A stretch of 44,035 nucleotides of DNA from an uncultured Verrucomicrobia subdivision 3 bacterium. GTDB taxonomy: Bacteria; Verrucomicrobiota; Verrucomicrobiia; Limisphaerales; UBA11358. The notes below the pieces were generated by a model. The model had not been told where the DNA came from. It saw nothing but the letters and a program-made list of their open reading frames with translations, and ran no database searches. Positions 1 to 44,035 of the stretch are shown here, in pieces (within the stretch, counting starts at the first letter, position 1; the number at the start of each line of letters is the position of its first letter). The position numbers and the translations under genes are program-made. The stretch is taken from NCBI GenBank assembly GCA_903917705.1, contig CAIXBQ010000036.1:1-44035 (forward strand), in the 5' to 3' direction.

Positions 1-1
1 C

Positions 2-2593
2 CAACTCACGCCCATGATGGCGCAGTATCGCCGCATCAAGGGCGAACTGCCGAAGGATGCCCTGTTGCTGTTCCGCCTCGGCGACTTTTACGAGATGTTT
101 TTTGAGGACGCGCAAGCCGGCGCGCAGCTGCTCAACCTCTCGCTGACGGCGCGCAATGGCGTGCCGATGTGCGGCCTGCCGCATCACGCCGCCAACGGCT
201 ACATCGCCCGGATTCTGAAAGCCGGACGCAAGGTGGCCATTTGCGACCAGACCGAGGAGGCCCGCCCCGGCAAGCTGGTCCAGCGGGAGGTGACTCAAAT
301 CCTTTCGCCCGGCACCCATTTCGACGAGCGGATGCTCGTCGCCGAGCGGAACAATTTTCTGGCCGCGATCTATCCCGCGGGGACGATTTTCGGCCTCGCG
401 CTCGTGGACTTGACCACCGGCGATTTTTTGACCACCGAATTGGAAAATGCCCCGGCCCTGGTCGCGGAACTCGAACGCCTGCGGCCGGCGGAAATTATTT
501 TCCCGGGGGAGGCGGTTTCCTTGCGCGGTTTGCTGCGCGGCGCGTTCCCGATTTTAAGCGGTTACGATGACTGGGCGTTCGCCCCGGAAACCGCTTTTTT
601 CACGGTGAAGGAACATTTCAAGGTCGCATCACTCGACGGCTTTGGGCTGAAAGACAAGGCCGCGGCCATCGGGGCGGCGGGGGGCGCGCTGCATTACCTT
701 ACGCAAAACCTGCGGCGCGATGTGAAACATCTCACGCGCATTTCGTTCTACCAGCGGAGCGATTTTCTCGCGCTGGATTACACCACCCTGCGGCATCTGG
801 AAATTCTCGAGCCGCAACACCATGACGCCCCGCGCAGCGCCTCGCTTTACGGCGCGCTGAACCGCACCGCCACGCCCATGGGCGCGCGCCTGCTGCGCCA
901 ATGGCTTTCCCAGCCGCTCGCGACCGTCGGGCCGATCCGCCGGCGGCAGGAAGCCGTCCAGACCTTTGTGGAAAACACCCTGGGGCTCGATGGTTTTCGC
1001 CAGCAGCTCGCCAAGGTGCGCGATTTGGAACGCACGCTGGGCCGCTTGAGTTCCGGCAGCGGCAACGCCCGCGATTTGGTCGCGCTGCGCCTGGCGCTGG
1101 AACAAATCCCCGCCTTGAAACAGATTCTGGCGGCCGTGGCCCAGGCCATCCCGCGGGCCGGGTCTTGGGTTGACGAGGTGCCCGCGGCTCGCGAGGCCGC
1201 CGGCCCCGCCGGCTTGATTTCCGAACTCAATTCTCAAATTTCCGAATCCCCGGATCTGGTCGAAGTGATTTCCCGCGCCATCGTGGACGAGCCGCCCCTG
1301 CCGATCAAGGAAGGCGGGATGATCCGCGACGGCTTCGACGCGGCGCTGGACGAACTCCGCACCGCCCAGCGCGGCGGCAAAGACTGGATTGCCAAGCTGC
1401 AGGCTGATGAAATCGCCGCCACGGGAATTTCCTCGCTGAAGGTCCGGTTTAATTCGGTTTTTGGTTATTACATCGAAGTCACCCGGACGAATCTCGACAA
1501 GGTGCCGGCGCATTATCACCGCAAGCAGACCGTCGCGAACGGCGAGCGCTTCATCACGCCGGAGTTAAAGGAGATGGAGGGCAAAATCCTGGGCGCGGAA
1601 GAACGCGGCGTGAAACTGGAATATGAAATTTTCCAACACGTGCGCGAGGAGGTGTTGGGCCAGCTGCCGCGGATTCAACAGACCGCTTCCGCGCTGGCGC
1701 AACTAGACGTGCTGGTTTCTTTCGCGGAGACGGCGCGGTTGCATAATTATTGCCGCCCGCACGTTGCCGCTAATGGCGTCATCGATATCCGCGACGGCCG
1801 ACATCCGGTTTTGGAACAGCAGCTCGTGGAAGAACGCTTCGTGCCGAATGATGTCGCGCTGACAAGCATTGCCGCCGGAACATCAGCGGACGACAAGGTG
1901 GCCGCCGGCAAAAACCAAATCGCGCTCATCACCGGGCCCAACATGGCGGGCAAATCCACCTACATCCGGCAGGTGGCGCTGCTCACGCTGCTCGCGCATA
2001 CCGGCAGTTTTGTGCCGGCAGCCGAAGCCCGGATCGACCTGGTCGACCGCATTTTCACCCGCATCGGCGCGAGCGATGACCTGTCGCGCGGACAATCCAC
2101 CTTCATGGTCGAAATGACCGAGACGGCGAACATTTTGAACAACGCCACGCCGCAAAGTTTGATTGTGCTGGATGAAATCGGGCGCGGCACCAGCACCTTC
2201 GACGGCCTGTCGCTCGCGTGGAGCATCGTGGAATTCCTGCACAACCAGGTCGGCGCCAAAACGCTGTTTGCCACGCATTATCATGAGCTGACCGAGCTGG
2301 CGGCGCGGCTGCCGCGCATCAAGAATTTCAACGTGGCCGTGCGCGAGTGGCACGACCAGATTGTGTTTCTCCGCAAAATCGTCGAGGGCGGCACGGATAA
2401 AAGCTACGGCATTCAAGTCGCGCGTCTGGCCGGCGTGCCGAAGGAAGTCTTGGAGCGCGCCAAACAGATTCTCGGCAACCTCGAAGAATCCGAACTCACG
2501 CCGGAAGGCAACGTGCGCCAGCCGCGCCGGCAGCAGGACCGCGAGAAATTAAAATCGCTGTCCCCGCCGCCGCAGTTGGATTTGTTCTCCTGA
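2..2593 (+). CDS. mutS: DNA mismatch repair protein MutS (5' end outside window)
   Basis: MutS recognises mismatches and small loops in DNA and uses ATP to recruit the repair machinery. The frame is open to the left edge: the codons before the first ATG at position 14 read QLTP, matching the usual start of the mismatch-binding domain (TPMMxQY), so the true start lies upstream. The mismatch-wedge motif GDFYEMFF is near residue 25 counted from position 14. The ATPase has Walker A GPNMAGKST near residue 640, Walker B LIVLDEIGRG near 718, and the FATHYHEL signature. The roughly 860 visible residues fit full-length bacterial MutS. The gene leads a tight plus-strand run; the next ATG is 10 nt past its stop. 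Identification is secure. Confidence 0.97.
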   Translation, partial: QLTPMMAQYRRIKGELPKDALLLFRLGDFYEMFFEDAQAGAQLLNLSLTARNGVPMCGLPHHAANGYIARILKAGRKVAICDQTEEARPGKLVQREVTQILSPGTHFDERMLVAERNNFLAAIYPAGTIFGLALVDLTTGDFLTTELENAPALVAELERLRPAEIIFPGEAVSLRGLLRGAFPILSGYDDWAFAPETAFFTVKEHFKVASLDGFGLKDKAAAIGAAGGALHYLTQNLRRDVKHLTRISFYQRSDFLALDYTTLRHLEILEPQHHDAPRSASLYGALNRTATPMGARLLRQWLSQPLATVGPIRRRQEAVQTFVENTLGLDGFRQQLAKVRDLERTLGRLSSGSGNARDLVALRLALEQIPALKQILAAVAQAIPRAGSWVDEVPAAREAAGPAGLISELNSQISESPDLVEVISRAIVDEPPLPIKEGGMIRDGFDAALDELRTAQRGGKDWIAKLQADEIAATGISSLKVRFNSVFGYYIEVTRTNLDKVPAHYHRKQTVANGERFITPELKEMEGKILGAEERGVKLEYEIFQHVREEVLGQLPRIQQTASALAQLDVLVSFAETARLHNYCRPHVAANGVIDIRDGRHPVLEQQLVEERFVPNDVALTSIAAGTSADDKVAAGKNQIALITGPNMAGKSTYIRQVALLTLLAHTGSFVPAAEARIDLVDRIFTRIGASDDLSRGQSTFMVEMTETANILNNATPQSLIVLDEIGRGTSTFDGLSLAWSIVEFLHNQVGAKTLFATHYHELTELAARLPRIKNFNVAVREWHDQIVFLRKIVEGGTDKSYGIQVARLAGVPKEVLERAKQILGNLEESELTPEGNVRQPRRQQDREKLKSLSPPPQLDLFS

Positions 2594-2603
2594 CCTTTTG
2601 CCG

Positions 2604-4088
2604 ATGAATCCAGCCCCGACCAGGTTTGGGAGATTTCTCCAAAAGTTCACCGTTTTGCGCGGCTCGCCCCGCGAACTGTGGATCATTTATGGCGCCTACA
2701 TCCTCGAAAATCTGGCTTACAAAGTGGGCGCGGCCAGCGTGCTGACGCTGTGGCTTTCCTCGGACTTGGGTTTCGGCGACAAGTCCGCCGGGGCGATGAT
2801 CGCGACCTGGTCGGCCATCATGACCTTGATCACGGTGTTCATCGGGCCGCTCACGGATGCGCTCGGGGTGCGGCGGACGTTCCTGCTCGGCTTCGGCGTC
2901 TGTCTCGTGGCGCGCATTGTTATGACGCTGACGGCGGAGCGCTGGCTGGTGCTGCCGTTCGGCCTGTATCTGCAGGCGGCGGGGATCGCGCTGATGATCC
3001 CAGTGATGGCGGCGGCGATGAAGAAATATTCAAATACCGCACAGCGTTCGGTGGCGTTCTCGCTGTATTACGCGCTGATGAACCTCGGCTTCGCGGCGGG
3101 CGACTGGCTGTTCGACCGCGTGCGCAGTCCGCTGCACGGCCTCGGCGAACACGGTCACTGGACGCTGCCGCTCGCCGGCCTGGACCTGAGCACGTATCGT
3201 GTGCTGATTTTGCTGGGCGTGGTCTTCACGATTCCCGGGATGCTGTTGACGTGGTTCTGCCTGCGCGAGGGCGTGGAGGTGACGGACGCTGGCACGACCA
3301 TCACGCCGCGCGAGAAGATGGCGGCGGCGAATCCGCTGGCCGCCCTGGTGACAACGGTGCGCGACACGGCGGTGAAGACGGGCAAAATATTTGCGAGCCT
3401 GTGGCGGCAACCGGCGCTCTACAAGTTTTTGCTGTTTGTCTCGCTGATTGTGGGGGTCAAAATGCTGTTCTTTCATTTGAGCTACACTTTTCCCAAATAT
3501 GGCGTCCGCGAACTGGGGGAGGGCGCACCGATCGCCCACGCCAGCAGCATGTTGAATTCCGTGTTGATCGTGGTGCTGGTGCCGATTTGCGGCGTGCTGA
3601 CGCAAAAAATCACCGCTTACCGGATGATCGTGGTGGGCAGCTTCGTCTCGGCACTGTCGGCTTTTTTTCTCGCCCTGCCCGCCCATTGGTTTCGTCCGCT
3701 GGCGCAGAGCTGGTTCGGCAATTGGATCGGCCATGGGTGGCTTGGCATCAGCGGCGAGGTCAATCCGCTCTACCTGGCTATTTTTCTTTTCATGGTGATG
3801 CTTTCAGTCGGTGAAGCCTTGTGGTCGCCGCGGCTTTATGAATATGCCGCGACAATTGCGCCCAAAGGCCAGGAAGCTTCCTACATGGCGCTTTCCAGCC
3901 TGCCGTTGTTCGGCGCAAAACTGGTTGTCGGCATCACCTCCGGTTCGATGCTCGCGCGATATTGCCCGGAAACCGGCGTGCGTCATCCCGAAACCATGTG
4001 GCTCATCATCGGCGGCATGGCGCTGGTGACGCCGCTCGGCGCCATTTTGTTCCGCAAATATATTCAAGTCCACGAGGCGGGACGCTAG
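2604..4088 (+). CDS. MFS transporter with about 12 membrane segments
   Basis: A 494-residue polytopic inner-membrane protein. Hydrophobic segments appear in two blocks separated by a hydrophilic stretch near residues 230-270, as in major facilitator superfamily carriers. The loop GPLTDALGVRRTF between early helices matches the MFS motif-A pattern (G-x-x-x-D-x-x-G-x-R-R). The general look recalls the POT/peptide branch, but the ExxER signature is not evident, so substrate and family are not assigned. ATG at 2604 is used; a TTG two codons upstream is the alternative. It sits 10 nt after mutS and 1 nt before the mutarotase-like gene, so co-transcription is likely. Confidence 0.82.
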   Translation: MNPAPTRFGRFLQKFTVLRGSPRELWIIYGAYILENLAYKVGAASVLTLWLSSDLGFGDKSAGAMIATWSAIMTLITVFIGPLTDALGVRRTFLLGFGVCLVARIVMTLTAERWLVLPFGLYLQAAGIALMIPVMAAAMKKYSNTAQRSVAFSLYYALMNLGFAAGDWLFDRVRSPLHGLGEHGHWTLPLAGLDLSTYRVLILLGVVFTIPGMLLTWFCLREGVEVTDAGTTITPREKMAAANPLAALVTTVRDTAVKTGKIFASLWRQPALYKFLLFVSLIVGVKMLFFHLSYTFPKYGVRELGEGAPIAHASSMLNSVLIVVLVPICGVLTQKITAYRMIVVGSFVSALSAFFLALPAHWFRPLAQSWFGNWIGHGWLGISGEVNPLYLAIFLFMVMLSVGEALWSPRLYEYAATIAPKGQEASYMALSSLPLFGAKLVVGITSGSMLARYCPETGVRHPETMWLIIGGMALVTPLGAILFRKYIQVHEAGR

Positions 4089-4089
4089 A

Positions 4090-5016
4090 ATGGCCGAAAA
4101 ATATCTTATGGAAATCACCCTCCTCCCCGAAAAACTCCGCCGGCTGGCAATTCCCGGCCGCCTCGAATTTGCCAATGGCCACGGCGGCCTGCCGCTGGTG
4201 AAAGTTCACACGCCGTGGAGCACGGCGGAAATTTACCTGCTTGGCGCCCATGTCGCCGGTTTCCAAAAAAATGGCGGGCCGCCGCTCCTGTTCATGAGCG
4301 CCAGAAGTTATTTTGCCGGCGGCAAGGCCATTCGCGGCGGCGTGCCGATCTGCCTACCGTGGTTCGGCCCGCGCGACGGCGAACCGGCGCATGGCTTTGC
4401 CCGGGTCGCCTCATGGGAAATGGTGGAGACTGCCGCCGCGCCCGACGGTGCCGTGACGATCCGGTTCCGGCTGCCGGAGGATCCGGCGCGGCCCGACTGG
4501 TCGGCGCTGCACGCGGAATACGTCGTGACCGTCGCCGAAACGCTGGCGCTGGAACTCACCGCGGCCAACGCATCGGCGGACCAGACGCTGACGCTGGAAA
4601 ATTGCCTCCACACTTATTTTCAGGTCGGCGACCTTGGCGCGGTCGCCCTCGCCGGCCTTGAGGGCGCCCCGTTTGATGATTTCGCCGCCGGGGCCGGCGG
4701 CGCGCGGCGGCCTGGCGACATGGCCCCGCTCGCCATCACCCGGGAGACCAACCGCGTTTATCCCGACAACACTGCGACGGTGGAAATCCGCGACGCAAAA
4801 TTCAACCGCGTCATTCGCGTGGAAAAATTTAACTCCCGATCCACCGTCGTGTGGAATCCGTGGACAACCCAAAAGCTGCCGGAGGATTTCGACCCCGCCG
4901 AACATCAACACATGGTCTGCGTGGAATCCGGCAATGTGAAGCAGAACCAGCTTTCCCTGCCGCCGGGAAAAATCTCGACGCTGAAAGTGGTGTTGGGCAG
5001 TTCGCCGCTGAAATGA
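4090..5016 (+). CDS. D-hexose-6-phosphate mutarotase / aldose 1-epimerase-like protein (YeaD family)
   Basis: Members of this galactose-mutarotase-fold family interconvert the alpha and beta anomers of hexose 6-phosphates. The 308-residue product has the family landmarks: the block RGGVPICLPWFGPR near residues 82-95, the expected catalytic histidine in AHGFAR at His101, and a second acidic residue in the C-terminal CVESGNV motif. There is no signal peptide, so it should be cytosolic. The start ATG lies 1 nt after the transporter stop, with another in-frame ATG six codons in. Its stop overlaps the dinG start (ATGA). The neighbouring MFS carrier could supply a sugar, but that is inference. Confidence 0.85.
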   Translation: MAEKYLMEITLLPEKLRRLAIPGRLEFANGHGGLPLVKVHTPWSTAEIYLLGAHVAGFQKNGGPPLLFMSARSYFAGGKAIRGGVPICLPWFGPRDGEPAHGFARVASWEMVETAAAPDGAVTIRFRLPEDPARPDWSALHAEYVVTVAETLALELTAANASADQTLTLENCLHTYFQVGDLGAVALAGLEGAPFDDFAAGAGGARRPGDMAPLAITRETNRVYPDNTATVEIRDAKFNRVIRVEKFNSRSTVVWNPWTTQKLPEDFDPAEHQHMVCVESGNVKQNQLSLPPGKISTLKVVLGSSPLK

Positions 5017-7178
5017 TAGCCCTTTCCGAAATCCACCCCGGCGGCGGTGACTTGGTTTCGCTGGTTGAGGACATCTTTTCCCCCGCGGGTATTCTGTCCC
5101 AAGCCAGGAATTTTGAGTTCCGCCCGCAGCAGCAGGAAATGGCCGTGGCCGTGGCGCGGGCCTTGCAACTTCAGGAGCATCTCGCCGTCGAGGCCGGCAC
5201 CGGCGTCGGCAAATCGCTGGCCTATCTGATTCCGGCGATTTTATTCGCGGTGGCACAGAAGAAAAAAGCGGTGGTCTCGACCCATACGATCAATTTGCAG
5301 GAGCAGCTCACGGAAAAGGACCTGCCGATGCTCGCGGGCGTTTTGGCCGCGCTGCCGGAACCCGTGAAGTTCAGCTATGCGATGCTCAAGGGCCGCGCCA
5401 ATTATCTCTGCACGCGCCGGCTGCAGAAGGCGATGCAGCAGAGCGGCAACTTGTTCACCTCCTCCGAGGCCGAGGAATTGCAGCGCATCTACGAATGGTC
5501 CAAGGAAACGAAGGACGGCAGTTTGTCGGATTTTGAAATCGAGCCGGACCCGAAAGTCTGGGCGCAGGTCTGTTCCGAGCGCGGCCTGTGCTCGCCGAAA
5601 ACGTGTGGTCACCAGTCGGACTTCGCGCGCGATCACGACGTTTGTTTTTTCCAGCGGGTGCGGAACCGGATTTTGTCGGCCGACGTGGTGATTCTGAACC
5701 ACACGCTGTTCTTCACGCTGCTCGGCGGCGTGGATGAGGAGCTGGCGGGCGGCATTTTGTTCAAGAACGACTTCGTGATTTTCGACGAGGCGCACACCAT
5801 GGAGAGCGTGGCGTCGCGGCACATCGGCTTGAGCGTGTCGAGCGGGCAGGTGCGTTATTCGCTGAACCGACTGTGGAACCCGCGCACCGAAAAAGGCCTG
5901 CTGGCGACGCTGCGCCAGGGCAAGGCCGTCAAGCTCGTCGCGGAGATTTTGAGCGAGTCGGACCGGTTTTTTGAGAGCGTCGAGGCGGCGTGCGAGGAAA
6001 TCCAGGCGGCGGCCAAACCCGGGCTTTCCGGCGGTGAGAGCGGCCCGGCCCGCCGGCGCGAATGGAAAGAGCTGCGCATCCGCCGCGCAGAATTGGTGAA
6101 AGACAATGTCACTCTGCCGATTCAACGACTGCGCGAAGCCGTGAGCGAACTGGTGAAAACCAGCGACGACAAGGAGATCGGCCAGGAGTTGATCGAGTGC
6201 AACCGGCGGCTGGGCGAATTGAAAATCGAGGTCGCGGAATTTTTGAGCCAGCAGGCCGACGACCATGTCTATTGGGTGGAACGCGGCGGCAAGTCACAAC
6301 GGAATCTGTCCCTGAACGCCGCGCCCGTGGACGTGGCGGAATTTCTGCGCCGCCGTTTGTTCGAGACTGACACGAGCGTCATCATGACCAGCGCCACGCT
6401 GGCGATTTCCGCCAAAGGCGTGGACGGTTCCAAGTTGAAGGTGGAAAGTACTTCCGCCGCACCGCGCAAGAAAACCTTCAACCGGCAACCAGCAACCAGC
6501 AACGGGTCGCTCAATTATTTTGTGAAACGGGTGGGGGCGGAAGCGGCGACGCAGTTGCAGGTCGGCACGCCGTTCGATTATGAGCGGCAGATGAAATTAT
6601 TTGTCGCCCAAAAAATGCCCGATCCGCGCGAGCAGGGCTATGCGGAGGCGCTGGAACACTGGATCGAGCATTTCGTGAAACAAACGCACGGCAAGGCGTT
6701 CGTGCTGTTCACCAGCTACAAGCTGATGCAGGAAGTTGCGGACCGGTTGCGGCCGTTTTTTGAGCGGCTGAAGCTGGAACTATTCGTGCAGGGCACGGGC
6801 ACGCCGCGCTCGACGATGCTGGAAAAATTCAAGGCGGACGAGGACTCGGTGCTGTTCGGCACGGACAGTTTCTGGCAGGGCGTGGACGTGCCCGGCGCGG
6901 CGCTCTCCAACGTCATCATCACGCGGCTGCCGTTCGCGGTGCCGGATCATCCGCTGATCGAGGCGCGCCTCGAGGCCATCGAGGCGCGCGGCGGCAATGC
7001 CTTCGGCGAATTTTCCCTGCCGGAAGCCATTTTAAAATTCCGCCAGGGGGTGGGGCGCCTAATCCGGACGAAAACCGACACCGGCATCATTGTCGTGCTG
7101 GACAACCGGATTCTCACCAAAAAATACGGCCGGTCGTTTCTCGACGCGCTGCCGCCCTGCCCGGTGGAAATTGTGTGA
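5013..7178 (+). CDS. dinG: ATP-dependent DNA helicase, DinG/XPD-like superfamily 2
   Basis: DinG-type helicases are 5'-3' iron-sulfur helicases that resolve R-loops and other DNA structures. The 721-residue product has Walker A EAGTGVGKS near residues 60-68 and a DEAH box (IFDEAHTME) near 256. Between them lie cysteines around residues 132-207 (NYLC, VCSERGLC, KTCGH, DVCFF) fitting the 4Fe-4S domain. The C-terminal helicase motifs include GTDSFWQGVDVPG and RQGVGRLIR. ATG 5013 was chosen because it gives the normal N-terminus and an ATGA overlap with the previous gene; the open frame itself runs 54 codons further upstream. Residues about 469-498 are encoded by a repeat insertion with a 7-bp period and are probably a lineage-specific loop. 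Confidence 0.88.
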   Translation: MIALSEIHPGGGDLVSLVEDIFSPAGILSQARNFEFRPQQQEMAVAVARALQLQEHLAVEAGTGVGKSLAYLIPAILFAVAQKKKAVVSTHTINLQEQLTEKDLPMLAGVLAALPEPVKFSYAMLKGRANYLCTRRLQKAMQQSGNLFTSSEAEELQRIYEWSKETKDGSLSDFEIEPDPKVWAQVCSERGLCSPKTCGHQSDFARDHDVCFFQRVRNRILSADVVILNHTLFFTLLGGVDEELAGGILFKNDFVIFDEAHTMESVASRHIGLSVSSGQVRYSLNRLWNPRTEKGLLATLRQGKAVKLVAEILSESDRFFESVEAACEEIQAAAKPGLSGGESGPARRREWKELRIRRAELVKDNVTLPIQRLREAVSELVKTSDDKEIGQELIECNRRLGELKIEVAEFLSQQADDHVYWVERGGKSQRNLSLNAAPVDVAEFLRRRLFETDTSVIMTSATLAISAKGVDGSKLKVESTSAAPRKKTFNRQPATSNGSLNYFVKRVGAEAATQLQVGTPFDYERQMKLFVAQKMPDPREQGYAEALEHWIEHFVKQTHGKAFVLFTSYKLMQEVADRLRPFFERLKLELFVQGTGTPRSTMLEKFKADEDSVLFGTDSFWQGVDVPGAALSNVIITRLPFAVPDHPLIEARLEAIEARGGNAFGEFSLPEAILKFRQGVGRLIRTKTDTGIIVVLDNRILTKKYGRSFLDALPPCPVEIV
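6434..6503. repeat. 7-bp-period repeat inside dinG with complementary arms
   Basis: A left arm GTTGAAGGT (6434-6442) is complementary to ACCTTCAAC (6474-6482), separated by 31 nt. It is followed by the tandem heptamers GCAACCA, GCAACCA, GCAAC (6485-6503). The stretch stays in frame and encodes a Ser/Lys/Pro/Asn-rich segment (KLKVES, then NRQPATSNG) not expected in the helicase fold. Confidence 0.6.
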
Positions 7179-7205
7179 GTTGAAACGGCCCCGCCGCTTC
7201 CCGCC

Positions 7206-7233
7206 TTGTCGGCGGGGGACTTTCTGTTAACTT
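7206..7233 (+). promoter_or_regulatory. candidate promoter of prfC, near-leaderless
   Basis: A -35-like TTGTCG (7206-7211) and -10-like TAACTT (7228-7233) are separated by 16 nt, and the GTG start of prfC follows 10 nt later with no Shine-Dalgarno sequence. The CCCGCC/GGCGGG inverted repeat at 7200-7216 overlaps the -35 and could also act as a weak dinG terminator. Confidence 0.4.
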
Positions 7234-7243
7234 CCCTGCCTTT

Positions 7244-8845
7244 GTGAGCATTGCAAAAGAAATCTCCCGGCGGCGCACGTTCGCCATCATCTCGCATCCG
7301 GACGCGGGCAAGACCACGTTGACGGAGAAGCTGCTGCTGTATGGCGGCGCGGTGCAGCTCGCCGGGTCCGTCACCGCGCGCAAAAACCAGCGCGCCACCA
7401 CCTCGGACTGGATGGAGCTGGAAAAAAAACGCGGCATCTCCATCAGCTCCACGGTGCTGCAATTCGACTATGACGGCTTCCGCATCAACCTGCTCGACAC
7501 GCCCGGCCACAAGGATTTTTCCGAGGACACTTACCGCGTGCTCACCGCCGTGGATTCCGTGGTGATGGTGATTGATTCCGCCAAAGGCATCGAGCCCCAG
7601 ACGCGCAAGTTGTTCGAAGTCTGCCGCCAGCGCGGCGTGCCGATTTTCACGTTCATGAACAAATGCGACCGGCCGATGAAGGATCCGCTCGCGCTGCTCG
7701 ACGAACTGGAGCGGGTGCTCGGCATCGGCGCGTTTCCGGTGAACTGGCCCATCGGCAACGGCCCGGATTTCCAGGGCGTCTATGACCGGCAGACGAAGAC
7801 GATGCACACTTTCGAGCGCGTCGTGGGCGGCAAATATCGCGCGCCGGTGTCCGTCGGCGGGCTGCATGATCCGGCGGTGCGCGGCAATTTGAGCGAGGCC
7901 GACTTCCACAAAACGGTCGAGGAATTGGAGATGCTCGAGCACGCCGGTGAAATTTTTGACGATGCGGCCGTCCTCGCCGGCAAAAGCACGCCCGTTTTTT
8001 TCGGCAGTGGCGTGAACAATTTCGGCGTGCAGCTTCTGCTCGACGGTTTTCTGAAACATTCGCCGGCGCCCAAATCCCGCGTGATGGGCGGCATTGAAAT
8101 AGCCCCGGAAAATCCGGCGTTTTCCGGTTTCATTTTCAAGATCCAGGCGAACATGGACCCAAAACACCGCGATCGCATCGCGTTCGTCCGCGTCTGCTCC
8201 GGCAAATTCGAGCGCGATATGACCGTTCATCATTCGCGCACGGAAAAAAAAGTCCGCCTGTCCAGTTCGCACAAGCTCTTCGGCAACGAACGCGAAACGG
8301 TGGACGAGGCTTTCCCCGGCGATGTCATCGGCCTCGTCGGCCACGACAGCTTCGGCATCGGCGACACCCTGACGACCGATCCCAGAATCCTCTATAAGGA
8401 AATTCCGCGGTTCACTCCGGAAGCTTTTTCTTATCTGCACAATCCGAACACGGGGAAATACAAGCAGTTCCGCCAGGGCCTGGACCAGCTCCTGCAGGAA
8501 GGGGTCATCCAGGCGCTGTATCTGCGCAATTCCTCCATTAAAACGCCTTTGCTCGCCGCCGTCGGCCCGCTGCAATTTGAGGTGGTTCAATTCCGCCTCG
8601 AAAGTGAATACGGCGCGGAATCCCGCCTCGAAGCTGCGCCGTGGAGCGTCGTCCGCTGGCTGCCGACGGACCTCAAGGAAGACGCGCTGGACGCGCTTTC
8701 CCTGCCCACCGGCGCGCGGCTCGCCTACGACCTCGGTAAAAATCCCGTCGTACTATTTCAAAACGATTGGTCGGCTAATTATTTCGGCGAAACGAACCGG
8801 AATTGTCCGCTTTCCGTGCTGCCGGTGCAGACGGTCAGAGAATAG
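7244..8845 (+). CDS. prfC: peptide chain release factor 3 (PrfC/RF-3)
   Basis: RF-3 is a translational GTPase that removes RF1/RF2 from the ribosome after peptide release. The 533-residue length is typical. GTPase motifs are clear: G1 HPDAGKTT (residues 18-25), the switch region with RGISISS, G3 DTPGHKDF (near 85), and G4 NKCD (near 140). The IEPQTRKLFEVCR block and the C-terminal domain also match RF-3 rather than EF-G. The start is GTG 7244: it gives the canonical N-terminus (SIAKEISRRRTFAIISHPDAGK) and no ATG is available. A long open frame on the opposite strand here is a shadow. Confidence 0.97.
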   Translation: MSIAKEISRRRTFAIISHPDAGKTTLTEKLLLYGGAVQLAGSVTARKNQRATTSDWMELEKKRGISISSTVLQFDYDGFRINLLDTPGHKDFSEDTYRVLTAVDSVVMVIDSAKGIEPQTRKLFEVCRQRGVPIFTFMNKCDRPMKDPLALLDELERVLGIGAFPVNWPIGNGPDFQGVYDRQTKTMHTFERVVGGKYRAPVSVGGLHDPAVRGNLSEADFHKTVEELEMLEHAGEIFDDAAVLAGKSTPVFFGSGVNNFGVQLLLDGFLKHSPAPKSRVMGGIEIAPENPAFSGFIFKIQANMDPKHRDRIAFVRVCSGKFERDMTVHHSRTEKKVRLSSSHKLFGNERETVDEAFPGDVIGLVGHDSFGIGDTLTTDPRILYKEIPRFTPEAFSYLHNPNTGKYKQFRQGLDQLLQEGVIQALYLRNSSIKTPLLAAVGPLQFEVVQFRLESEYGAESRLEAAPWSVVRWLPTDLKEDALDALSLPTGARLAYDLGKNPVVLFQNDWSANYFGETNRNCPLSVLPVQTVRE

Positions 8846-8885
8846 GCGCGCAGCGCTGGAAGGTTTGGGGGTGTTTGCAGCCGTG

Positions 8886-8903
8886 ACTCCCCGGGCGGGG
8901 GGT
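8886..8903 (+). terminator. candidate terminator between the convergent genes prfC and the MBL hydrolase
   Basis: ACTCCCC (8886-8892) pairs with GGGGGGT (8897-8903), including one G-T pair, around a GGGC loop. A T-rich tract begins about 14 nt later (8917 onward), further than ideal, so this is only moderately convincing. Confidence 0.35.
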
Positions 8904-8927
8904 TCCTGACCGATTGATTTTTTCCTT

Positions 8928-9749
8928 TTATGTTCCGCCGAGCCTGATCAGCCGGCCTTCACAGGCGGCTTCCACGGAAAGTTTGCCCTTCTTTTTTTTC
9001 ACCAGCGCGCGGGCGTGTTTCACCAGGGTGTCAATTTTTTTGTCGTCGTGCCCGGGATCATGGTGGAAGAGGACCAGTTTTTTCACACCCGCCTTGAGCG
9101 CAAGCGCCACGGAATCATCCACGCAACCGTGTCCCCAGCCGGTGTGTCGCCGGTACTCCGCGCGGTCGTATTGGGAGTCGAGGATCAGCACATCGGCATC
9201 CCGGATAAAATCCAGCATCTCGCGGTCTTCGCCGCCGGGTCGCGGTTCGGTGTCGGGAAAAAAACAAATCAGGCCGTCCGGCGCAAACAGCCGGTAGCCC
9301 GCGCAGACGCCGGGATGATTGGCGCGCTGGGCGCGGACCAGGAGGTTGCCAACGGCAAAATTTAAATCTTTCAGTTCCTCGATCTCAATGTTGCTGGGCA
9401 GCTCGGCAAACGGCACGGGAAAATAAGTGCTCTCCATCTGCCCGGTCAAGGCGTTGACGAGGCTTTTGCGAGCGCCACGGCCGCCGAGAATTCGCAGCCG
9501 GCAGCGCGGTTCGTAAATCGGCGCGAAAAACGGCAGCCCCTGAATATGGTCCCAGTGCGTGTGGGAGATGAGCAGGGTGAGGTTGAGGGGGGTCTTTTTG
9601 AATTCCGTGAGCAGCGCCTGTCCCAGGCACCGCAGCCCGGTCCCGGCGTCGAGGATGACGATGTCGGAGCCGGAGCGTATCTCGATGCAGGTGGTATTGC
9701 CGCCATACCGGACCGTGCCGGGACCCGGCGTGGGGATCGAGCCGCGCAC
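8928..9749 (-). CDS. MBL-fold metallohydrolase
   Basis: A metallo-beta-lactamase-fold hydrolase of 273 residues from the GTG used here. The metal-binding signature HTHWDH is at residues 63-68, with further ligands plausible in FFPDTE, DSQYD and the late FHHDPGHDD motif. It resembles the branch containing PhnP-like and cyclic-nucleotide phosphodiesterase-like enzymes; the substrate is unknown. The start is uncertain. The family N-terminus (KFWGVRGSIPTPGP) is encoded by in-frame codons upstream of the GTG, back to an ACG at 9770-9768 where an ATG would be expected, with an in-frame TAG at 9794-9792. No signal peptide. It lies downstream of dnaN but behind a strong terminator. Confidence 0.85.
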   Translation of the reverse strand: MRGSIPTPGPGTVRYGGNTTCIEIRSGSDIVILDAGTGLRCLGQALLTEFKKTPLNLTLLISHTHWDHIQGLPFFAPIYEPRCRLRILGGRGARKSLVNALTGQMESTYFPVPFAELPSNIEIEELKDLNFAVGNLLVRAQRANHPGVCAGYRLFAPDGLICFFPDTEPRPGGEDREMLDFIRDADVLILDSQYDRAEYRRHTGWGHGCVDDSVALALKAGVKKLVLFHHDPGHDDKKIDTLVKHARALVKKKKGKLSVEAACEGRLIRLGGT

Positions 9750-9889
9750 CCCCCAGAATTTTATGGTCGTTCCGTTTTGGATGACGCCACACTAGCGCAG
9801 GTTGTTAAAAAACAAAATTAAAATAATTTTTTATGGTTTTTTCCCCCGCCTCCTGGCTTTCCTCGTAACGACCGTTTCCCGCGATCAGC

Positions 9890-9933
9890 AAAAACGGCTG
9901 GATGAACATCATCCAGCCGACTTCGCTTTTTTT
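9890..9933 (-). terminator. intrinsic terminator after dnaN, possibly bidirectional
   Basis: A perfect 10-bp stem, CGGCTGGATG (9895-9904) with CATCCAGCCG (9910-9919), closes a 5-nt AACAT loop. Reading the minus strand it is followed by five T residues (A-run 9890-9894), ideal for dnaN. On the plus side a T7 run occurs at 9927-9933. Confidence 0.85.
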
Positions 9934-9943
9934 GCGTTGCTTT

Positions 9944-11053
9944 TTAATTGAGCCGCATGGGCATGACGACGTAGAGGAACGGCCCGTTGATCTTGAGGAC
10001 GCCGGGACTCAATTCATCAATCAGTTCGATAAAAACCTCGTCCTCGGCCAGGGCATTTAACGGATCAATGAGATAGCGCGGGTTGAAGGCGATGGCCAAT
10101 TCCTTGCCCTTGTAATTGATGGCGAGGGTTTCGCGGGCTTCGCCGACTTCCGGCGAGTTGGCGGTGATGGTAAGGTTATTCTTGCCAAAGGTTAGTTTGA
10201 CGGAATTAGCTTTTTCGCTGGTCATTATTTCGGCGCGACGGAGCGCTTGGACGAGTTCCTCCCGCCCGAGGGCGATGCGTTCTTTGGCCTCGCCGGGAAT
10301 GACCTGCCGGTAGTTGGGATAATTCCCCTCAATCAATTTAGTGACCAGCAAAACGGAAAATTCCTTTTCATCTTTCAGCGCGAAGGAGGCCTGGTTTTCC
10401 CCGAAATTGAGATCAACATTCCCCTTGTCCTGCAGCAGGCGGTTGAGTTCGTTAACCGCCTTGGCCGGCACGATAAATTCCCCGCTGCTTTTTTCTGAAA
10501 TGTCCACCTCCTCGTCCACCAGCGCCAGCCGGCGACCATCGGTGGCCACGAGCGTCATCTTGTGATCTTTCAAGCTGATATAGATCCCGTTGAGCACATA
10601 GCGGGATTCATCCGTGGAAACGGCAAAGCTGGTTTTCTTGAGCATCGCCCGGACGGTTTCCTGGGTAAGCGACACCTTCTTTTCATCCTTCATTTTCGGC
10701 AGCGGTGGAAATTCGTCGGCGCCCAGGCCGTGGATTTTGAAGAAGGAACCTCCGCTCCGGATGCTCGTGATGTTTTTTTCGTCGGTTTCGATTTCAATTT
10801 CCCCGCCGTTAAGCTCGCGCACGATGCCGAAAAGTTTTTTAACGGGCACGGTTGTCGCGCCGGGTTTGGTTACCTTTGCCTCCACTTTGCAGGCGACGGT
10901 CACATCCAGATCTGTGGCGGTCAGTTCCAAATGGTTGCCCTCCGCTCGCAACAAGACGTTGGAAAGGATGGGCAGCGTGGTGCGGGTGCTGACAACGTTT
11001 TGGACGGCCTGCAGGCCGGCAATGATCTGGTCTTTGGCGATGGTAAGGTTCAT
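9944..11053 (-). CDS. dnaN: DNA polymerase III subunit beta (sliding clamp)
   Basis: The ring-shaped processivity clamp that tethers the replicative polymerase. The 369-residue product shows three repeated clamp domains. The N-terminus MNLTIAKDQIIAGLQ, the TLPILSNVLL stretch, the ATDLDV motif, the VATDGRRLAL motif of domain two, and the C-terminus LYVVMPMRLN are all diagnostic. It is not next to dnaA or recF here: its upstream neighbour is a cysteine desulfurase on the same strand, with about 200 nt between containing an inverted repeat. A strong terminator follows it, so it is probably monocistronic. Identification is secure. Confidence 0.98.
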   Translation of the reverse strand: MNLTIAKDQIIAGLQAVQNVVSTRTTLPILSNVLLRAEGNHLELTATDLDVTVACKVEAKVTKPGATTVPVKKLFGIVRELNGGEIEIETDEKNITSIRSGGSFFKIHGLGADEFPPLPKMKDEKKVSLTQETVRAMLKKTSFAVSTDESRYVLNGIYISLKDHKMTLVATDGRRLALVDEEVDISEKSSGEFIVPAKAVNELNRLLQDKGNVDLNFGENQASFALKDEKEFSVLLVTKLIEGNYPNYRQVIPGEAKERIALGREELVQALRRAEIMTSEKANSVKLTFGKNNLTITANSPEVGEARETLAINYKGKELAIAFNPRYLIDPLNALAEDEVFIELIDELSPGVLKINGPFLYVVMPMRLN

Positions 11054-11213
11054 GCTCGGTTAATATTATCTTCTTCTTTAAAAAAAACTATCCGTATTAT
11101 GGCCTGTGAACAAGCCAAACAACTCACAAAACTCAATTCTTAGTTGACCAAAACCTGATCAACACCGGCGACAACTCAAAGGTAAACCCGCCAGAAAAAT
11201 TTAAAAGTCAAAG

Positions 11214-11232
11214 TTGTTCGCATTATGAACAA
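11214..11232. promoter_or_regulatory. inverted repeat TTGTTC-N7-GAACAA between the desulfurase gene and dnaN
   Basis: Perfect 6-bp arms at 11214-11219 and 11227-11232 flank a 7-nt centre in an AT-rich spacer 24 nt past the desulfurase stop and about 160 nt upstream of dnaN. A related half-site, TGTGAACAA, occurs near 11105. It could be an operator or a replication-protein site; no binding protein can be assigned. Confidence 0.35.
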
Positions 11233-11255
11233 TCCATTCACAATCCGTTGGCTGT

Positions 11256-12410
11256 CTATTGGTGGGGTTGTGCGCGGCGGATGACTTCCGGCAGGATCGA
11301 GCAGACCCAATCCACTTCCGCTTCGGTCGTATCTCTTCCCAGTGAAAAACGAACCAGCGAATTTGCCGATATTCCGCCATGGATGGCCATGATCACATGG
11401 CTTGGTTCCAGCGAACCCGCCGAGCAGGCCGAACCGCTGGAGGCACAAATCCCCTCCATGTCCAGGCCCGCCATCAGTGAGAGGCCATCTGCGGCGGGAA
11501 CGACAAAGGCAACGGTGTTGGCCAGAACGCCTTCCTTGGGGCTGGCCATCTCACAGCCCTTGATGGTTTCAATGGCGGCAATGAGTTTTGCCGATAGCGG
11601 CTTGAGCCTCGCAGCCTGAAAAACCGGCGGCTTGGTGAATTTTTCCATTGCCTCAACCAGGCCCAAGATAGGCGGAAGGCTTTCCGTGCCCGCGCGGCGC
11701 TCGTTTTCGTGTCCGCCACCGAACAAAATAGGGTCCGGATGCAGCGGCGACTTGATGTAAAGCAGCCCCGCGCCTTTAGGGCCGTGAAATTTATGCGCGC
11801 AGATGGAAACGAGGTCGGCGTTGAACTGATGGATATGATCAAAGGGTTCCTTGCCAAACCACTGCACGGCGTCGGTGTGGAAAATAATACCGCGCTCCCG
11901 GCAGATGGCGCCCAGCTCGCCGACCGGCTGAAGGGTGCCGATTTCATTGTTAGCGGCCATGACGGAAACCAAAACGGTGTCCGGGCGGATCGCCTTTTTC
12001 AAATGCTCCGCCGAAACGCGCCCGGCGCGGCTGACCGGCAGCCGGGTGACGGAAAACCCTTCATGAGTTTCCAGATAGTCAAAGCAATGCAATACCGAGG
12101 GGTGTTCGATGGCCGACGTGATGAGATGCTTGCCCTTATTTTTCAGAAGCCTGGCCGCGCCAAAAATGGCGAGGTTGTTCGCTTCCGTCCCGCCGCTGGT
12201 GAAGGTTATTTCACTCGGCTTGGCGCCGAGAAATACTGCCGCCCGGTCGCGCGCCTCATCCAGCCGGGCCCGGGCCCGCCGGCCGACCTGATGGATGCTG
12301 GAAGGGTTGCCCCAGGCTTCGCTCAGAAACGGCAGCATCGCTTCGCGCACCGCCGGGTCGAGCGGCGTGGTGGCGTTGTAATCGAAATAAATCGAGCGCG
12401 GGATTTGCAA
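11256..12410 (-). CDS. cysteine desulfurase (NifS/IscS family, class V aminotransferase)
   Basis: A PLP enzyme that removes sulfur from cysteine for Fe-S cluster or tRNA thiolation. The 384-residue product starts YFDYNATTPLDPAV, a hallmark of the family. The PLP-binding lysine is Lys207 in AHKFHGPKG, and the persulfide-forming cysteine is Cys329 in SSGSACSAG, as in group I NifS/IscS enzymes. The start is TTG at 12410, the only start codon before the conserved N-terminus. No isc or suf genes are adjacent, so the sulfur acceptor is unknown. The TTG is divergent from trpF across a 77-nt gap that contains an inverted repeat. Confidence 0.93.
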   Translation of the reverse strand: MQIPRSIYFDYNATTPLDPAVREAMLPFLSEAWGNPSSIHQVGRRARARLDEARDRAAVFLGAKPSEITFTSGGTEANNLAIFGAARLLKNKGKHLITSAIEHPSVLHCFDYLETHEGFSVTRLPVSRAGRVSAEHLKKAIRPDTVLVSVMAANNEIGTLQPVGELGAICRERGIIFHTDAVQWFGKEPFDHIHQFNADLVSICAHKFHGPKGAGLLYIKSPLHPDPILFGGGHENERRAGTESLPPILGLVEAMEKFTKPPVFQAARLKPLSAKLIAAIETIKGCEMASPKEGVLANTVAFVVPAADGLSLMAGLDMEGICASSGSACSAGSLEPSHVIMAIHGGISANSLVRFSLGRDTTEAEVDWVCSILPEVIRRAQPHQ

Positions 12411-12415
12411 ATTAA

Positions 12416-12489
12416 GATTTACGATTTACGATGGGCGCGAATCTTTCAGCGCCGGACAAATCATAAAACGCCAAACGCCCATCGTAAAT
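12416..12489. repeat. 7-bp-period repeat and 14-bp inverted repeat spanning the trpF start
   Basis: Heptamers GATTTAC, GATTTAC, GATGGGC run from 12416 to 12436. The arm ATTTACGATGGGCG (12424-12437) is perfectly complementary to CGCCCATCGTAAAT (12476-12489), which includes the first two bases of the trpF ATG (12488). The 38-nt loop is the spacer between the two divergent genes. Confidence 0.75.
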
Positions 12490-13114
12490 GAAAACGCAGG
12501 TGAAAATATGCGGCCTCACCAACGTCGCGGATGCGCTGGCGGCGGCCGAGGCCGGCGCCGACCTGATCGGGTTGATGTTTTATGAACAAAGCCCGCGGCA
12601 CCTCACGCTGGCAGCCGCCGCGAACATTTCCCGCGCGCTGCCACCCGGCGTGCTGCGCGTCGGCGTATTTGTGAATCCGGATGAGGCGTTGGTCACCCGG
12701 GCCATCGCCGAGTGCGGTCTGAACCTGCTGCAATTTCATGGCGAGGAGCCTTCCGAATTCTGCACGCAATTCGGGGTGATGAGCCTGAAAGCCTTCCGCG
12801 TGCGCGACGCGGAGTCGTTGAGCCGGCTGGCGGATTATCAAACCGATGCTTTCTTATTGGACGCGTATTCCCCGGGCGGATTGGGCGGGACGGGCGAGAC
12901 CTTCAACTGGGAGCTGGCCCTTGCCGCGAAAAAGTATGGGCGGCCGGTATTCCTCGCCGGCGGGCTGACGCCGGAAAACGTGGGTGCCGCCGTGCGCCGG
13001 GTTCGGCCCTTTGCGGTCGATGTTTCCAGCGGCGTGGAATCCGCGCCCGGGAAGAAAGCCGCGGTAAAAGTACAGGCGTTCATTCAAGCCGTGCGTCAGG
13101 CTGACACCCTATGA
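12488..13114 (+). CDS. trpF: N-(5'-phosphoribosyl)anthranilate isomerase
   Basis: Catalyses the Amadori rearrangement of phosphoribosylanthranilate in tryptophan biosynthesis. The 208-residue TIM-barrel product starts with the family motif VKICGLTN (catalytic cysteine Cys8). It also has LQFHGEE, the LDAYSPGGLGGTG phosphate and active-site region, LAGGLTPENV, and the closing VDVSSGVESAPGKK. The start codon lies in the right arm of a 14-bp inverted repeat. Its stop overlaps the start of the LOG-family gene (ATGA). The other trp genes in this window (two trpB) are 7-9 kb away, so there is no trp operon here. Confidence 0.96.
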   Translation: MKTQVKICGLTNVADALAAAEAGADLIGLMFYEQSPRHLTLAAAANISRALPPGVLRVGVFVNPDEALVTRAIAECGLNLLQFHGEEPSEFCTQFGVMSLKAFRVRDAESLSRLADYQTDAFLLDAYSPGGLGGTGETFNWELALAAKKYGRPVFLAGGLTPENVGAAVRRVRPFAVDVSSGVESAPGKKAAVKVQAFIQAVRQADTL

Positions 13115-13680
13115 AACGGATCGCCGTATATTGCGGTTCCAACAAAGGTGGCCGCCCGGAATACGCGGCGGCCGCGCAGGCGCTGGGGGCGTTGCTGGCG
13201 CGCGAAAAAATCGAGCTGGTCTATGGTGGCGGCATGGTCGGTTTGATGGGCATCGTGGCGGACGCGGTGCTGGAGCACGGCGGCCATGTCATCGGGGTGA
13301 TTCCTGAAAAACTGGTCATCAAGGAGGTTGTCCATGAAAAATTGCCCGACCTGCGCGTCGTGAAAACCATGCACGAACGCAAGGCGATGATGGCGGAGTT
13401 GTCCGACGGCTTCATTGCGCTGCCCGGCGGCTACGGCACGTTCGAGGAGTTTTTTGAGGTGCTGGCTTGGAGTCAGCTCGGCTGGCACCAGAAGCCGTTC
13501 GGGCTGTTTGATGTCGGTGGTTATTACCACCACCTGTTGGAATTTCTGGATCATACGGCCCGCGAGGGCTTCATTCGCGCCCAGCACCGCGACCTGGTGC
13601 TGGCAGAGAAAGACGCGGAAAGACTCCTGCGGCGCATGAAAGCGCACCTGCCGCCGGCGGAAATTAAATGGGTGCGGTGA
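13111..13680 (+). CDS. LOG-family protein (putative nucleoside 5'-monophosphate phosphoribohydrolase)
   Basis: The 189-residue product belongs to the LONELY GUY/TIGR00730 family, many members of which hydrolyse cytokinin-ribotides or other nucleotide monophosphates. The two family motifs are present: MHERKAMM (residues 87-94, with Arg90 and Lys91) and LPGGYGTFEE (residues 104-113). The nucleotide-binding start VYCGS and the YGGGMVGLMG loop also match. ATG 13111 overlaps the trpF stop, so translation is probably coupled. The physiological substrate in bacteria is uncertain; older annotations call these lysine decarboxylase-like without good reason. Confidence 0.92.
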   Translation: MKRIAVYCGSNKGGRPEYAAAAQALGALLAREKIELVYGGGMVGLMGIVADAVLEHGGHVIGVIPEKLVIKEVVHEKLPDLRVVKTMHERKAMMAELSDGFIALPGGYGTFEEFFEVLAWSQLGWHQKPFGLFDVGGYYHHLLEFLDHTAREGFIRAQHRDLVLAEKDAERLLRRMKAHLPPAEIKWVR

Positions 13681-13696
13681 AGCCGCCGTAGCCCCC

Positions 13697-13719
13697 CCCG
13701 GCACCCCAACGCTGCCGGG
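13697..13719 (+). terminator. GC-rich hairpin after the LOG gene
   Basis: CCCGGCA (13697-13703) pairs with TGCCGGG (13713-13719), 17 nt past the LOG stop. No T-run follows, so it is a weak terminator candidate at best. The remainder of the 122-nt gap shows nothing else. Confidence 0.25.
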
Positions 13720-13802
13720 CACCGGCGCGCGGTCAAAAAATGGGGAACATAAAGCAATCGGCGAATGGCGGTATTCCATCGGCCGGATAAGCTTATGGAA
13801 TA

Positions 13803-14654
13803 ATGCACCGAATTTTGGCCAGACAGACCCTCAGTCCGAACGTCACGCGCCTGGACGTTCACGCCCCGCGCATCGCCCAGATCCGCCAGGCGGGACAATT
13901 CGTCATCGTCCACCTCGCGGAAAACGCCGAGCGGATCCCGCTGACGATCGCCGATTCCAATCCGGAAACGGGCGCGATTTCACTGGTCATACAAGCTGTG
14001 GGCAAAAGCACCCATGAGCTCGTCGGGCTCAATATCGGCGATTCCATCCGCGACGTGGCTGGGCCGCTCGGTCATCCGACGGAAATGATCGCGGCCGGCC
14101 ATGCGCTGTGCATCGGCGGCGGCGTTGGCACGGCGGTGGTGCATCCCATCGCGCAGGGCTTGCATCAGCGCGGCGTGCGCGTGACCAGCGTCATCGGCGG
14201 CCGGTCGAGGGAATGGGTGATTTTTGAAAGGGAACTCCAGCGCTACGGCCAGGTCGTGGTTTGCACGGATGATGGCAGCTACGGGCGGAAGGGTTTTGTG
14301 ACGGACGCGGCGAAGGAGATTCTGGCGGCGGATAAGGTGGACATGGTGTATGCCGTCGGCCCGGTGCCGATGATGCGCGCGGTGGCAAACCTCACCCGCG
14401 GTCTTGGCGTCCGCACGATCGTCTCGCTGAACCCGGTGATGATTGACGGCACGGGCATGTGCGGCGGCTGCCGCGTTTCGCTGGGCGGCGAAACCAGGTT
14501 TGCCTGCGTCGATGGCCCGGAATTTGACGGACATCTGGTAAATTTCGACGAATTACAGGACCGGCTCTCAACCTACCGGGAATTTGAACAGCGTTCCATC
14601 GCCTGCGCCGCCGGCACCTGCCGGATGGAAAAAAACACCTCTTCCCCCGCCTGA
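13803..14654 (+). CDS. NfnA/SudB-like sulfide dehydrogenase or ferredoxin:NADP+ reductase FAD/NAD subunit
   Basis: A 283-residue protein of the dihydroorotate-dehydrogenase electron-transfer (PyrK-like) family. It has an FAD-binding beta-barrel at the N-terminus (AERIPLTIAD), an NAD-binding Rossmann part (LCIGGGVGTAVVHPIAQ near residue 102), and a C-terminal [2Fe-2S] motif (GMCGGCRV then FACVDGPEFDG, from about residue 218). In characterised systems this subunit pairs with a GltD-like flavoprotein to form NfnAB, which couples NADH, NADPH and ferredoxin. That partner begins 1 nt after this stop. Whether this pair bifurcates electrons cannot be told from sequence alone. Confidence 0.86.
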   Translation: MHRILARQTLSPNVTRLDVHAPRIAQIRQAGQFVIVHLAENAERIPLTIADSNPETGAISLVIQAVGKSTHELVGLNIGDSIRDVAGPLGHPTEMIAAGHALCIGGGVGTAVVHPIAQGLHQRGVRVTSVIGGRSREWVIFERELQRYGQVVVCTDDGSYGRKGFVTDAAKEILAADKVDMVYAVGPVPMMRAVANLTRGLGVRTIVSLNPVMIDGTGMCGGCRVSLGGETRFACVDGPEFDGHLVNFDELQDRLSTYREFEQRSIACAAGTCRMEKNTSSPA

Positions 14655-14655
14655 T

Positions 14656-16095
14656 ATGTCCGCCCGAATCACCACCAAACAACGGATGCAAATCACCCGG
14701 CAAGCCATGCCGGAGCAGGCCGCCGCCGCGCGCGCCGCCAATTTTCTGGAAGTGAACCTTGGACTGCCCGAGCGGCTGGCCTTGCTGGAAGCCGATCGCT
14801 GTTTGCAATGCAAGGATCCCCGCTGCATGCAGGGCTGTCCCGTGGGCGTGAACATCCCGAAATTTATCGATCTGCTCACCGCCGGAAAAATTGCCGAGGC
14901 CGCGCAAAGTTTGCTCTGCGACAATGCGCTGCCCGCCGTCACCGGCCGCGTCTGTCCGCAGGAAACCCAGTGCGAAGCCGTTTGTGTCCGCGCCGCCAAG
15001 GGGCTTCCCGTGGGGGTCGGCTATCTGGAGCGCTACGTCGCGGATTGGGCCCGAGATCATCGCGACCAGCTGCCGCAAGTCCGGCCGCAGCCGACCGGAA
15101 AAAAAGTCGCCATCGTCGGCTCCGGTCCGGCGGGTCTGACCGCCGCCGGCGAGCTCGCCCGGCGCGGCCATGACGTGACCATCTATGAGGCGCTGCATAA
15201 GCCCGGCGGCGTGCTGGTGTATGGCATCCCGGAATTTCGCCTGCCGAAAAAAATCGTCGCGCAGGAGGTGGAACGCCTGACCGCCGCCGGCGTGAAGATT
15301 GAGTGCAACGTCGTCATCGGGCGCACCTACACGATTCCCGAATTGCAGGAAAAGTTCGACGCCATCTTCATCGCCAACGGGGCGGGGCTGCCGGTGTTCA
15401 TGAACGTGCCGGGTGAAAATTATAAAGGGGTTTATTCCGCCAACGAATATCTCACGCGCATCAACCTGATGGCGGCGTATGATTTTCCGCGTTCCGACAC
15501 GCCGGTGCTCAACGGCCAGCGCGTCGCCGTGGTCGGCGGTGGCAACGTGGCGATGGACGCCGTGCGCACCGCCAAGCGGCTCGGCGCGCAGGCGGCGATG
15601 ATTGTCTATCGCCGTACGCATGACGAACTGCCCGCCCGCGCCGAGGAGGTTCACCACGCGGAACATGAAGGCGTGAAGTTTGAATTTCTCACCGCGCCGG
15701 TCGAGGTGATCGGCAATGATAAACGCTGGGTGACCGGCATGAAATGCCAGAAGATGAAGCTCGGCGAACCGGACAGTTCCGGCCGCCGCCGGCCCGAGGT
15801 CATTCCCGGCTCGGAATTTGTTTTGGATTGTGATGTCGTCGTCGTTGCCATCGGGACCAGGGCCAATCCGCTGCTCACGGCGACCTGCCCGGACTTGAAA
15901 TTGAACAAGTGGGGCAACATCGTCGCGGACGAAAACGGCCAGACAAGCATTCCCGGGGTGTTTGCCGGCGGCGACATTGTGCGCGGTGCGGCCACGGTGA
16001 TCCTGGCGATGGGCGACGGGAAAAAATCCGCCCAGGCGATTGACACGTATTTGGCGGGAATTCCGAAGCCGGCGGGTTTGACCATGGCGGCTTGA
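14656..16095 (+). CDS. NfnB/SudA-like, GltD-related FAD/NADPH oxidoreductase
   Basis: A 479-residue flavoprotein of the glutamate-synthase small-subunit family. The N-terminal cysteine block CLQCKDPRCMQGCP (from about residue 49) and later CPQETQCEAVC fit two 4Fe-4S clusters. FAD binding is at VAIVGSGPAGLTAAGELARR (near 150), and a second Rossmann motif, VAVVGGGNVAMDAVRTAKR, follows. There is no GltB-type large subunit nearby, and the gene sits directly behind an NfnA-like gene, so NADPH-dependent ferredoxin/NAD reductase is more likely than glutamate synthase. ATG 14656 was chosen because it follows the previous stop by 1 nt; the open frame extends 24 codons upstream within nfnA. Confidence 0.88.
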   Translation: MSARITTKQRMQITRQAMPEQAAAARAANFLEVNLGLPERLALLEADRCLQCKDPRCMQGCPVGVNIPKFIDLLTAGKIAEAAQSLLCDNALPAVTGRVCPQETQCEAVCVRAAKGLPVGVGYLERYVADWARDHRDQLPQVRPQPTGKKVAIVGSGPAGLTAAGELARRGHDVTIYEALHKPGGVLVYGIPEFRLPKKIVAQEVERLTAAGVKIECNVVIGRTYTIPELQEKFDAIFIANGAGLPVFMNVPGENYKGVYSANEYLTRINLMAAYDFPRSDTPVLNGQRVAVVGGGNVAMDAVRTAKRLGAQAAMIVYRRTHDELPARAEEVHHAEHEGVKFEFLTAPVEVIGNDKRWVTGMKCQKMKLGEPDSSGRRRPEVIPGSEFVLDCDVVVVAIGTRANPLLTATCPDLKLNKWGNIVADENGQTSIPGVFAGGDIVRGAATVILAMGDGKKSAQAIDTYLAGIPKPAGLTMAA

Positions 16096-16279
16096 GCCGG
16101 ACAGGCTAAACACCGCGGCGGCACCTTTATTTGCAGGCCTTGCCGTTGGCAACGGCGGGCGGGTTTTCCCCGGCCGGTTCCTTGGTTTAATCCGGTATTT
16201 CCTTGGGCGGCCGGTGGATTAAAGCAAAAAAGGGGTTACTTGTGGCAGAACAGTGTTAATATTCCCCCGAATTCAAGCT

Positions 16280-17413
16280 ATGAAAATTTCCGTTCCCCGC
16301 GAAACCCACCCCGGCGAAAGTCGCGCGCCCCTCACGCCGGACAGCCTCGGAAAACTGGTCAAGCTTGGCGCGCAGGTCGAAATCGAGGCCGGGCTGGGTT
16401 TGGCCGCCGGCTTTTCCGATGAGGCTTATCTCAAAGCCGGGGCCATTATTACCGCCGACCGCAAAGAACTCATCAGCGGTGGCGACATCGTGCTGCGCCT
16501 GCGCAAGCCGCCGGTGGAAGAAATTGCGTGGCTCAAGCAAGGCGCGATTCATGCGAGCCTGCTTGATCCGTTCAACGAAAAAGAGCTGGTCCAGAAGTTT
16601 GCCGAGCACGGCGTCAGCGCCATCAGCATGGAGTTCATTCCGCGCACGACGCGCGCGCAAAAAATGGACGTGCTTTCTTCGCAGGCGAATCTCGGCGGCT
16701 ATGTCGCGGTGATTCAGGCCGCGAGTCATGTGAACAAAATTTTCCCGATGATGACCACCGCGGCGGGCACGATTTTGCCGGCCAAGATATTCATCATCGG
16801 CGCGGGCGTGGCCGGGTTGCAGGCAATTGCCACGGCCAAAAGACTAGGCGCGAAAGTAACGGCTTACGACACGCGGCCGGTGGTCGAAGAGCAGGTGAAA
16901 TCGCTCGGCGCGCAGTTTTTGAAAATTGATCTCGGCGAAACCGGCCAGACGAAGGAAGGTTATGCGAAGGCGCTGACCGAGGAGCAAATCCAAAAACAGC
17001 GTGAAGCGATGAAGAAAACCTGCGGCGATTCGGACATTGTCATCACCACCGCGCAAGTATTTGGCCGGCGCGCGCCGATTCTGGTCACCAACGAAATGCT
17101 CGACGCGATGAAGCCCGGCAGCGCGGTGATTGACATGGCGGTCGAGAGCGGCGGCAATGTCGAAGGCGTCGTTTACGACCAGGTCACCGAACGCAAGGGC
17201 GTGAAAATTGTCGGCGTCGCGAACCTGCCCGCCCGCGTGCCGCTGCACGCCAGCCAGGTTTATGCGGCGAACCTGGTGGCGCTCGTCGAGGAATTCTGGG
17301 ACAAAAAGGAAAAGACGTTTGTGCTCAAGCTCGACGACGAAATTATCAAAGGCTGCCTCATCACGCACGGCGGAAAAATCGTGAACGAAAAATTGCTGCC
17401 CAAACCAAACTAA
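16280..17413 (+). CDS. pntA: proton-translocating NAD(P)+ transhydrogenase subunit alpha-1 (NAD(H)-binding dI)
   Basis: The soluble NAD(H)-binding domain of the membrane transhydrogenase that makes NADPH at the expense of the proton gradient. The 377-residue product begins KISVPRETHPGESR, like alanine dehydrogenase/PntA proteins. It has MEFIPRTTRAQKMDVLSSQ and a Rossmann motif IGAGVAGLQAIATAKRLGA near residue 173. ATG 16280 is chosen over the open-frame GTG at 16253. The alpha subunit is split: the membrane part is the next gene, 6 nt downstream. The 184 nt upstream hold an AT-rich patch near 16245-16265 and a small hairpin, GCCGTT/AACGGC, at 16142-16156. Confidence 0.94.
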   Translation: MKISVPRETHPGESRAPLTPDSLGKLVKLGAQVEIEAGLGLAAGFSDEAYLKAGAIITADRKELISGGDIVLRLRKPPVEEIAWLKQGAIHASLLDPFNEKELVQKFAEHGVSAISMEFIPRTTRAQKMDVLSSQANLGGYVAVIQAASHVNKIFPMMTTAAGTILPAKIFIIGAGVAGLQAIATAKRLGAKVTAYDTRPVVEEQVKSLGAQFLKIDLGETGQTKEGYAKALTEEQIQKQREAMKKTCGDSDIVITTAQVFGRRAPILVTNEMLDAMKPGSAVIDMAVESGGNVEGVVYDQVTERKGVKIVGVANLPARVPLHASQVYAANLVALVEEFWDKKEKTFVLKLDDEIIKGCLITHGGKIVNEKLLPKPN

Positions 17414-17419
17414 ATTTTT

Positions 17420-17695
17420 ATGGATACCAACGTTCTGTTCATCTTCATCCTCGCCGTTTTCGTCGGTTTCGAGGTCATTTCCAAGGTGCCTTCGATGCTG
17501 CACACGCCGCTGATGTCCGGCACCAACGCCATTCATGGCATTATTTTGTTCGGGGGCATCCTGGTGCTGGCGGATGCGCAAACGCATCTCGCGCAGGCTT
17601 TGGGATTTGTCGCGGTGATTTTCGGCTCGGCCAACGTGTTCGGCGGCTTCATGGTCACGGACCGGATGCTGCAAATGTTCAAGAAAAAGAAATAG
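17420..17695 (+). CDS. transhydrogenase subunit alpha-2 (membrane part)
   Basis: A 91-residue membrane protein forming the first part of the transhydrogenase proton channel. It has about three hydrophobic helices (FIFILAVFVGFEVIS, IILFGGILVLA, LGFVAVIFGSANVFGGF). The conserved loop VPSMLHTPLMSGTNAIHGI links the first two. The end, RMLQMFKKKK, is basic and probably cytoplasmic. It corresponds to the C-terminal quarter of one-piece PntA proteins, so the enzyme here is the three-gene form. Flanking gaps are 6 nt upstream and 2 nt downstream, so the three subunits should be co-transcribed. Confidence 0.95.
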   Translation: MDTNVLFIFILAVFVGFEVISKVPSMLHTPLMSGTNAIHGIILFGGILVLADAQTHLAQALGFVAVIFGSANVFGGFMVTDRMLQMFKKKK

Positions 17696-17697
17696 CC

Positions 17698-19116
<1,419 letters not shown>

Positions 19117-19143
19117 ACGTTGCTAATGCCAAGAATTGTTTGA

Positions 19144-19172
19144 TTTTTGGCAGGACAGGGCTGGTTTAGATT
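19144..19172 (+). promoter_or_regulatory. candidate promoter for trpB2
   Basis: TTTTTG (19144-19149) and TAGATT (19167-19172) are separated by 17 nt. Predicted transcription would start near 19179, giving a leader of about 35 nt that is nearly all hairpin (19187-19210). Confidence 0.35.
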
Positions 19173-19186
19173 TGCGGCGGCGCGGA

Positions 19187-19210
19187 TGATGTGGCGGTAA
19201 CCCCACATCA
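19187..19210 (+). promoter_or_regulatory. leader hairpin immediately before the trpB2 start codon
   Basis: TGATGTGG (19187-19194) pairs perfectly with CCACATCA (19203-19210) around an 8-nt loop, CGGTAACC. Only three bases (AAC) separate the stem from the ATG at 19214. The stem occupies the ribosome-binding position, so it could limit translation; there is no T-run to suggest termination. Confidence 0.45.
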
Positions 19211-19213
19211 AAC

Positions 19214-20521
19214 ATGAGCCAGAAAACGCGCTTCGATCTGACGCAGGCGGATATTCCGTCGGCTTGGTATAACCTCAACGCCGATTTCCCCGAGCCGCTG
19301 CCGCCCCCGCTGCATCCTGGCACCAAAGAGCCCATGCCCCCGGCCGCGCTGGAGGCCATCTTCCCGAAAAACCTGATCGAGCAGGAGATCAGCGCCGAAA
19401 AGTATCTCGAGATTCCCGAACCCGTGCGCGACATCTACGCGCTGTGGCGCCCCACGCCGCTGCTCCGCGCCGTGCGGCTGGAAAAGGCGCTGAACACGCC
19501 GGCCCACATTTATTACAAATACGAGGGGGCCAGCCCCGCCGGCAGCCACAAGGTCAACACTTCCGTGCCGCAGGCGTATTACAACAAAATCGCCGGCACC
19601 AAGCGCCTCGCCACGGAAACGGGCGCCGGCCAGTGGGGTTCGTCGCTGGCGTTCGCGTGCAGCTTGTTCGGGCTGGAGTGCAATGTCTACATGGTCAAGG
19701 TGAGCTATGACCAGAAGCCGTACCGCCGGATGCTCATGCACACCTGGGGCGCGACCGTCCACGCGAGTCCGAGCGACCAGACGGAATACGGCCGCAAATT
19801 GCAGGCGCAGGATCCGCATCATCCCGGCAGCCTCGGCATCGCCATCAGCGAAGCCATCGAGGACACCGTCAAGACCCCGGACACCAAATACTCGCTGGGC
19901 AGCGTGCTGAACCACGTCTGTCATCACCAGACGGTCATCGGCGAGGAAACCATCAAGCAGATGGAAAGAGCCGGCGAGGAGCCGGACGTGATTTTCGGCT
20001 GCTGCGGCGGCGGCAGCAATTTCGCCGGGCTGGTCTTCCCGTTCATCCGGGGGAAAATCCGCGACGGGAAAAAATACCGCATCGTCGGGGTCGAGCCGTC
20101 CGCCTGTCCGTCGCTCACGCAGGGTGAACTGCGCTACGATTTCGGCGACACGGCGGAAACCACGCCGCTGCTGAAGATGTTCACGCTCGGCCACAACTTC
20201 ATCCCGCCGAGCATCCATGCGGGCGGGCTGCGCTACCACGGCATGTCGCCGATGGTGAGCCACGCGCTCAAGCTCGGCCTCATCGAGGCCCAGGCGTATC
20301 ACCAGACGAAAGTGTTCGAGGCCGCGATCCTCTTCGCGCGCAAGGAAGGCATCGTGCCCGCGCCGGAATCATCCCACGCCATCGCCGCGGTGGTGGATGA
20401 GGCGATCAAGGCGCGCGAGGAAGGTCGGAAGCGCGTGCTGCTCTTCAACCTTTCCGGCCACGGCCTGCTCGACTTGAGTTCGTTTGAAAGCTATCTGCAC
20501 GGAAAAATCCAGGACGTTTAA
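19214..20521 (+). CDS. tryptophan synthase beta chain-like protein, TrpB2 type
   Basis: A 435-residue PLP enzyme of the TrpB2 class. This class has a longer N-terminus than classical TrpB (here residues 1-70, with WYNLNADFP) and often works without a TrpA partner. The PLP lysine is Lys113 in [11 protein letters not shown]; the phosphate-binding loop is [21 protein letters not shown] and HAGGLRYHG match TrpB2 signatures. It probably condenses indole or a related substrate with serine. A classical trpB lies 1.4 kb downstream. The gene is preceded by a leader hairpin, and only 13 nt separate it from the outer-membrane gene that follows. Confidence 0.9.
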
Positions 20522-20534
20522 CCCTTAAAAAATC

Positions 20535-21431
20535 ATGAGAAACACCACCCGTTTGATGCTCGTGGCCGGCCTGCTTGCGCTGGCCGCCAAACTCCAATCC
20601 CAGCCGGCCGCCCTGCCGGTCGGCAGTCATTATCCCGTCGGCGCCGAAGGGATCAAGGGCGGGGCGCTGCCGCCCCCCGGCGTCTATCTGCGCGACTACA
20701 ACTTTTTCTACACGGCCGACCGGGTGAACGGCCTGCCGGTGGATTTGGACATCTTCGCCTACGTCCAGGCGCCGCGTTTGATCTGGATGACCAAGGAGAC
20801 CATCCTGGGCGCGAACTACGGCATGGATGTCATCGTGCCGTTCGCCTACAAAAACGTCAGCGGCCAACTGGGCACGGCCGGCCAGTTCAACCTGGCGGAT
20901 ATCCAGGTGGAGCCGCTGCTGCTCTCCTGGCACTTCAAGCAATTTGATGTCGCCGCCGGCTACGCCATCTGGGTGCCGTCCGGCAATTATGACAACAGCA
21001 CGCCCCTGAAGGCGCTGACCAGTCCCGGCAACGGCTACTGGACGCACATGCTCACGGTGGGCGGCGTCTGGTATCCCGACGAGAAGAAAACCTGGGCGCT
21101 CTCGCTCCTGAACCGTTATGAGCTTAGCACCGAGCAGGATCACACGCACGTCACCCCCGGCAACATGTACACGCTCGAATGGGGCCTGAGCAAATCCGTG
21201 GCGAAGGGCGTGGACGTGGGCGTGGTCGGCTACTACCAGCAGCTCGTCACCAAGGACAGCGGCACCGGCGCCTCCACCGAATATTCCCATATCCTCGGCG
21301 TCGGCCCGGAAATCAGCGCCTTCTGGTCCAAGCTCGGCCTGTTCACCTCGCTGCGTTATGTCTGGGAGGCGGATGCCAAAGACCGGCCCCAGGGCCATAC
21401 CATCACCCTCACGCTGACCAAGCCGTTCTGA
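20535..21431 (+). CDS. predicted outer-membrane beta-barrel protein (phenol-degradation MetA/SphA-like)
   Basis: A 298-residue exported protein. The N-terminus has a signal peptide (RNTTRLMLVAGLLALAAK, likely cleaved near AKLQSQ). The rest alternates aromatic and hydrophilic residues as in a beta-barrel and ends in an aromatic-terminated strand (TITLTLTKPF), the usual outer-membrane assembly signal. The opening (LPVGSHYPVGAEGIKGGALPPPG) and repeated strand-turn pattern resemble the MetA-pathway phenol-degradation/SphA group, whose members are proposed to move hydrophobic small molecules. It is 13 nt behind trpB2, hinting at a link to an aromatic substrate, but that is inference. Confidence 0.72.
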   Translation: MRNTTRLMLVAGLLALAAKLQSQPAALPVGSHYPVGAEGIKGGALPPPGVYLRDYNFFYTADRVNGLPVDLDIFAYVQAPRLIWMTKETILGANYGMDVIVPFAYKNVSGQLGTAGQFNLADIQVEPLLLSWHFKQFDVAAGYAIWVPSGNYDNSTPLKALTSPGNGYWTHMLTVGGVWYPDEKKTWALSLLNRYELSTEQDHTHVTPGNMYTLEWGLSKSVAKGVDVGVVGYYQQLVTKDSGTGASTEYSHILGVGPEISAFWSKLGLFTSLRYVWEADAKDRPQGHTITLTLTKPF

Positions 21432-21558
21432 CCGCCGGACCGGCGGAAATTTGGCTTGTGCCGGATTGTGAGCCCGTCCATCTTGCCCGAAAGGCTGGGT
21501 TGATTCCCGGCCCCGCCGGGCGGCGGCGAGCCGCCGGCAGAAACGAGTGATTGGCCGG

Positions 21559-21588
21559 GTGGAGACGCCGGTGGCGGCTCCACTTTTT
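21559..21588 (+). terminator. intrinsic terminator upstream of infA
   Basis: GTGGAG (21559-21564) pairs with CTCCAC (21578-21583), with an inner GCC/GGC pair set, followed at once by TTTTT (21584-21588). It would end the trpB2-porin transcript. Confidence 0.6.
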
Positions 21589-21628
21589 CGTTTCCCCTGC
21601 GGAGGCATGGGTCCGGCCGGCGGTTTTT

Positions 21629-21847
21629 ATGGCAGCAGAAGAAGCAATCGAATTGGAAGGCGTCATCAAGATGGTGTTGCCGGGAACGATGTTTCGCGTG
21701 GCGCTGGATAATCAGCACGAGGTGCTGGCGCACATCTCCGGCAAGATGCGGAAACATTACGTTCGCCTGACCGTCGGCGACCGCGTGCGCATCGAAATGT
21801 CGCCCTACGACCTCACCAAGGCCCGCATCACCTACCGCCTGCGCTAG
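21629..21847 (+). CDS. infA: translation initiation factor IF-1
   Basis: IF-1 binds the ribosomal A site during initiation. The 72-residue S1/OB-fold protein reads [63 protein letters not shown], split by the usual conserved glycine and basic positions. ATG 21629 gives the normal IF-1 length; the open frame extends 26 codons upstream but that part is not IF-1-like. It lies alone between a terminator and trpB, not in a ribosomal-protein operon. Confidence 0.97.
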
Positions 21848-21914
21848 CGCCGCGCCCCGCCGCGGCCGAATAAAATTCTTTGCGCCCTTCGCGCCTTTGC
21901 GTGAAAATGAAACC

Positions 21915-23129
<1,215 letters not shown>

Positions 23130-23133
23130 ACCC

Positions 23134-23158
23134 GGTGGGGCGAGCGTCCTCGCGAGCC
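23134..23158 (+). repeat. REP-like element, single plus-orientation copy
   Basis: The 25-bp word reads GGTGGGGCGAGCGT, then CCT, then CGCGAGCC. It lies between the trpB stop and the RAYT-type gene. Further copies are at 23487, 23761, 23805, 24006, 24050 and 40676. Confidence 0.85.
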
Positions 23159-23179
23159 GAAGCGTATTAATCTCCGCAG

Positions 23180-23746
23180 ATGAATGTCACGCCAGACAGC
23201 CAACTGCCGCAGCGGCAACATCCGGCCTCGGGCGTTCACGCCAATCTTGGGCAATCCAATATTGTCCTGCTCACGCTCACGACCGACCGGCGGACTCCCT
23301 GGCTTGCCAACGAAACCGCCCATCAGCTTTTGCATCAAACCTGGTTGGAAGCCACGGGTTGGCTGGTCGGCGATTATCTGCTGATGCCGGATCATCTGCA
23401 TTGCTTCTGCGCGCCGCGCGATTTGCATTTTGAGATTGAGACCTGGATCAAGTTTTGGAAGCGGGAGTTTGCCTTGAAACGAAAGCGGCTCGCGGGGACG
23501 CTCGCCCCACCAGCCGCCGCCGCCCCCATGCGCCCGGATGGAACGGGCGTTCCTGCGAGCCTGACTACGCCTCCAGAATGGAAGTTTCAATCCCGCGGCT
23601 GGCATCATCGTTTGCGTGACAGCGAGAGCTATTCGGAGAAATGGCTTTATGTGCAGGAAAATCCCCTCCGCCAAAAACTTTGTCGTCGCCTCGAAGACTG
23701 GCCATTTAAGGGGAAAGTTTTCGATTTGATTTGGGCCGGCAAATAA
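23180..23746 (+). CDS. REP-associated tyrosine transposase (RAYT, Y1/IS200-like family)
   Basis: A 188-residue HUH/Y1 nuclease of the TnpA_REP type, thought to cut and move REP hairpins as single-stranded DNA. The metal-binding HUH motif is His72-Leu-His74 in LLMPDHLHCF. The candidate catalytic tyrosines are Tyr151 and Tyr157 in SYSEKWLYVQENPLRQ, the usual RAYT C-terminal block. Residues about 103-128 (LAGTLAPP to GVPASL) are encoded by a REP copy inserted in frame between the HUH and tyrosine motifs. REP copies lie on both sides, which fits a RAYT acting on its own repeats. Whether the interrupted protein is active is unknown. Confidence 0.87.
   Translation: MNVTPDSQLPQRQHPASGVHANLGQSNIVLLTLTTDRRTPWLANETAHQLLHQTWLEATGWLVGDYLLMPDHLHCFCAPRDLHFEIETWIKFWKREFALKRKRLAGTLAPPAAAAPMRPDGTGVPASLTTPPEWKFQSRGWHHRLRDSESYSEKWLYVQENPLRQKLCRRLEDWPFKGKVFDLIWAGK
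23487..23561. repeat. REP pair embedded in the RAYT reading frame
   Basis: A minus-orientation REP copy (23487-23511, GGCTCGCGGGGACG then CTCGCCCCACC) is followed by a diverged plus-orientation arm (23545-23561, GGGCGTTCCTGCGAGCC). Their outer ends are complementary, so this can fold as an imperfect hairpin. Reading continues through it without a stop. Confidence 0.75.
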
Positions 23747-23749
23747 TCT

Positions 23750-23955
23750 GGTTGGTAAACGGCTCGTGAGGACACTCGCCCCACCAGCGCTTGGAAATAT
23801 GGATGGTGGGGCGAGCGTACCCGCGAGCCGTGCTGAGAAAACACCGACAGAAACCATCTGCAAATCCGGTTGCTGCCATTGCACGCAGAAGAAGCCGTCC
23901 GCAAATTACGCCATGACCTTCTGACGCTTGAGATGGCCTTGGGAATTTTGGTGGC
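23750..23955. repeat. direct repeat copy 1, containing a REP hairpin (23761-23829)
   Basis: This 206-bp unit recurs at 23995-24200 at a constant offset of 245. It opens GGTTGGTAAAC, then has an inverted REP pair: minus copy 23761-23785, plus copy 23805-23829, and a 19-nt loop. Non-REP sequence follows, including GAAAACACCGACAGA and GCAGAAGAAGCC. No credible gene lies in it. Confidence 0.85.
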
Positions 23956-23994
23956 AGACTTCGGATTGTACCAAAGGTCATTCCTGGAAAAAAT

Positions 23995-24200
23995 GGTTGG
24001 TAAACGGCTCGTGAGGACACTCGCCCCACCAGCGTTTGGAAATATGGATGGTGGGGCGAGCGTACCCGCGAGCCGTGCTGAGAAAACACCGACAGAATCC
24101 ATCCGCAAATCCGGCTGCCGCCATTGCACTCAGAAGAAGCCATCCGCAAATTTCGCCATGACCTTCGGACGCTTGCAATAGCCTTGGCGATTTTTGCGGG
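23995..24200. repeat. direct repeat copy 2, containing a REP hairpin (24006-24074)
   Basis: Second copy of the 206-bp unit, nearly identical to copy 1 through the REP hairpin (minus arm 24006-24030, plus arm 24050-24074) and more diverged toward its end. Only 39 nt separate the two copies, so this looks like a tandem duplication of one REP-bearing unit. Confidence 0.85.
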
Positions 24201-24257
24201 GGGAAAGTATCGTTACAATGGCCATTACTATTCCAGCAAGCCCTATAATACGATTAA

Positions 24258-24416
24258 AATAGTCATTCAAATTATTTGAAGCCATATTATTAACAAATAA
24301 AAGCAAGTCACAAAATTTGAATGACTATTCTCTTAAAATAAATGTCATTCAGAAAAAAATGACTGTATATATTCCATAACAATAGTCGTTCATAAAATTT
24401 GAAGCCGTATTTTAAC
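24258..24416. repeat. AT-rich patch with direct and inverted repeats
   Basis: AATAGTCATTCAAATT (24258-24273) is perfectly complementary to AATTTGAATGACTATT (24314-24329). A related direct copy, AATAGTCGTTCATAAAATT followed by TGAAGCC, is at 24381-24406. A 15-nt palindrome, TTCAAATTATTTGAA, sits at 24266-24280. The stretch from about 24205 to 24416 is far richer in A+T than the rest of the window. I see no gene in it; with the two direct repeats it makes up the gene-free interval 23747-24499. Confidence 0.8.
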
Positions 24417-24419
24417 TGT

Positions 24420-24448
24420 TTGACGCGGCCCGCTGGCGGGGCTAGGGT
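24420..24448 (+). promoter_or_regulatory. candidate promoter for the gene at 24500
   Basis: TTGACG (24420-24425) and TAGGGT (24443-24448) lie 17 nt apart. The spacer contains a small CCCGC/GCGGG dyad. The predicted transcript starts about 45 nt before the ATG at 24500. Confidence 0.55.
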
Positions 24449-24499
24449 CTTTGCCATGGTCTTTTCCGATGTTCGCCAATTATCAGCCACGAATGACGT

Positions 24500-25153
24500 A
24501 TGAATGACTTGTCGCGATTTTTTCTGAACCCTTTTGACAGCCGCAATGTGAGTTTCGGCCGGCTCCTGTCGTTTACCACGGATCATTTGGGGCGGCTGGA
24601 GGCGAATGACGAGTCCGGCCTCTTCACGGCGCGGCGGGCGGCCACGGCAGCGGCGCTGGCGGCGGTCAACGCGGCCTACGAAGTGGATGATTCCAAACTG
24701 GGCCTGCGCAAGGCGCACAAGCAGGCGGCGCGGGCTTTCCGCAAGGCGCTGCCGGCCATCGTGGGCCGGATTAATGTGGCGGTGAAGTCCGAGTTCGGTG
24801 AGCGCGCGCCCGAGGTGGAGGAAATCTTTCCGGGCGGGCGCACGATTTTCAGACTTTGTCGCCAGGACACGCTGGCCGCGCATCTGGAAACGCTGGTCAC
24901 GGGTTTGCAGGCGCATGCGGCGGTGCTGGATCCGGCGCTGGTGGCGCAGGCGGAATCCCTGAAGGCGGACTGGGCGGCGGTGATTCAATCGAGCGAATCC
25001 GCCTCGGCGGTGAAGGCTTCGGCGGAAGCGCATCGCCGCGCGGCGCGGCGGGTGTTGCAGCGGGAATTATTTCTGAATGTGCTGGCGCTGGCGCAGGCTT
25101 ACCCGCTGGAGCCGGCGAAATTGCGTTTGTTCATGGATCAAAGCCTGTTGTAA
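24500..25153 (+). CDS. unrecognised alpha-helical protein
   Basis: A 217-residue soluble protein that I do not recognise. It has no signal peptide, no membrane segment and no obvious catalytic motif. Composition is rich in Ala, Leu, Arg and Glu with long amphipathic stretches (for example AAATAAALAAVNAAYEV and AEAHRRAARRVLQRELF), suggesting an all-helical fold. The N-terminal block NPFDSRNVSFGRLLSFTTDHLGRLEAND looks like a distinct conserved start. Codon use matches the neighbouring core genes, so it is probably a real resident gene despite lying just past the repeat island. The next gene follows after 69 nt. Confidence 0.75.
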   Translation: MNDLSRFFLNPFDSRNVSFGRLLSFTTDHLGRLEANDESGLFTARRAATAAALAAVNAAYEVDDSKLGLRKAHKQAARAFRKALPAIVGRINVAVKSEFGERAPEVEEIFPGGRTIFRLCRQDTLAAHLETLVTGLQAHAAVLDPALVAQAESLKADWAAVIQSSESASAVKASAEAHRRAARRVLQRELFLNVLALAQAYPLEPAKLRLFMDQSLL

Positions 25154-25222
25154 CGATTCCAAACGGCTGGCGCGGCGCGGGCCTTAAATCCTTGCGTTTG
25201 CGCGCCAGTCGGCTTTCCTGAT

Positions 25223-25927
25223 ATGGACGTGAGTGAAAATCCATCCGGCGCGAAATCGCGCGCCATCTATTATTGGCGGCTCTGGCTTTTGGACACGGCG
25301 CTGGTGACGGCGGGCCTGCTGTTTTTCCTGGCGGCGCATTACGGCACTTACGAATTTTTCGGCAAGGCCTGCGCGATGGCGCTGCTGCCGCTGATTCCGC
25401 TGCTGGTGCTGGTGGGCGGCGCGGGCAGCACGGTGTTCGCGCTGACGAAGGTGCTGATCGAGCGGCGCGGGCTGAAGGCGGCGGCGGAACTGGCGCTGCT
25501 GGTGGGGCCGGCGGTCTTGGTGGCGCTGGGGCTGGGGTTGCTGGGCGCCTGCAAGTCGCCGAATCACCGGCTGGCCTTTGTCTGCCTGGGCAACGCGCCG
25601 GCGTCGGCGCGCGAGGTGCAGGTGGCGGGGTATTCCACTTTTTTGCGGAGCGAATGGCTGGCGGTGTTCCGCGTGGACCAGCAAGGTTTTGAGTCGATGG
25701 TGGCGGGGGCGAAACTGGTGCCGGCGGATGATTTTGAGTTGCAGCAGCGGCTGGAGCGGTCGGCGCTGAAGCAAAGCCGGCTATATAAAAATTTCCCCCG
25801 GCTCAATGTGCTGCCGTGCGTGAAGCGCGTTTTCCGCGAGGCGGAGGAACATCAGCGGGGCGGGGTGTATGCGGCGTTTGACCCGGCGATGGCGACGGCG
25901 CTGGTGTTCCGGGAATACCACGACTAA
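25223..25927 (+). CDS. unrecognised membrane protein
   Basis: A 234-residue protein with about three predicted membrane helices in its first half (residues near 24-42, 49-73 and 88-110) and a hydrophilic C-terminal half of about 120 residues. No family motif is recognised. The soluble part contains VQVAGYSTFLRSEWLAVFRVD and a Lys/Arg-rich stretch ending in VFREYHD. It follows the helical unknown by 69 nt on the same strand and may be co-transcribed. A GC-rich hairpin without a T-run (CCCCGG/CCGGGG) lies just after the stop. Confidence 0.75.
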   Translation: MDVSENPSGAKSRAIYYWRLWLLDTALVTAGLLFFLAAHYGTYEFFGKACAMALLPLIPLLVLVGGAGSTVFALTKVLIERRGLKAAAELALLVGPAVLVALGLGLLGACKSPNHRLAFVCLGNAPASAREVQVAGYSTFLRSEWLAVFRVDQQGFESMVAGAKLVPADDFELQQRLERSALKQSRLYKNFPRLNVLPCVKRVFREAEEHQRGGVYAAFDPAMATALVFREYHD

Positions 25928-25984
25928 ATGATTTCCCCGGCCGCGCCGGGGCCGGGGAGGGGTCGCCTTGGGTGAGCGATGGGC

Positions 25985-26203
25985 TCAGGGCTGCGGGGGC
26001 GGGGTGGTTTTCTTGTCGGCTTCGGTCTTGGTCACGGTGCCATCCGGGGCCTGGGTGACGGTCTTCTCCTTGGTTTTAACCGTGCCGTCGCTGCTGACGG
26101 AGGTTTTGGTTTCGCTGGAGACCTGGCGGTCACAGCCGATGACGAGCACGGACACGGCGAAGGTGGTGATGCCGACGCAGGTGATGAGGAGGTTTTTTTT
26201 CAT
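25985..26203 (-). CDS. small predicted lipoprotein
   Basis: A 72-residue protein with a lipoprotein signal: basic start KKN, hydrophobic core, and a lipobox-like LVIGC at the modification cysteine (Cys24). The mature part is only about 48 residues, rich in Thr, Lys, Ser and Val, with a repeated pattern (SSDGTVKTKEKTVTQ then APDGTVTKTEADKKT) and a Pro-Gln end. This fits a short surface or periplasmic tether of unknown role. It is convergent with the upstream membrane gene and divergent from hisC. A TATATT hexamer 4-5 nt upstream of its ATG is too close to serve as an ordinary -10. Confidence 0.75.
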   Translation of the reverse strand: MKKNLLITCVGITTFAVSVLVIGCDRQVSSETKTSVSSDGTVKTKEKTVTQAPDGTVTKTEADKKTTPPPQP

Positions 26204-26335
26204 GTAGGTAATATAGGCGCCGGGCCGGGGATTGGGTATGGGGTGAAACCCTTAGCCGGTTTTTGAAATGGCCGCGACGCGGCGGCCGTGCGCGCGCGCT
26301 CGACTTTTATCCGGTTTTCCATTGAAATTGTCGCG

Positions 26336-27460
26336 ATGGATACCATGCAATCCGCACATCGCAATTCGCACCCGCTGGTTCGTCCGCTGGTGCGGATGTT
26401 GCAGGCTTACGTGCCCGGCGAACAGCCGAAGATCAAGGGCCTGATCAAACTCAACACGAATGAGAATCCGTATCCGCCCTCGCCGCGCGTGCTGGCGGCG
26501 GTGCGGGCGGCGGTGGACGGCCGGCTGCGGCTCTATCCGGATCCTTCGGCCGAGGCGCTGCGCGCGAAATTGGCGAAGCTTCATGGGTGCGCGCCGGAAA
26601 ACATTCTCGTGGGGAATGGGTCGGATGAGATTTTGGCGCTGGCGGTGCGCGGATTTGTGGAGCCAATCACGAAGGCGAAGCTCGGCGGGCCGCGGGCGGT
26701 GGTGCAATATTTCACGCCGAGCTATTCGCTGTATCCGGTGCTGGCGGAGATTCATGGCGCGGCGACCAACGCGGTGGCGCTGCCGGCGGATTTCTCGCTG
26801 CCGCGGGTGAAGGAATTGAAGCGCGACAAGGAATGGATTTTCAACGCGGGGCTGACTTTTATCACGACGCCGAACGCGCCCAGCGGCCGCGGCTACGCGA
26901 CGGCGGAGTTGGATCGGCTCTGTCGGGCGCAGCGGGGCGTGGTGGTGCTGGATGAGGCGTATGTGGACTTCGCGGAGGAAAACGCGCTCAGTCTGGCGCT
27001 GAAATATCCGCATGTGCTGGTGGCGCGGACGTTTTCCAAGGCGTATTCGCTATGCTTCCAGCGGGTGGGCTATTGCGTGGGGCACGCGGCGCTCATCGCG
27101 GCGCTGCACAAGATCCGCGACAGTTACAACGTGAACGGCCTGGGCCAGATCGCCGCCGCGGCGACGCTGGACGACCTGCCGTATTACCGCGCCAATTTTC
27201 AAGCCATCATCGCCACGCGCGAAAATCTTTCGCGCGAGCTGACGAAGCTGGGCTTCCGCGTGCTGCCGAGCCGGGCGAATTTCATCCTGGCGCGGCCGCC
27301 GCTGTTTCCGGCGTCGGCGTGGCTGGAGAAATTGCGCGGCGAAAAAATTCTCGTGCGGTGGTTCAGCGCGCCGGCGGTCAGCGATTATTTGCGCATCACC
27401 ATCGGCACGCCGGCCGAGGCGGCGGCGCTGGTGCGGGCGGTGCGGGCCATTGCCGGCTAA
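26336..27460 (+). CDS. hisC: histidinol-phosphate aminotransferase
   Basis: A class I/II PLP aminotransferase, the histidinol-phosphate step of histidine biosynthesis. The 374-residue product has LIKLNTNENPYPPSP near residue 37, RLYPDPSAEALRAKLA, ILVGNGSDEIL, TPNAPSGR, VVLDEAYVDFAEE, and the PLP lysine in FSKAYS (near residue 235). After the lysine it reads LCFQRVGYCVG instead of the common LAGLRVGY, a small departure. ATG 26336 is chosen; the open frame extends 16 codons upstream from a GTG. No other his gene is present, so a related aromatic or phenylalanine role cannot be excluded. Confidence 0.87.
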   Translation: MDTMQSAHRNSHPLVRPLVRMLQAYVPGEQPKIKGLIKLNTNENPYPPSPRVLAAVRAAVDGRLRLYPDPSAEALRAKLAKLHGCAPENILVGNGSDEILALAVRGFVEPITKAKLGGPRAVVQYFTPSYSLYPVLAEIHGAATNAVALPADFSLPRVKELKRDKEWIFNAGLTFITTPNAPSGRGYATAELDRLCRAQRGVVVLDEAYVDFAEENALSLALKYPHVLVARTFSKAYSLCFQRVGYCVGHAALIAALHKIRDSYNVNGLGQIAAAATLDDLPYYRANFQAIIATRENLSRELTKLGFRVLPSRANFILARPPLFPASAWLEKLRGEKILVRWFSAPAVSDYLRITIGTPAEAAALVRAVRAIAG

Positions 27461-27469
27461 AACCTTTGC

Positions 27470-27498
27470 TTGGCGGAGGCCGGAGTTTTCTGTTAAAA
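27470..27498 (+). promoter_or_regulatory. candidate promoter of the gspA-like gene, near-leaderless
   Basis: TTGGCG (27470-27475) and TTAAAA (27493-27498) are 17 nt apart, 7 nt before the GTG start. The word TTTCTGTTAA here also occurs just before the prfC GTG. Confidence 0.35.
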
Positions 27499-27505
27499 GC
27501 CAGTT

Positions 27506-28321
27506 GTGTATCTGGAGTATTACGGATTAAAGCTGGCGCCGTTCGACATCACGCCGAACCCGCGTTTTCTTTTTCACAGCCGGAAGCACCGCGAGGCCTT
27601 CAACCATCTCCTGTATGGGATTCGCGAGCGCAAGGGCTTCGTGCAGCTCACGGGCGAGGTTGGCGCGGGCAAGACGACGCTGTGCCGCGCGCTGCTGGAA
27701 CATCTGGACGGCCATTATTCCACGGCCCTGATCTTGAATCCGGTGCTGAGCGCCGATGAGTTGATGAAGGCCATCGCGACGGAATACGGGCTGGATGTGA
27801 AGGGGCGGGACCGGCTGGAGACCATCGCCACCATCAGCGATTTTTTGTTGAAACAGACGCTGGCGGGCAAGGAGACGGTTTTGATCGTGGACGAGGCGCA
27901 GAATCTGACGGAGGATCTCCTGGAGCAGGTGCGGCTGATTTCCAATATCGAGACGGACGACCGCAAGCTGCTGCAGATTGTTTTGATGGGCCAGCCGGAG
28001 CTGCGCGACCGCCTGAACAGCCACCGGCTCCGGCAATTGCGGCAGCGCATCACGGTGCGGTACCATTTGAATCCGTTGACGCGGACGGAAGTCGGGCAGT
28101 ATATTCACCATCGGCTGGCGCTGGCCGGGGCGCGCGGGTTTCCGGCGTTCACCGCGCCGGCGGTGTGGCGGGTGTTCGGTTACAGCCAGGGCATTCCGCG
28201 GCTGGTCAACGCGGTGTGCGACAAGGCGCTGCTGGCGGGATTTGTCGGGCGCAGCGACCGGATTAATTATTGGATGGTCGGTCGGGCCATCCGGGAACTG
28301 GAAGGAGACATTCATACATGA
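27506..28321 (+). CDS. ExeA/GspA-like AAA+ ATPase
   Basis: A 271-residue AAA ATPase of the GspA/ExeA/MshM group, which with GspB helps place the type II secretin through the cell wall. The N-terminus EYYGLKLAPFDITPNPRFLF is the family start. Walker A is GEVGAGKTT (about residues 50-58), Walker B VLIVDEAQNL (about 125-134), and sensor-like elements include GQPELRDRL and the arginine-rich RLRQLRQRITVRYHL. No peptidoglycan-binding domain or membrane helix is seen, unlike full-length ExeA. Start is GTG 27506. Its stop overlaps the ATG of the GspB-like gene (ATGA), supporting a functional pair. Confidence 0.88.
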   Translation: MYLEYYGLKLAPFDITPNPRFLFHSRKHREAFNHLLYGIRERKGFVQLTGEVGAGKTTLCRALLEHLDGHYSTALILNPVLSADELMKAIATEYGLDVKGRDRLETIATISDFLLKQTLAGKETVLIVDEAQNLTEDLLEQVRLISNIETDDRKLLQIVLMGQPELRDRLNSHRLRQLRQRITVRYHLNPLTRTEVGQYIHHRLALAGARGFPAFTAPAVWRVFGYSQGIPRLVNAVCDKALLAGFVGRSDRINYWMVGRAIRELEGDIHT

Positions 28322-28806
28322 GCCTCATCAACGATGCCCTGAAGCAGGCGCGGCAGACGCCGCCGCGCAACCAGCCTAATTCACTGCCGCCGCTCCGCCC
28401 GGTCGCCGAGGAATCCGCCTCCGTCGCCGCGTGGCTTATTCCCGCTATCATCCTCATCCTGATCGTCGCCGCCATATTTTTCATCGGCTGGGCCTCGGCC
28501 CACCACGTGGTCCGCAGCATCGTGGCCGCGCCGGAGCCGGTCGCCGTCACTCAGGTGGTCGCGAGTGTCCCGCCGCCGGTCGTCACCTCGCGCGTGCCGG
28601 AGCCCCCGTCCGCGGTCAATCCGCCGGACGCGCCGGTGTTGCAGGGGATTTTCTATTCGCCCACCGCGCCGTCTGCCATCGTGGACGGCAAGTCGGTCCG
28701 GCCCGGTGACCAGTTCCGCCAGTATCGGGTGAAGGAAATCGGCAAGTACACCGTGATTCTCGTCGGTCCCGACAAGAAGGAAATCAAGCTCGGCATGGAC
28801 CGTTGA
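28318..28806 (+). CDS. GspB-like type II secretion-associated membrane protein
   Basis: A 162-residue single-pass protein. It starts SLINDALKQARQ, the short cytoplasmic motif typical of GspB/ExeB-like proteins. A membrane helix follows at about residues 38-58 (LIPAIILILIVAAIFFIGWA), then a Pro/Val-rich periplasmic linker and a small C-terminal domain (LQGIFYSPTAPSAIVDGKSVRPGDQF) like the GspB/GspC domain that contacts the secretin. Its ATG overlaps the stop of the ATPase gene. No core gsp genes are in this window, so the secretin they serve must be encoded elsewhere. Confidence 0.82.
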   Translation: MSLINDALKQARQTPPRNQPNSLPPLRPVAEESASVAAWLIPAIILILIVAAIFFIGWASAHHVVRSIVAAPEPVAVTQVVASVPPPVVTSRVPEPPSAVNPPDAPVLQGIFYSPTAPSAIVDGKSVRPGDQFRQYRVKEIGKYTVILVGPDKKEIKLGMDR

Positions 28807-28809
28807 GCG

Positions 28810-29514
28810 ATGCCGGTTAAGAAAATATTGTCCGGTTCCCCCACCGTGGCGCGCGTCGCGCCGTTCGTCGTTTTTCTCCTGTTGACCGCCGCCCAGGGGC
28901 AGTTCGGCCCGGCCTCGGCCTACTGGTTCTACCTCGCCAAGACGCTCGTTGGCGCGTGGCTGGTTTTCGCGATGCGCCCGATTGTCGCCGAAATGCGCTG
29001 GGCGGTCTCCTGGGCAGCCGTGCTGGTCGGCGTCGGGATCTTCGTGGTGTGGGTCGGCCTCAGCGGCGAATGGACGACGCAAAGTTCGCTCTGGCTGAAG
29101 CTTGGCCTGGCTCATCCGTCCGTGAAGCCTGCGCCGGTGTGGAATCCCCTCGTGCAATTCGGTTCCGGCTCGGCCTTGGCGTGGCTGTTTGTCGTCGTCC
29201 GGCTGCTCGGTTCCACCTTCGTCGTGCCGCCGCTGGAGGAGGTTTTGTACCGCTCATTTTTATATCGCTACATCGCCAGCCCGGATTTTCTTTCCGTGCC
29301 GCTGGGCCGTTTTTTGCCGGTGCCTTTCCTGGCCACGGCCTTCGTCTTCGGCTTCGCGCATAATGAGTGGCTGGCGGGAATCCTGTGCGGCGCGGCGTAT
29401 CAATGGCTCGTGCTCCGCCGGGGGCGGCTGGGCGACGCGATGACGGCGCATGCCATCACGAATTTTCTGCTGGGTGCGTGGATAGTCTGGCGCGGCGCGT
29501 GGCAGTTTTGGTGA
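28810..29514 (+). CDS. CPBP-family intramembrane metalloprotease (exosortase-associated CAAX protease-related)
   Basis: A 234-residue polytopic protein of the CAAX/CPBP (Abi) protease family. Catalytic motifs are intact: Glu143-Glu144-x3-Arg148 (PPLEEVLYRSF), His184 in FGFAHNEW, and His214-x3-Asn218 in HAITN. The wording resembles the prenyl-protease-related subfamily found beside exosortases in PEP-CTERM-sorting bacteria. It starts 3 nt after the GspB-like stop, so the three genes probably form one operon concerned with the envelope. No exosortase gene or PEP-CTERM protein is seen in this window. Confidence 0.85.
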   Translation: MPVKKILSGSPTVARVAPFVVFLLLTAAQGQFGPASAYWFYLAKTLVGAWLVFAMRPIVAEMRWAVSWAAVLVGVGIFVVWVGLSGEWTTQSSLWLKLGLAHPSVKPAPVWNPLVQFGSGSALAWLFVVVRLLGSTFVVPPLEEVLYRSFLYRYIASPDFLSVPLGRFLPVPFLATAFVFGFAHNEWLAGILCGAAYQWLVLRRGRLGDAMTAHAITNFLLGAWIVWRGAWQFW

Positions 29515-29557
29515 ACGCCAGCGGTGAATCTTTATGACGGTTCAGCGCCCCGCCGGC

Positions 29558-31027
29558 TTACTTCACCTTCACGTCGAGATTGTGCCGCTGTAGCGTGCTG
29601 GCTTCCTGCTGGGCGAGATTGGCGAGCGCCTCGTTGTAGTTGGCCAGCGCGCGGATTTCTTGCGAGCGGGCGGAGGTGAGGTTGTTCTGCAGTTGCAGGA
29701 CGGTGAAGGTGGTGCTCTTGCCCACCGCGTATTTGCCCTGCTCGGCGTTGAGCGCCGCCTCGGCGTAGGTGCGCGCCTTTTGCGTGGCGTCCACGCTTTC
29801 CCAGGCGGACTGGGCCTGCTTGACCGCGTTGTCGATCTCTACCATGACGTTTTGTTCGAGCTGCTTGAGCTTGAGCAGGACCTGCTGTTCGGTGGCCTTG
29901 TCCGCCTTGAGGGAATTGCGTGCCTGGAGGTTGCTCAGCGGAATCTTGAGCGCCGCGCCGTAGCTGTAAGCCGGCCGGTTCGCCGTGCCGTATTGGTCGA
30001 ACGTGTTGTCATAGCCCGCGCCGCCGCCGTTGTAGCCGTAACTGGCGGTCACGTCGAGCTGGGGAAAAAGCTGGTTGCGGTCGAACTTCAACTGGATGCC
30101 CTGCTGCTCCAGATTAACCTGTGCCTGCAGCAGATCCGGCCGCTGCGCCAGGCCCTTGCTCCAGCTGTCCTGCACGTCAAACATCTGCCGCACCGCCGCC
30201 AGTGTCTCGGCCGGCTCGATGGCCACGTCATGCCATTGGGCGTATTTGTCCGTGATCAGGTTCTTCAGCGCGTTTTCATCCTGCGCCAGCGAAAACTGCG
30301 CGGCGATCAGGTTTGCGTGGTTTTGGGCCACTTGCGCCTCGTCCTGCTCAATGGTTCCGCCGCGTTCGGCGAGCACCTTGATTTCCACCCGCTGCCGGTC
30401 CTGGTCGAGCTGCGTCTGCGCCAGGTCCAGCGCCTGCTGTTCCACTTTCACGTTTTCGCGGGCGTAGATGAGCTCGTAATAGGCGTTCTCCACCGCCGTG
30501 ACTGTGGTGATGAGCTGCTGGCGCAGGCCCTGCTCGGACAATTTCACCTGGTTTTTCGCCGCGCTGATGTTCAGCCGCGTGCCGTCGATCCAGAAATTTT
30601 TCAGCAGCGGCTGCGTTGCGCTCACGGCGATCTGCCCGCCGGAACTTTCGCCGCTGTTGCCGTAGCTGTCGGCGACATCGCCGTTCACGCCAATCGTCGT
30701 GCCCCACGGCAGCGCGCCGTTGATGCCGGAGTTGAAGGTGTTGTTGTCGGAAAAGGGGACGCCGTTGGTCAGGAACACGCCGCCCGATTCATTGTGCGTG
30801 TGCGTGCCGGACAGGCTGAACACCGGATCGTACCCCCCATAGGCCGCGTGCAGGCTGAGCCGGGATTTCTCAGGCTCGAAGCGCTCCACTTGCACGTCGA
30901 AATTGTGCTTGAGCGCCTCGGTGAGGCAGTCTTGCAGCGACAGCGCCCGCGTTGCCGGCGCGTTCGTCTGCGCGACCGCCGCCGCCCCGAAGGCGGCCCA
31001 AAAGAAACTGGCAGCGATTTTTTTCAT
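29558..31027 (-). CDS. TolC-family outer-membrane efflux protein
   Basis: A 489-residue outer-membrane channel of the TolC/OEP type. The signal peptide (KKIAASFFWAAFGAAAVAQ) is cleaved near residue 20, and LSLQDCLTEALKHNFDVQ is the typical first repeat start. Two half-repeats follow, each with strands (SYGNSG, VSATQPLLKNF, then DVTASYGYNGGG) and long coiled helices (QQALDLAQTQLDQDRQRVE and KLKQLEQNVMVEIDNAVKQAQSAW). ATG 31027 is used, giving a clean signal peptide; the frame extends ten codons further. No inner-membrane pump or fusion-protein gene is adjacent. It is 43 nt downstream of tig on the same strand. Confidence 0.9.
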   Translation of the reverse strand: MKKIAASFFWAAFGAAAVAQTNAPATRALSLQDCLTEALKHNFDVQVERFEPEKSRLSLHAAYGGYDPVFSLSGTHTHNESGGVFLTNGVPFSDNNTFNSGINGALPWGTTIGVNGDVADSYGNSGESSGGQIAVSATQPLLKNFWIDGTRLNISAAKNQVKLSEQGLRQQLITTVTAVENAYYELIYARENVKVEQQALDLAQTQLDQDRQRVEIKVLAERGGTIEQDEAQVAQNHANLIAAQFSLAQDENALKNLITDKYAQWHDVAIEPAETLAAVRQMFDVQDSWSKGLAQRPDLLQAQVNLEQQGIQLKFDRNQLFPQLDVTASYGYNGGGAGYDNTFDQYGTANRPAYSYGAALKIPLSNLQARNSLKADKATEQQVLLKLKQLEQNVMVEIDNAVKQAQSAWESVDATQKARTYAEAALNAEQGKYAVGKSTTFTVLQLQNNLTSARSQEIRALANYNEALANLAQQEASTLQRHNLDVKVK

Positions 31028-31070
31028 TTCAAAACCAGACGCCGCGCGCCGCCGCAAAGTAACCGAAAGG

Positions 31071-32381
31071 TTATTTTGCCGTCGCGCCTTCCGTGATGGC
31101 CGCGTTCTTTTCGATCAGCTCTAGCACTTTTTCATGCAGCACCTGATCGTAAAGCTCGTTCACCCCGTTGCGTTTCTGCAAATCCTTGAGGAACTGGTCG
31201 AAGGGCATCTGGTACATCATCGCCAGTTGCTGCGCCCGGCGCAGCGCGTCTTCCTGCGTCGCTGTGATTTTTTCCTGGTCGGCGATGCGCTGGACGAGGA
31301 ACGCCAGCTTCACGCGCTCCTTGGCGCTGCTCGCGGCCGCGGAATAGATCTCGTCCTTCTGCGTCTCGATGAGTTCGCGCGCCACGCCGCGCTGCGTGTT
31401 CTGCCGCACCAGGTCATAGACCACGTTGCGCGTCTCGTTGGCCACCGCGGATTCCGGCAGGTCGAAATTCACCCGGCCCAGCAGCGCGCGGACCACTTGC
31501 GCGCGGATGGCCTTTGACTGTGAGTATTTCAGCTCGTTTTCCAGGTCCGTGCGGACGCCGGCCTTGAGCTTCTCCAGGTTTTCCGCGCCGAATTTCTTTG
31601 CCAGCTCGTCGTTCAGTTCCGGCAGGACTTTTTCCTTCACTTCGACAAGTTCCACTTCGTAGGCGCCCTTTTTGCCTTGCAGCTCGCGCGTCACAAAGTC
31701 GGCGGGGAAATCGACCGTCACCGTGCGCTTGTCGCCGGCTTTCGCGCCGGTGAGCTGCGCGGCGAAACCGGGAATGAACGATCCCTCCGTCGTCTCCACC
31801 CAGAAATTTTTCTGCTCGGTCAGGCCTTTCGCCGTCGGGGCGAGTTCGGTGATCGCCTTGCCTTCGCAGGTGCCCGTGTAGTTGACCACGGCGATGTCGC
31901 CGCTGGCCAGCGGGCGGGCCACCGTGTTGTAATTCGCGTGCTGGCCGCGCAGCAGGTCTAGCGCTTTTTCCACGTCCGTGTCCGTCACGGACTTCGATTC
32001 CAGCGTGGCCGGCAGCCCTTTGTATTCCGGGAGTTCAAACTCCGGCGCGGTCTCGATCGTGGCGGTGAACTGCAGGGATTGCCCCCGGCCGAACTGCACC
32101 TCCTCGATGTCGGGATAGCCGACCACCTGGAGTTTCTTTTCCTCGACCGCCTGGCGGTAGCTGTCGCCGACGAGTTTGCGCTTGGCCTCCTCGTTGATTT
32201 CCGCGCCGTATTTTTTCACGACCATCGGCAGCGGGGCCTTCCCCGGCCGGAAGCCCGGCAGCGCGGCCTGCTTCTGATAATCCTTCGTGATGGCGTCAAA
32301 CGCCGTGTCCACGGCGGCTGCGTCCAGTTCCACCCGCACGAGCTTTTTGCACGGGGCCAAATTTTCAACGGATACGTTCAC
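31071..32381 (-). CDS. tig: trigger factor (ribosome-associated chaperone and prolyl isomerase)
   Basis: Trigger factor binds the ribosome exit tunnel and shields nascent chains. The product has the ribosome-binding domain with the signature GFRPGKAP (here ALPGFRPGKAPLPMV) and an FKBP-type isomerase domain (GDIAVVNYTGTCEGKAI through VDFPADFVTRELQGKKGAYEVELVEVKEK). A helical C-terminal chaperone domain ends it. GTG 32381 gives the usual start (M)NVSVENLAPCKKLV, 436 residues. An in-frame ATG at 32414 would add MLRGSFNTYLT. Divergent from bioD. clpP and clpX, often next to tig, are absent. Confidence 0.94.
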   Translation of the reverse strand: MNVSVENLAPCKKLVRVELDAAAVDTAFDAITKDYQKQAALPGFRPGKAPLPMVVKKYGAEINEEAKRKLVGDSYRQAVEEKKLQVVGYPDIEEVQFGRGQSLQFTATIETAPEFELPEYKGLPATLESKSVTDTDVEKALDLLRGQHANYNTVARPLASGDIAVVNYTGTCEGKAITELAPTAKGLTEQKNFWVETTEGSFIPGFAAQLTGAKAGDKRTVTVDFPADFVTRELQGKKGAYEVELVEVKEKVLPELNDELAKKFGAENLEKLKAGVRTDLENELKYSQSKAIRAQVVRALLGRVNFDLPESAVANETRNVVYDLVRQNTQRGVARELIETQKDEIYSAAASSAKERVKLAFLVQRIADQEKITATQEDALRRAQQLAMMYQMPFDQFLKDLQKRNGVNELYDQVLHEKVLELIEKNAAITEGATAK

Positions 32382-32486
32382 GGTTAAATATGTGTTAAAC
32401 GAGCCGCGCAGCATAAATAACCCGCGGCGCAATGGCAAATTGTTTTGATGGCGCAAATCGGCCGGTTCCGCTTTGATGTGGGCGGC

Positions 32487-33164
32487 ATGCCTCGGACGAT
32501 TTTCATCACCGGCACAGATACCGGCGCCGGCAAGACGGTTTTGACCGCGTTGCTGGCGCGGTATTTGCGCGGCCGCGGGGTCCGCGTCGCCGCGCTCAAG
32601 CCGGTTTGTTCCGGCGGCCGCGCGGATGCGCTCGCCCTCCGGGCCGCGCTGGGCGGCGCGCTGGCGCTGGCGGAAATCAATCCGTGGCATTTTCGCGCGG
32701 CGGTCGCCCCGGCGCTGGCCGCGCGGCTGGCGCGCCGGCCCCTGCGGCTCGCGCCGGTGCTCGCGCGCCTCCGCGCCACCCGGCAAAAATACGATGTGAC
32801 CCTTGTGGAGGGGGCCGGCGGATTGTTGAGCCCGCTGGGTGAGGATTTTAATTCCCGCGACTTGATCGTGGCTTTGCGGGCGCGGCCGGTGATCGTGGCC
32901 CCCGACCGGCTGGGTGCCGTGAATCATGTTTTGCTGACCCTCGCGGCGTTGCCCGGCTCTTGCCGGGCCCGGGCCCGGGTGGTTCTGGTGTCGCCGTCGG
33001 CACCGGATTCCGCCACCGCGTCCAATGCCCGGCTGCTGGCGCAGTTATTCCCGCCGTCGCAAATCTTCCGCCTGCCGTGGCTCGGGGCCGGGTTCGCGCT
33101 GGACGACGCCTGGCGGCGGCCGCGGGTGCGCCGCGTGCTTCAAAAACTGTTGCTTAATTCTTAG
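32487..33164 (+). CDS. bioD: dethiobiotin synthetase
   Basis: ATP-dependent closure of the ureido ring of dethiobiotin, the penultimate step of biotin biosynthesis. The 225-residue product starts MPRTIFITGTDTGAGKT, the BioD P-loop; KPVCSGGRADALAL, EINPWHFRAAVAPALAA, TLVEGAGGLLSPLG and APDRLGAVNHVLLT also match. ATG 32487 was chosen because it places the P-loop at the normal distance and has a purine-rich upstream stretch (GGGCGGC); ATG 32448 and TTG 32445 are alternatives. No other bio genes are near. Its 3' end overlaps the convergent TPR gene by 11 nt. Confidence 0.92.
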   Translation: MPRTIFITGTDTGAGKTVLTALLARYLRGRGVRVAALKPVCSGGRADALALRAALGGALALAEINPWHFRAAVAPALAARLARRPLRLAPVLARLRATRQKYDVTLVEGAGGLLSPLGEDFNSRDLIVALRARPVIVAPDRLGAVNHVLLTLAALPGSCRARARVVLVSPSAPDSATASNARLLAQLFPPSQIFRLPWLGAGFALDDAWRRPRVRRVLQKLLLNS

Positions 33165-35199
33165 CGGGTGGCGCGTTGGTGGCGCGGAACGATTCGCGCC
33201 AGGGCTGGTGGGCTTTGTAGCGTTCGAGCCGGCCGCGTAGCGGCTCCAGGCCTTTCATCTGCGCGCCGGTGGCGAGGGTGAGCGCGTTTTGCGCGCAGGT
33301 GAGTGCGTTCGTGAAATCGCCGTTTTCGGCCAGCGCCATTCCCAGCACGTCAAATACCATCGGCTGGCTGCCGCCGGCCAGCCGGTTGGACTTCGCCGCG
33401 AGGGTCAGCGCGGCCCGGCCGTCGCGCGCGGCCCCGTTTTCGTTCGCGGCGAGGACGCGTGCGGTGTAGGCCAGGATTTGATAATCGTTCGGCGCGAGCC
33501 TCAGCGCGGCGCGCAGTTCGTCCACCGCCGCCTCGTCGCGGCCCTGCTTCAGCAGCCCCTTCGCGGTTTCGACGTGCGGCCACGGATACTGCGGGTCCAG
33601 CCGTTCCGCTTCGGCAAATTCCTGCCGCGCCTCGCGGTATTGGGCGAGCGCGGTCAGGTCGCTGCCGGCGGCATTGTGCAGCACCGCGCTGCCGGGGCGC
33701 AGACGGATGCCTTCGCGGTATTCGGCCAGCGCCTCGGCGGGCCGGCCCAGCTTGTCCAGCACGCTGCCGAGATTGTGGTGCAGTTGATAGCGGCCGCCTT
33801 CCAGCTTTTCGGCCTGCCGGTAGGTTTCCAGCGCTTCCGGATGGCGGTTTTGCTCCTCCAGGGCAACGCCGAGATTGACCAGCGCGACGTCATTGTTGGG
33901 CGTCACGGCCGCGGCCCGGCGGAACAGCGTTTCGCTGTCGCGCCAGAATTGCAGTTGAAATTCCGTGGCGCCGACGCTGCCGGCCAGCAAAATCAGGATT
34001 GTGCCGGCCCGGACCGGTTTTGGGATTCGGAACCGCTCCGCCAGGTCCTGCGCGAGAAAAACCGCGGCCAGCAGGAATCCGATCGATGGGATGTAGGTGT
34101 AGCGGTCGGCCATCGCCGTGCCGCCGACCTGCACGAGCCCGATGACCGGCACCAGCGTCCCGAGGAACCACAGCCAGCCGGTGAGCAGATACGGCTTGGC
34201 ATTCCGCTCGCGCCAGACCGCGGCGGTGATCAGCGCCAGCGCCGCCACGGCCGTCGCCACCTGGAGCGCCGGGATTTTCAGGGGCAGCGGATAAACCGCG
34301 CAAAGGTGGGCGGGCCAGAAAAAATTCAAAACGTAGTTCGCGACGGCGACCGGGGCGTTTTCCAGCCGGTAGCGCAGCGAAACCTTTGCCAGCGATACGA
34401 CCGCCTCGCCCTGGTGCTGCGCGAAAAAAGTGACGACGCAGGAAATCGCGGTGAGCAGGAAGAATGGCCATTTCTCCCTGACCAGTCGCCAGTTGCCGCT
34501 TGCCGGTGGCGGCTGGCCTGGTTCCCGGCCGGCAACCTGCAACTGGCCATTTGCCACCCGCTTGAGCGGCCAGAAATCCAGCAGCAGCATGGCGAACGGC
34601 AGCGTGACGAGCATCGGCTTGGCCATGAGCCCCAGCGCAAATCCGAGCAGGCTCGCTGCGTAGTAGGTTCTTGTTCTGACCTCTGACCTCTGGCCTCTGG
34701 CCTCGGTTTTGTTCGCTCTGGCCGCCGCCGCATATTTCGCGTAGGCCAGCAGTGACAGCAGGGCGAAAAATGTGCTCAGCACGTCCTTGCGCTCCGCGAT
34801 CCATGCCACGGACTCCACGTGCAGCGGGTGCCAGGCGAACAGCGCGGCGACCAGCGCCGCGGCCCCGGTTCTTCCCGTCATCCGCCGCAGCAGCGCGAAC
34901 AGCAGCGCGGCGTTGGCGGCGTGCAGGAGGATGTTCCCGAAGTGGTGGCCGCCCGCGTTCAGCTGGAACAGCTCGCAATCCGCCATGTGCGAGAGCCAGG
35001 TGAGCGGATGCCAGTTGCCGGCGTGGAACGCCGTGAACGCCCAGCGGAGGTCCGTCCCCGTCAGGCCGTTTTTCACGAACGGATTCTGGGTGATGTATTC
35101 GTTGTCGTCGTAATTCAGGAAGCCGTAGCGGGTCGCCGGCAGGAACACGGCGAGCGTGGCGAGGGCCAGCAGCAGGGCGATCAGGCGCGGGCGAGACAT
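33154..35199 (-). CDS. polytopic membrane protein with C-terminal TPR repeats (GT-C/TMTC-like)
   Basis: A 681-residue protein. The first about 410 residues hold many membrane helices. The opening YGFLNYDDNEYITQNP with a paired aspartate in the first luminal loop, and WHPLHVESVAWIAERKDVLS, are typical of the O-mannosyltransferase-like/TMTC proteins common in this bacterial group. The last about 230 residues are TPR units (NLGVALEEQNRHPEALETYRQAEKL, NLGSVLDKLGRPAEALAEYREGIRL and more). A glycosyltransferase role is plausible but unproven. Two short repeat-derived inserts occur near residues 165-175 (EARGQRSEVRT) and 215-240. Its stop lies within the convergent bioD 3' end. Confidence 0.85.
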   Translation of the reverse strand: MSRPRLIALLLALATLAVFLPATRYGFLNYDDNEYITQNPFVKNGLTGTDLRWAFTAFHAGNWHPLTWLSHMADCELFQLNAGGHHFGNILLHAANAALLFALLRRMTGRTGAAALVAALFAWHPLHVESVAWIAERKDVLSTFFALLSLLAYAKYAAAARANKTEARGQRSEVRTRTYYAASLLGFALGLMAKPMLVTLPFAMLLLDFWPLKRVANGQLQVAGREPGQPPPASGNWRLVREKWPFFLLTAISCVVTFFAQHQGEAVVSLAKVSLRYRLENAPVAVANYVLNFFWPAHLCAVYPLPLKIPALQVATAVAALALITAAVWRERNAKPYLLTGWLWFLGTLVPVIGLVQVGGTAMADRYTYIPSIGFLLAAVFLAQDLAERFRIPKPVRAGTILILLAGSVGATEFQLQFWRDSETLFRRAAAVTPNNDVALVNLGVALEEQNRHPEALETYRQAEKLEGGRYQLHHNLGSVLDKLGRPAEALAEYREGIRLRPGSAVLHNAAGSDLTALAQYREARQEFAEAERLDPQYPWPHVETAKGLLKQGRDEAAVDELRAALRLAPNDYQILAYTARVLAANENGAARDGRAALTLAAKSNRLAGGSQPMVFDVLGMALAENGDFTNALTCAQNALTLATGAQMKGLEPLRGRLERYKAHQPWRESFRATNAPPAKN
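34480..34556. repeat. 7-bp-period repeat with 19-bp arms inside the TPR-protein gene
   Basis: Eleven consecutive heptads can be laid out (GACCAGT, CGCCAGT, TGCCGCT, TGCCGGT and so on to TTTGCCA). GCCAGTTGCCGCTTGCCGG (34488-34506) pairs with CCGGCAACCTGCAACTGGC (34529-34547) at 17 of 19 positions. It is read in frame on the minus strand as an Asn/Gln/Pro-rich loop. Confidence 0.75.
34677..34704. repeat. four tandem heptamers TG(A/G)CCTC
   Basis: TGACCTC, TGACCTC, TGGCCTC, TGGCCTC. On the minus strand this encodes part of EARGQRSEVRT. Seven is not a multiple of three, so gain or loss of one unit would shift the frame of the TPR protein. Confidence 0.85.
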
Positions 35200-35206
35200 G
35201 GCGTTT

Positions 35207-35234
35207 GTTGTAAGCGATTTTCCGCCGCCGGCAA
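35207..35234 (-). promoter_or_regulatory. candidate promoter of the TPR-protein gene
   Basis: On the minus strand, TTGCCG (35234-35229) and TACAAC (35212-35207) are 16 nt apart, just before the ATG at 35199. Confidence 0.4.
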
Positions 35235-35388
35235 AGCGGATTCATTTTCGGTCCCCGCTCTCGTTTGCGGAAAATTTTGGGTCGCGCGAAGGCCGCGCCG
35301 CCCGCCGCCGGCAAAAACTGCTTGTCTCCGCCGCCTTCGCGGGCTTCGCGCGAAATCGGCCACGGCCCATTTTCGCTTAAAAAAGATT

Positions 35389-35417
35389 TTGCAATTTTAC
35401 GGGCGCGGGCTGATAAT
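35389..35417 (+). promoter_or_regulatory. candidate promoter of the tol-pal operon
   Basis: TTGCAA (35389-35394) and GATAAT (35412-35417) are separated by 17 nt, an excellent match to a housekeeping promoter. It gives a leader of about 70 nt before tolQ. Confidence 0.65.
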
Positions 35418-35492
35418 TTGCGGCGGCGGGCCAAAGCTCGGAGTTCCGCCACTTGGCCTAAACCGGTTCCTCACCACCAAGTTTTTATTTTT

Positions 35493-36221
35493 ATGAGCGG
35501 GTTACCTTTTGCACTCATCGCAGCCGCCACCAAGCAGGTGGAGCTGCTTTACGTTTGGGATCAGGCGAGACCGGAAGCCAAGGTCATCATCGTCCTCCTC
35601 TTCATTTCCTCCATCGCCGTCTGGTGGATGATGATCTTCAAGGTCGTCCAGATGCGGCGGGCGCGGAAGCTCAACTCCTTTTTCGGCGACGAGTTCACCG
35701 GCCAGAAAACCGTGCTGGAGATGTTTGACCGCAAGCTGCAGGTGGAGGGCTGTCCGCTCTACGCCGTCTATCAGGCCGGCTGTGTGCAGCTCGATTCGCG
35801 CCTGCGCGGGCCGAGCGGTGAGCGCGCCAAGCAGCAGATCAGTCTCAAAAACATGGAGCACATCAAGCGCGCCATCGAGAATGTCGTCGCCAAGGAGTCG
35901 CTCAAGCTGGAGTCCGGCCTGATCCTGCTGGCGATCGCCGTCAGCGGCGCGCCGTTCATGGGGCTGCTCGGCACCGTCTGGGGCGTGATGAGCACGTTCG
36001 CCGGCATCGCCCAGTCCCCGCAGGGCGCTTCGCTGGCCGTCATGGCGCCCGGCGTTTCCGCCGCGCTCGTCACCACCGTCGCCGGCCTGCTCGTCGCCAT
36101 CCCCTCGATGTTCGGCTACAACTGGCTCGTCCACAATCTCCGCGCGTTCACCGTGGAGCTGGATAACTTCGCCCAGGAGCTCGTCTCCAAGATGGAAACC
36201 GAATTCCTGGCGGACGAGTGA
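35493..36221 (+). CDS. tolQ: TolQ/ExbB/MotA-family proton channel protein
   Basis: Inner-membrane component of the Tol-Pal energy-transducing complex, forming a proton channel with TolR. The 242-residue product has an N-terminal helix (VIIVLLFISSIAVWWMMIFKVV), a large cytoplasmic domain, and two C-terminal helices. These carry the family signature GAPFMGLLGTVWGVMSTFAGIA and VAPGVSAALVTTVAGLLVAIPSMFGYN-like text (here VMAPGVSAALVTT). ATG 35493 starts the conserved protein; the open frame begins 76 codons upstream. TolQ rather than ExbB is inferred because tolR, TolA-like, tolB and pal genes follow. Confidence 0.9.
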   Translation: MSGLPFALIAAATKQVELLYVWDQARPEAKVIIVLLFISSIAVWWMMIFKVVQMRRARKLNSFFGDEFTGQKTVLEMFDRKLQVEGCPLYAVYQAGCVQLDSRLRGPSGERAKQQISLKNMEHIKRAIENVVAKESLKLESGLILLAIAVSGAPFMGLLGTVWGVMSTFAGIAQSPQGASLAVMAPGVSAALVTTVAGLLVAIPSMFGYNWLVHNLRAFTVELDNFAQELVSKMETEFLADE

Positions 36222-36249
36222 GTTGCCGGTTGCAAGGTGCGGATTGAAA
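36222..36249. repeat. left 7-bp-period array flanking the four-helix-bundle gene
   Basis: Begins on the base after the tolQ stop and reads GTTGCCG, GTTGCAA, GGTGCGG, ATTGAAA. Its TGCCGGTTGCAAG (36224-36236) is the exact complement of CTTGCAACCGGCA at 36682-36694. Confidence 0.75.
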
Positions 36250-36253
36250 AACC

Positions 36254-36697
36254 ATGGCTACGGTTCGACAGTTTGAAGATTTGAATGTCTGGCAGGATGC
36301 CCGGCAGTTGGTCGTTGCTATCTATACGGCGTCAAACCTGCGGGCATTCAATCAGGACTTCGGCCTGCGCGACCAGATTCGGCGGGCGGCGGTTTCCACC
36401 ATGTCAAACATTGCGGAGGGGTTTGAACGCGGCCCGCGCAAGGAATTTATCCAGTTTCTGAATATTGCCAAAGGGTTGAATGGTGAAGTTCGTTCGCAGC
36501 TTTGTGTCGCCTCGGATCAAAAATACCTCGGCGGGAAAGAATTTATATCGTTGTCCGATTCCTCGGTTTTGTTGTCCAAGAAATTGGCTGCCTTCCTTCG
36601 CTACCTTGAGGGCTACGCGGCGGATTCCTGGGGGAAAAAGTCCGCGCGTCCCGCCGCCAACCAGCAACCTTCAACCAGTCACTTGCAACCGGCATGA
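36254..36697 (+). CDS. S23/IVP-type four-helix-bundle protein inserted in the tol operon
   Basis: A 147-residue protein of the family first known from intervening sequences of 23S rRNA genes. The family text is clear: FEDLNVWQDARQLVVAIYTAS, FGLRDQIRRAAVSTMSNIAEGFERG, EFIQFLNIAKGLNGEVRSQLCVA and LSKKLAAFLRYLEGY. Function is unknown; related Avd proteins bind nucleic acid in diversity-generating retroelements. It interrupts tolQ-tolR. Both flanks are heptad repeat arrays with complementary 13-bp ends, and its last about 15 residues (AANQQPSTSHLQPA) are translated from the right-hand array. Its stop overlaps the tolR start (ATGA). This looks like a gene acquired as a repeat-bounded cassette. Confidence 0.88.
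   Translation: MATVRQFEDLNVWQDARQLVVAIYTASNLRAFNQDFGLRDQIRRAAVSTMSNIAEGFERGPRKEFIQFLNIAKGLNGEVRSQLCVASDQKYLGGKEFISLSDSSVLLSKKLAAFLRYLEGYAADSWGKKSARPAANQQPSTSHLQPA
36658..36694. repeat. right 7-bp-period array flanking the four-helix-bundle gene
   Basis: Reads CAACCAG, CAACCTT, CAACCAG, TCACTTG, CAACCGG and ends at the A of the tolR ATG. It is complementary in sense to the left array (GTTGC words) and forms the C-terminal tail of the four-helix-bundle protein. Confidence 0.75.
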
Positions 36698-37110
36698 GAC
36701 GTTTTTCCCAACGCAGCCATCTCGTGACGTTGAGTGACATCAACATCACCCCGTTGCTGGACCTGGCGTTCGTGCTGCTCATCATCTTCATCATCACCAC
36801 CCCGCTGCTGACCCAGAGCATCGAGTTGAAGCTGCCGCAGGGCGGCAAGATGGACCAGAAGCCGACCCGGAACGACATCCGCACGGTGGAGATTTCCAGC
36901 ACCGGCTACTACAAGCTCGAAACCGTGCCGCGGTCGCTGCCGCAGATCATCGCGCAGCTCGCCCGGGATTTTCGCAATAATCCGAACCTCGTGATTTTCA
37001 TCCGCGCGGACAAGGACTGCAAATACGACCTCGTCGCGCAGCTGCTGGATGGCTGCAAAAACAACGGCCTCTCGCGCTACTCGCTGCGCACGGACCCGAC
37101 GCCCAAATGA
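36694..37110 (+). CDS. tolR: TolR/ExbD-family biopolymer transport protein
   Basis: A 138-residue single-pass partner of TolQ. The N-terminal cytoplasmic stretch is followed by the membrane helix LLDLAFVLLIIFIITTPLL with the essential proton-carrying aspartate at Asp23, in the motif NITPLLDLAFVLL. The periplasmic domain contains VEISSTGYYKLETVP and VIFIRADKDCKYDLVAQLLDGCKNNGL, as in ExbD/TolR. Its ATG falls within the right repeat arm of the inserted four-helix-bundle cassette and overlaps that gene's stop. Its stop overlaps the next gene's start (ATGA). Confidence 0.92.
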   Translation: MRRFSQRSHLVTLSDINITPLLDLAFVLLIIFIITTPLLTQSIELKLPQGGKMDQKPTRNDIRTVEISSTGYYKLETVPRSLPQIIAQLARDFRNNPNLVIFIRADKDCKYDLVAQLLDGCKNNGLSRYSLRTDPTPK

Positions 37111-37976
37111 ACCGTCTGCAAAAAAAATGTCTCATTGCCGCCGCCGGCACGCACCTGCTGCTCGTGGTGGTGCTCCTGTGCTCCGGCTTTGTCACGTCCA
37201 AGCCCCGGGTGGACGACCTCCCCCCGATCACCGTGATTCCGGATAAACTGATTGATGAGGCGTTCAGCAGCGGTGTGAAAAATCCCACCCCGCCGGCCCC
37301 GACCCCGCCGGCCCCCGTGCCCGCGCCCCCGGTGCCCACGCCGCCCGCGCCGAAGCCCGTGGAGCCGGTCAAACCGGTTGAACCCGTCAAGCCGCCGGAT
37401 CCGGTGCCGGTGAAGCCGCCGGATAAATTAAATCCCGACGAATTGACGCCCGTGCCTCCCAAGCCCAAGCCGCCGACGCACGAAATTAAGCCGGATTTGA
37501 CCAAAAAGATTGTCCGCAAGGTGCCGGTCGCAACCCCGGACAATACCGAGGCGGAAAACGAGGCCCGGCTGCAAAAGCAGCGGCGCGATGCCCGCTTGAA
37601 GGCGATTGCCAGCGCGGCGCATGCCATCGAGGCCAATTCTTCATCTTCCACGCGGATCGAGATGCCCGGCAACAGCACCGAGTCCTATGCCAATTACGCG
37701 GCCGCCGTCAAAAGCAAATACGAAGCCGCCTGGACTCCGCCGGATGACTCGTCCAGCGACGATGCCAATGTGAAAGTCACCGTGACCATTGGCCGCGACG
37801 GCACCGTGATTTCCGCGCGCATCCTCGATCGCTCCGGCGATTCCAAGGTGGATGCCAGCATCCAGCGGACGCTGGACCGCGTGACTTTCGTCGCCCCGTT
37901 CCCGGACGGCGCGAAAGAGAGCGAGCGGACGTTCATCATCAACTTTAACCTCAAAGCTAAACGGATGCTTGGTTGA
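37107..37976 (+). CDS. TolA/TonB-like energy transducer, copy 1
   Basis: A 289-residue protein with an N-terminal membrane anchor (about residues 9-28, with LLLVVVLLCSGF), a long Pro/Val/Lys-rich periplasmic spacer (residues about 58-135, repeated PTPPAP and VEPVKP units), a charged stretch, and a C-terminal TonB/TolA domain (VTVTIGRDGTVISARILDRSGDSKVDASIQRTLDRVTFVAPFPDG). In Tol systems this protein links TolQR to Pal and outer-membrane proteins. The C-terminal about 82 residues are almost repeated in the following gene. Start ATG overlaps the tolR stop. Confidence 0.88.
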   Translation: MNRLQKKCLIAAAGTHLLLVVVLLCSGFVTSKPRVDDLPPITVIPDKLIDEAFSSGVKNPTPPAPTPPAPVPAPPVPTPPAPKPVEPVKPVEPVKPPDPVPVKPPDKLNPDELTPVPPKPKPPTHEIKPDLTKKIVRKVPVATPDNTEAENEARLQKQRRDARLKAIASAAHAIEANSSSSTRIEMPGNSTESYANYAAAVKSKYEAAWTPPDDSSSDDANVKVTVTIGRDGTVISARILDRSGDSKVDASIQRTLDRVTFVAPFPDGAKESERTFIINFNLKAKRMLG

Positions 37977-37990
37977 GCAAGACCGTTACC

Positions 37991-38728
37991 ATGAACCGGC
38001 TCCATAAAAAATGTTTCGCTGCCACCGCGGGTCTTCACTTGCTGCTGCTGGTGATTTTGCTGGCCGGTGCGGCCTTCTTCACCCCGCCGCCCCGGGTGGA
38101 CCCCGCCCGGCCGGACGCTGGGCCGATCGTGATTTATCCGGACCTCCCCTTGACGGGTCAACCGCCGGTCAACACACCGGAAACTTCGCCTGTGACGGTC
38201 TCGCCCAATAATTCCAGGCCTCTGGCGGCCCCCGCCCGGGCCACGCCGTTGTCCGGCGGCAAAATTGATTTGATTCGGGTCACGCGCCAGCCTCCTCAGC
38301 CGCCGGCGGCGGTGAACCACCTGGATTTGGTGGCGCCGGGCTCGCTGCGGGAAACCTGCGACCAGGTGCTCAAGGATCTGAACCGGCAATTAGCCCCCGG
38401 CACCCAGGTGGCGATGCCGGGTCCGGGCTCCGGAGCTGCGGCGGATTATGCTGCCACGGTCAGGCGCCATTTCGAAGCCGCCTGGATTCCGCCGGATGAC
38501 TCGTCCAGCGACGATGCCAATGTGAAGGTCACCGTGACCATTGGCCGCACTGGCTCCGTGATCGCCGCGCGCATCCTGGATCGCTCCGGCGATTCCAGGG
38601 TGGATGCCAGCATCCAGCGGGCCCTGGACCGCGTGACTTTCGTCGCCCCGTTTTCGGACGGCGCGAAAGATAATGAACGGACGTTCATCATCAACTTTAA
38701 CCTCAAAGCCAAACGGATGCTCGGATGA
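37991..38728 (+). CDS. TolA/TonB-like energy transducer, copy 2
   Basis: A 245-residue paralogue of the preceding gene. It keeps the same opening (NRLHKKCFAATAGLHLLLLVILL against NRLQKKCLIAAAGTHLLLVVVLL) and nearly the same C-terminal TonB-like domain, but has a shorter, different middle. From the Trp of AAW onward only about nine of 82 residues differ, and DNA aligns without gaps at a fixed 752-bp offset. ATG 37991 is preferred; a TTG at 37973 overlapping the previous stop is possible. Its stop overlaps tolB (ATGA). Two transducers in one tol operon is unusual. Confidence 0.86.
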   Translation: MNRLHKKCFAATAGLHLLLLVILLAGAAFFTPPPRVDPARPDAGPIVIYPDLPLTGQPPVNTPETSPVTVSPNNSRPLAAPARATPLSGGKIDLIRVTRQPPQPPAAVNHLDLVAPGSLRETCDQVLKDLNRQLAPGTQVAMPGPGSGAAADYAATVRRHFEAAWIPPDDSSSDDANVKVTVTIGRTGSVIAARILDRSGDSRVDASIQRALDRVTFVAPFSDGAKDNERTFIINFNLKAKRMLG

Positions 38729-39900
38729 AAAAAATAATTGTCAGCTTTCTAACCATCGGCCTCGCCACTGTCGCCCTCACCGGCGCGCGGGCGCAGGAAA
38801 TCAGAATTGAAAACGTCATTAATATTCTCGGCCAGGCCAGGCCCATTCCCGTCGCGCTCGACGGATTTACGGGCGAAGGGGCCGAGGTTTTGAAATTCGA
38901 TCTGTATGTGCAGGGCTTCAGCTTTGTCACACCCGACGCGGCCCAGTATTTGATCCATGGCAGCGACGCGGGCAGCGTGGCCGGCACCGTCACGGATAAG
39001 TTCGCCAAGCGCGTGATGTTGTCGCGCAGCTACAACGGCGCGAGCCTGCGGCGTCAGGCCCACACCTTCGCGGATGAAATCGTCGAGACCATTCAAAACA
39101 AAAAGGGTGTCGGCCTCACCAAGATCGCGTTCAAGGCGCAGCCGTCGGGCTATGGCCCGGGCGAAATTTACATCGCCGATTTCGACGGCCACGGCCCCCA
39201 GCGCATCACCACCGACAACGCCATCGTCGCCAAGCCCGCTTGGGCCCCGGGCCGGCTGGCGCTGTTCTATACCTCGTATGTGCGCAGCAATCCGGATATT
39301 TATTACCATAGCCTGTCCACCGGCCAGCGCCGCGTGATCGCCGGTTATTCCGGCCTGAACACCAGCGCGGCGGCTTCGCCGGACGGGGCGAAGATCGCCA
39401 TGGTGCTGAGCAAATCCGGCAGCGACAACATCTGGGTCTGCGGCGCCGACGGCTCGGGATTGAAGCGCCTCACTACCGGCGTGCAGGATTCCTCGCCCTG
39501 CTGGTCGCCGGACGGCCAGTGGATTTGTTTCGCGACGGAAATCGGCGGCCGCCGCCGCTTGGCGAAGGTGGCCGCCTCTGGCGGGGCCGTGCAAACGCTC
39601 AACACCGCCGGCGTGTCCAACCCCACCGAGCCCGACTGGTCGCCGGACGGCAAGTGGATCGCCTTCACGCGGCAGTCGCGCGACTTCGACATCTGTGTGA
39701 TGTCGGCGGACGGCAAGGTGCCGCCGGTGGTGCTCGTGCGCGGCGAAAATCCGTCGTGGGCCCCGAACTCGCGGACCCTCGTGTTCAACCACGATATCGG
39801 TCATCGGGATGTGTTGTCTGTGCTTGACGTTTTCACCAAACAATACAAGGATTGTGCGCGAGCGACAGGAAGCGATTCCCAGCCGGCTTGGGCGAAATAG
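38725..39900 (+). CDS. tolB: Tol-Pal system protein TolB
   Basis: Periplasmic TolB, 391 residues, interacts with Pal and TolA to maintain outer-membrane integrity. A signal peptide (KKIIVSFLTIGLATVALTGARA, cleaved before QE) is followed by the N-terminal TolB domain (PIPVALDGFTGEGAEVLKFDLYVQGFSF). A six-bladed propeller of WD40-like repeats comes next, visible as SPDGAKIAMV, SPDGQWICFAT and SPDGKWIAFTR. The start overlaps the upstream transducer stop. pal follows after 53 nt, in which an approximate tandem repeat (AACTTTAACCG, AACTTTTAACCG) occurs at 39919-39942. Confidence 0.92.
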   Translation: MKKIIVSFLTIGLATVALTGARAQEIRIENVINILGQARPIPVALDGFTGEGAEVLKFDLYVQGFSFVTPDAAQYLIHGSDAGSVAGTVTDKFAKRVMLSRSYNGASLRRQAHTFADEIVETIQNKKGVGLTKIAFKAQPSGYGPGEIYIADFDGHGPQRITTDNAIVAKPAWAPGRLALFYTSYVRSNPDIYYHSLSTGQRRVIAGYSGLNTSAAASPDGAKIAMVLSKSGSDNIWVCGADGSGLKRLTTGVQDSSPCWSPDGQWICFATEIGGRRRLAKVAASGGAVQTLNTAGVSNPTEPDWSPDGKWIAFTRQSRDFDICVMSADGKVPPVVLVRGENPSWAPNSRTLVFNHDIGHRDVLSVLDVFTKQYKDCARATGSDSQPAWAK

Positions 39901-39953
39901 ATTTCCATTTCGTGGCAGAACTTTAACCGCAACTTTTAACCGAAGATAAAATT

Positions 39954-40571
39954 ATGAAACTAAACCAAATTGTTTTTCCGCTGGTGCTCGCGCTGGTCGC
40001 GTCGCTGGCCGTCACGGGCTGCAAAAAAGGCCCCGTCAAAACCACCATCATTCCTGGGCATAATACTAGCATCGTTGGCCCAGGTAATGGGCCGGAAACT
40101 GTGCCGCCCGGTGGCGTTATCCCTGGTGGCGAAGGCCCTGGCGGTGTTGACAGAGGCCCTGGCGGCGGTCCGCTTGTCGATAATCGCACGGAATTTGATA
40201 AGATGACCAGAGACCCGGCGGCGCTCGCGCCCTACACCGTTCATTTCGCGTTTGACAGCGCGGTGGTGCTGAACAAGGAGCAGGCCAATATCGCCTCTGT
40301 GGCGCAGGCGCTGACCTCCAGCCCCGGCGACAAGCTGTTCATCGAGGGCAACTGCGACGAGCGCGGCACCCAGGAATACAACCGCGCGCTCGGCGAACGC
40401 CGCGCGCTGGCCCTCCGCGAGGCGCTGGTGAAAAACGGCATCGACCCGGAGCGCATCCGCACCATCAGCTACGGCAAGGACAAGCCGGAGGATCCCGGCC
40501 ACGACGAAGCCGCCTGGGCCAAGAACCGCCGCGGCGTTTTCATCCTGCTCCATCCCAAAGCCGGGGTTTGA
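39954..40571 (+). CDS. pal: peptidoglycan-associated lipoprotein Pal (OmpA family)
   Basis: Outer-membrane lipoprotein that anchors the membrane to peptidoglycan. The 205-residue product has a lipobox ending at Cys23 (AVTGCKKG), a Gly/Pro-rich spacer (residues about 35-75: PGNGPETVPPGG, PGGEGPGGVDRGPGGG), and an OmpA-type peptidoglycan-binding domain. That domain contains VHFAFDSAVV, IEGNCDERGTQEYNRALGERRA and ISYGKDKPEDPGHDEAAWAKNRR. The spacer is glycine-rich and longer than in E. coli Pal. The operon ends here at a strong terminator. Confidence 0.94.
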   Translation: MKLNQIVFPLVLALVASLAVTGCKKGPVKTTIIPGHNTSIVGPGNGPETVPPGGVIPGGEGPGGVDRGPGGGPLVDNRTEFDKMTRDPAALAPYTVHFAFDSAVVLNKEQANIASVAQALTSSPGDKLFIEGNCDERGTQEYNRALGERRALALREALVKNGIDPERIRTISYGKDKPEDPGHDEAAWAKNRRGVFILLHPKAGV

Positions 40572-40593
40572 TTCCCGATCCAGCTTAACCACG

Positions 40594-40621
40594 AAGGCCG
40601 CGTGCAAACGCGGCCTTTTTT
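40594..40621 (+). terminator. intrinsic terminator of the tol-pal operon
   Basis: A perfect 10-bp stem, AAGGCCGCGT (40594-40603) with ACGCGGCCTT (40608-40617), closes a GCAA tetraloop and runs into a T-tract (40616-40621). It lies 22 nt past the pal stop. Confidence 0.95.
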
Positions 40622-40675
40622 CTTAATCACCCGAAAACCAAACTTGGCGGATGGTGTGGGCTGATTGGTGTTTAT

Positions 40676-40700
40676 GGTGGGGCGAGCGTCCCCGCGAGCC
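40676..40700 (+). repeat. REP-like element, distant single copy
   Basis: GGTGGGGCGAGCGT, then CCC, then CGCGAGCC, identical in pattern to the copies around the RAYT 17 kb away. It lies in the 313-nt gene-free stretch 40572-40884, which otherwise holds the pal terminator and a candidate promoter. A short open frame through it is the repeat in translation. Confidence 0.85.
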
Positions 40701-40834
40701 GTGCCTTGGCGATGGGACGGCGGAGCGCGCTATCCTTGCCATGAGTCACCGGTTCATTTTTGGTTTCCGTGTTGAATATCCCCGCCCGCCGTCAATTTCC
40801 GCCCGGCCGGCTGGCGGGGCACCGGTTTTGCGGC

Positions 40835-40863
40835 TTTACTTGGCTCCCCGATGGGCGTAAGGT
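40835..40863 (+). promoter_or_regulatory. candidate promoter of the tatA-tatC operon
   Basis: TTTACT (40835-40840) and TAAGGT (40858-40863) are 17 nt apart, about 20 nt before the tatA ATG. The -10 resembles the TAGGGT proposed at 24443. Confidence 0.45.
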
Positions 40864-40884
40864 TCCGTTAGATTGAATTATTTT

Positions 40885-41151
40885 ATGAATGCAATGCTGG
40901 CTGGAATTTTTGGTGGCTGGGAAATCGTCCTGATTCTCGCGGTCGTGCTGATTTTGTTCGGCGCTAAAAAACTGCCGGAGCTGGCCAAGGGGCTGGGCAC
41001 GGGCATCAAGGAATTCAAGAAGGCCACGCGCGAAGTGACCGAGGAAATCCAGAACGCGCCGGCCGAGCCGGCTGCCAAGCCCGCGCCGCCCGCACCGCCT
41101 GCCCAGGCGATTGCGCAGTCTTCCACTCCGCCGAATCCGCCGCCCGCCTGA
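40885..41151 (+). CDS. tatA: twin-arginine translocase subunit TatA/TatE
   Basis: Pore-forming subunit of the Tat pathway, which exports folded proteins. The 88-residue product has the canonical layout: a short N-terminus, one membrane helix ([17 protein letters not shown]), the [14 protein letters not shown] hinge and amphipathic helix, then a Pro/Ala-rich tail. ATG 40885 is used (TTG 40873 and ATG 40894 are alternatives). tatC follows after 15 nt. TatB is not seen here, so a two-component TatAC system is possible, or tatB lies elsewhere. Confidence 0.95.
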
Positions 41152-41166
41152 CGGCCGGCTTCTGGC

Positions 41167-42252
41167 ATGGCAGGTGACTCTGAATTCGAACCTTCCGACG
41201 AGACGGCCGAGGGCGGCCCCGTCAAATCTTTCCTTGAGCATCTCGAGGATTTCCGCTGGCTGCTGATCAAGTGCTCCGTGGTGGTCGCGGTCGCCATGCT
41301 GGTCTGTCTCATCGGGGCCAATTACGTCATCGGCGTCATCAAGTGGCCGTTGACCCGCGCCAAGGTCAGCTGGCCGGGCACCAATCAGGTGGTCAGCGTC
41401 AGCTTCGGCTCCACTCATCTGGGCAATTATCCCGTCACCCCGGAGCAGCAGCATCTGCTCGGCACCGGCACCAACCGTTTCGCCGCCCTCGCCGTCGAGC
41501 CGTTCACGCTCGGCACCAACCAGTTTCTCGGCTGGCGCCTGACCAACGATCCCGCCGCCCTCGCCGACATTCAGCGGCTGCATGTGGATCTGGTTAACCT
41601 GACGCCGGCGGGCGGGTTTTTCGTCGCGTTCCAGGTCGCGTTTTACGGCGGCATGGTTCTGGCCGCGCCGTTCCTGATGTATTTCATTGCGTCCTTCGTC
41701 TTTCCGGCGCTGCGGCTGAAGGAGCGTAAATACATCTACCGCGCCCTGTTCATCGGCGGCGGGCTGTTTCTGGTCGGGATTACGTTCTGTTACTTCATCC
41801 TCATGCCCGTCGCCCTCGCGGCGTCGCAGATGTATTCGCAGTGGCTCGGCCTCGGCGCGCTCCAGTGGCGCGCGGAGGAATACATCAGCTTCGTCTGCAA
41901 ATTCATGCTCGGCATGGGCCTCGGCTTCGAGCTGCCGGTGGTGATCCTGACGCTGGTGAAGATCGGCGTCCTGAACTACGCCACGCTCCGGGCCATGTGG
42001 CGCTACATGATCGTCATCGTGCTGGTGCTCGGCGCCCTGCTCACCACGCCGGAAGTCATCACCCAGATCCTCATGGCCGGCCCGCTCTATCTGCTTTACG
42101 AAGTCACCGTCTGGATCGCCTGGTATTGGGATCAGCCGGACCGGGCCCGGGCGCGCCGGACCCTGTGGCTGGCGTTGTTTTTGATCGTGGCGCTGGGCTG
42201 GCTCGCCTGGAGATTTGGCTGGCCGCTGGTCGCCCGGCATTTGAACGGCTGA
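41167..42252 (+). CDS. tatC: twin-arginine translocase subunit TatC
   Basis: Signal-peptide receptor of the Tat translocon. The 361-residue product begins with the cytoplasmic helix SFLEHLEDFRWLLIK (the family has HLxELR) and membrane helix 1 (about residues 34-56). It then has an unusually long periplasmic section of about 90 residues before TPAGGFFVAFQVAFYGG and helix 2. The other helices and ALRLKERKYIYRALFIGG, FELPVVILTLVKIGVLNY and TTPEVITQILMAGPLYLLYE match TatC. Typical TatC is about 250 residues; most of the excess is that first loop. It lies 15 nt behind tatA. Confidence 0.93.
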   Translation: MAGDSEFEPSDETAEGGPVKSFLEHLEDFRWLLIKCSVVVAVAMLVCLIGANYVIGVIKWPLTRAKVSWPGTNQVVSVSFGSTHLGNYPVTPEQQHLLGTGTNRFAALAVEPFTLGTNQFLGWRLTNDPAALADIQRLHVDLVNLTPAGGFFVAFQVAFYGGMVLAAPFLMYFIASFVFPALRLKERKYIYRALFIGGGLFLVGITFCYFILMPVALAASQMYSQWLGLGALQWRAEEYISFVCKFMLGMGLGFELPVVILTLVKIGVLNYATLRAMWRYMIVIVLVLGALLTTPEVITQILMAGPLYLLYEVTVWIAWYWDQPDRARARRTLWLALFLIVALGWLAWRFGWPLVARHLNG

Positions 42253-42336
42253 CGGCGGAATCCTCCCGCCCGCTCGAAAACGCGCTTTACAAGCTGGGGA
42301 ATCGGCGTAAATTCACACCACCAATCTGAACACCGT

Positions 42337-42771
42337 ATGCGCAAAATGATTCTTCCTCTCGCCGCCGCGCTCGTGGCGGTGCTGTTCTCCGGCTGCACCG
42401 GCCCCGAACAGAAACTCGGCCGCGGCCTGAGCAACAGCTACGAGCTCGTCCGTTGGGGCGAAATGCGCGCCTCCGTCGAGCAGAACACCCTGATGGGCCG
42501 CCCCGGCGATGGCTATTACGGTGTCATCCACGGCTTTGACCGCTCGCTCCAGCGCGCCGGCCTCGGCCTTTACGAGGTCGTCACGTTCCCGCTGCCGTCC
42601 TACCAGCCCATTGCCACGAAGAGCTTTGCGCCTGACCCGGTTTTCCCGATCAGTTACAAGCCCGGCCATGTTTCCGACCCGTTGTTTGACACCGATACCT
42701 ATACCGGTTTCAGTGGCGGCGACGTCGCGCCGTTCATGCCCGGCAGCCGGTTCCAGATTTTCGAGAACTGA
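42337..42771 (+). CDS. exosortase-system-associated lipoprotein (TIGR04073-like)
   Basis: A 144-residue exported protein with a lipoprotein signal: basic start RKM, hydrophobic core, and LFSGC with the modification cysteine at Cys20. The mature part contains KLGRGLSNSYELVRWGEMRASVEQNTL and GVIHGFDRSLQRAGLGLYEVVTFPLPSYQPIA. This closely resembles the TIGR04073 family, which co-occurs with exosortase/PEP-CTERM systems; family assignment is from memory of its conserved text and is not tested. Function is unknown. It lies 84 nt after tatC and ends before a strong terminator. Confidence 0.72.
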   Translation: MRKMILPLAAALVAVLFSGCTGPEQKLGRGLSNSYELVRWGEMRASVEQNTLMGRPGDGYYGVIHGFDRSLQRAGLGLYEVVTFPLPSYQPIATKSFAPDPVFPISYKPGHVSDPLFDTDTYTGFSGGDVAPFMPGSRFQIFEN

Positions 42772-42791
42772 CCGTGAATGTTTTTCAGCGG

Positions 42792-42826
42792 ACGCGCCAG
42801 CATCTCCTGTTGGCGCGTTTTGCTTT
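42792..42826 (+). terminator. intrinsic terminator after the TIGR04073-like gene
   Basis: ACGCGCCA (42792-42799) pairs with TGGCGCGT (42811-42818) around an 11-nt loop, followed by a T-rich tail (TTTTGCTTTT). It separates the tat operon from ispE. Confidence 0.8.
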
Positions 42827-42884
42827 TCCCGGCCGCCGTCTGGAAATTCTCCTTTGTATGTTTCGTGGTTAATCATCTCCCGCC

Positions 42885-43757
42885 ATGCGCCTTGAAAAAA
42901 AATCGCCCTGCAAGGTCAACCTCATCCTGAACATCCTCGGCCGGCGCGCCGACGGCTTCCACGAGCTGGAGACCGTCATGCAGCCGGTGAACCTCTGTGA
43001 CGGGATGACGTTTGAACGCGCGGGGGCGGGCCTGCGACTGACGTGCAGCCATCCGGAACTGCCGGCGGACGCGAAAAATCTTGTCCACCGCGCCGCGACC
43101 TCGTTTCTGGCCGCCGCAAAAATTACCGATGGCGTCCGCATCCACCTTCAGAAAAACCTGCCGCTCGCCGGCGGCATCGGCGGCGGCAGCGCCAATGCCG
43201 CGGTGACGTTCACCGCCCTCAACGAGCTCTTCGGCTCGCCGCTGCCCCTCGAAAAGCTCCACGAACTCGCCGCCGCGCTCGGCTCGGACGTGCCCTTCTT
43301 CCTTTATGACCGCCCGGCGCTCGCCACCGGTCGCGGCGAAAACGTGCGGCTGCTCGATAATTTCCCCGCCCTGCGCGGCCGGGCCTTTTTCCTCGTCCAT
43401 CCCGGCTTCGGCATCTCCACGCCGTGGTCGTATCAGCATCTGTCGCGTTTTCCCGCCGCCTTGAACGGCGCGGCCGGCCGCGCCCAGGAATTGGTCGGGC
43501 GGCTCCAGACGGATAATTTGGCCGCCGCCGCCGGCGCCTTTTATAATTCGCTCGAGGCCCCCGCCTTCGACAAGTTTCCCGTGCTGTCGCTCTATCAGGA
43601 GTTTCTTCGCGGGCAGGGCGCGCTGGTCGCGCTCATGTCCGGCAGCGGCTCCACCACCTTTGCCCTCGCGGAAAACCTCGCGGCGGCGGACGCCCTCGCG
43701 GAAAAATTCAAGTCCCGGTTCGGCGCCAACGGCTGGCTCGCCACGGTGGAAATTTGA
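42885..43757 (+). CDS. ispE: 4-diphosphocytidyl-2-C-methyl-D-erythritol kinase
   Basis: GHMP-family kinase of the MEP isoprenoid pathway. The 290-residue product opens KSPCKVNLILNILGRRADGFHELETVM (catalytic Lys10). It carries the ATP-binding GHMP motif LPLAGGIGGGSANAA (residues 92-106), the catalytic Asp135 in LGSDVPFFL, and the C-terminal motif MSGSGSTTFAL. It stands alone behind a terminator. The frequent partners of ispE (prs, spoVG, ispD) are not adjacent. ATG 42885 is the only reasonable start. Confidence 0.95.
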   Translation: MRLEKKSPCKVNLILNILGRRADGFHELETVMQPVNLCDGMTFERAGAGLRLTCSHPELPADAKNLVHRAATSFLAAAKITDGVRIHLQKNLPLAGGIGGGSANAAVTFTALNELFGSPLPLEKLHELAAALGSDVPFFLYDRPALATGRGENVRLLDNFPALRGRAFFLVHPGFGISTPWSYQHLSRFPAALNGAAGRAQELVGRLQTDNLAAAAGAFYNSLEAPAFDKFPVLSLYQEFLRGQGALVALMSGSGSTTFALAENLAAADALAEKFKSRFGANGWLATVEI

Positions 43758-43758
43758 G

Positions 43759-43785
43759 GGTGGGGCGAGTCACTCCGCGCGCGCC
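43759..43785 (+). repeat. degenerate REP-like element
   Basis: GGTGGGGCGAG matches the REP start, then it diverges (TCACTCCGCGCGCGCC). It follows the ispE stop by 1 nt, the same position relative to a gene end as the copies after trpB and near pal. The stretch 43786-43918 shows nothing further. Confidence 0.5.
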
Positions 43786-43918
43786 GTCTTGGAGTTGGAA
43801 AAAATTTCGCGGCAATAATCGGCGCGGTGGACTTTGCCGCTTGAGCTGCCATGGCCGCGGCTGCTCAGGTGATTTTGTCCAGGACGGCCCGCTTGATCCT
43901 AGAAACCGCAGTTGGACT

Positions 43919-44035
43919 TCAACCGGTCGGGGTTGGGGCGGTTTGCGCGAGCCATTCCAAGGGGTCATCGGTGGTTTGACGGGAGAGCAGGCGAAGAAAA
44001 CTGCCTTGGGCTTCCAACTGCGGCGCAGTTGCTGC
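43919..44035 (-). CDS. possible C-terminal end of a gene entering from the right edge
   Basis: On the minus strand an uninterrupted 38-codon frame runs from the window edge to a TGA at 43921-43919. It reads APQLEAQGSFLRLLSRQ then TTDDPLEWLAQTAPTPTG, protein-like in composition and with GC-rich codon use like the neighbours. No start is visible because the gene would begin outside. A palindrome, CAACTGC-GGC-GCAGTTG (44015-44031), lies within it. The product is not recognised; it could equally be intergenic. Confidence 0.35.
   Translation of the reverse strand, partial: AATAPQLEAQGSFLRLLSRQTTDDPLEWLAQTAPTPTG

What the first reader, a model, noticed from the sequence alone, without database searches (positions are those of the whole stretch)
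6434..36694. A dispersed family of 7-bp-period DNA arrays with complementary arms
At least six sites share the same architecture, tandem degenerate heptamers: dinG (6434-6503), the trpF start (12416-12489), the TPR gene (34480-34556 and 34677-34704), and both flanks of the four-helix gene (36222-36249, 36658-36694). Most have arms that pair: 9/9, 14/14, 17/19 and 13/13 bases. The words differ (GATTTAC, TGACCTC, GCAACCA, GTTGCCG), so this is not one sequence copied but a recurring period. Heptameric tandem repeats are known from cyanobacteria (STRR), but I know of no described system with this paired-arm form. They may reflect a replication or hairpin-templated process.
Basis: partly seen in the sequence, partly recalled or inferred. 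Interest (0 to 1): 0.8.

Follow-up and report, generated by a model that had tools for sequence, protein, structure and literature searches.

The report
Heptad-armed elements around four-helix genes
The scattered seven-base repeats in this bacterium appear to be the inverted arms of a small mobile element that often carries one gene, for a ring-forming four-helix protein, and the arms tend to hold five repeats, the number of subunits in that ring.

Summary
The arrays are real: 16 strong period-7 segments in 350 kb of this genome, 0 in Markov and triplet-shuffled nulls. The "four-helix gene" (36254-36697) is PF05635, the S23/23S rRNA-intervening-sequence protein, and is the key. Of 77 named loci of this family, 48 have a strong period-7 array within 270 bp, in 11 named phylum-level groups; distant flanks 7 of 77. 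A locus's left arm is the reverse complement of its own right arm, not of other loci's (85 of 132 vs 2.3 expected). Words differ, but the unit is AGTNNNN, and runs of AG at 7-bp spacing peak at five. Solved relatives are pentamers. Gene-less hairpins share words with the PF05635 arms of their own genome. Closed plasmids show filled and empty sites, with a 5-bp duplication at one clean site. Best reading: a mobile element related to rRNA intervening sequences, whose five-heptad arms are read by a PF05635 pentamer. Linkage and anatomy are shown, mobility is supported, ring binding is inferred. My searches of an open-access library found no paper making this link.

The parts
36222..36249 (+). Left (5') arm of the gene-bearing element, directly after the stop of the tolQ/exbB-like gene (GTTGCCGGTTGCAAGGTG...)
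   Evidence: Sequence; pairs with the right arm, local score 15, just above the swapped-arm 95th percentile of 14
36254..36697 (+). PF05635 / TIGR02436 four-helix-bundle (S23, 23S rRNA-IVP) gene, 147 aa; its C-terminal tail is encoded by the right arm
   Evidence: Pfam 105.4 bits, NCBIfam TIGR02436 98.9 bits; AlphaFold2 mean pLDDT 88.3, tail 50-63; Foldseek 2gsc E 1.4e-6, Avd 4dwl E 0.073
36658..36692 (+). Right (3') arm (CAACCAGCAACCTTCAACCAGTCACTTGCAAC), ending just before the tolR/exbD-like start codon
   Evidence: Sequence; aligned with three orthologous copies, words of both arms shown; of 30 loci aligned here, window included, 20 have a short or no spacer
6430..6505 (+). Gene-less hairpin inside the dinG/yoaA-like helicase gene, in frame; arms 6430-6449 and 6472-6505
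   Evidence: all 30 loci aligned, window included, have an in-frame 30-87 bp stretch at this loop, several with different period-7 words; RNA folding not better than shuffles
12412..12489 (+). Gene-less hairpin at the trpF start; stem 12424-12437 with 12476-12489
   Evidence: 14-bp stem, z -2.97; both arms in 13 of 30 loci, window included, one arm in 2 more
34480..34556 (+). Gene-less hairpin inside the TPR-protein gene; arms 34488-34506 and 34529-34547
   Evidence: z -2.47; the best fold uses partly other pairs; TPR family matches
34675..34704 (+). Single CT-type heptad array, TCTGACC x4.3, in the TPR gene; no partner arm seen

Best explanation
The arrays are the ends of a small mobile element family. 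Full form: [5' arm, about five AGTNNNN heptads] - PF05635 gene - [3' arm, its reverse complement], about 0.4-0.5 kb. Short form: the same arms around a short loop, without the gene. SHOWN: the arrays accompany PF05635 genes across phyla; the two arms of one locus are complementary although words differ between loci; AG runs at 7-bp spacing peak at five; gene-less hairpins share words with the PF05635 arms of the same genome in the two genomes tested; filled and empty sites exist. SUPPORTED: the element moves (5-bp duplication at one clean site; nearly identical gene at unrelated loci of two genomes). INFERRED: the PF05635 protein, a toroidal pentamer, binds the single-stranded 5' arm with one AG heptad per subunit, much as the 11-subunit TRAP ring binds 11 (G/U)AG repeats, so gene-bearing copies can mobilise gene-less ones with the same word. 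Mutations in a word spread through the tandem arm by slippage, and to the other arm by hairpin-templated repair or selection for pairing. PF05635 has no known function, so cutting and joining would have to be borrowed from the host or another element.
For: Named loci (best 80 of 568 relatives, 77 usable): period-7 segment within 270 bp in 48 of 77 vs 7 of 77 in distant flanks; other periods not multiples of 7: 0-8 of 77. Genus 18 of 29 and phylum 15 of 29 at the same score. Arms: score >=17 in 85 of 132 loci vs 2.3 expected from swapped arms, 1 of 120 in distant flanks; related loci merged, 64 of 102 vs 1.4. AG runs at spacing 7, 135 loci, both strands: 3:76, 4:53, 5:90, 6:16, 7:7, longer:9; distant flanks 3:21, 4:8, 5:5. 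Merged to 104 clusters, expected strand: 3:44, 4:34, 5:53, 6:8, 7:7. Unit fitted to 97 arrays: information 3.25 vs null max 2.87 of 20; AG on the expected strand in 79 of 97. All period-7 arrays in 1.75 Mb, mostly away from PF05635: dinucleotide run 4:21, 5:45, 6:11 of 86. Pentamer: five chains each in 2gsc, 2rld; toroidal homopentamer in PMC4990558 introduction. Own-genome word match reached by 0 of 300 random sets in Pseudoxanthomonas, 3 of 300 in G000. Sampled genomes without PF05635: 1 array in 222 kb; with it 56 in 1127 kb. Plasmid site with GTAAT doubled, two filled vs three empty records. L009/L011: gene identical for the first 351 bases, 4 mismatches in 360, outer flanks unrelated.
Against: 29 of 77 named loci have no strong period-7 array (Bacteroidota 18 of 41 have one). 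Per cluster, the longest AG run is exactly five in only 20 of 104, longer in 19, shorter in 65: the five-mode is a feature of runs, not of every locus. In the window's own genome 3 of 4 PF05635 genes have a lag-7 segment of score >=8, the window's gene only 7; only L001 and L004 arms were found by the aligner, L002 and L003 by eye. Only one target duplication is clean; the other sites examined are blurred by divergence or by the arrays. Array density does not rise with PF05635 copy number (Spearman 0.21, p 0.28), and the presence/absence comparison rests on four genomes of one genus, one of which (G035) has an array. Protein similarity hardly predicts word similarity (Mantel 0.057, within permutations; named loci alone 0.123, above the 95% permutation level 0.076). 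The anchor is not always AG (GG or CG in some arrays). The opposite strand also shows 11 runs of five. Published Nostoc repeats are mostly unpaired and Beggiatoaceae report 169 direct sets and one indirect. The fold match to Avd is weak by E-value (0.073). L009/L011 come from metagenome bins and L011 ends 402 bp after the match. No binding or movement has been measured.
Confidence: 0.63

Rival explanations
1. Ordinary simple-sequence repeats: heptamers are favoured by DNA polymerase slippage and have nothing to do with the neighbouring gene.
For: This is the published suggestion for the excess of heptamers in bacteria (passages of PMC4679880 and PMC4692102); arm lengths do vary; many published arrays are unpaired.
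Against: Enrichment beside PF05635 genes in many phyla, none beside PF13366 genes of the same genus (period 7 near 0 of 24); locus-specific arm pairing; strand preference 79 of 97; sharp drop after five units.
Confidence: 0.09
2. A regulatory RNA site: the PF05635 ring binds heptad hairpins in mRNA to control translation or decay, including its own mRNA, and the hairpins are kept because they work, not because they move.
For: TRAP precedent (passage of PMC3913778); arms lie in operons right before start codons; the trpF hairpin has both arms in 13 of 30 loci.
Against: tolQ-tolR spacer short or absent in 20 of 30 loci; hairpins inside coding sequence; PF05635 genes in unrelated operons including cas genes; target duplication at one site.
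Confidence: 0.14
3. An RNA-copied element: PF05635, like its relative Avd in diversity-generating retroelements, hands the hairpin RNA to a reverse transcriptase supplied in trans.
For: Foldseek matches to Avd and DGR ribonucleoprotein chains, probability 0.98-1.00 but E 0.07-0.9; PMC10053308 passage on Avd/PF05635 homology.
Against: RVT_1 found in 18 of 49 genus genomes; no match in PF05635-rich ones at least 90% complete (G021 14 copies, G037 11, G009 10). Incomplete genomes may hide one.
Confidence: 0.1

Closest known systems
23S rRNA intervening sequence (IVS) with S23 ORF, e.g. Coxiella 428-nt element (PMC4990558: abstract, passages, introduction)
   Same: Small element with terminal inverted stem, PF05635-family ORF, heptameric direct repeats before the ORF varying in number between strains, called selfish and once proposed mobile
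   Different: IVS lie in rRNA genes and are cut out by RNase III; the elements here lie between or inside protein genes, have gene-less relatives, and show heptads on both arms
Heptameric repeats of Xanthomonas (GGGAATC), Nostoc (GGGGA(C/T)T), Beggiatoaceae (TAACTGA) (PMC4692102, PMC4679880: passages, one section)
   Same: Period 7; in Xanthomonas a four-unit mode (which would give five anchors) and 70 inverted pairs
   Different: Published as G-quadruplex or regulatory repeats, not associated with mobile elements or PF05635 in the passages read; Nostoc mostly unpaired, Beggiatoaceae nearly all direct. I did not scan these genomes; sameness is proven for none
REPIN/RAYT, MITE and Rickettsia palindromic elements (recalled)
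   Same: Short non-autonomous hairpins spread in trans, tolerated even inside coding sequence
   Different: Those have fixed sequences and, for REP, a catalytic transposase; here only period and anchor are shared
TRAP ring of Bacillus (PMC3913778, passages)
   Same: Ring protein whose RNA site has as many short repeats as subunits
   Different: Unrelated function (trp operon attenuation); a working analogy only

Membership tests
PF05635 / TIGR02436 protein family | HMM score above curated cut-off | tested here: met
   105.4 vs 33.8 bits; 98.9 vs 24 bits
PF05635 / TIGR02436 protein family | Four-helix fold as in 2gsc/2rld | tested here: met
   Foldseek E 1.4e-6 and 1.2e-4
PF05635 / TIGR02436 protein family | Pentamer | not testable with these tools
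   Inferred from five chains in 2gsc/2rld and PMC4990558 text
23S rRNA intervening sequence | Inserted in an rRNA gene | tested here: not met
   Window copy lies between tolQ- and tolR-like protein genes
23S rRNA intervening sequence | S23 ORF within complementary termini | tested here: met
23S rRNA intervening sequence | RNase III excision without ligation | not testable with these tools
   None
Transposable element (general) | Presence/absence at orthologous sites | tested here: met
   tolQ-tolR; plasmid site 1
Transposable element (general) | Target-site duplication | tested here: inconclusive
   5 bp at one clean site; other sites unclear
Transposable element (general) | Own catalytic enzyme | not tested
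   The only gene is PF05635; no call searched for a catalytic site
Diversity-generating retroelement | Reverse transcriptase encoded with the Avd-like protein | tested here: not met
   The one RVT_1 match of this genome is on contig C125, not the window's C36; 31 of 49 genus genomes have none

The most novel reading that the evidence does not exclude
A new class of mobile element found across bacterial phyla and recognised by rhythm rather than sequence: each end is a five-fold heptad array read by a five-fold protein ring, one AG per subunit, with the remaining five positions free to drift as element-specific words. Its gene-less copies would account for much of the long-unexplained excess of heptamer repeats in bacterial genomes, and the S23-coding 23S rRNA intervening sequences would be the rRNA-resident branch of the class.
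Probability: 0.46. Interest if true: 0.94.

Novelty: new variant of a known kind. Interest (0 to 1): 0.86.

Why it matters
It gives a testable function to a protein family found in 220 of 288 genomes sampled from this phylum and described as of no known function, offers a cause for a heptamer excess that published work ascribed to polymerase slippage, and predicts a simple symmetry rule (five subunits, five repeats) that one binding experiment can confirm or kill. It may also explain odd in-frame protein insertions and short protein tails as traces of one element family.

Tried and rejected
First scan of arms with 400-bp flanks was swamped by orthologous host genes in opposite orientation; redone with 200-bp flanks and more loci. 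Copy number against array density: no correlation. Protein-word Mantel test: none overall, weak in named loci. Reverse transcriptase in trans weakened. A scan of four 100-kb and one 50-kb stretches of related plasmids found no other inserted period-7 hairpin than the one PF05635 element. PF13366 was guessed from memory to go with the 11-bp arrays; it shows none of period 11 but periods 8 and 9. Papers on how Avd binds RNA: two searches found none. Sampling more genomes without PF05635 could not be run.

Rows left out: 5 of 34 genus loci truncated at contig ends (L008, L011, L015, L022, L024), 1 of 30 phylum loci (L213), 3 of 80 named loci (L272, L282, L309), 3 of the remaining 135 from the arm test, 6 of 30 PF13366 loci. 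In one search the word sets of L001 and L366 fell under the threshold and were not used. Of 24 plasmid records hit I examined the flanks of 7 hits: 5, all with period-7 arrays (one, L416, with arms the aligner missed), and 2, one with period 7 and one (L440) without.

Change after re-checking: confidence lowered from 0.66 to 0.63 and the novel case from 0.50 to 0.46, because the longest run per cluster is five in only 20 of 104 and because published Nostoc and Beggiatoaceae repeats are mostly unpaired.

Searches behind the statement that the PF05635 link is not in print: (open PMC library only) and passages of PMC4692102, PMC4679880, PMC4990558.
Full report
WHAT IS THERE. The window is contig C36 of a 3.76-Mb, 66% complete genome in 167 contigs; the closest named hits to a genus protein are Verrucomicrobia. 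All six sites of the finding exist. In 350 kb of this genome period 7 stands out: 16 segments at score >=15, against 0-3 for the other periods from 4 to 20, and none at that score in ten Markov and twenty triplet-shuffled controls. Pairing of the arms is good at trpF and 34480, not better than shuffles at dinG, and not seen at 34675.

THE COMMON FACTOR. The four-helix gene is PF05635. The genome has four such genes. Read by eye, all four sit between heptad arrays whose arms are complementary, each with another word; the automatic scan gives a lag-7 segment of score >=8 beside three of them and 7 beside the window's. In the genus 45 of 49 genomes have the family, up to 14 copies; in the phylum 220 of 288 sampled. 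Lag-7 matching is raised next to the gene in the genus (0.316 vs 0.265), the phylum (0.336 vs 0.271) and the named loci (0.330 vs 0.264). Loci with an array of score >=11 within 270 bp: genus 18 of 29, phylum 15 of 29, named 48 of 77; distant flanks of the named loci 7 of 77. By group (my assignment from record titles): Pseudomonadota 10 of 10, Planctomycetota 5 of 7, Verrucomicrobiota 4 of 5, Bacteroidota 18 of 41, Acidobacteriota 2 of 2, Gemmatimonadota 2 of 2, Bacillota 2 of 2, Patescibacteria 1 of 2, Omnitrophota, SAR324, Bipolaricaulota and one unassigned 1 of 1 each, Nitrospirota and Chloroflexota 0 of 1 each. On closed cyanobacterial plasmids five of five loci examined have arrays, a sixth does, a seventh has no period-7 segment.

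ARMS COVARY. For 132 loci the left arm matches the reverse complement of its own right arm (median 19) far better than that of another locus (median 9). Among orthologous copies the words change on both arms together; for example one set uses AGTGTTC/AGTTTCA words in some genomes and AGGTTTC in another, on both sides (read from the alignment).

FIVE. With phase and orientation fitted to 97 arrays of 63 loci, the unit is A-G-T plus four freer positions (A 0.80, G 0.91, T 0.58 on the AG strand). Runs of AG at 7-bp spacing number 76, 53, 90, 16 and 7 for lengths 3 to 7, with 9 longer; distant flanks give 21, 8, 5, 0, 2. After merging related loci and taking the expected strand they number 44, 34, 53, 8 and 7. 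The chance of going on to another unit is about 0.7 up to five and about 0.3 after. This is a property of runs: the longest run of a cluster is exactly five in 20 of 104, longer in 19, shorter in 65. All period-7 arrays in 1.75 Mb, found without regard to genes, have a similar size, 45 of 86 with a run of five of their best-conserved dinucleotide (the phase was chosen for the best run). Published Xanthomonas arrays are mostly four units, which would be five anchors. Solved PF05635 proteins have five chains (2gsc, 2rld) and are described as a toroidal homopentamer (PMC4990558 introduction). The model of the window protein matches both, and more weakly Avd. That the ring reads the array is my inference; TRAP is the precedent.

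SHORT FORMS. In Pseudoxanthomonas, 400 kb hold period-7 arrays of essentially two word families, GGGACCG and GAGAAAC/GAGGAGT, several as hairpins; two of its three PF05635 genes have these words in their arms. Matching to own-genome words was reached by 0 of 300 random sets there and 3 of 300 in the window's genome. At one plasmid site a gene-bearing copy in one strain and a gene-less hairpin with a similar word in another share the left junction, and at another site a decayed copy keeps a gene fragment (read by eye).

MOVEMENT. Between tolQ- and tolR-like genes (names mine, no family search) 30 loci, the window's included, show 5 intact gene-bearing copies, 1 remnant, 4 hairpins of other periods and 20 short or absent spacers. 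The dinG loop carries in-frame stretches of 30-87 bp in all 30 loci aligned, window included, with several unrelated period-7 words and some other palindromes; it is either a tolerant landing site hit repeatedly or an old insert whose word has turned over, and I cannot tell which. On closed plasmids a gene-bearing copy in two records is missing in three others 97.5-98.0% identical to one of them, and GTAAT is present on both sides of the element and once in the empty site. L009 and L011, from two genomes of the genus, carry a PF05635 gene identical for its first 351 bases at loci with unrelated outer flanks.

DEPENDENCE. Stretches of four genus genomes without a PF05635 match have 1 array in 222 kb; 25 genomes with it have 56 in 1127 kb. 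Copy number does not predict density, and all are of one genus, so this is suggestive only.

KNOWN OR NEW. The rRNA intervening sequence is the nearest relative; the window copy fails its defining location, so I do not file it as one. The Xanthomonas repeats, with four-unit mode and inverted pairs, look like the same phenomenon, and X. campestris is the source of the PF05635 structure 2gsc; the Nostoc and Beggiatoaceae repeats are mostly unpaired and less certain, though PF05635 genes with heptad arms do occur on Nostoc and Calothrix plasmids. I scanned none of those published genomes. The link between PF05635 and heptad arms, the five-unit mode and the gene-less partners are in no paper my searches found.

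Noticed in passing
L315-L344 (PF13366 nuclease-family loci of the genus): Period-8 arrays near 7 of 24 and period-9 near 6 of 24 of these genes, 0 of 24 in distant flanks: possibly a sister element with another protein and another period.
   Followed up: partly
L059, L074, L077, L081 (tolQ-tolR spacer): Hairpins with an 11-bp rhythm (ACACAGATGAA-like; first three) and an 8-bp rhythm (L081), read by eye, at the site where the window has the PF05635 element.
   Followed up: no
L418 and L440 (cyanobacterial plasmids): PF05635 gene sits inside CRISPR operons (cas6-IVP-cas4; cas10-IVP-cmr3) and is absent at the second site in PCC 7002 (L443), which suggests passenger insertions rather than a Cas function.
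   Followed up: partly
window 23749-24196: A 245-bp tandem duplication with GGTGGGGCGAGCG motifs; a similar motif lies upstream of trpF in L120.
   Followed up: no
L108 and L111, dinG loop: Other palindromic repeats (GTGCTGCCGGC..., GTAGGACAGGCGTC...) occupy the same in-frame dinG loop.
   Followed up: no
window 36620-36694: The right arm is translated into the protein's C-terminal tail (NQQPSTSHLQPA); a relative has NLQPATCNLQP; the window's tail is predicted with low confidence.
   Followed up: partly
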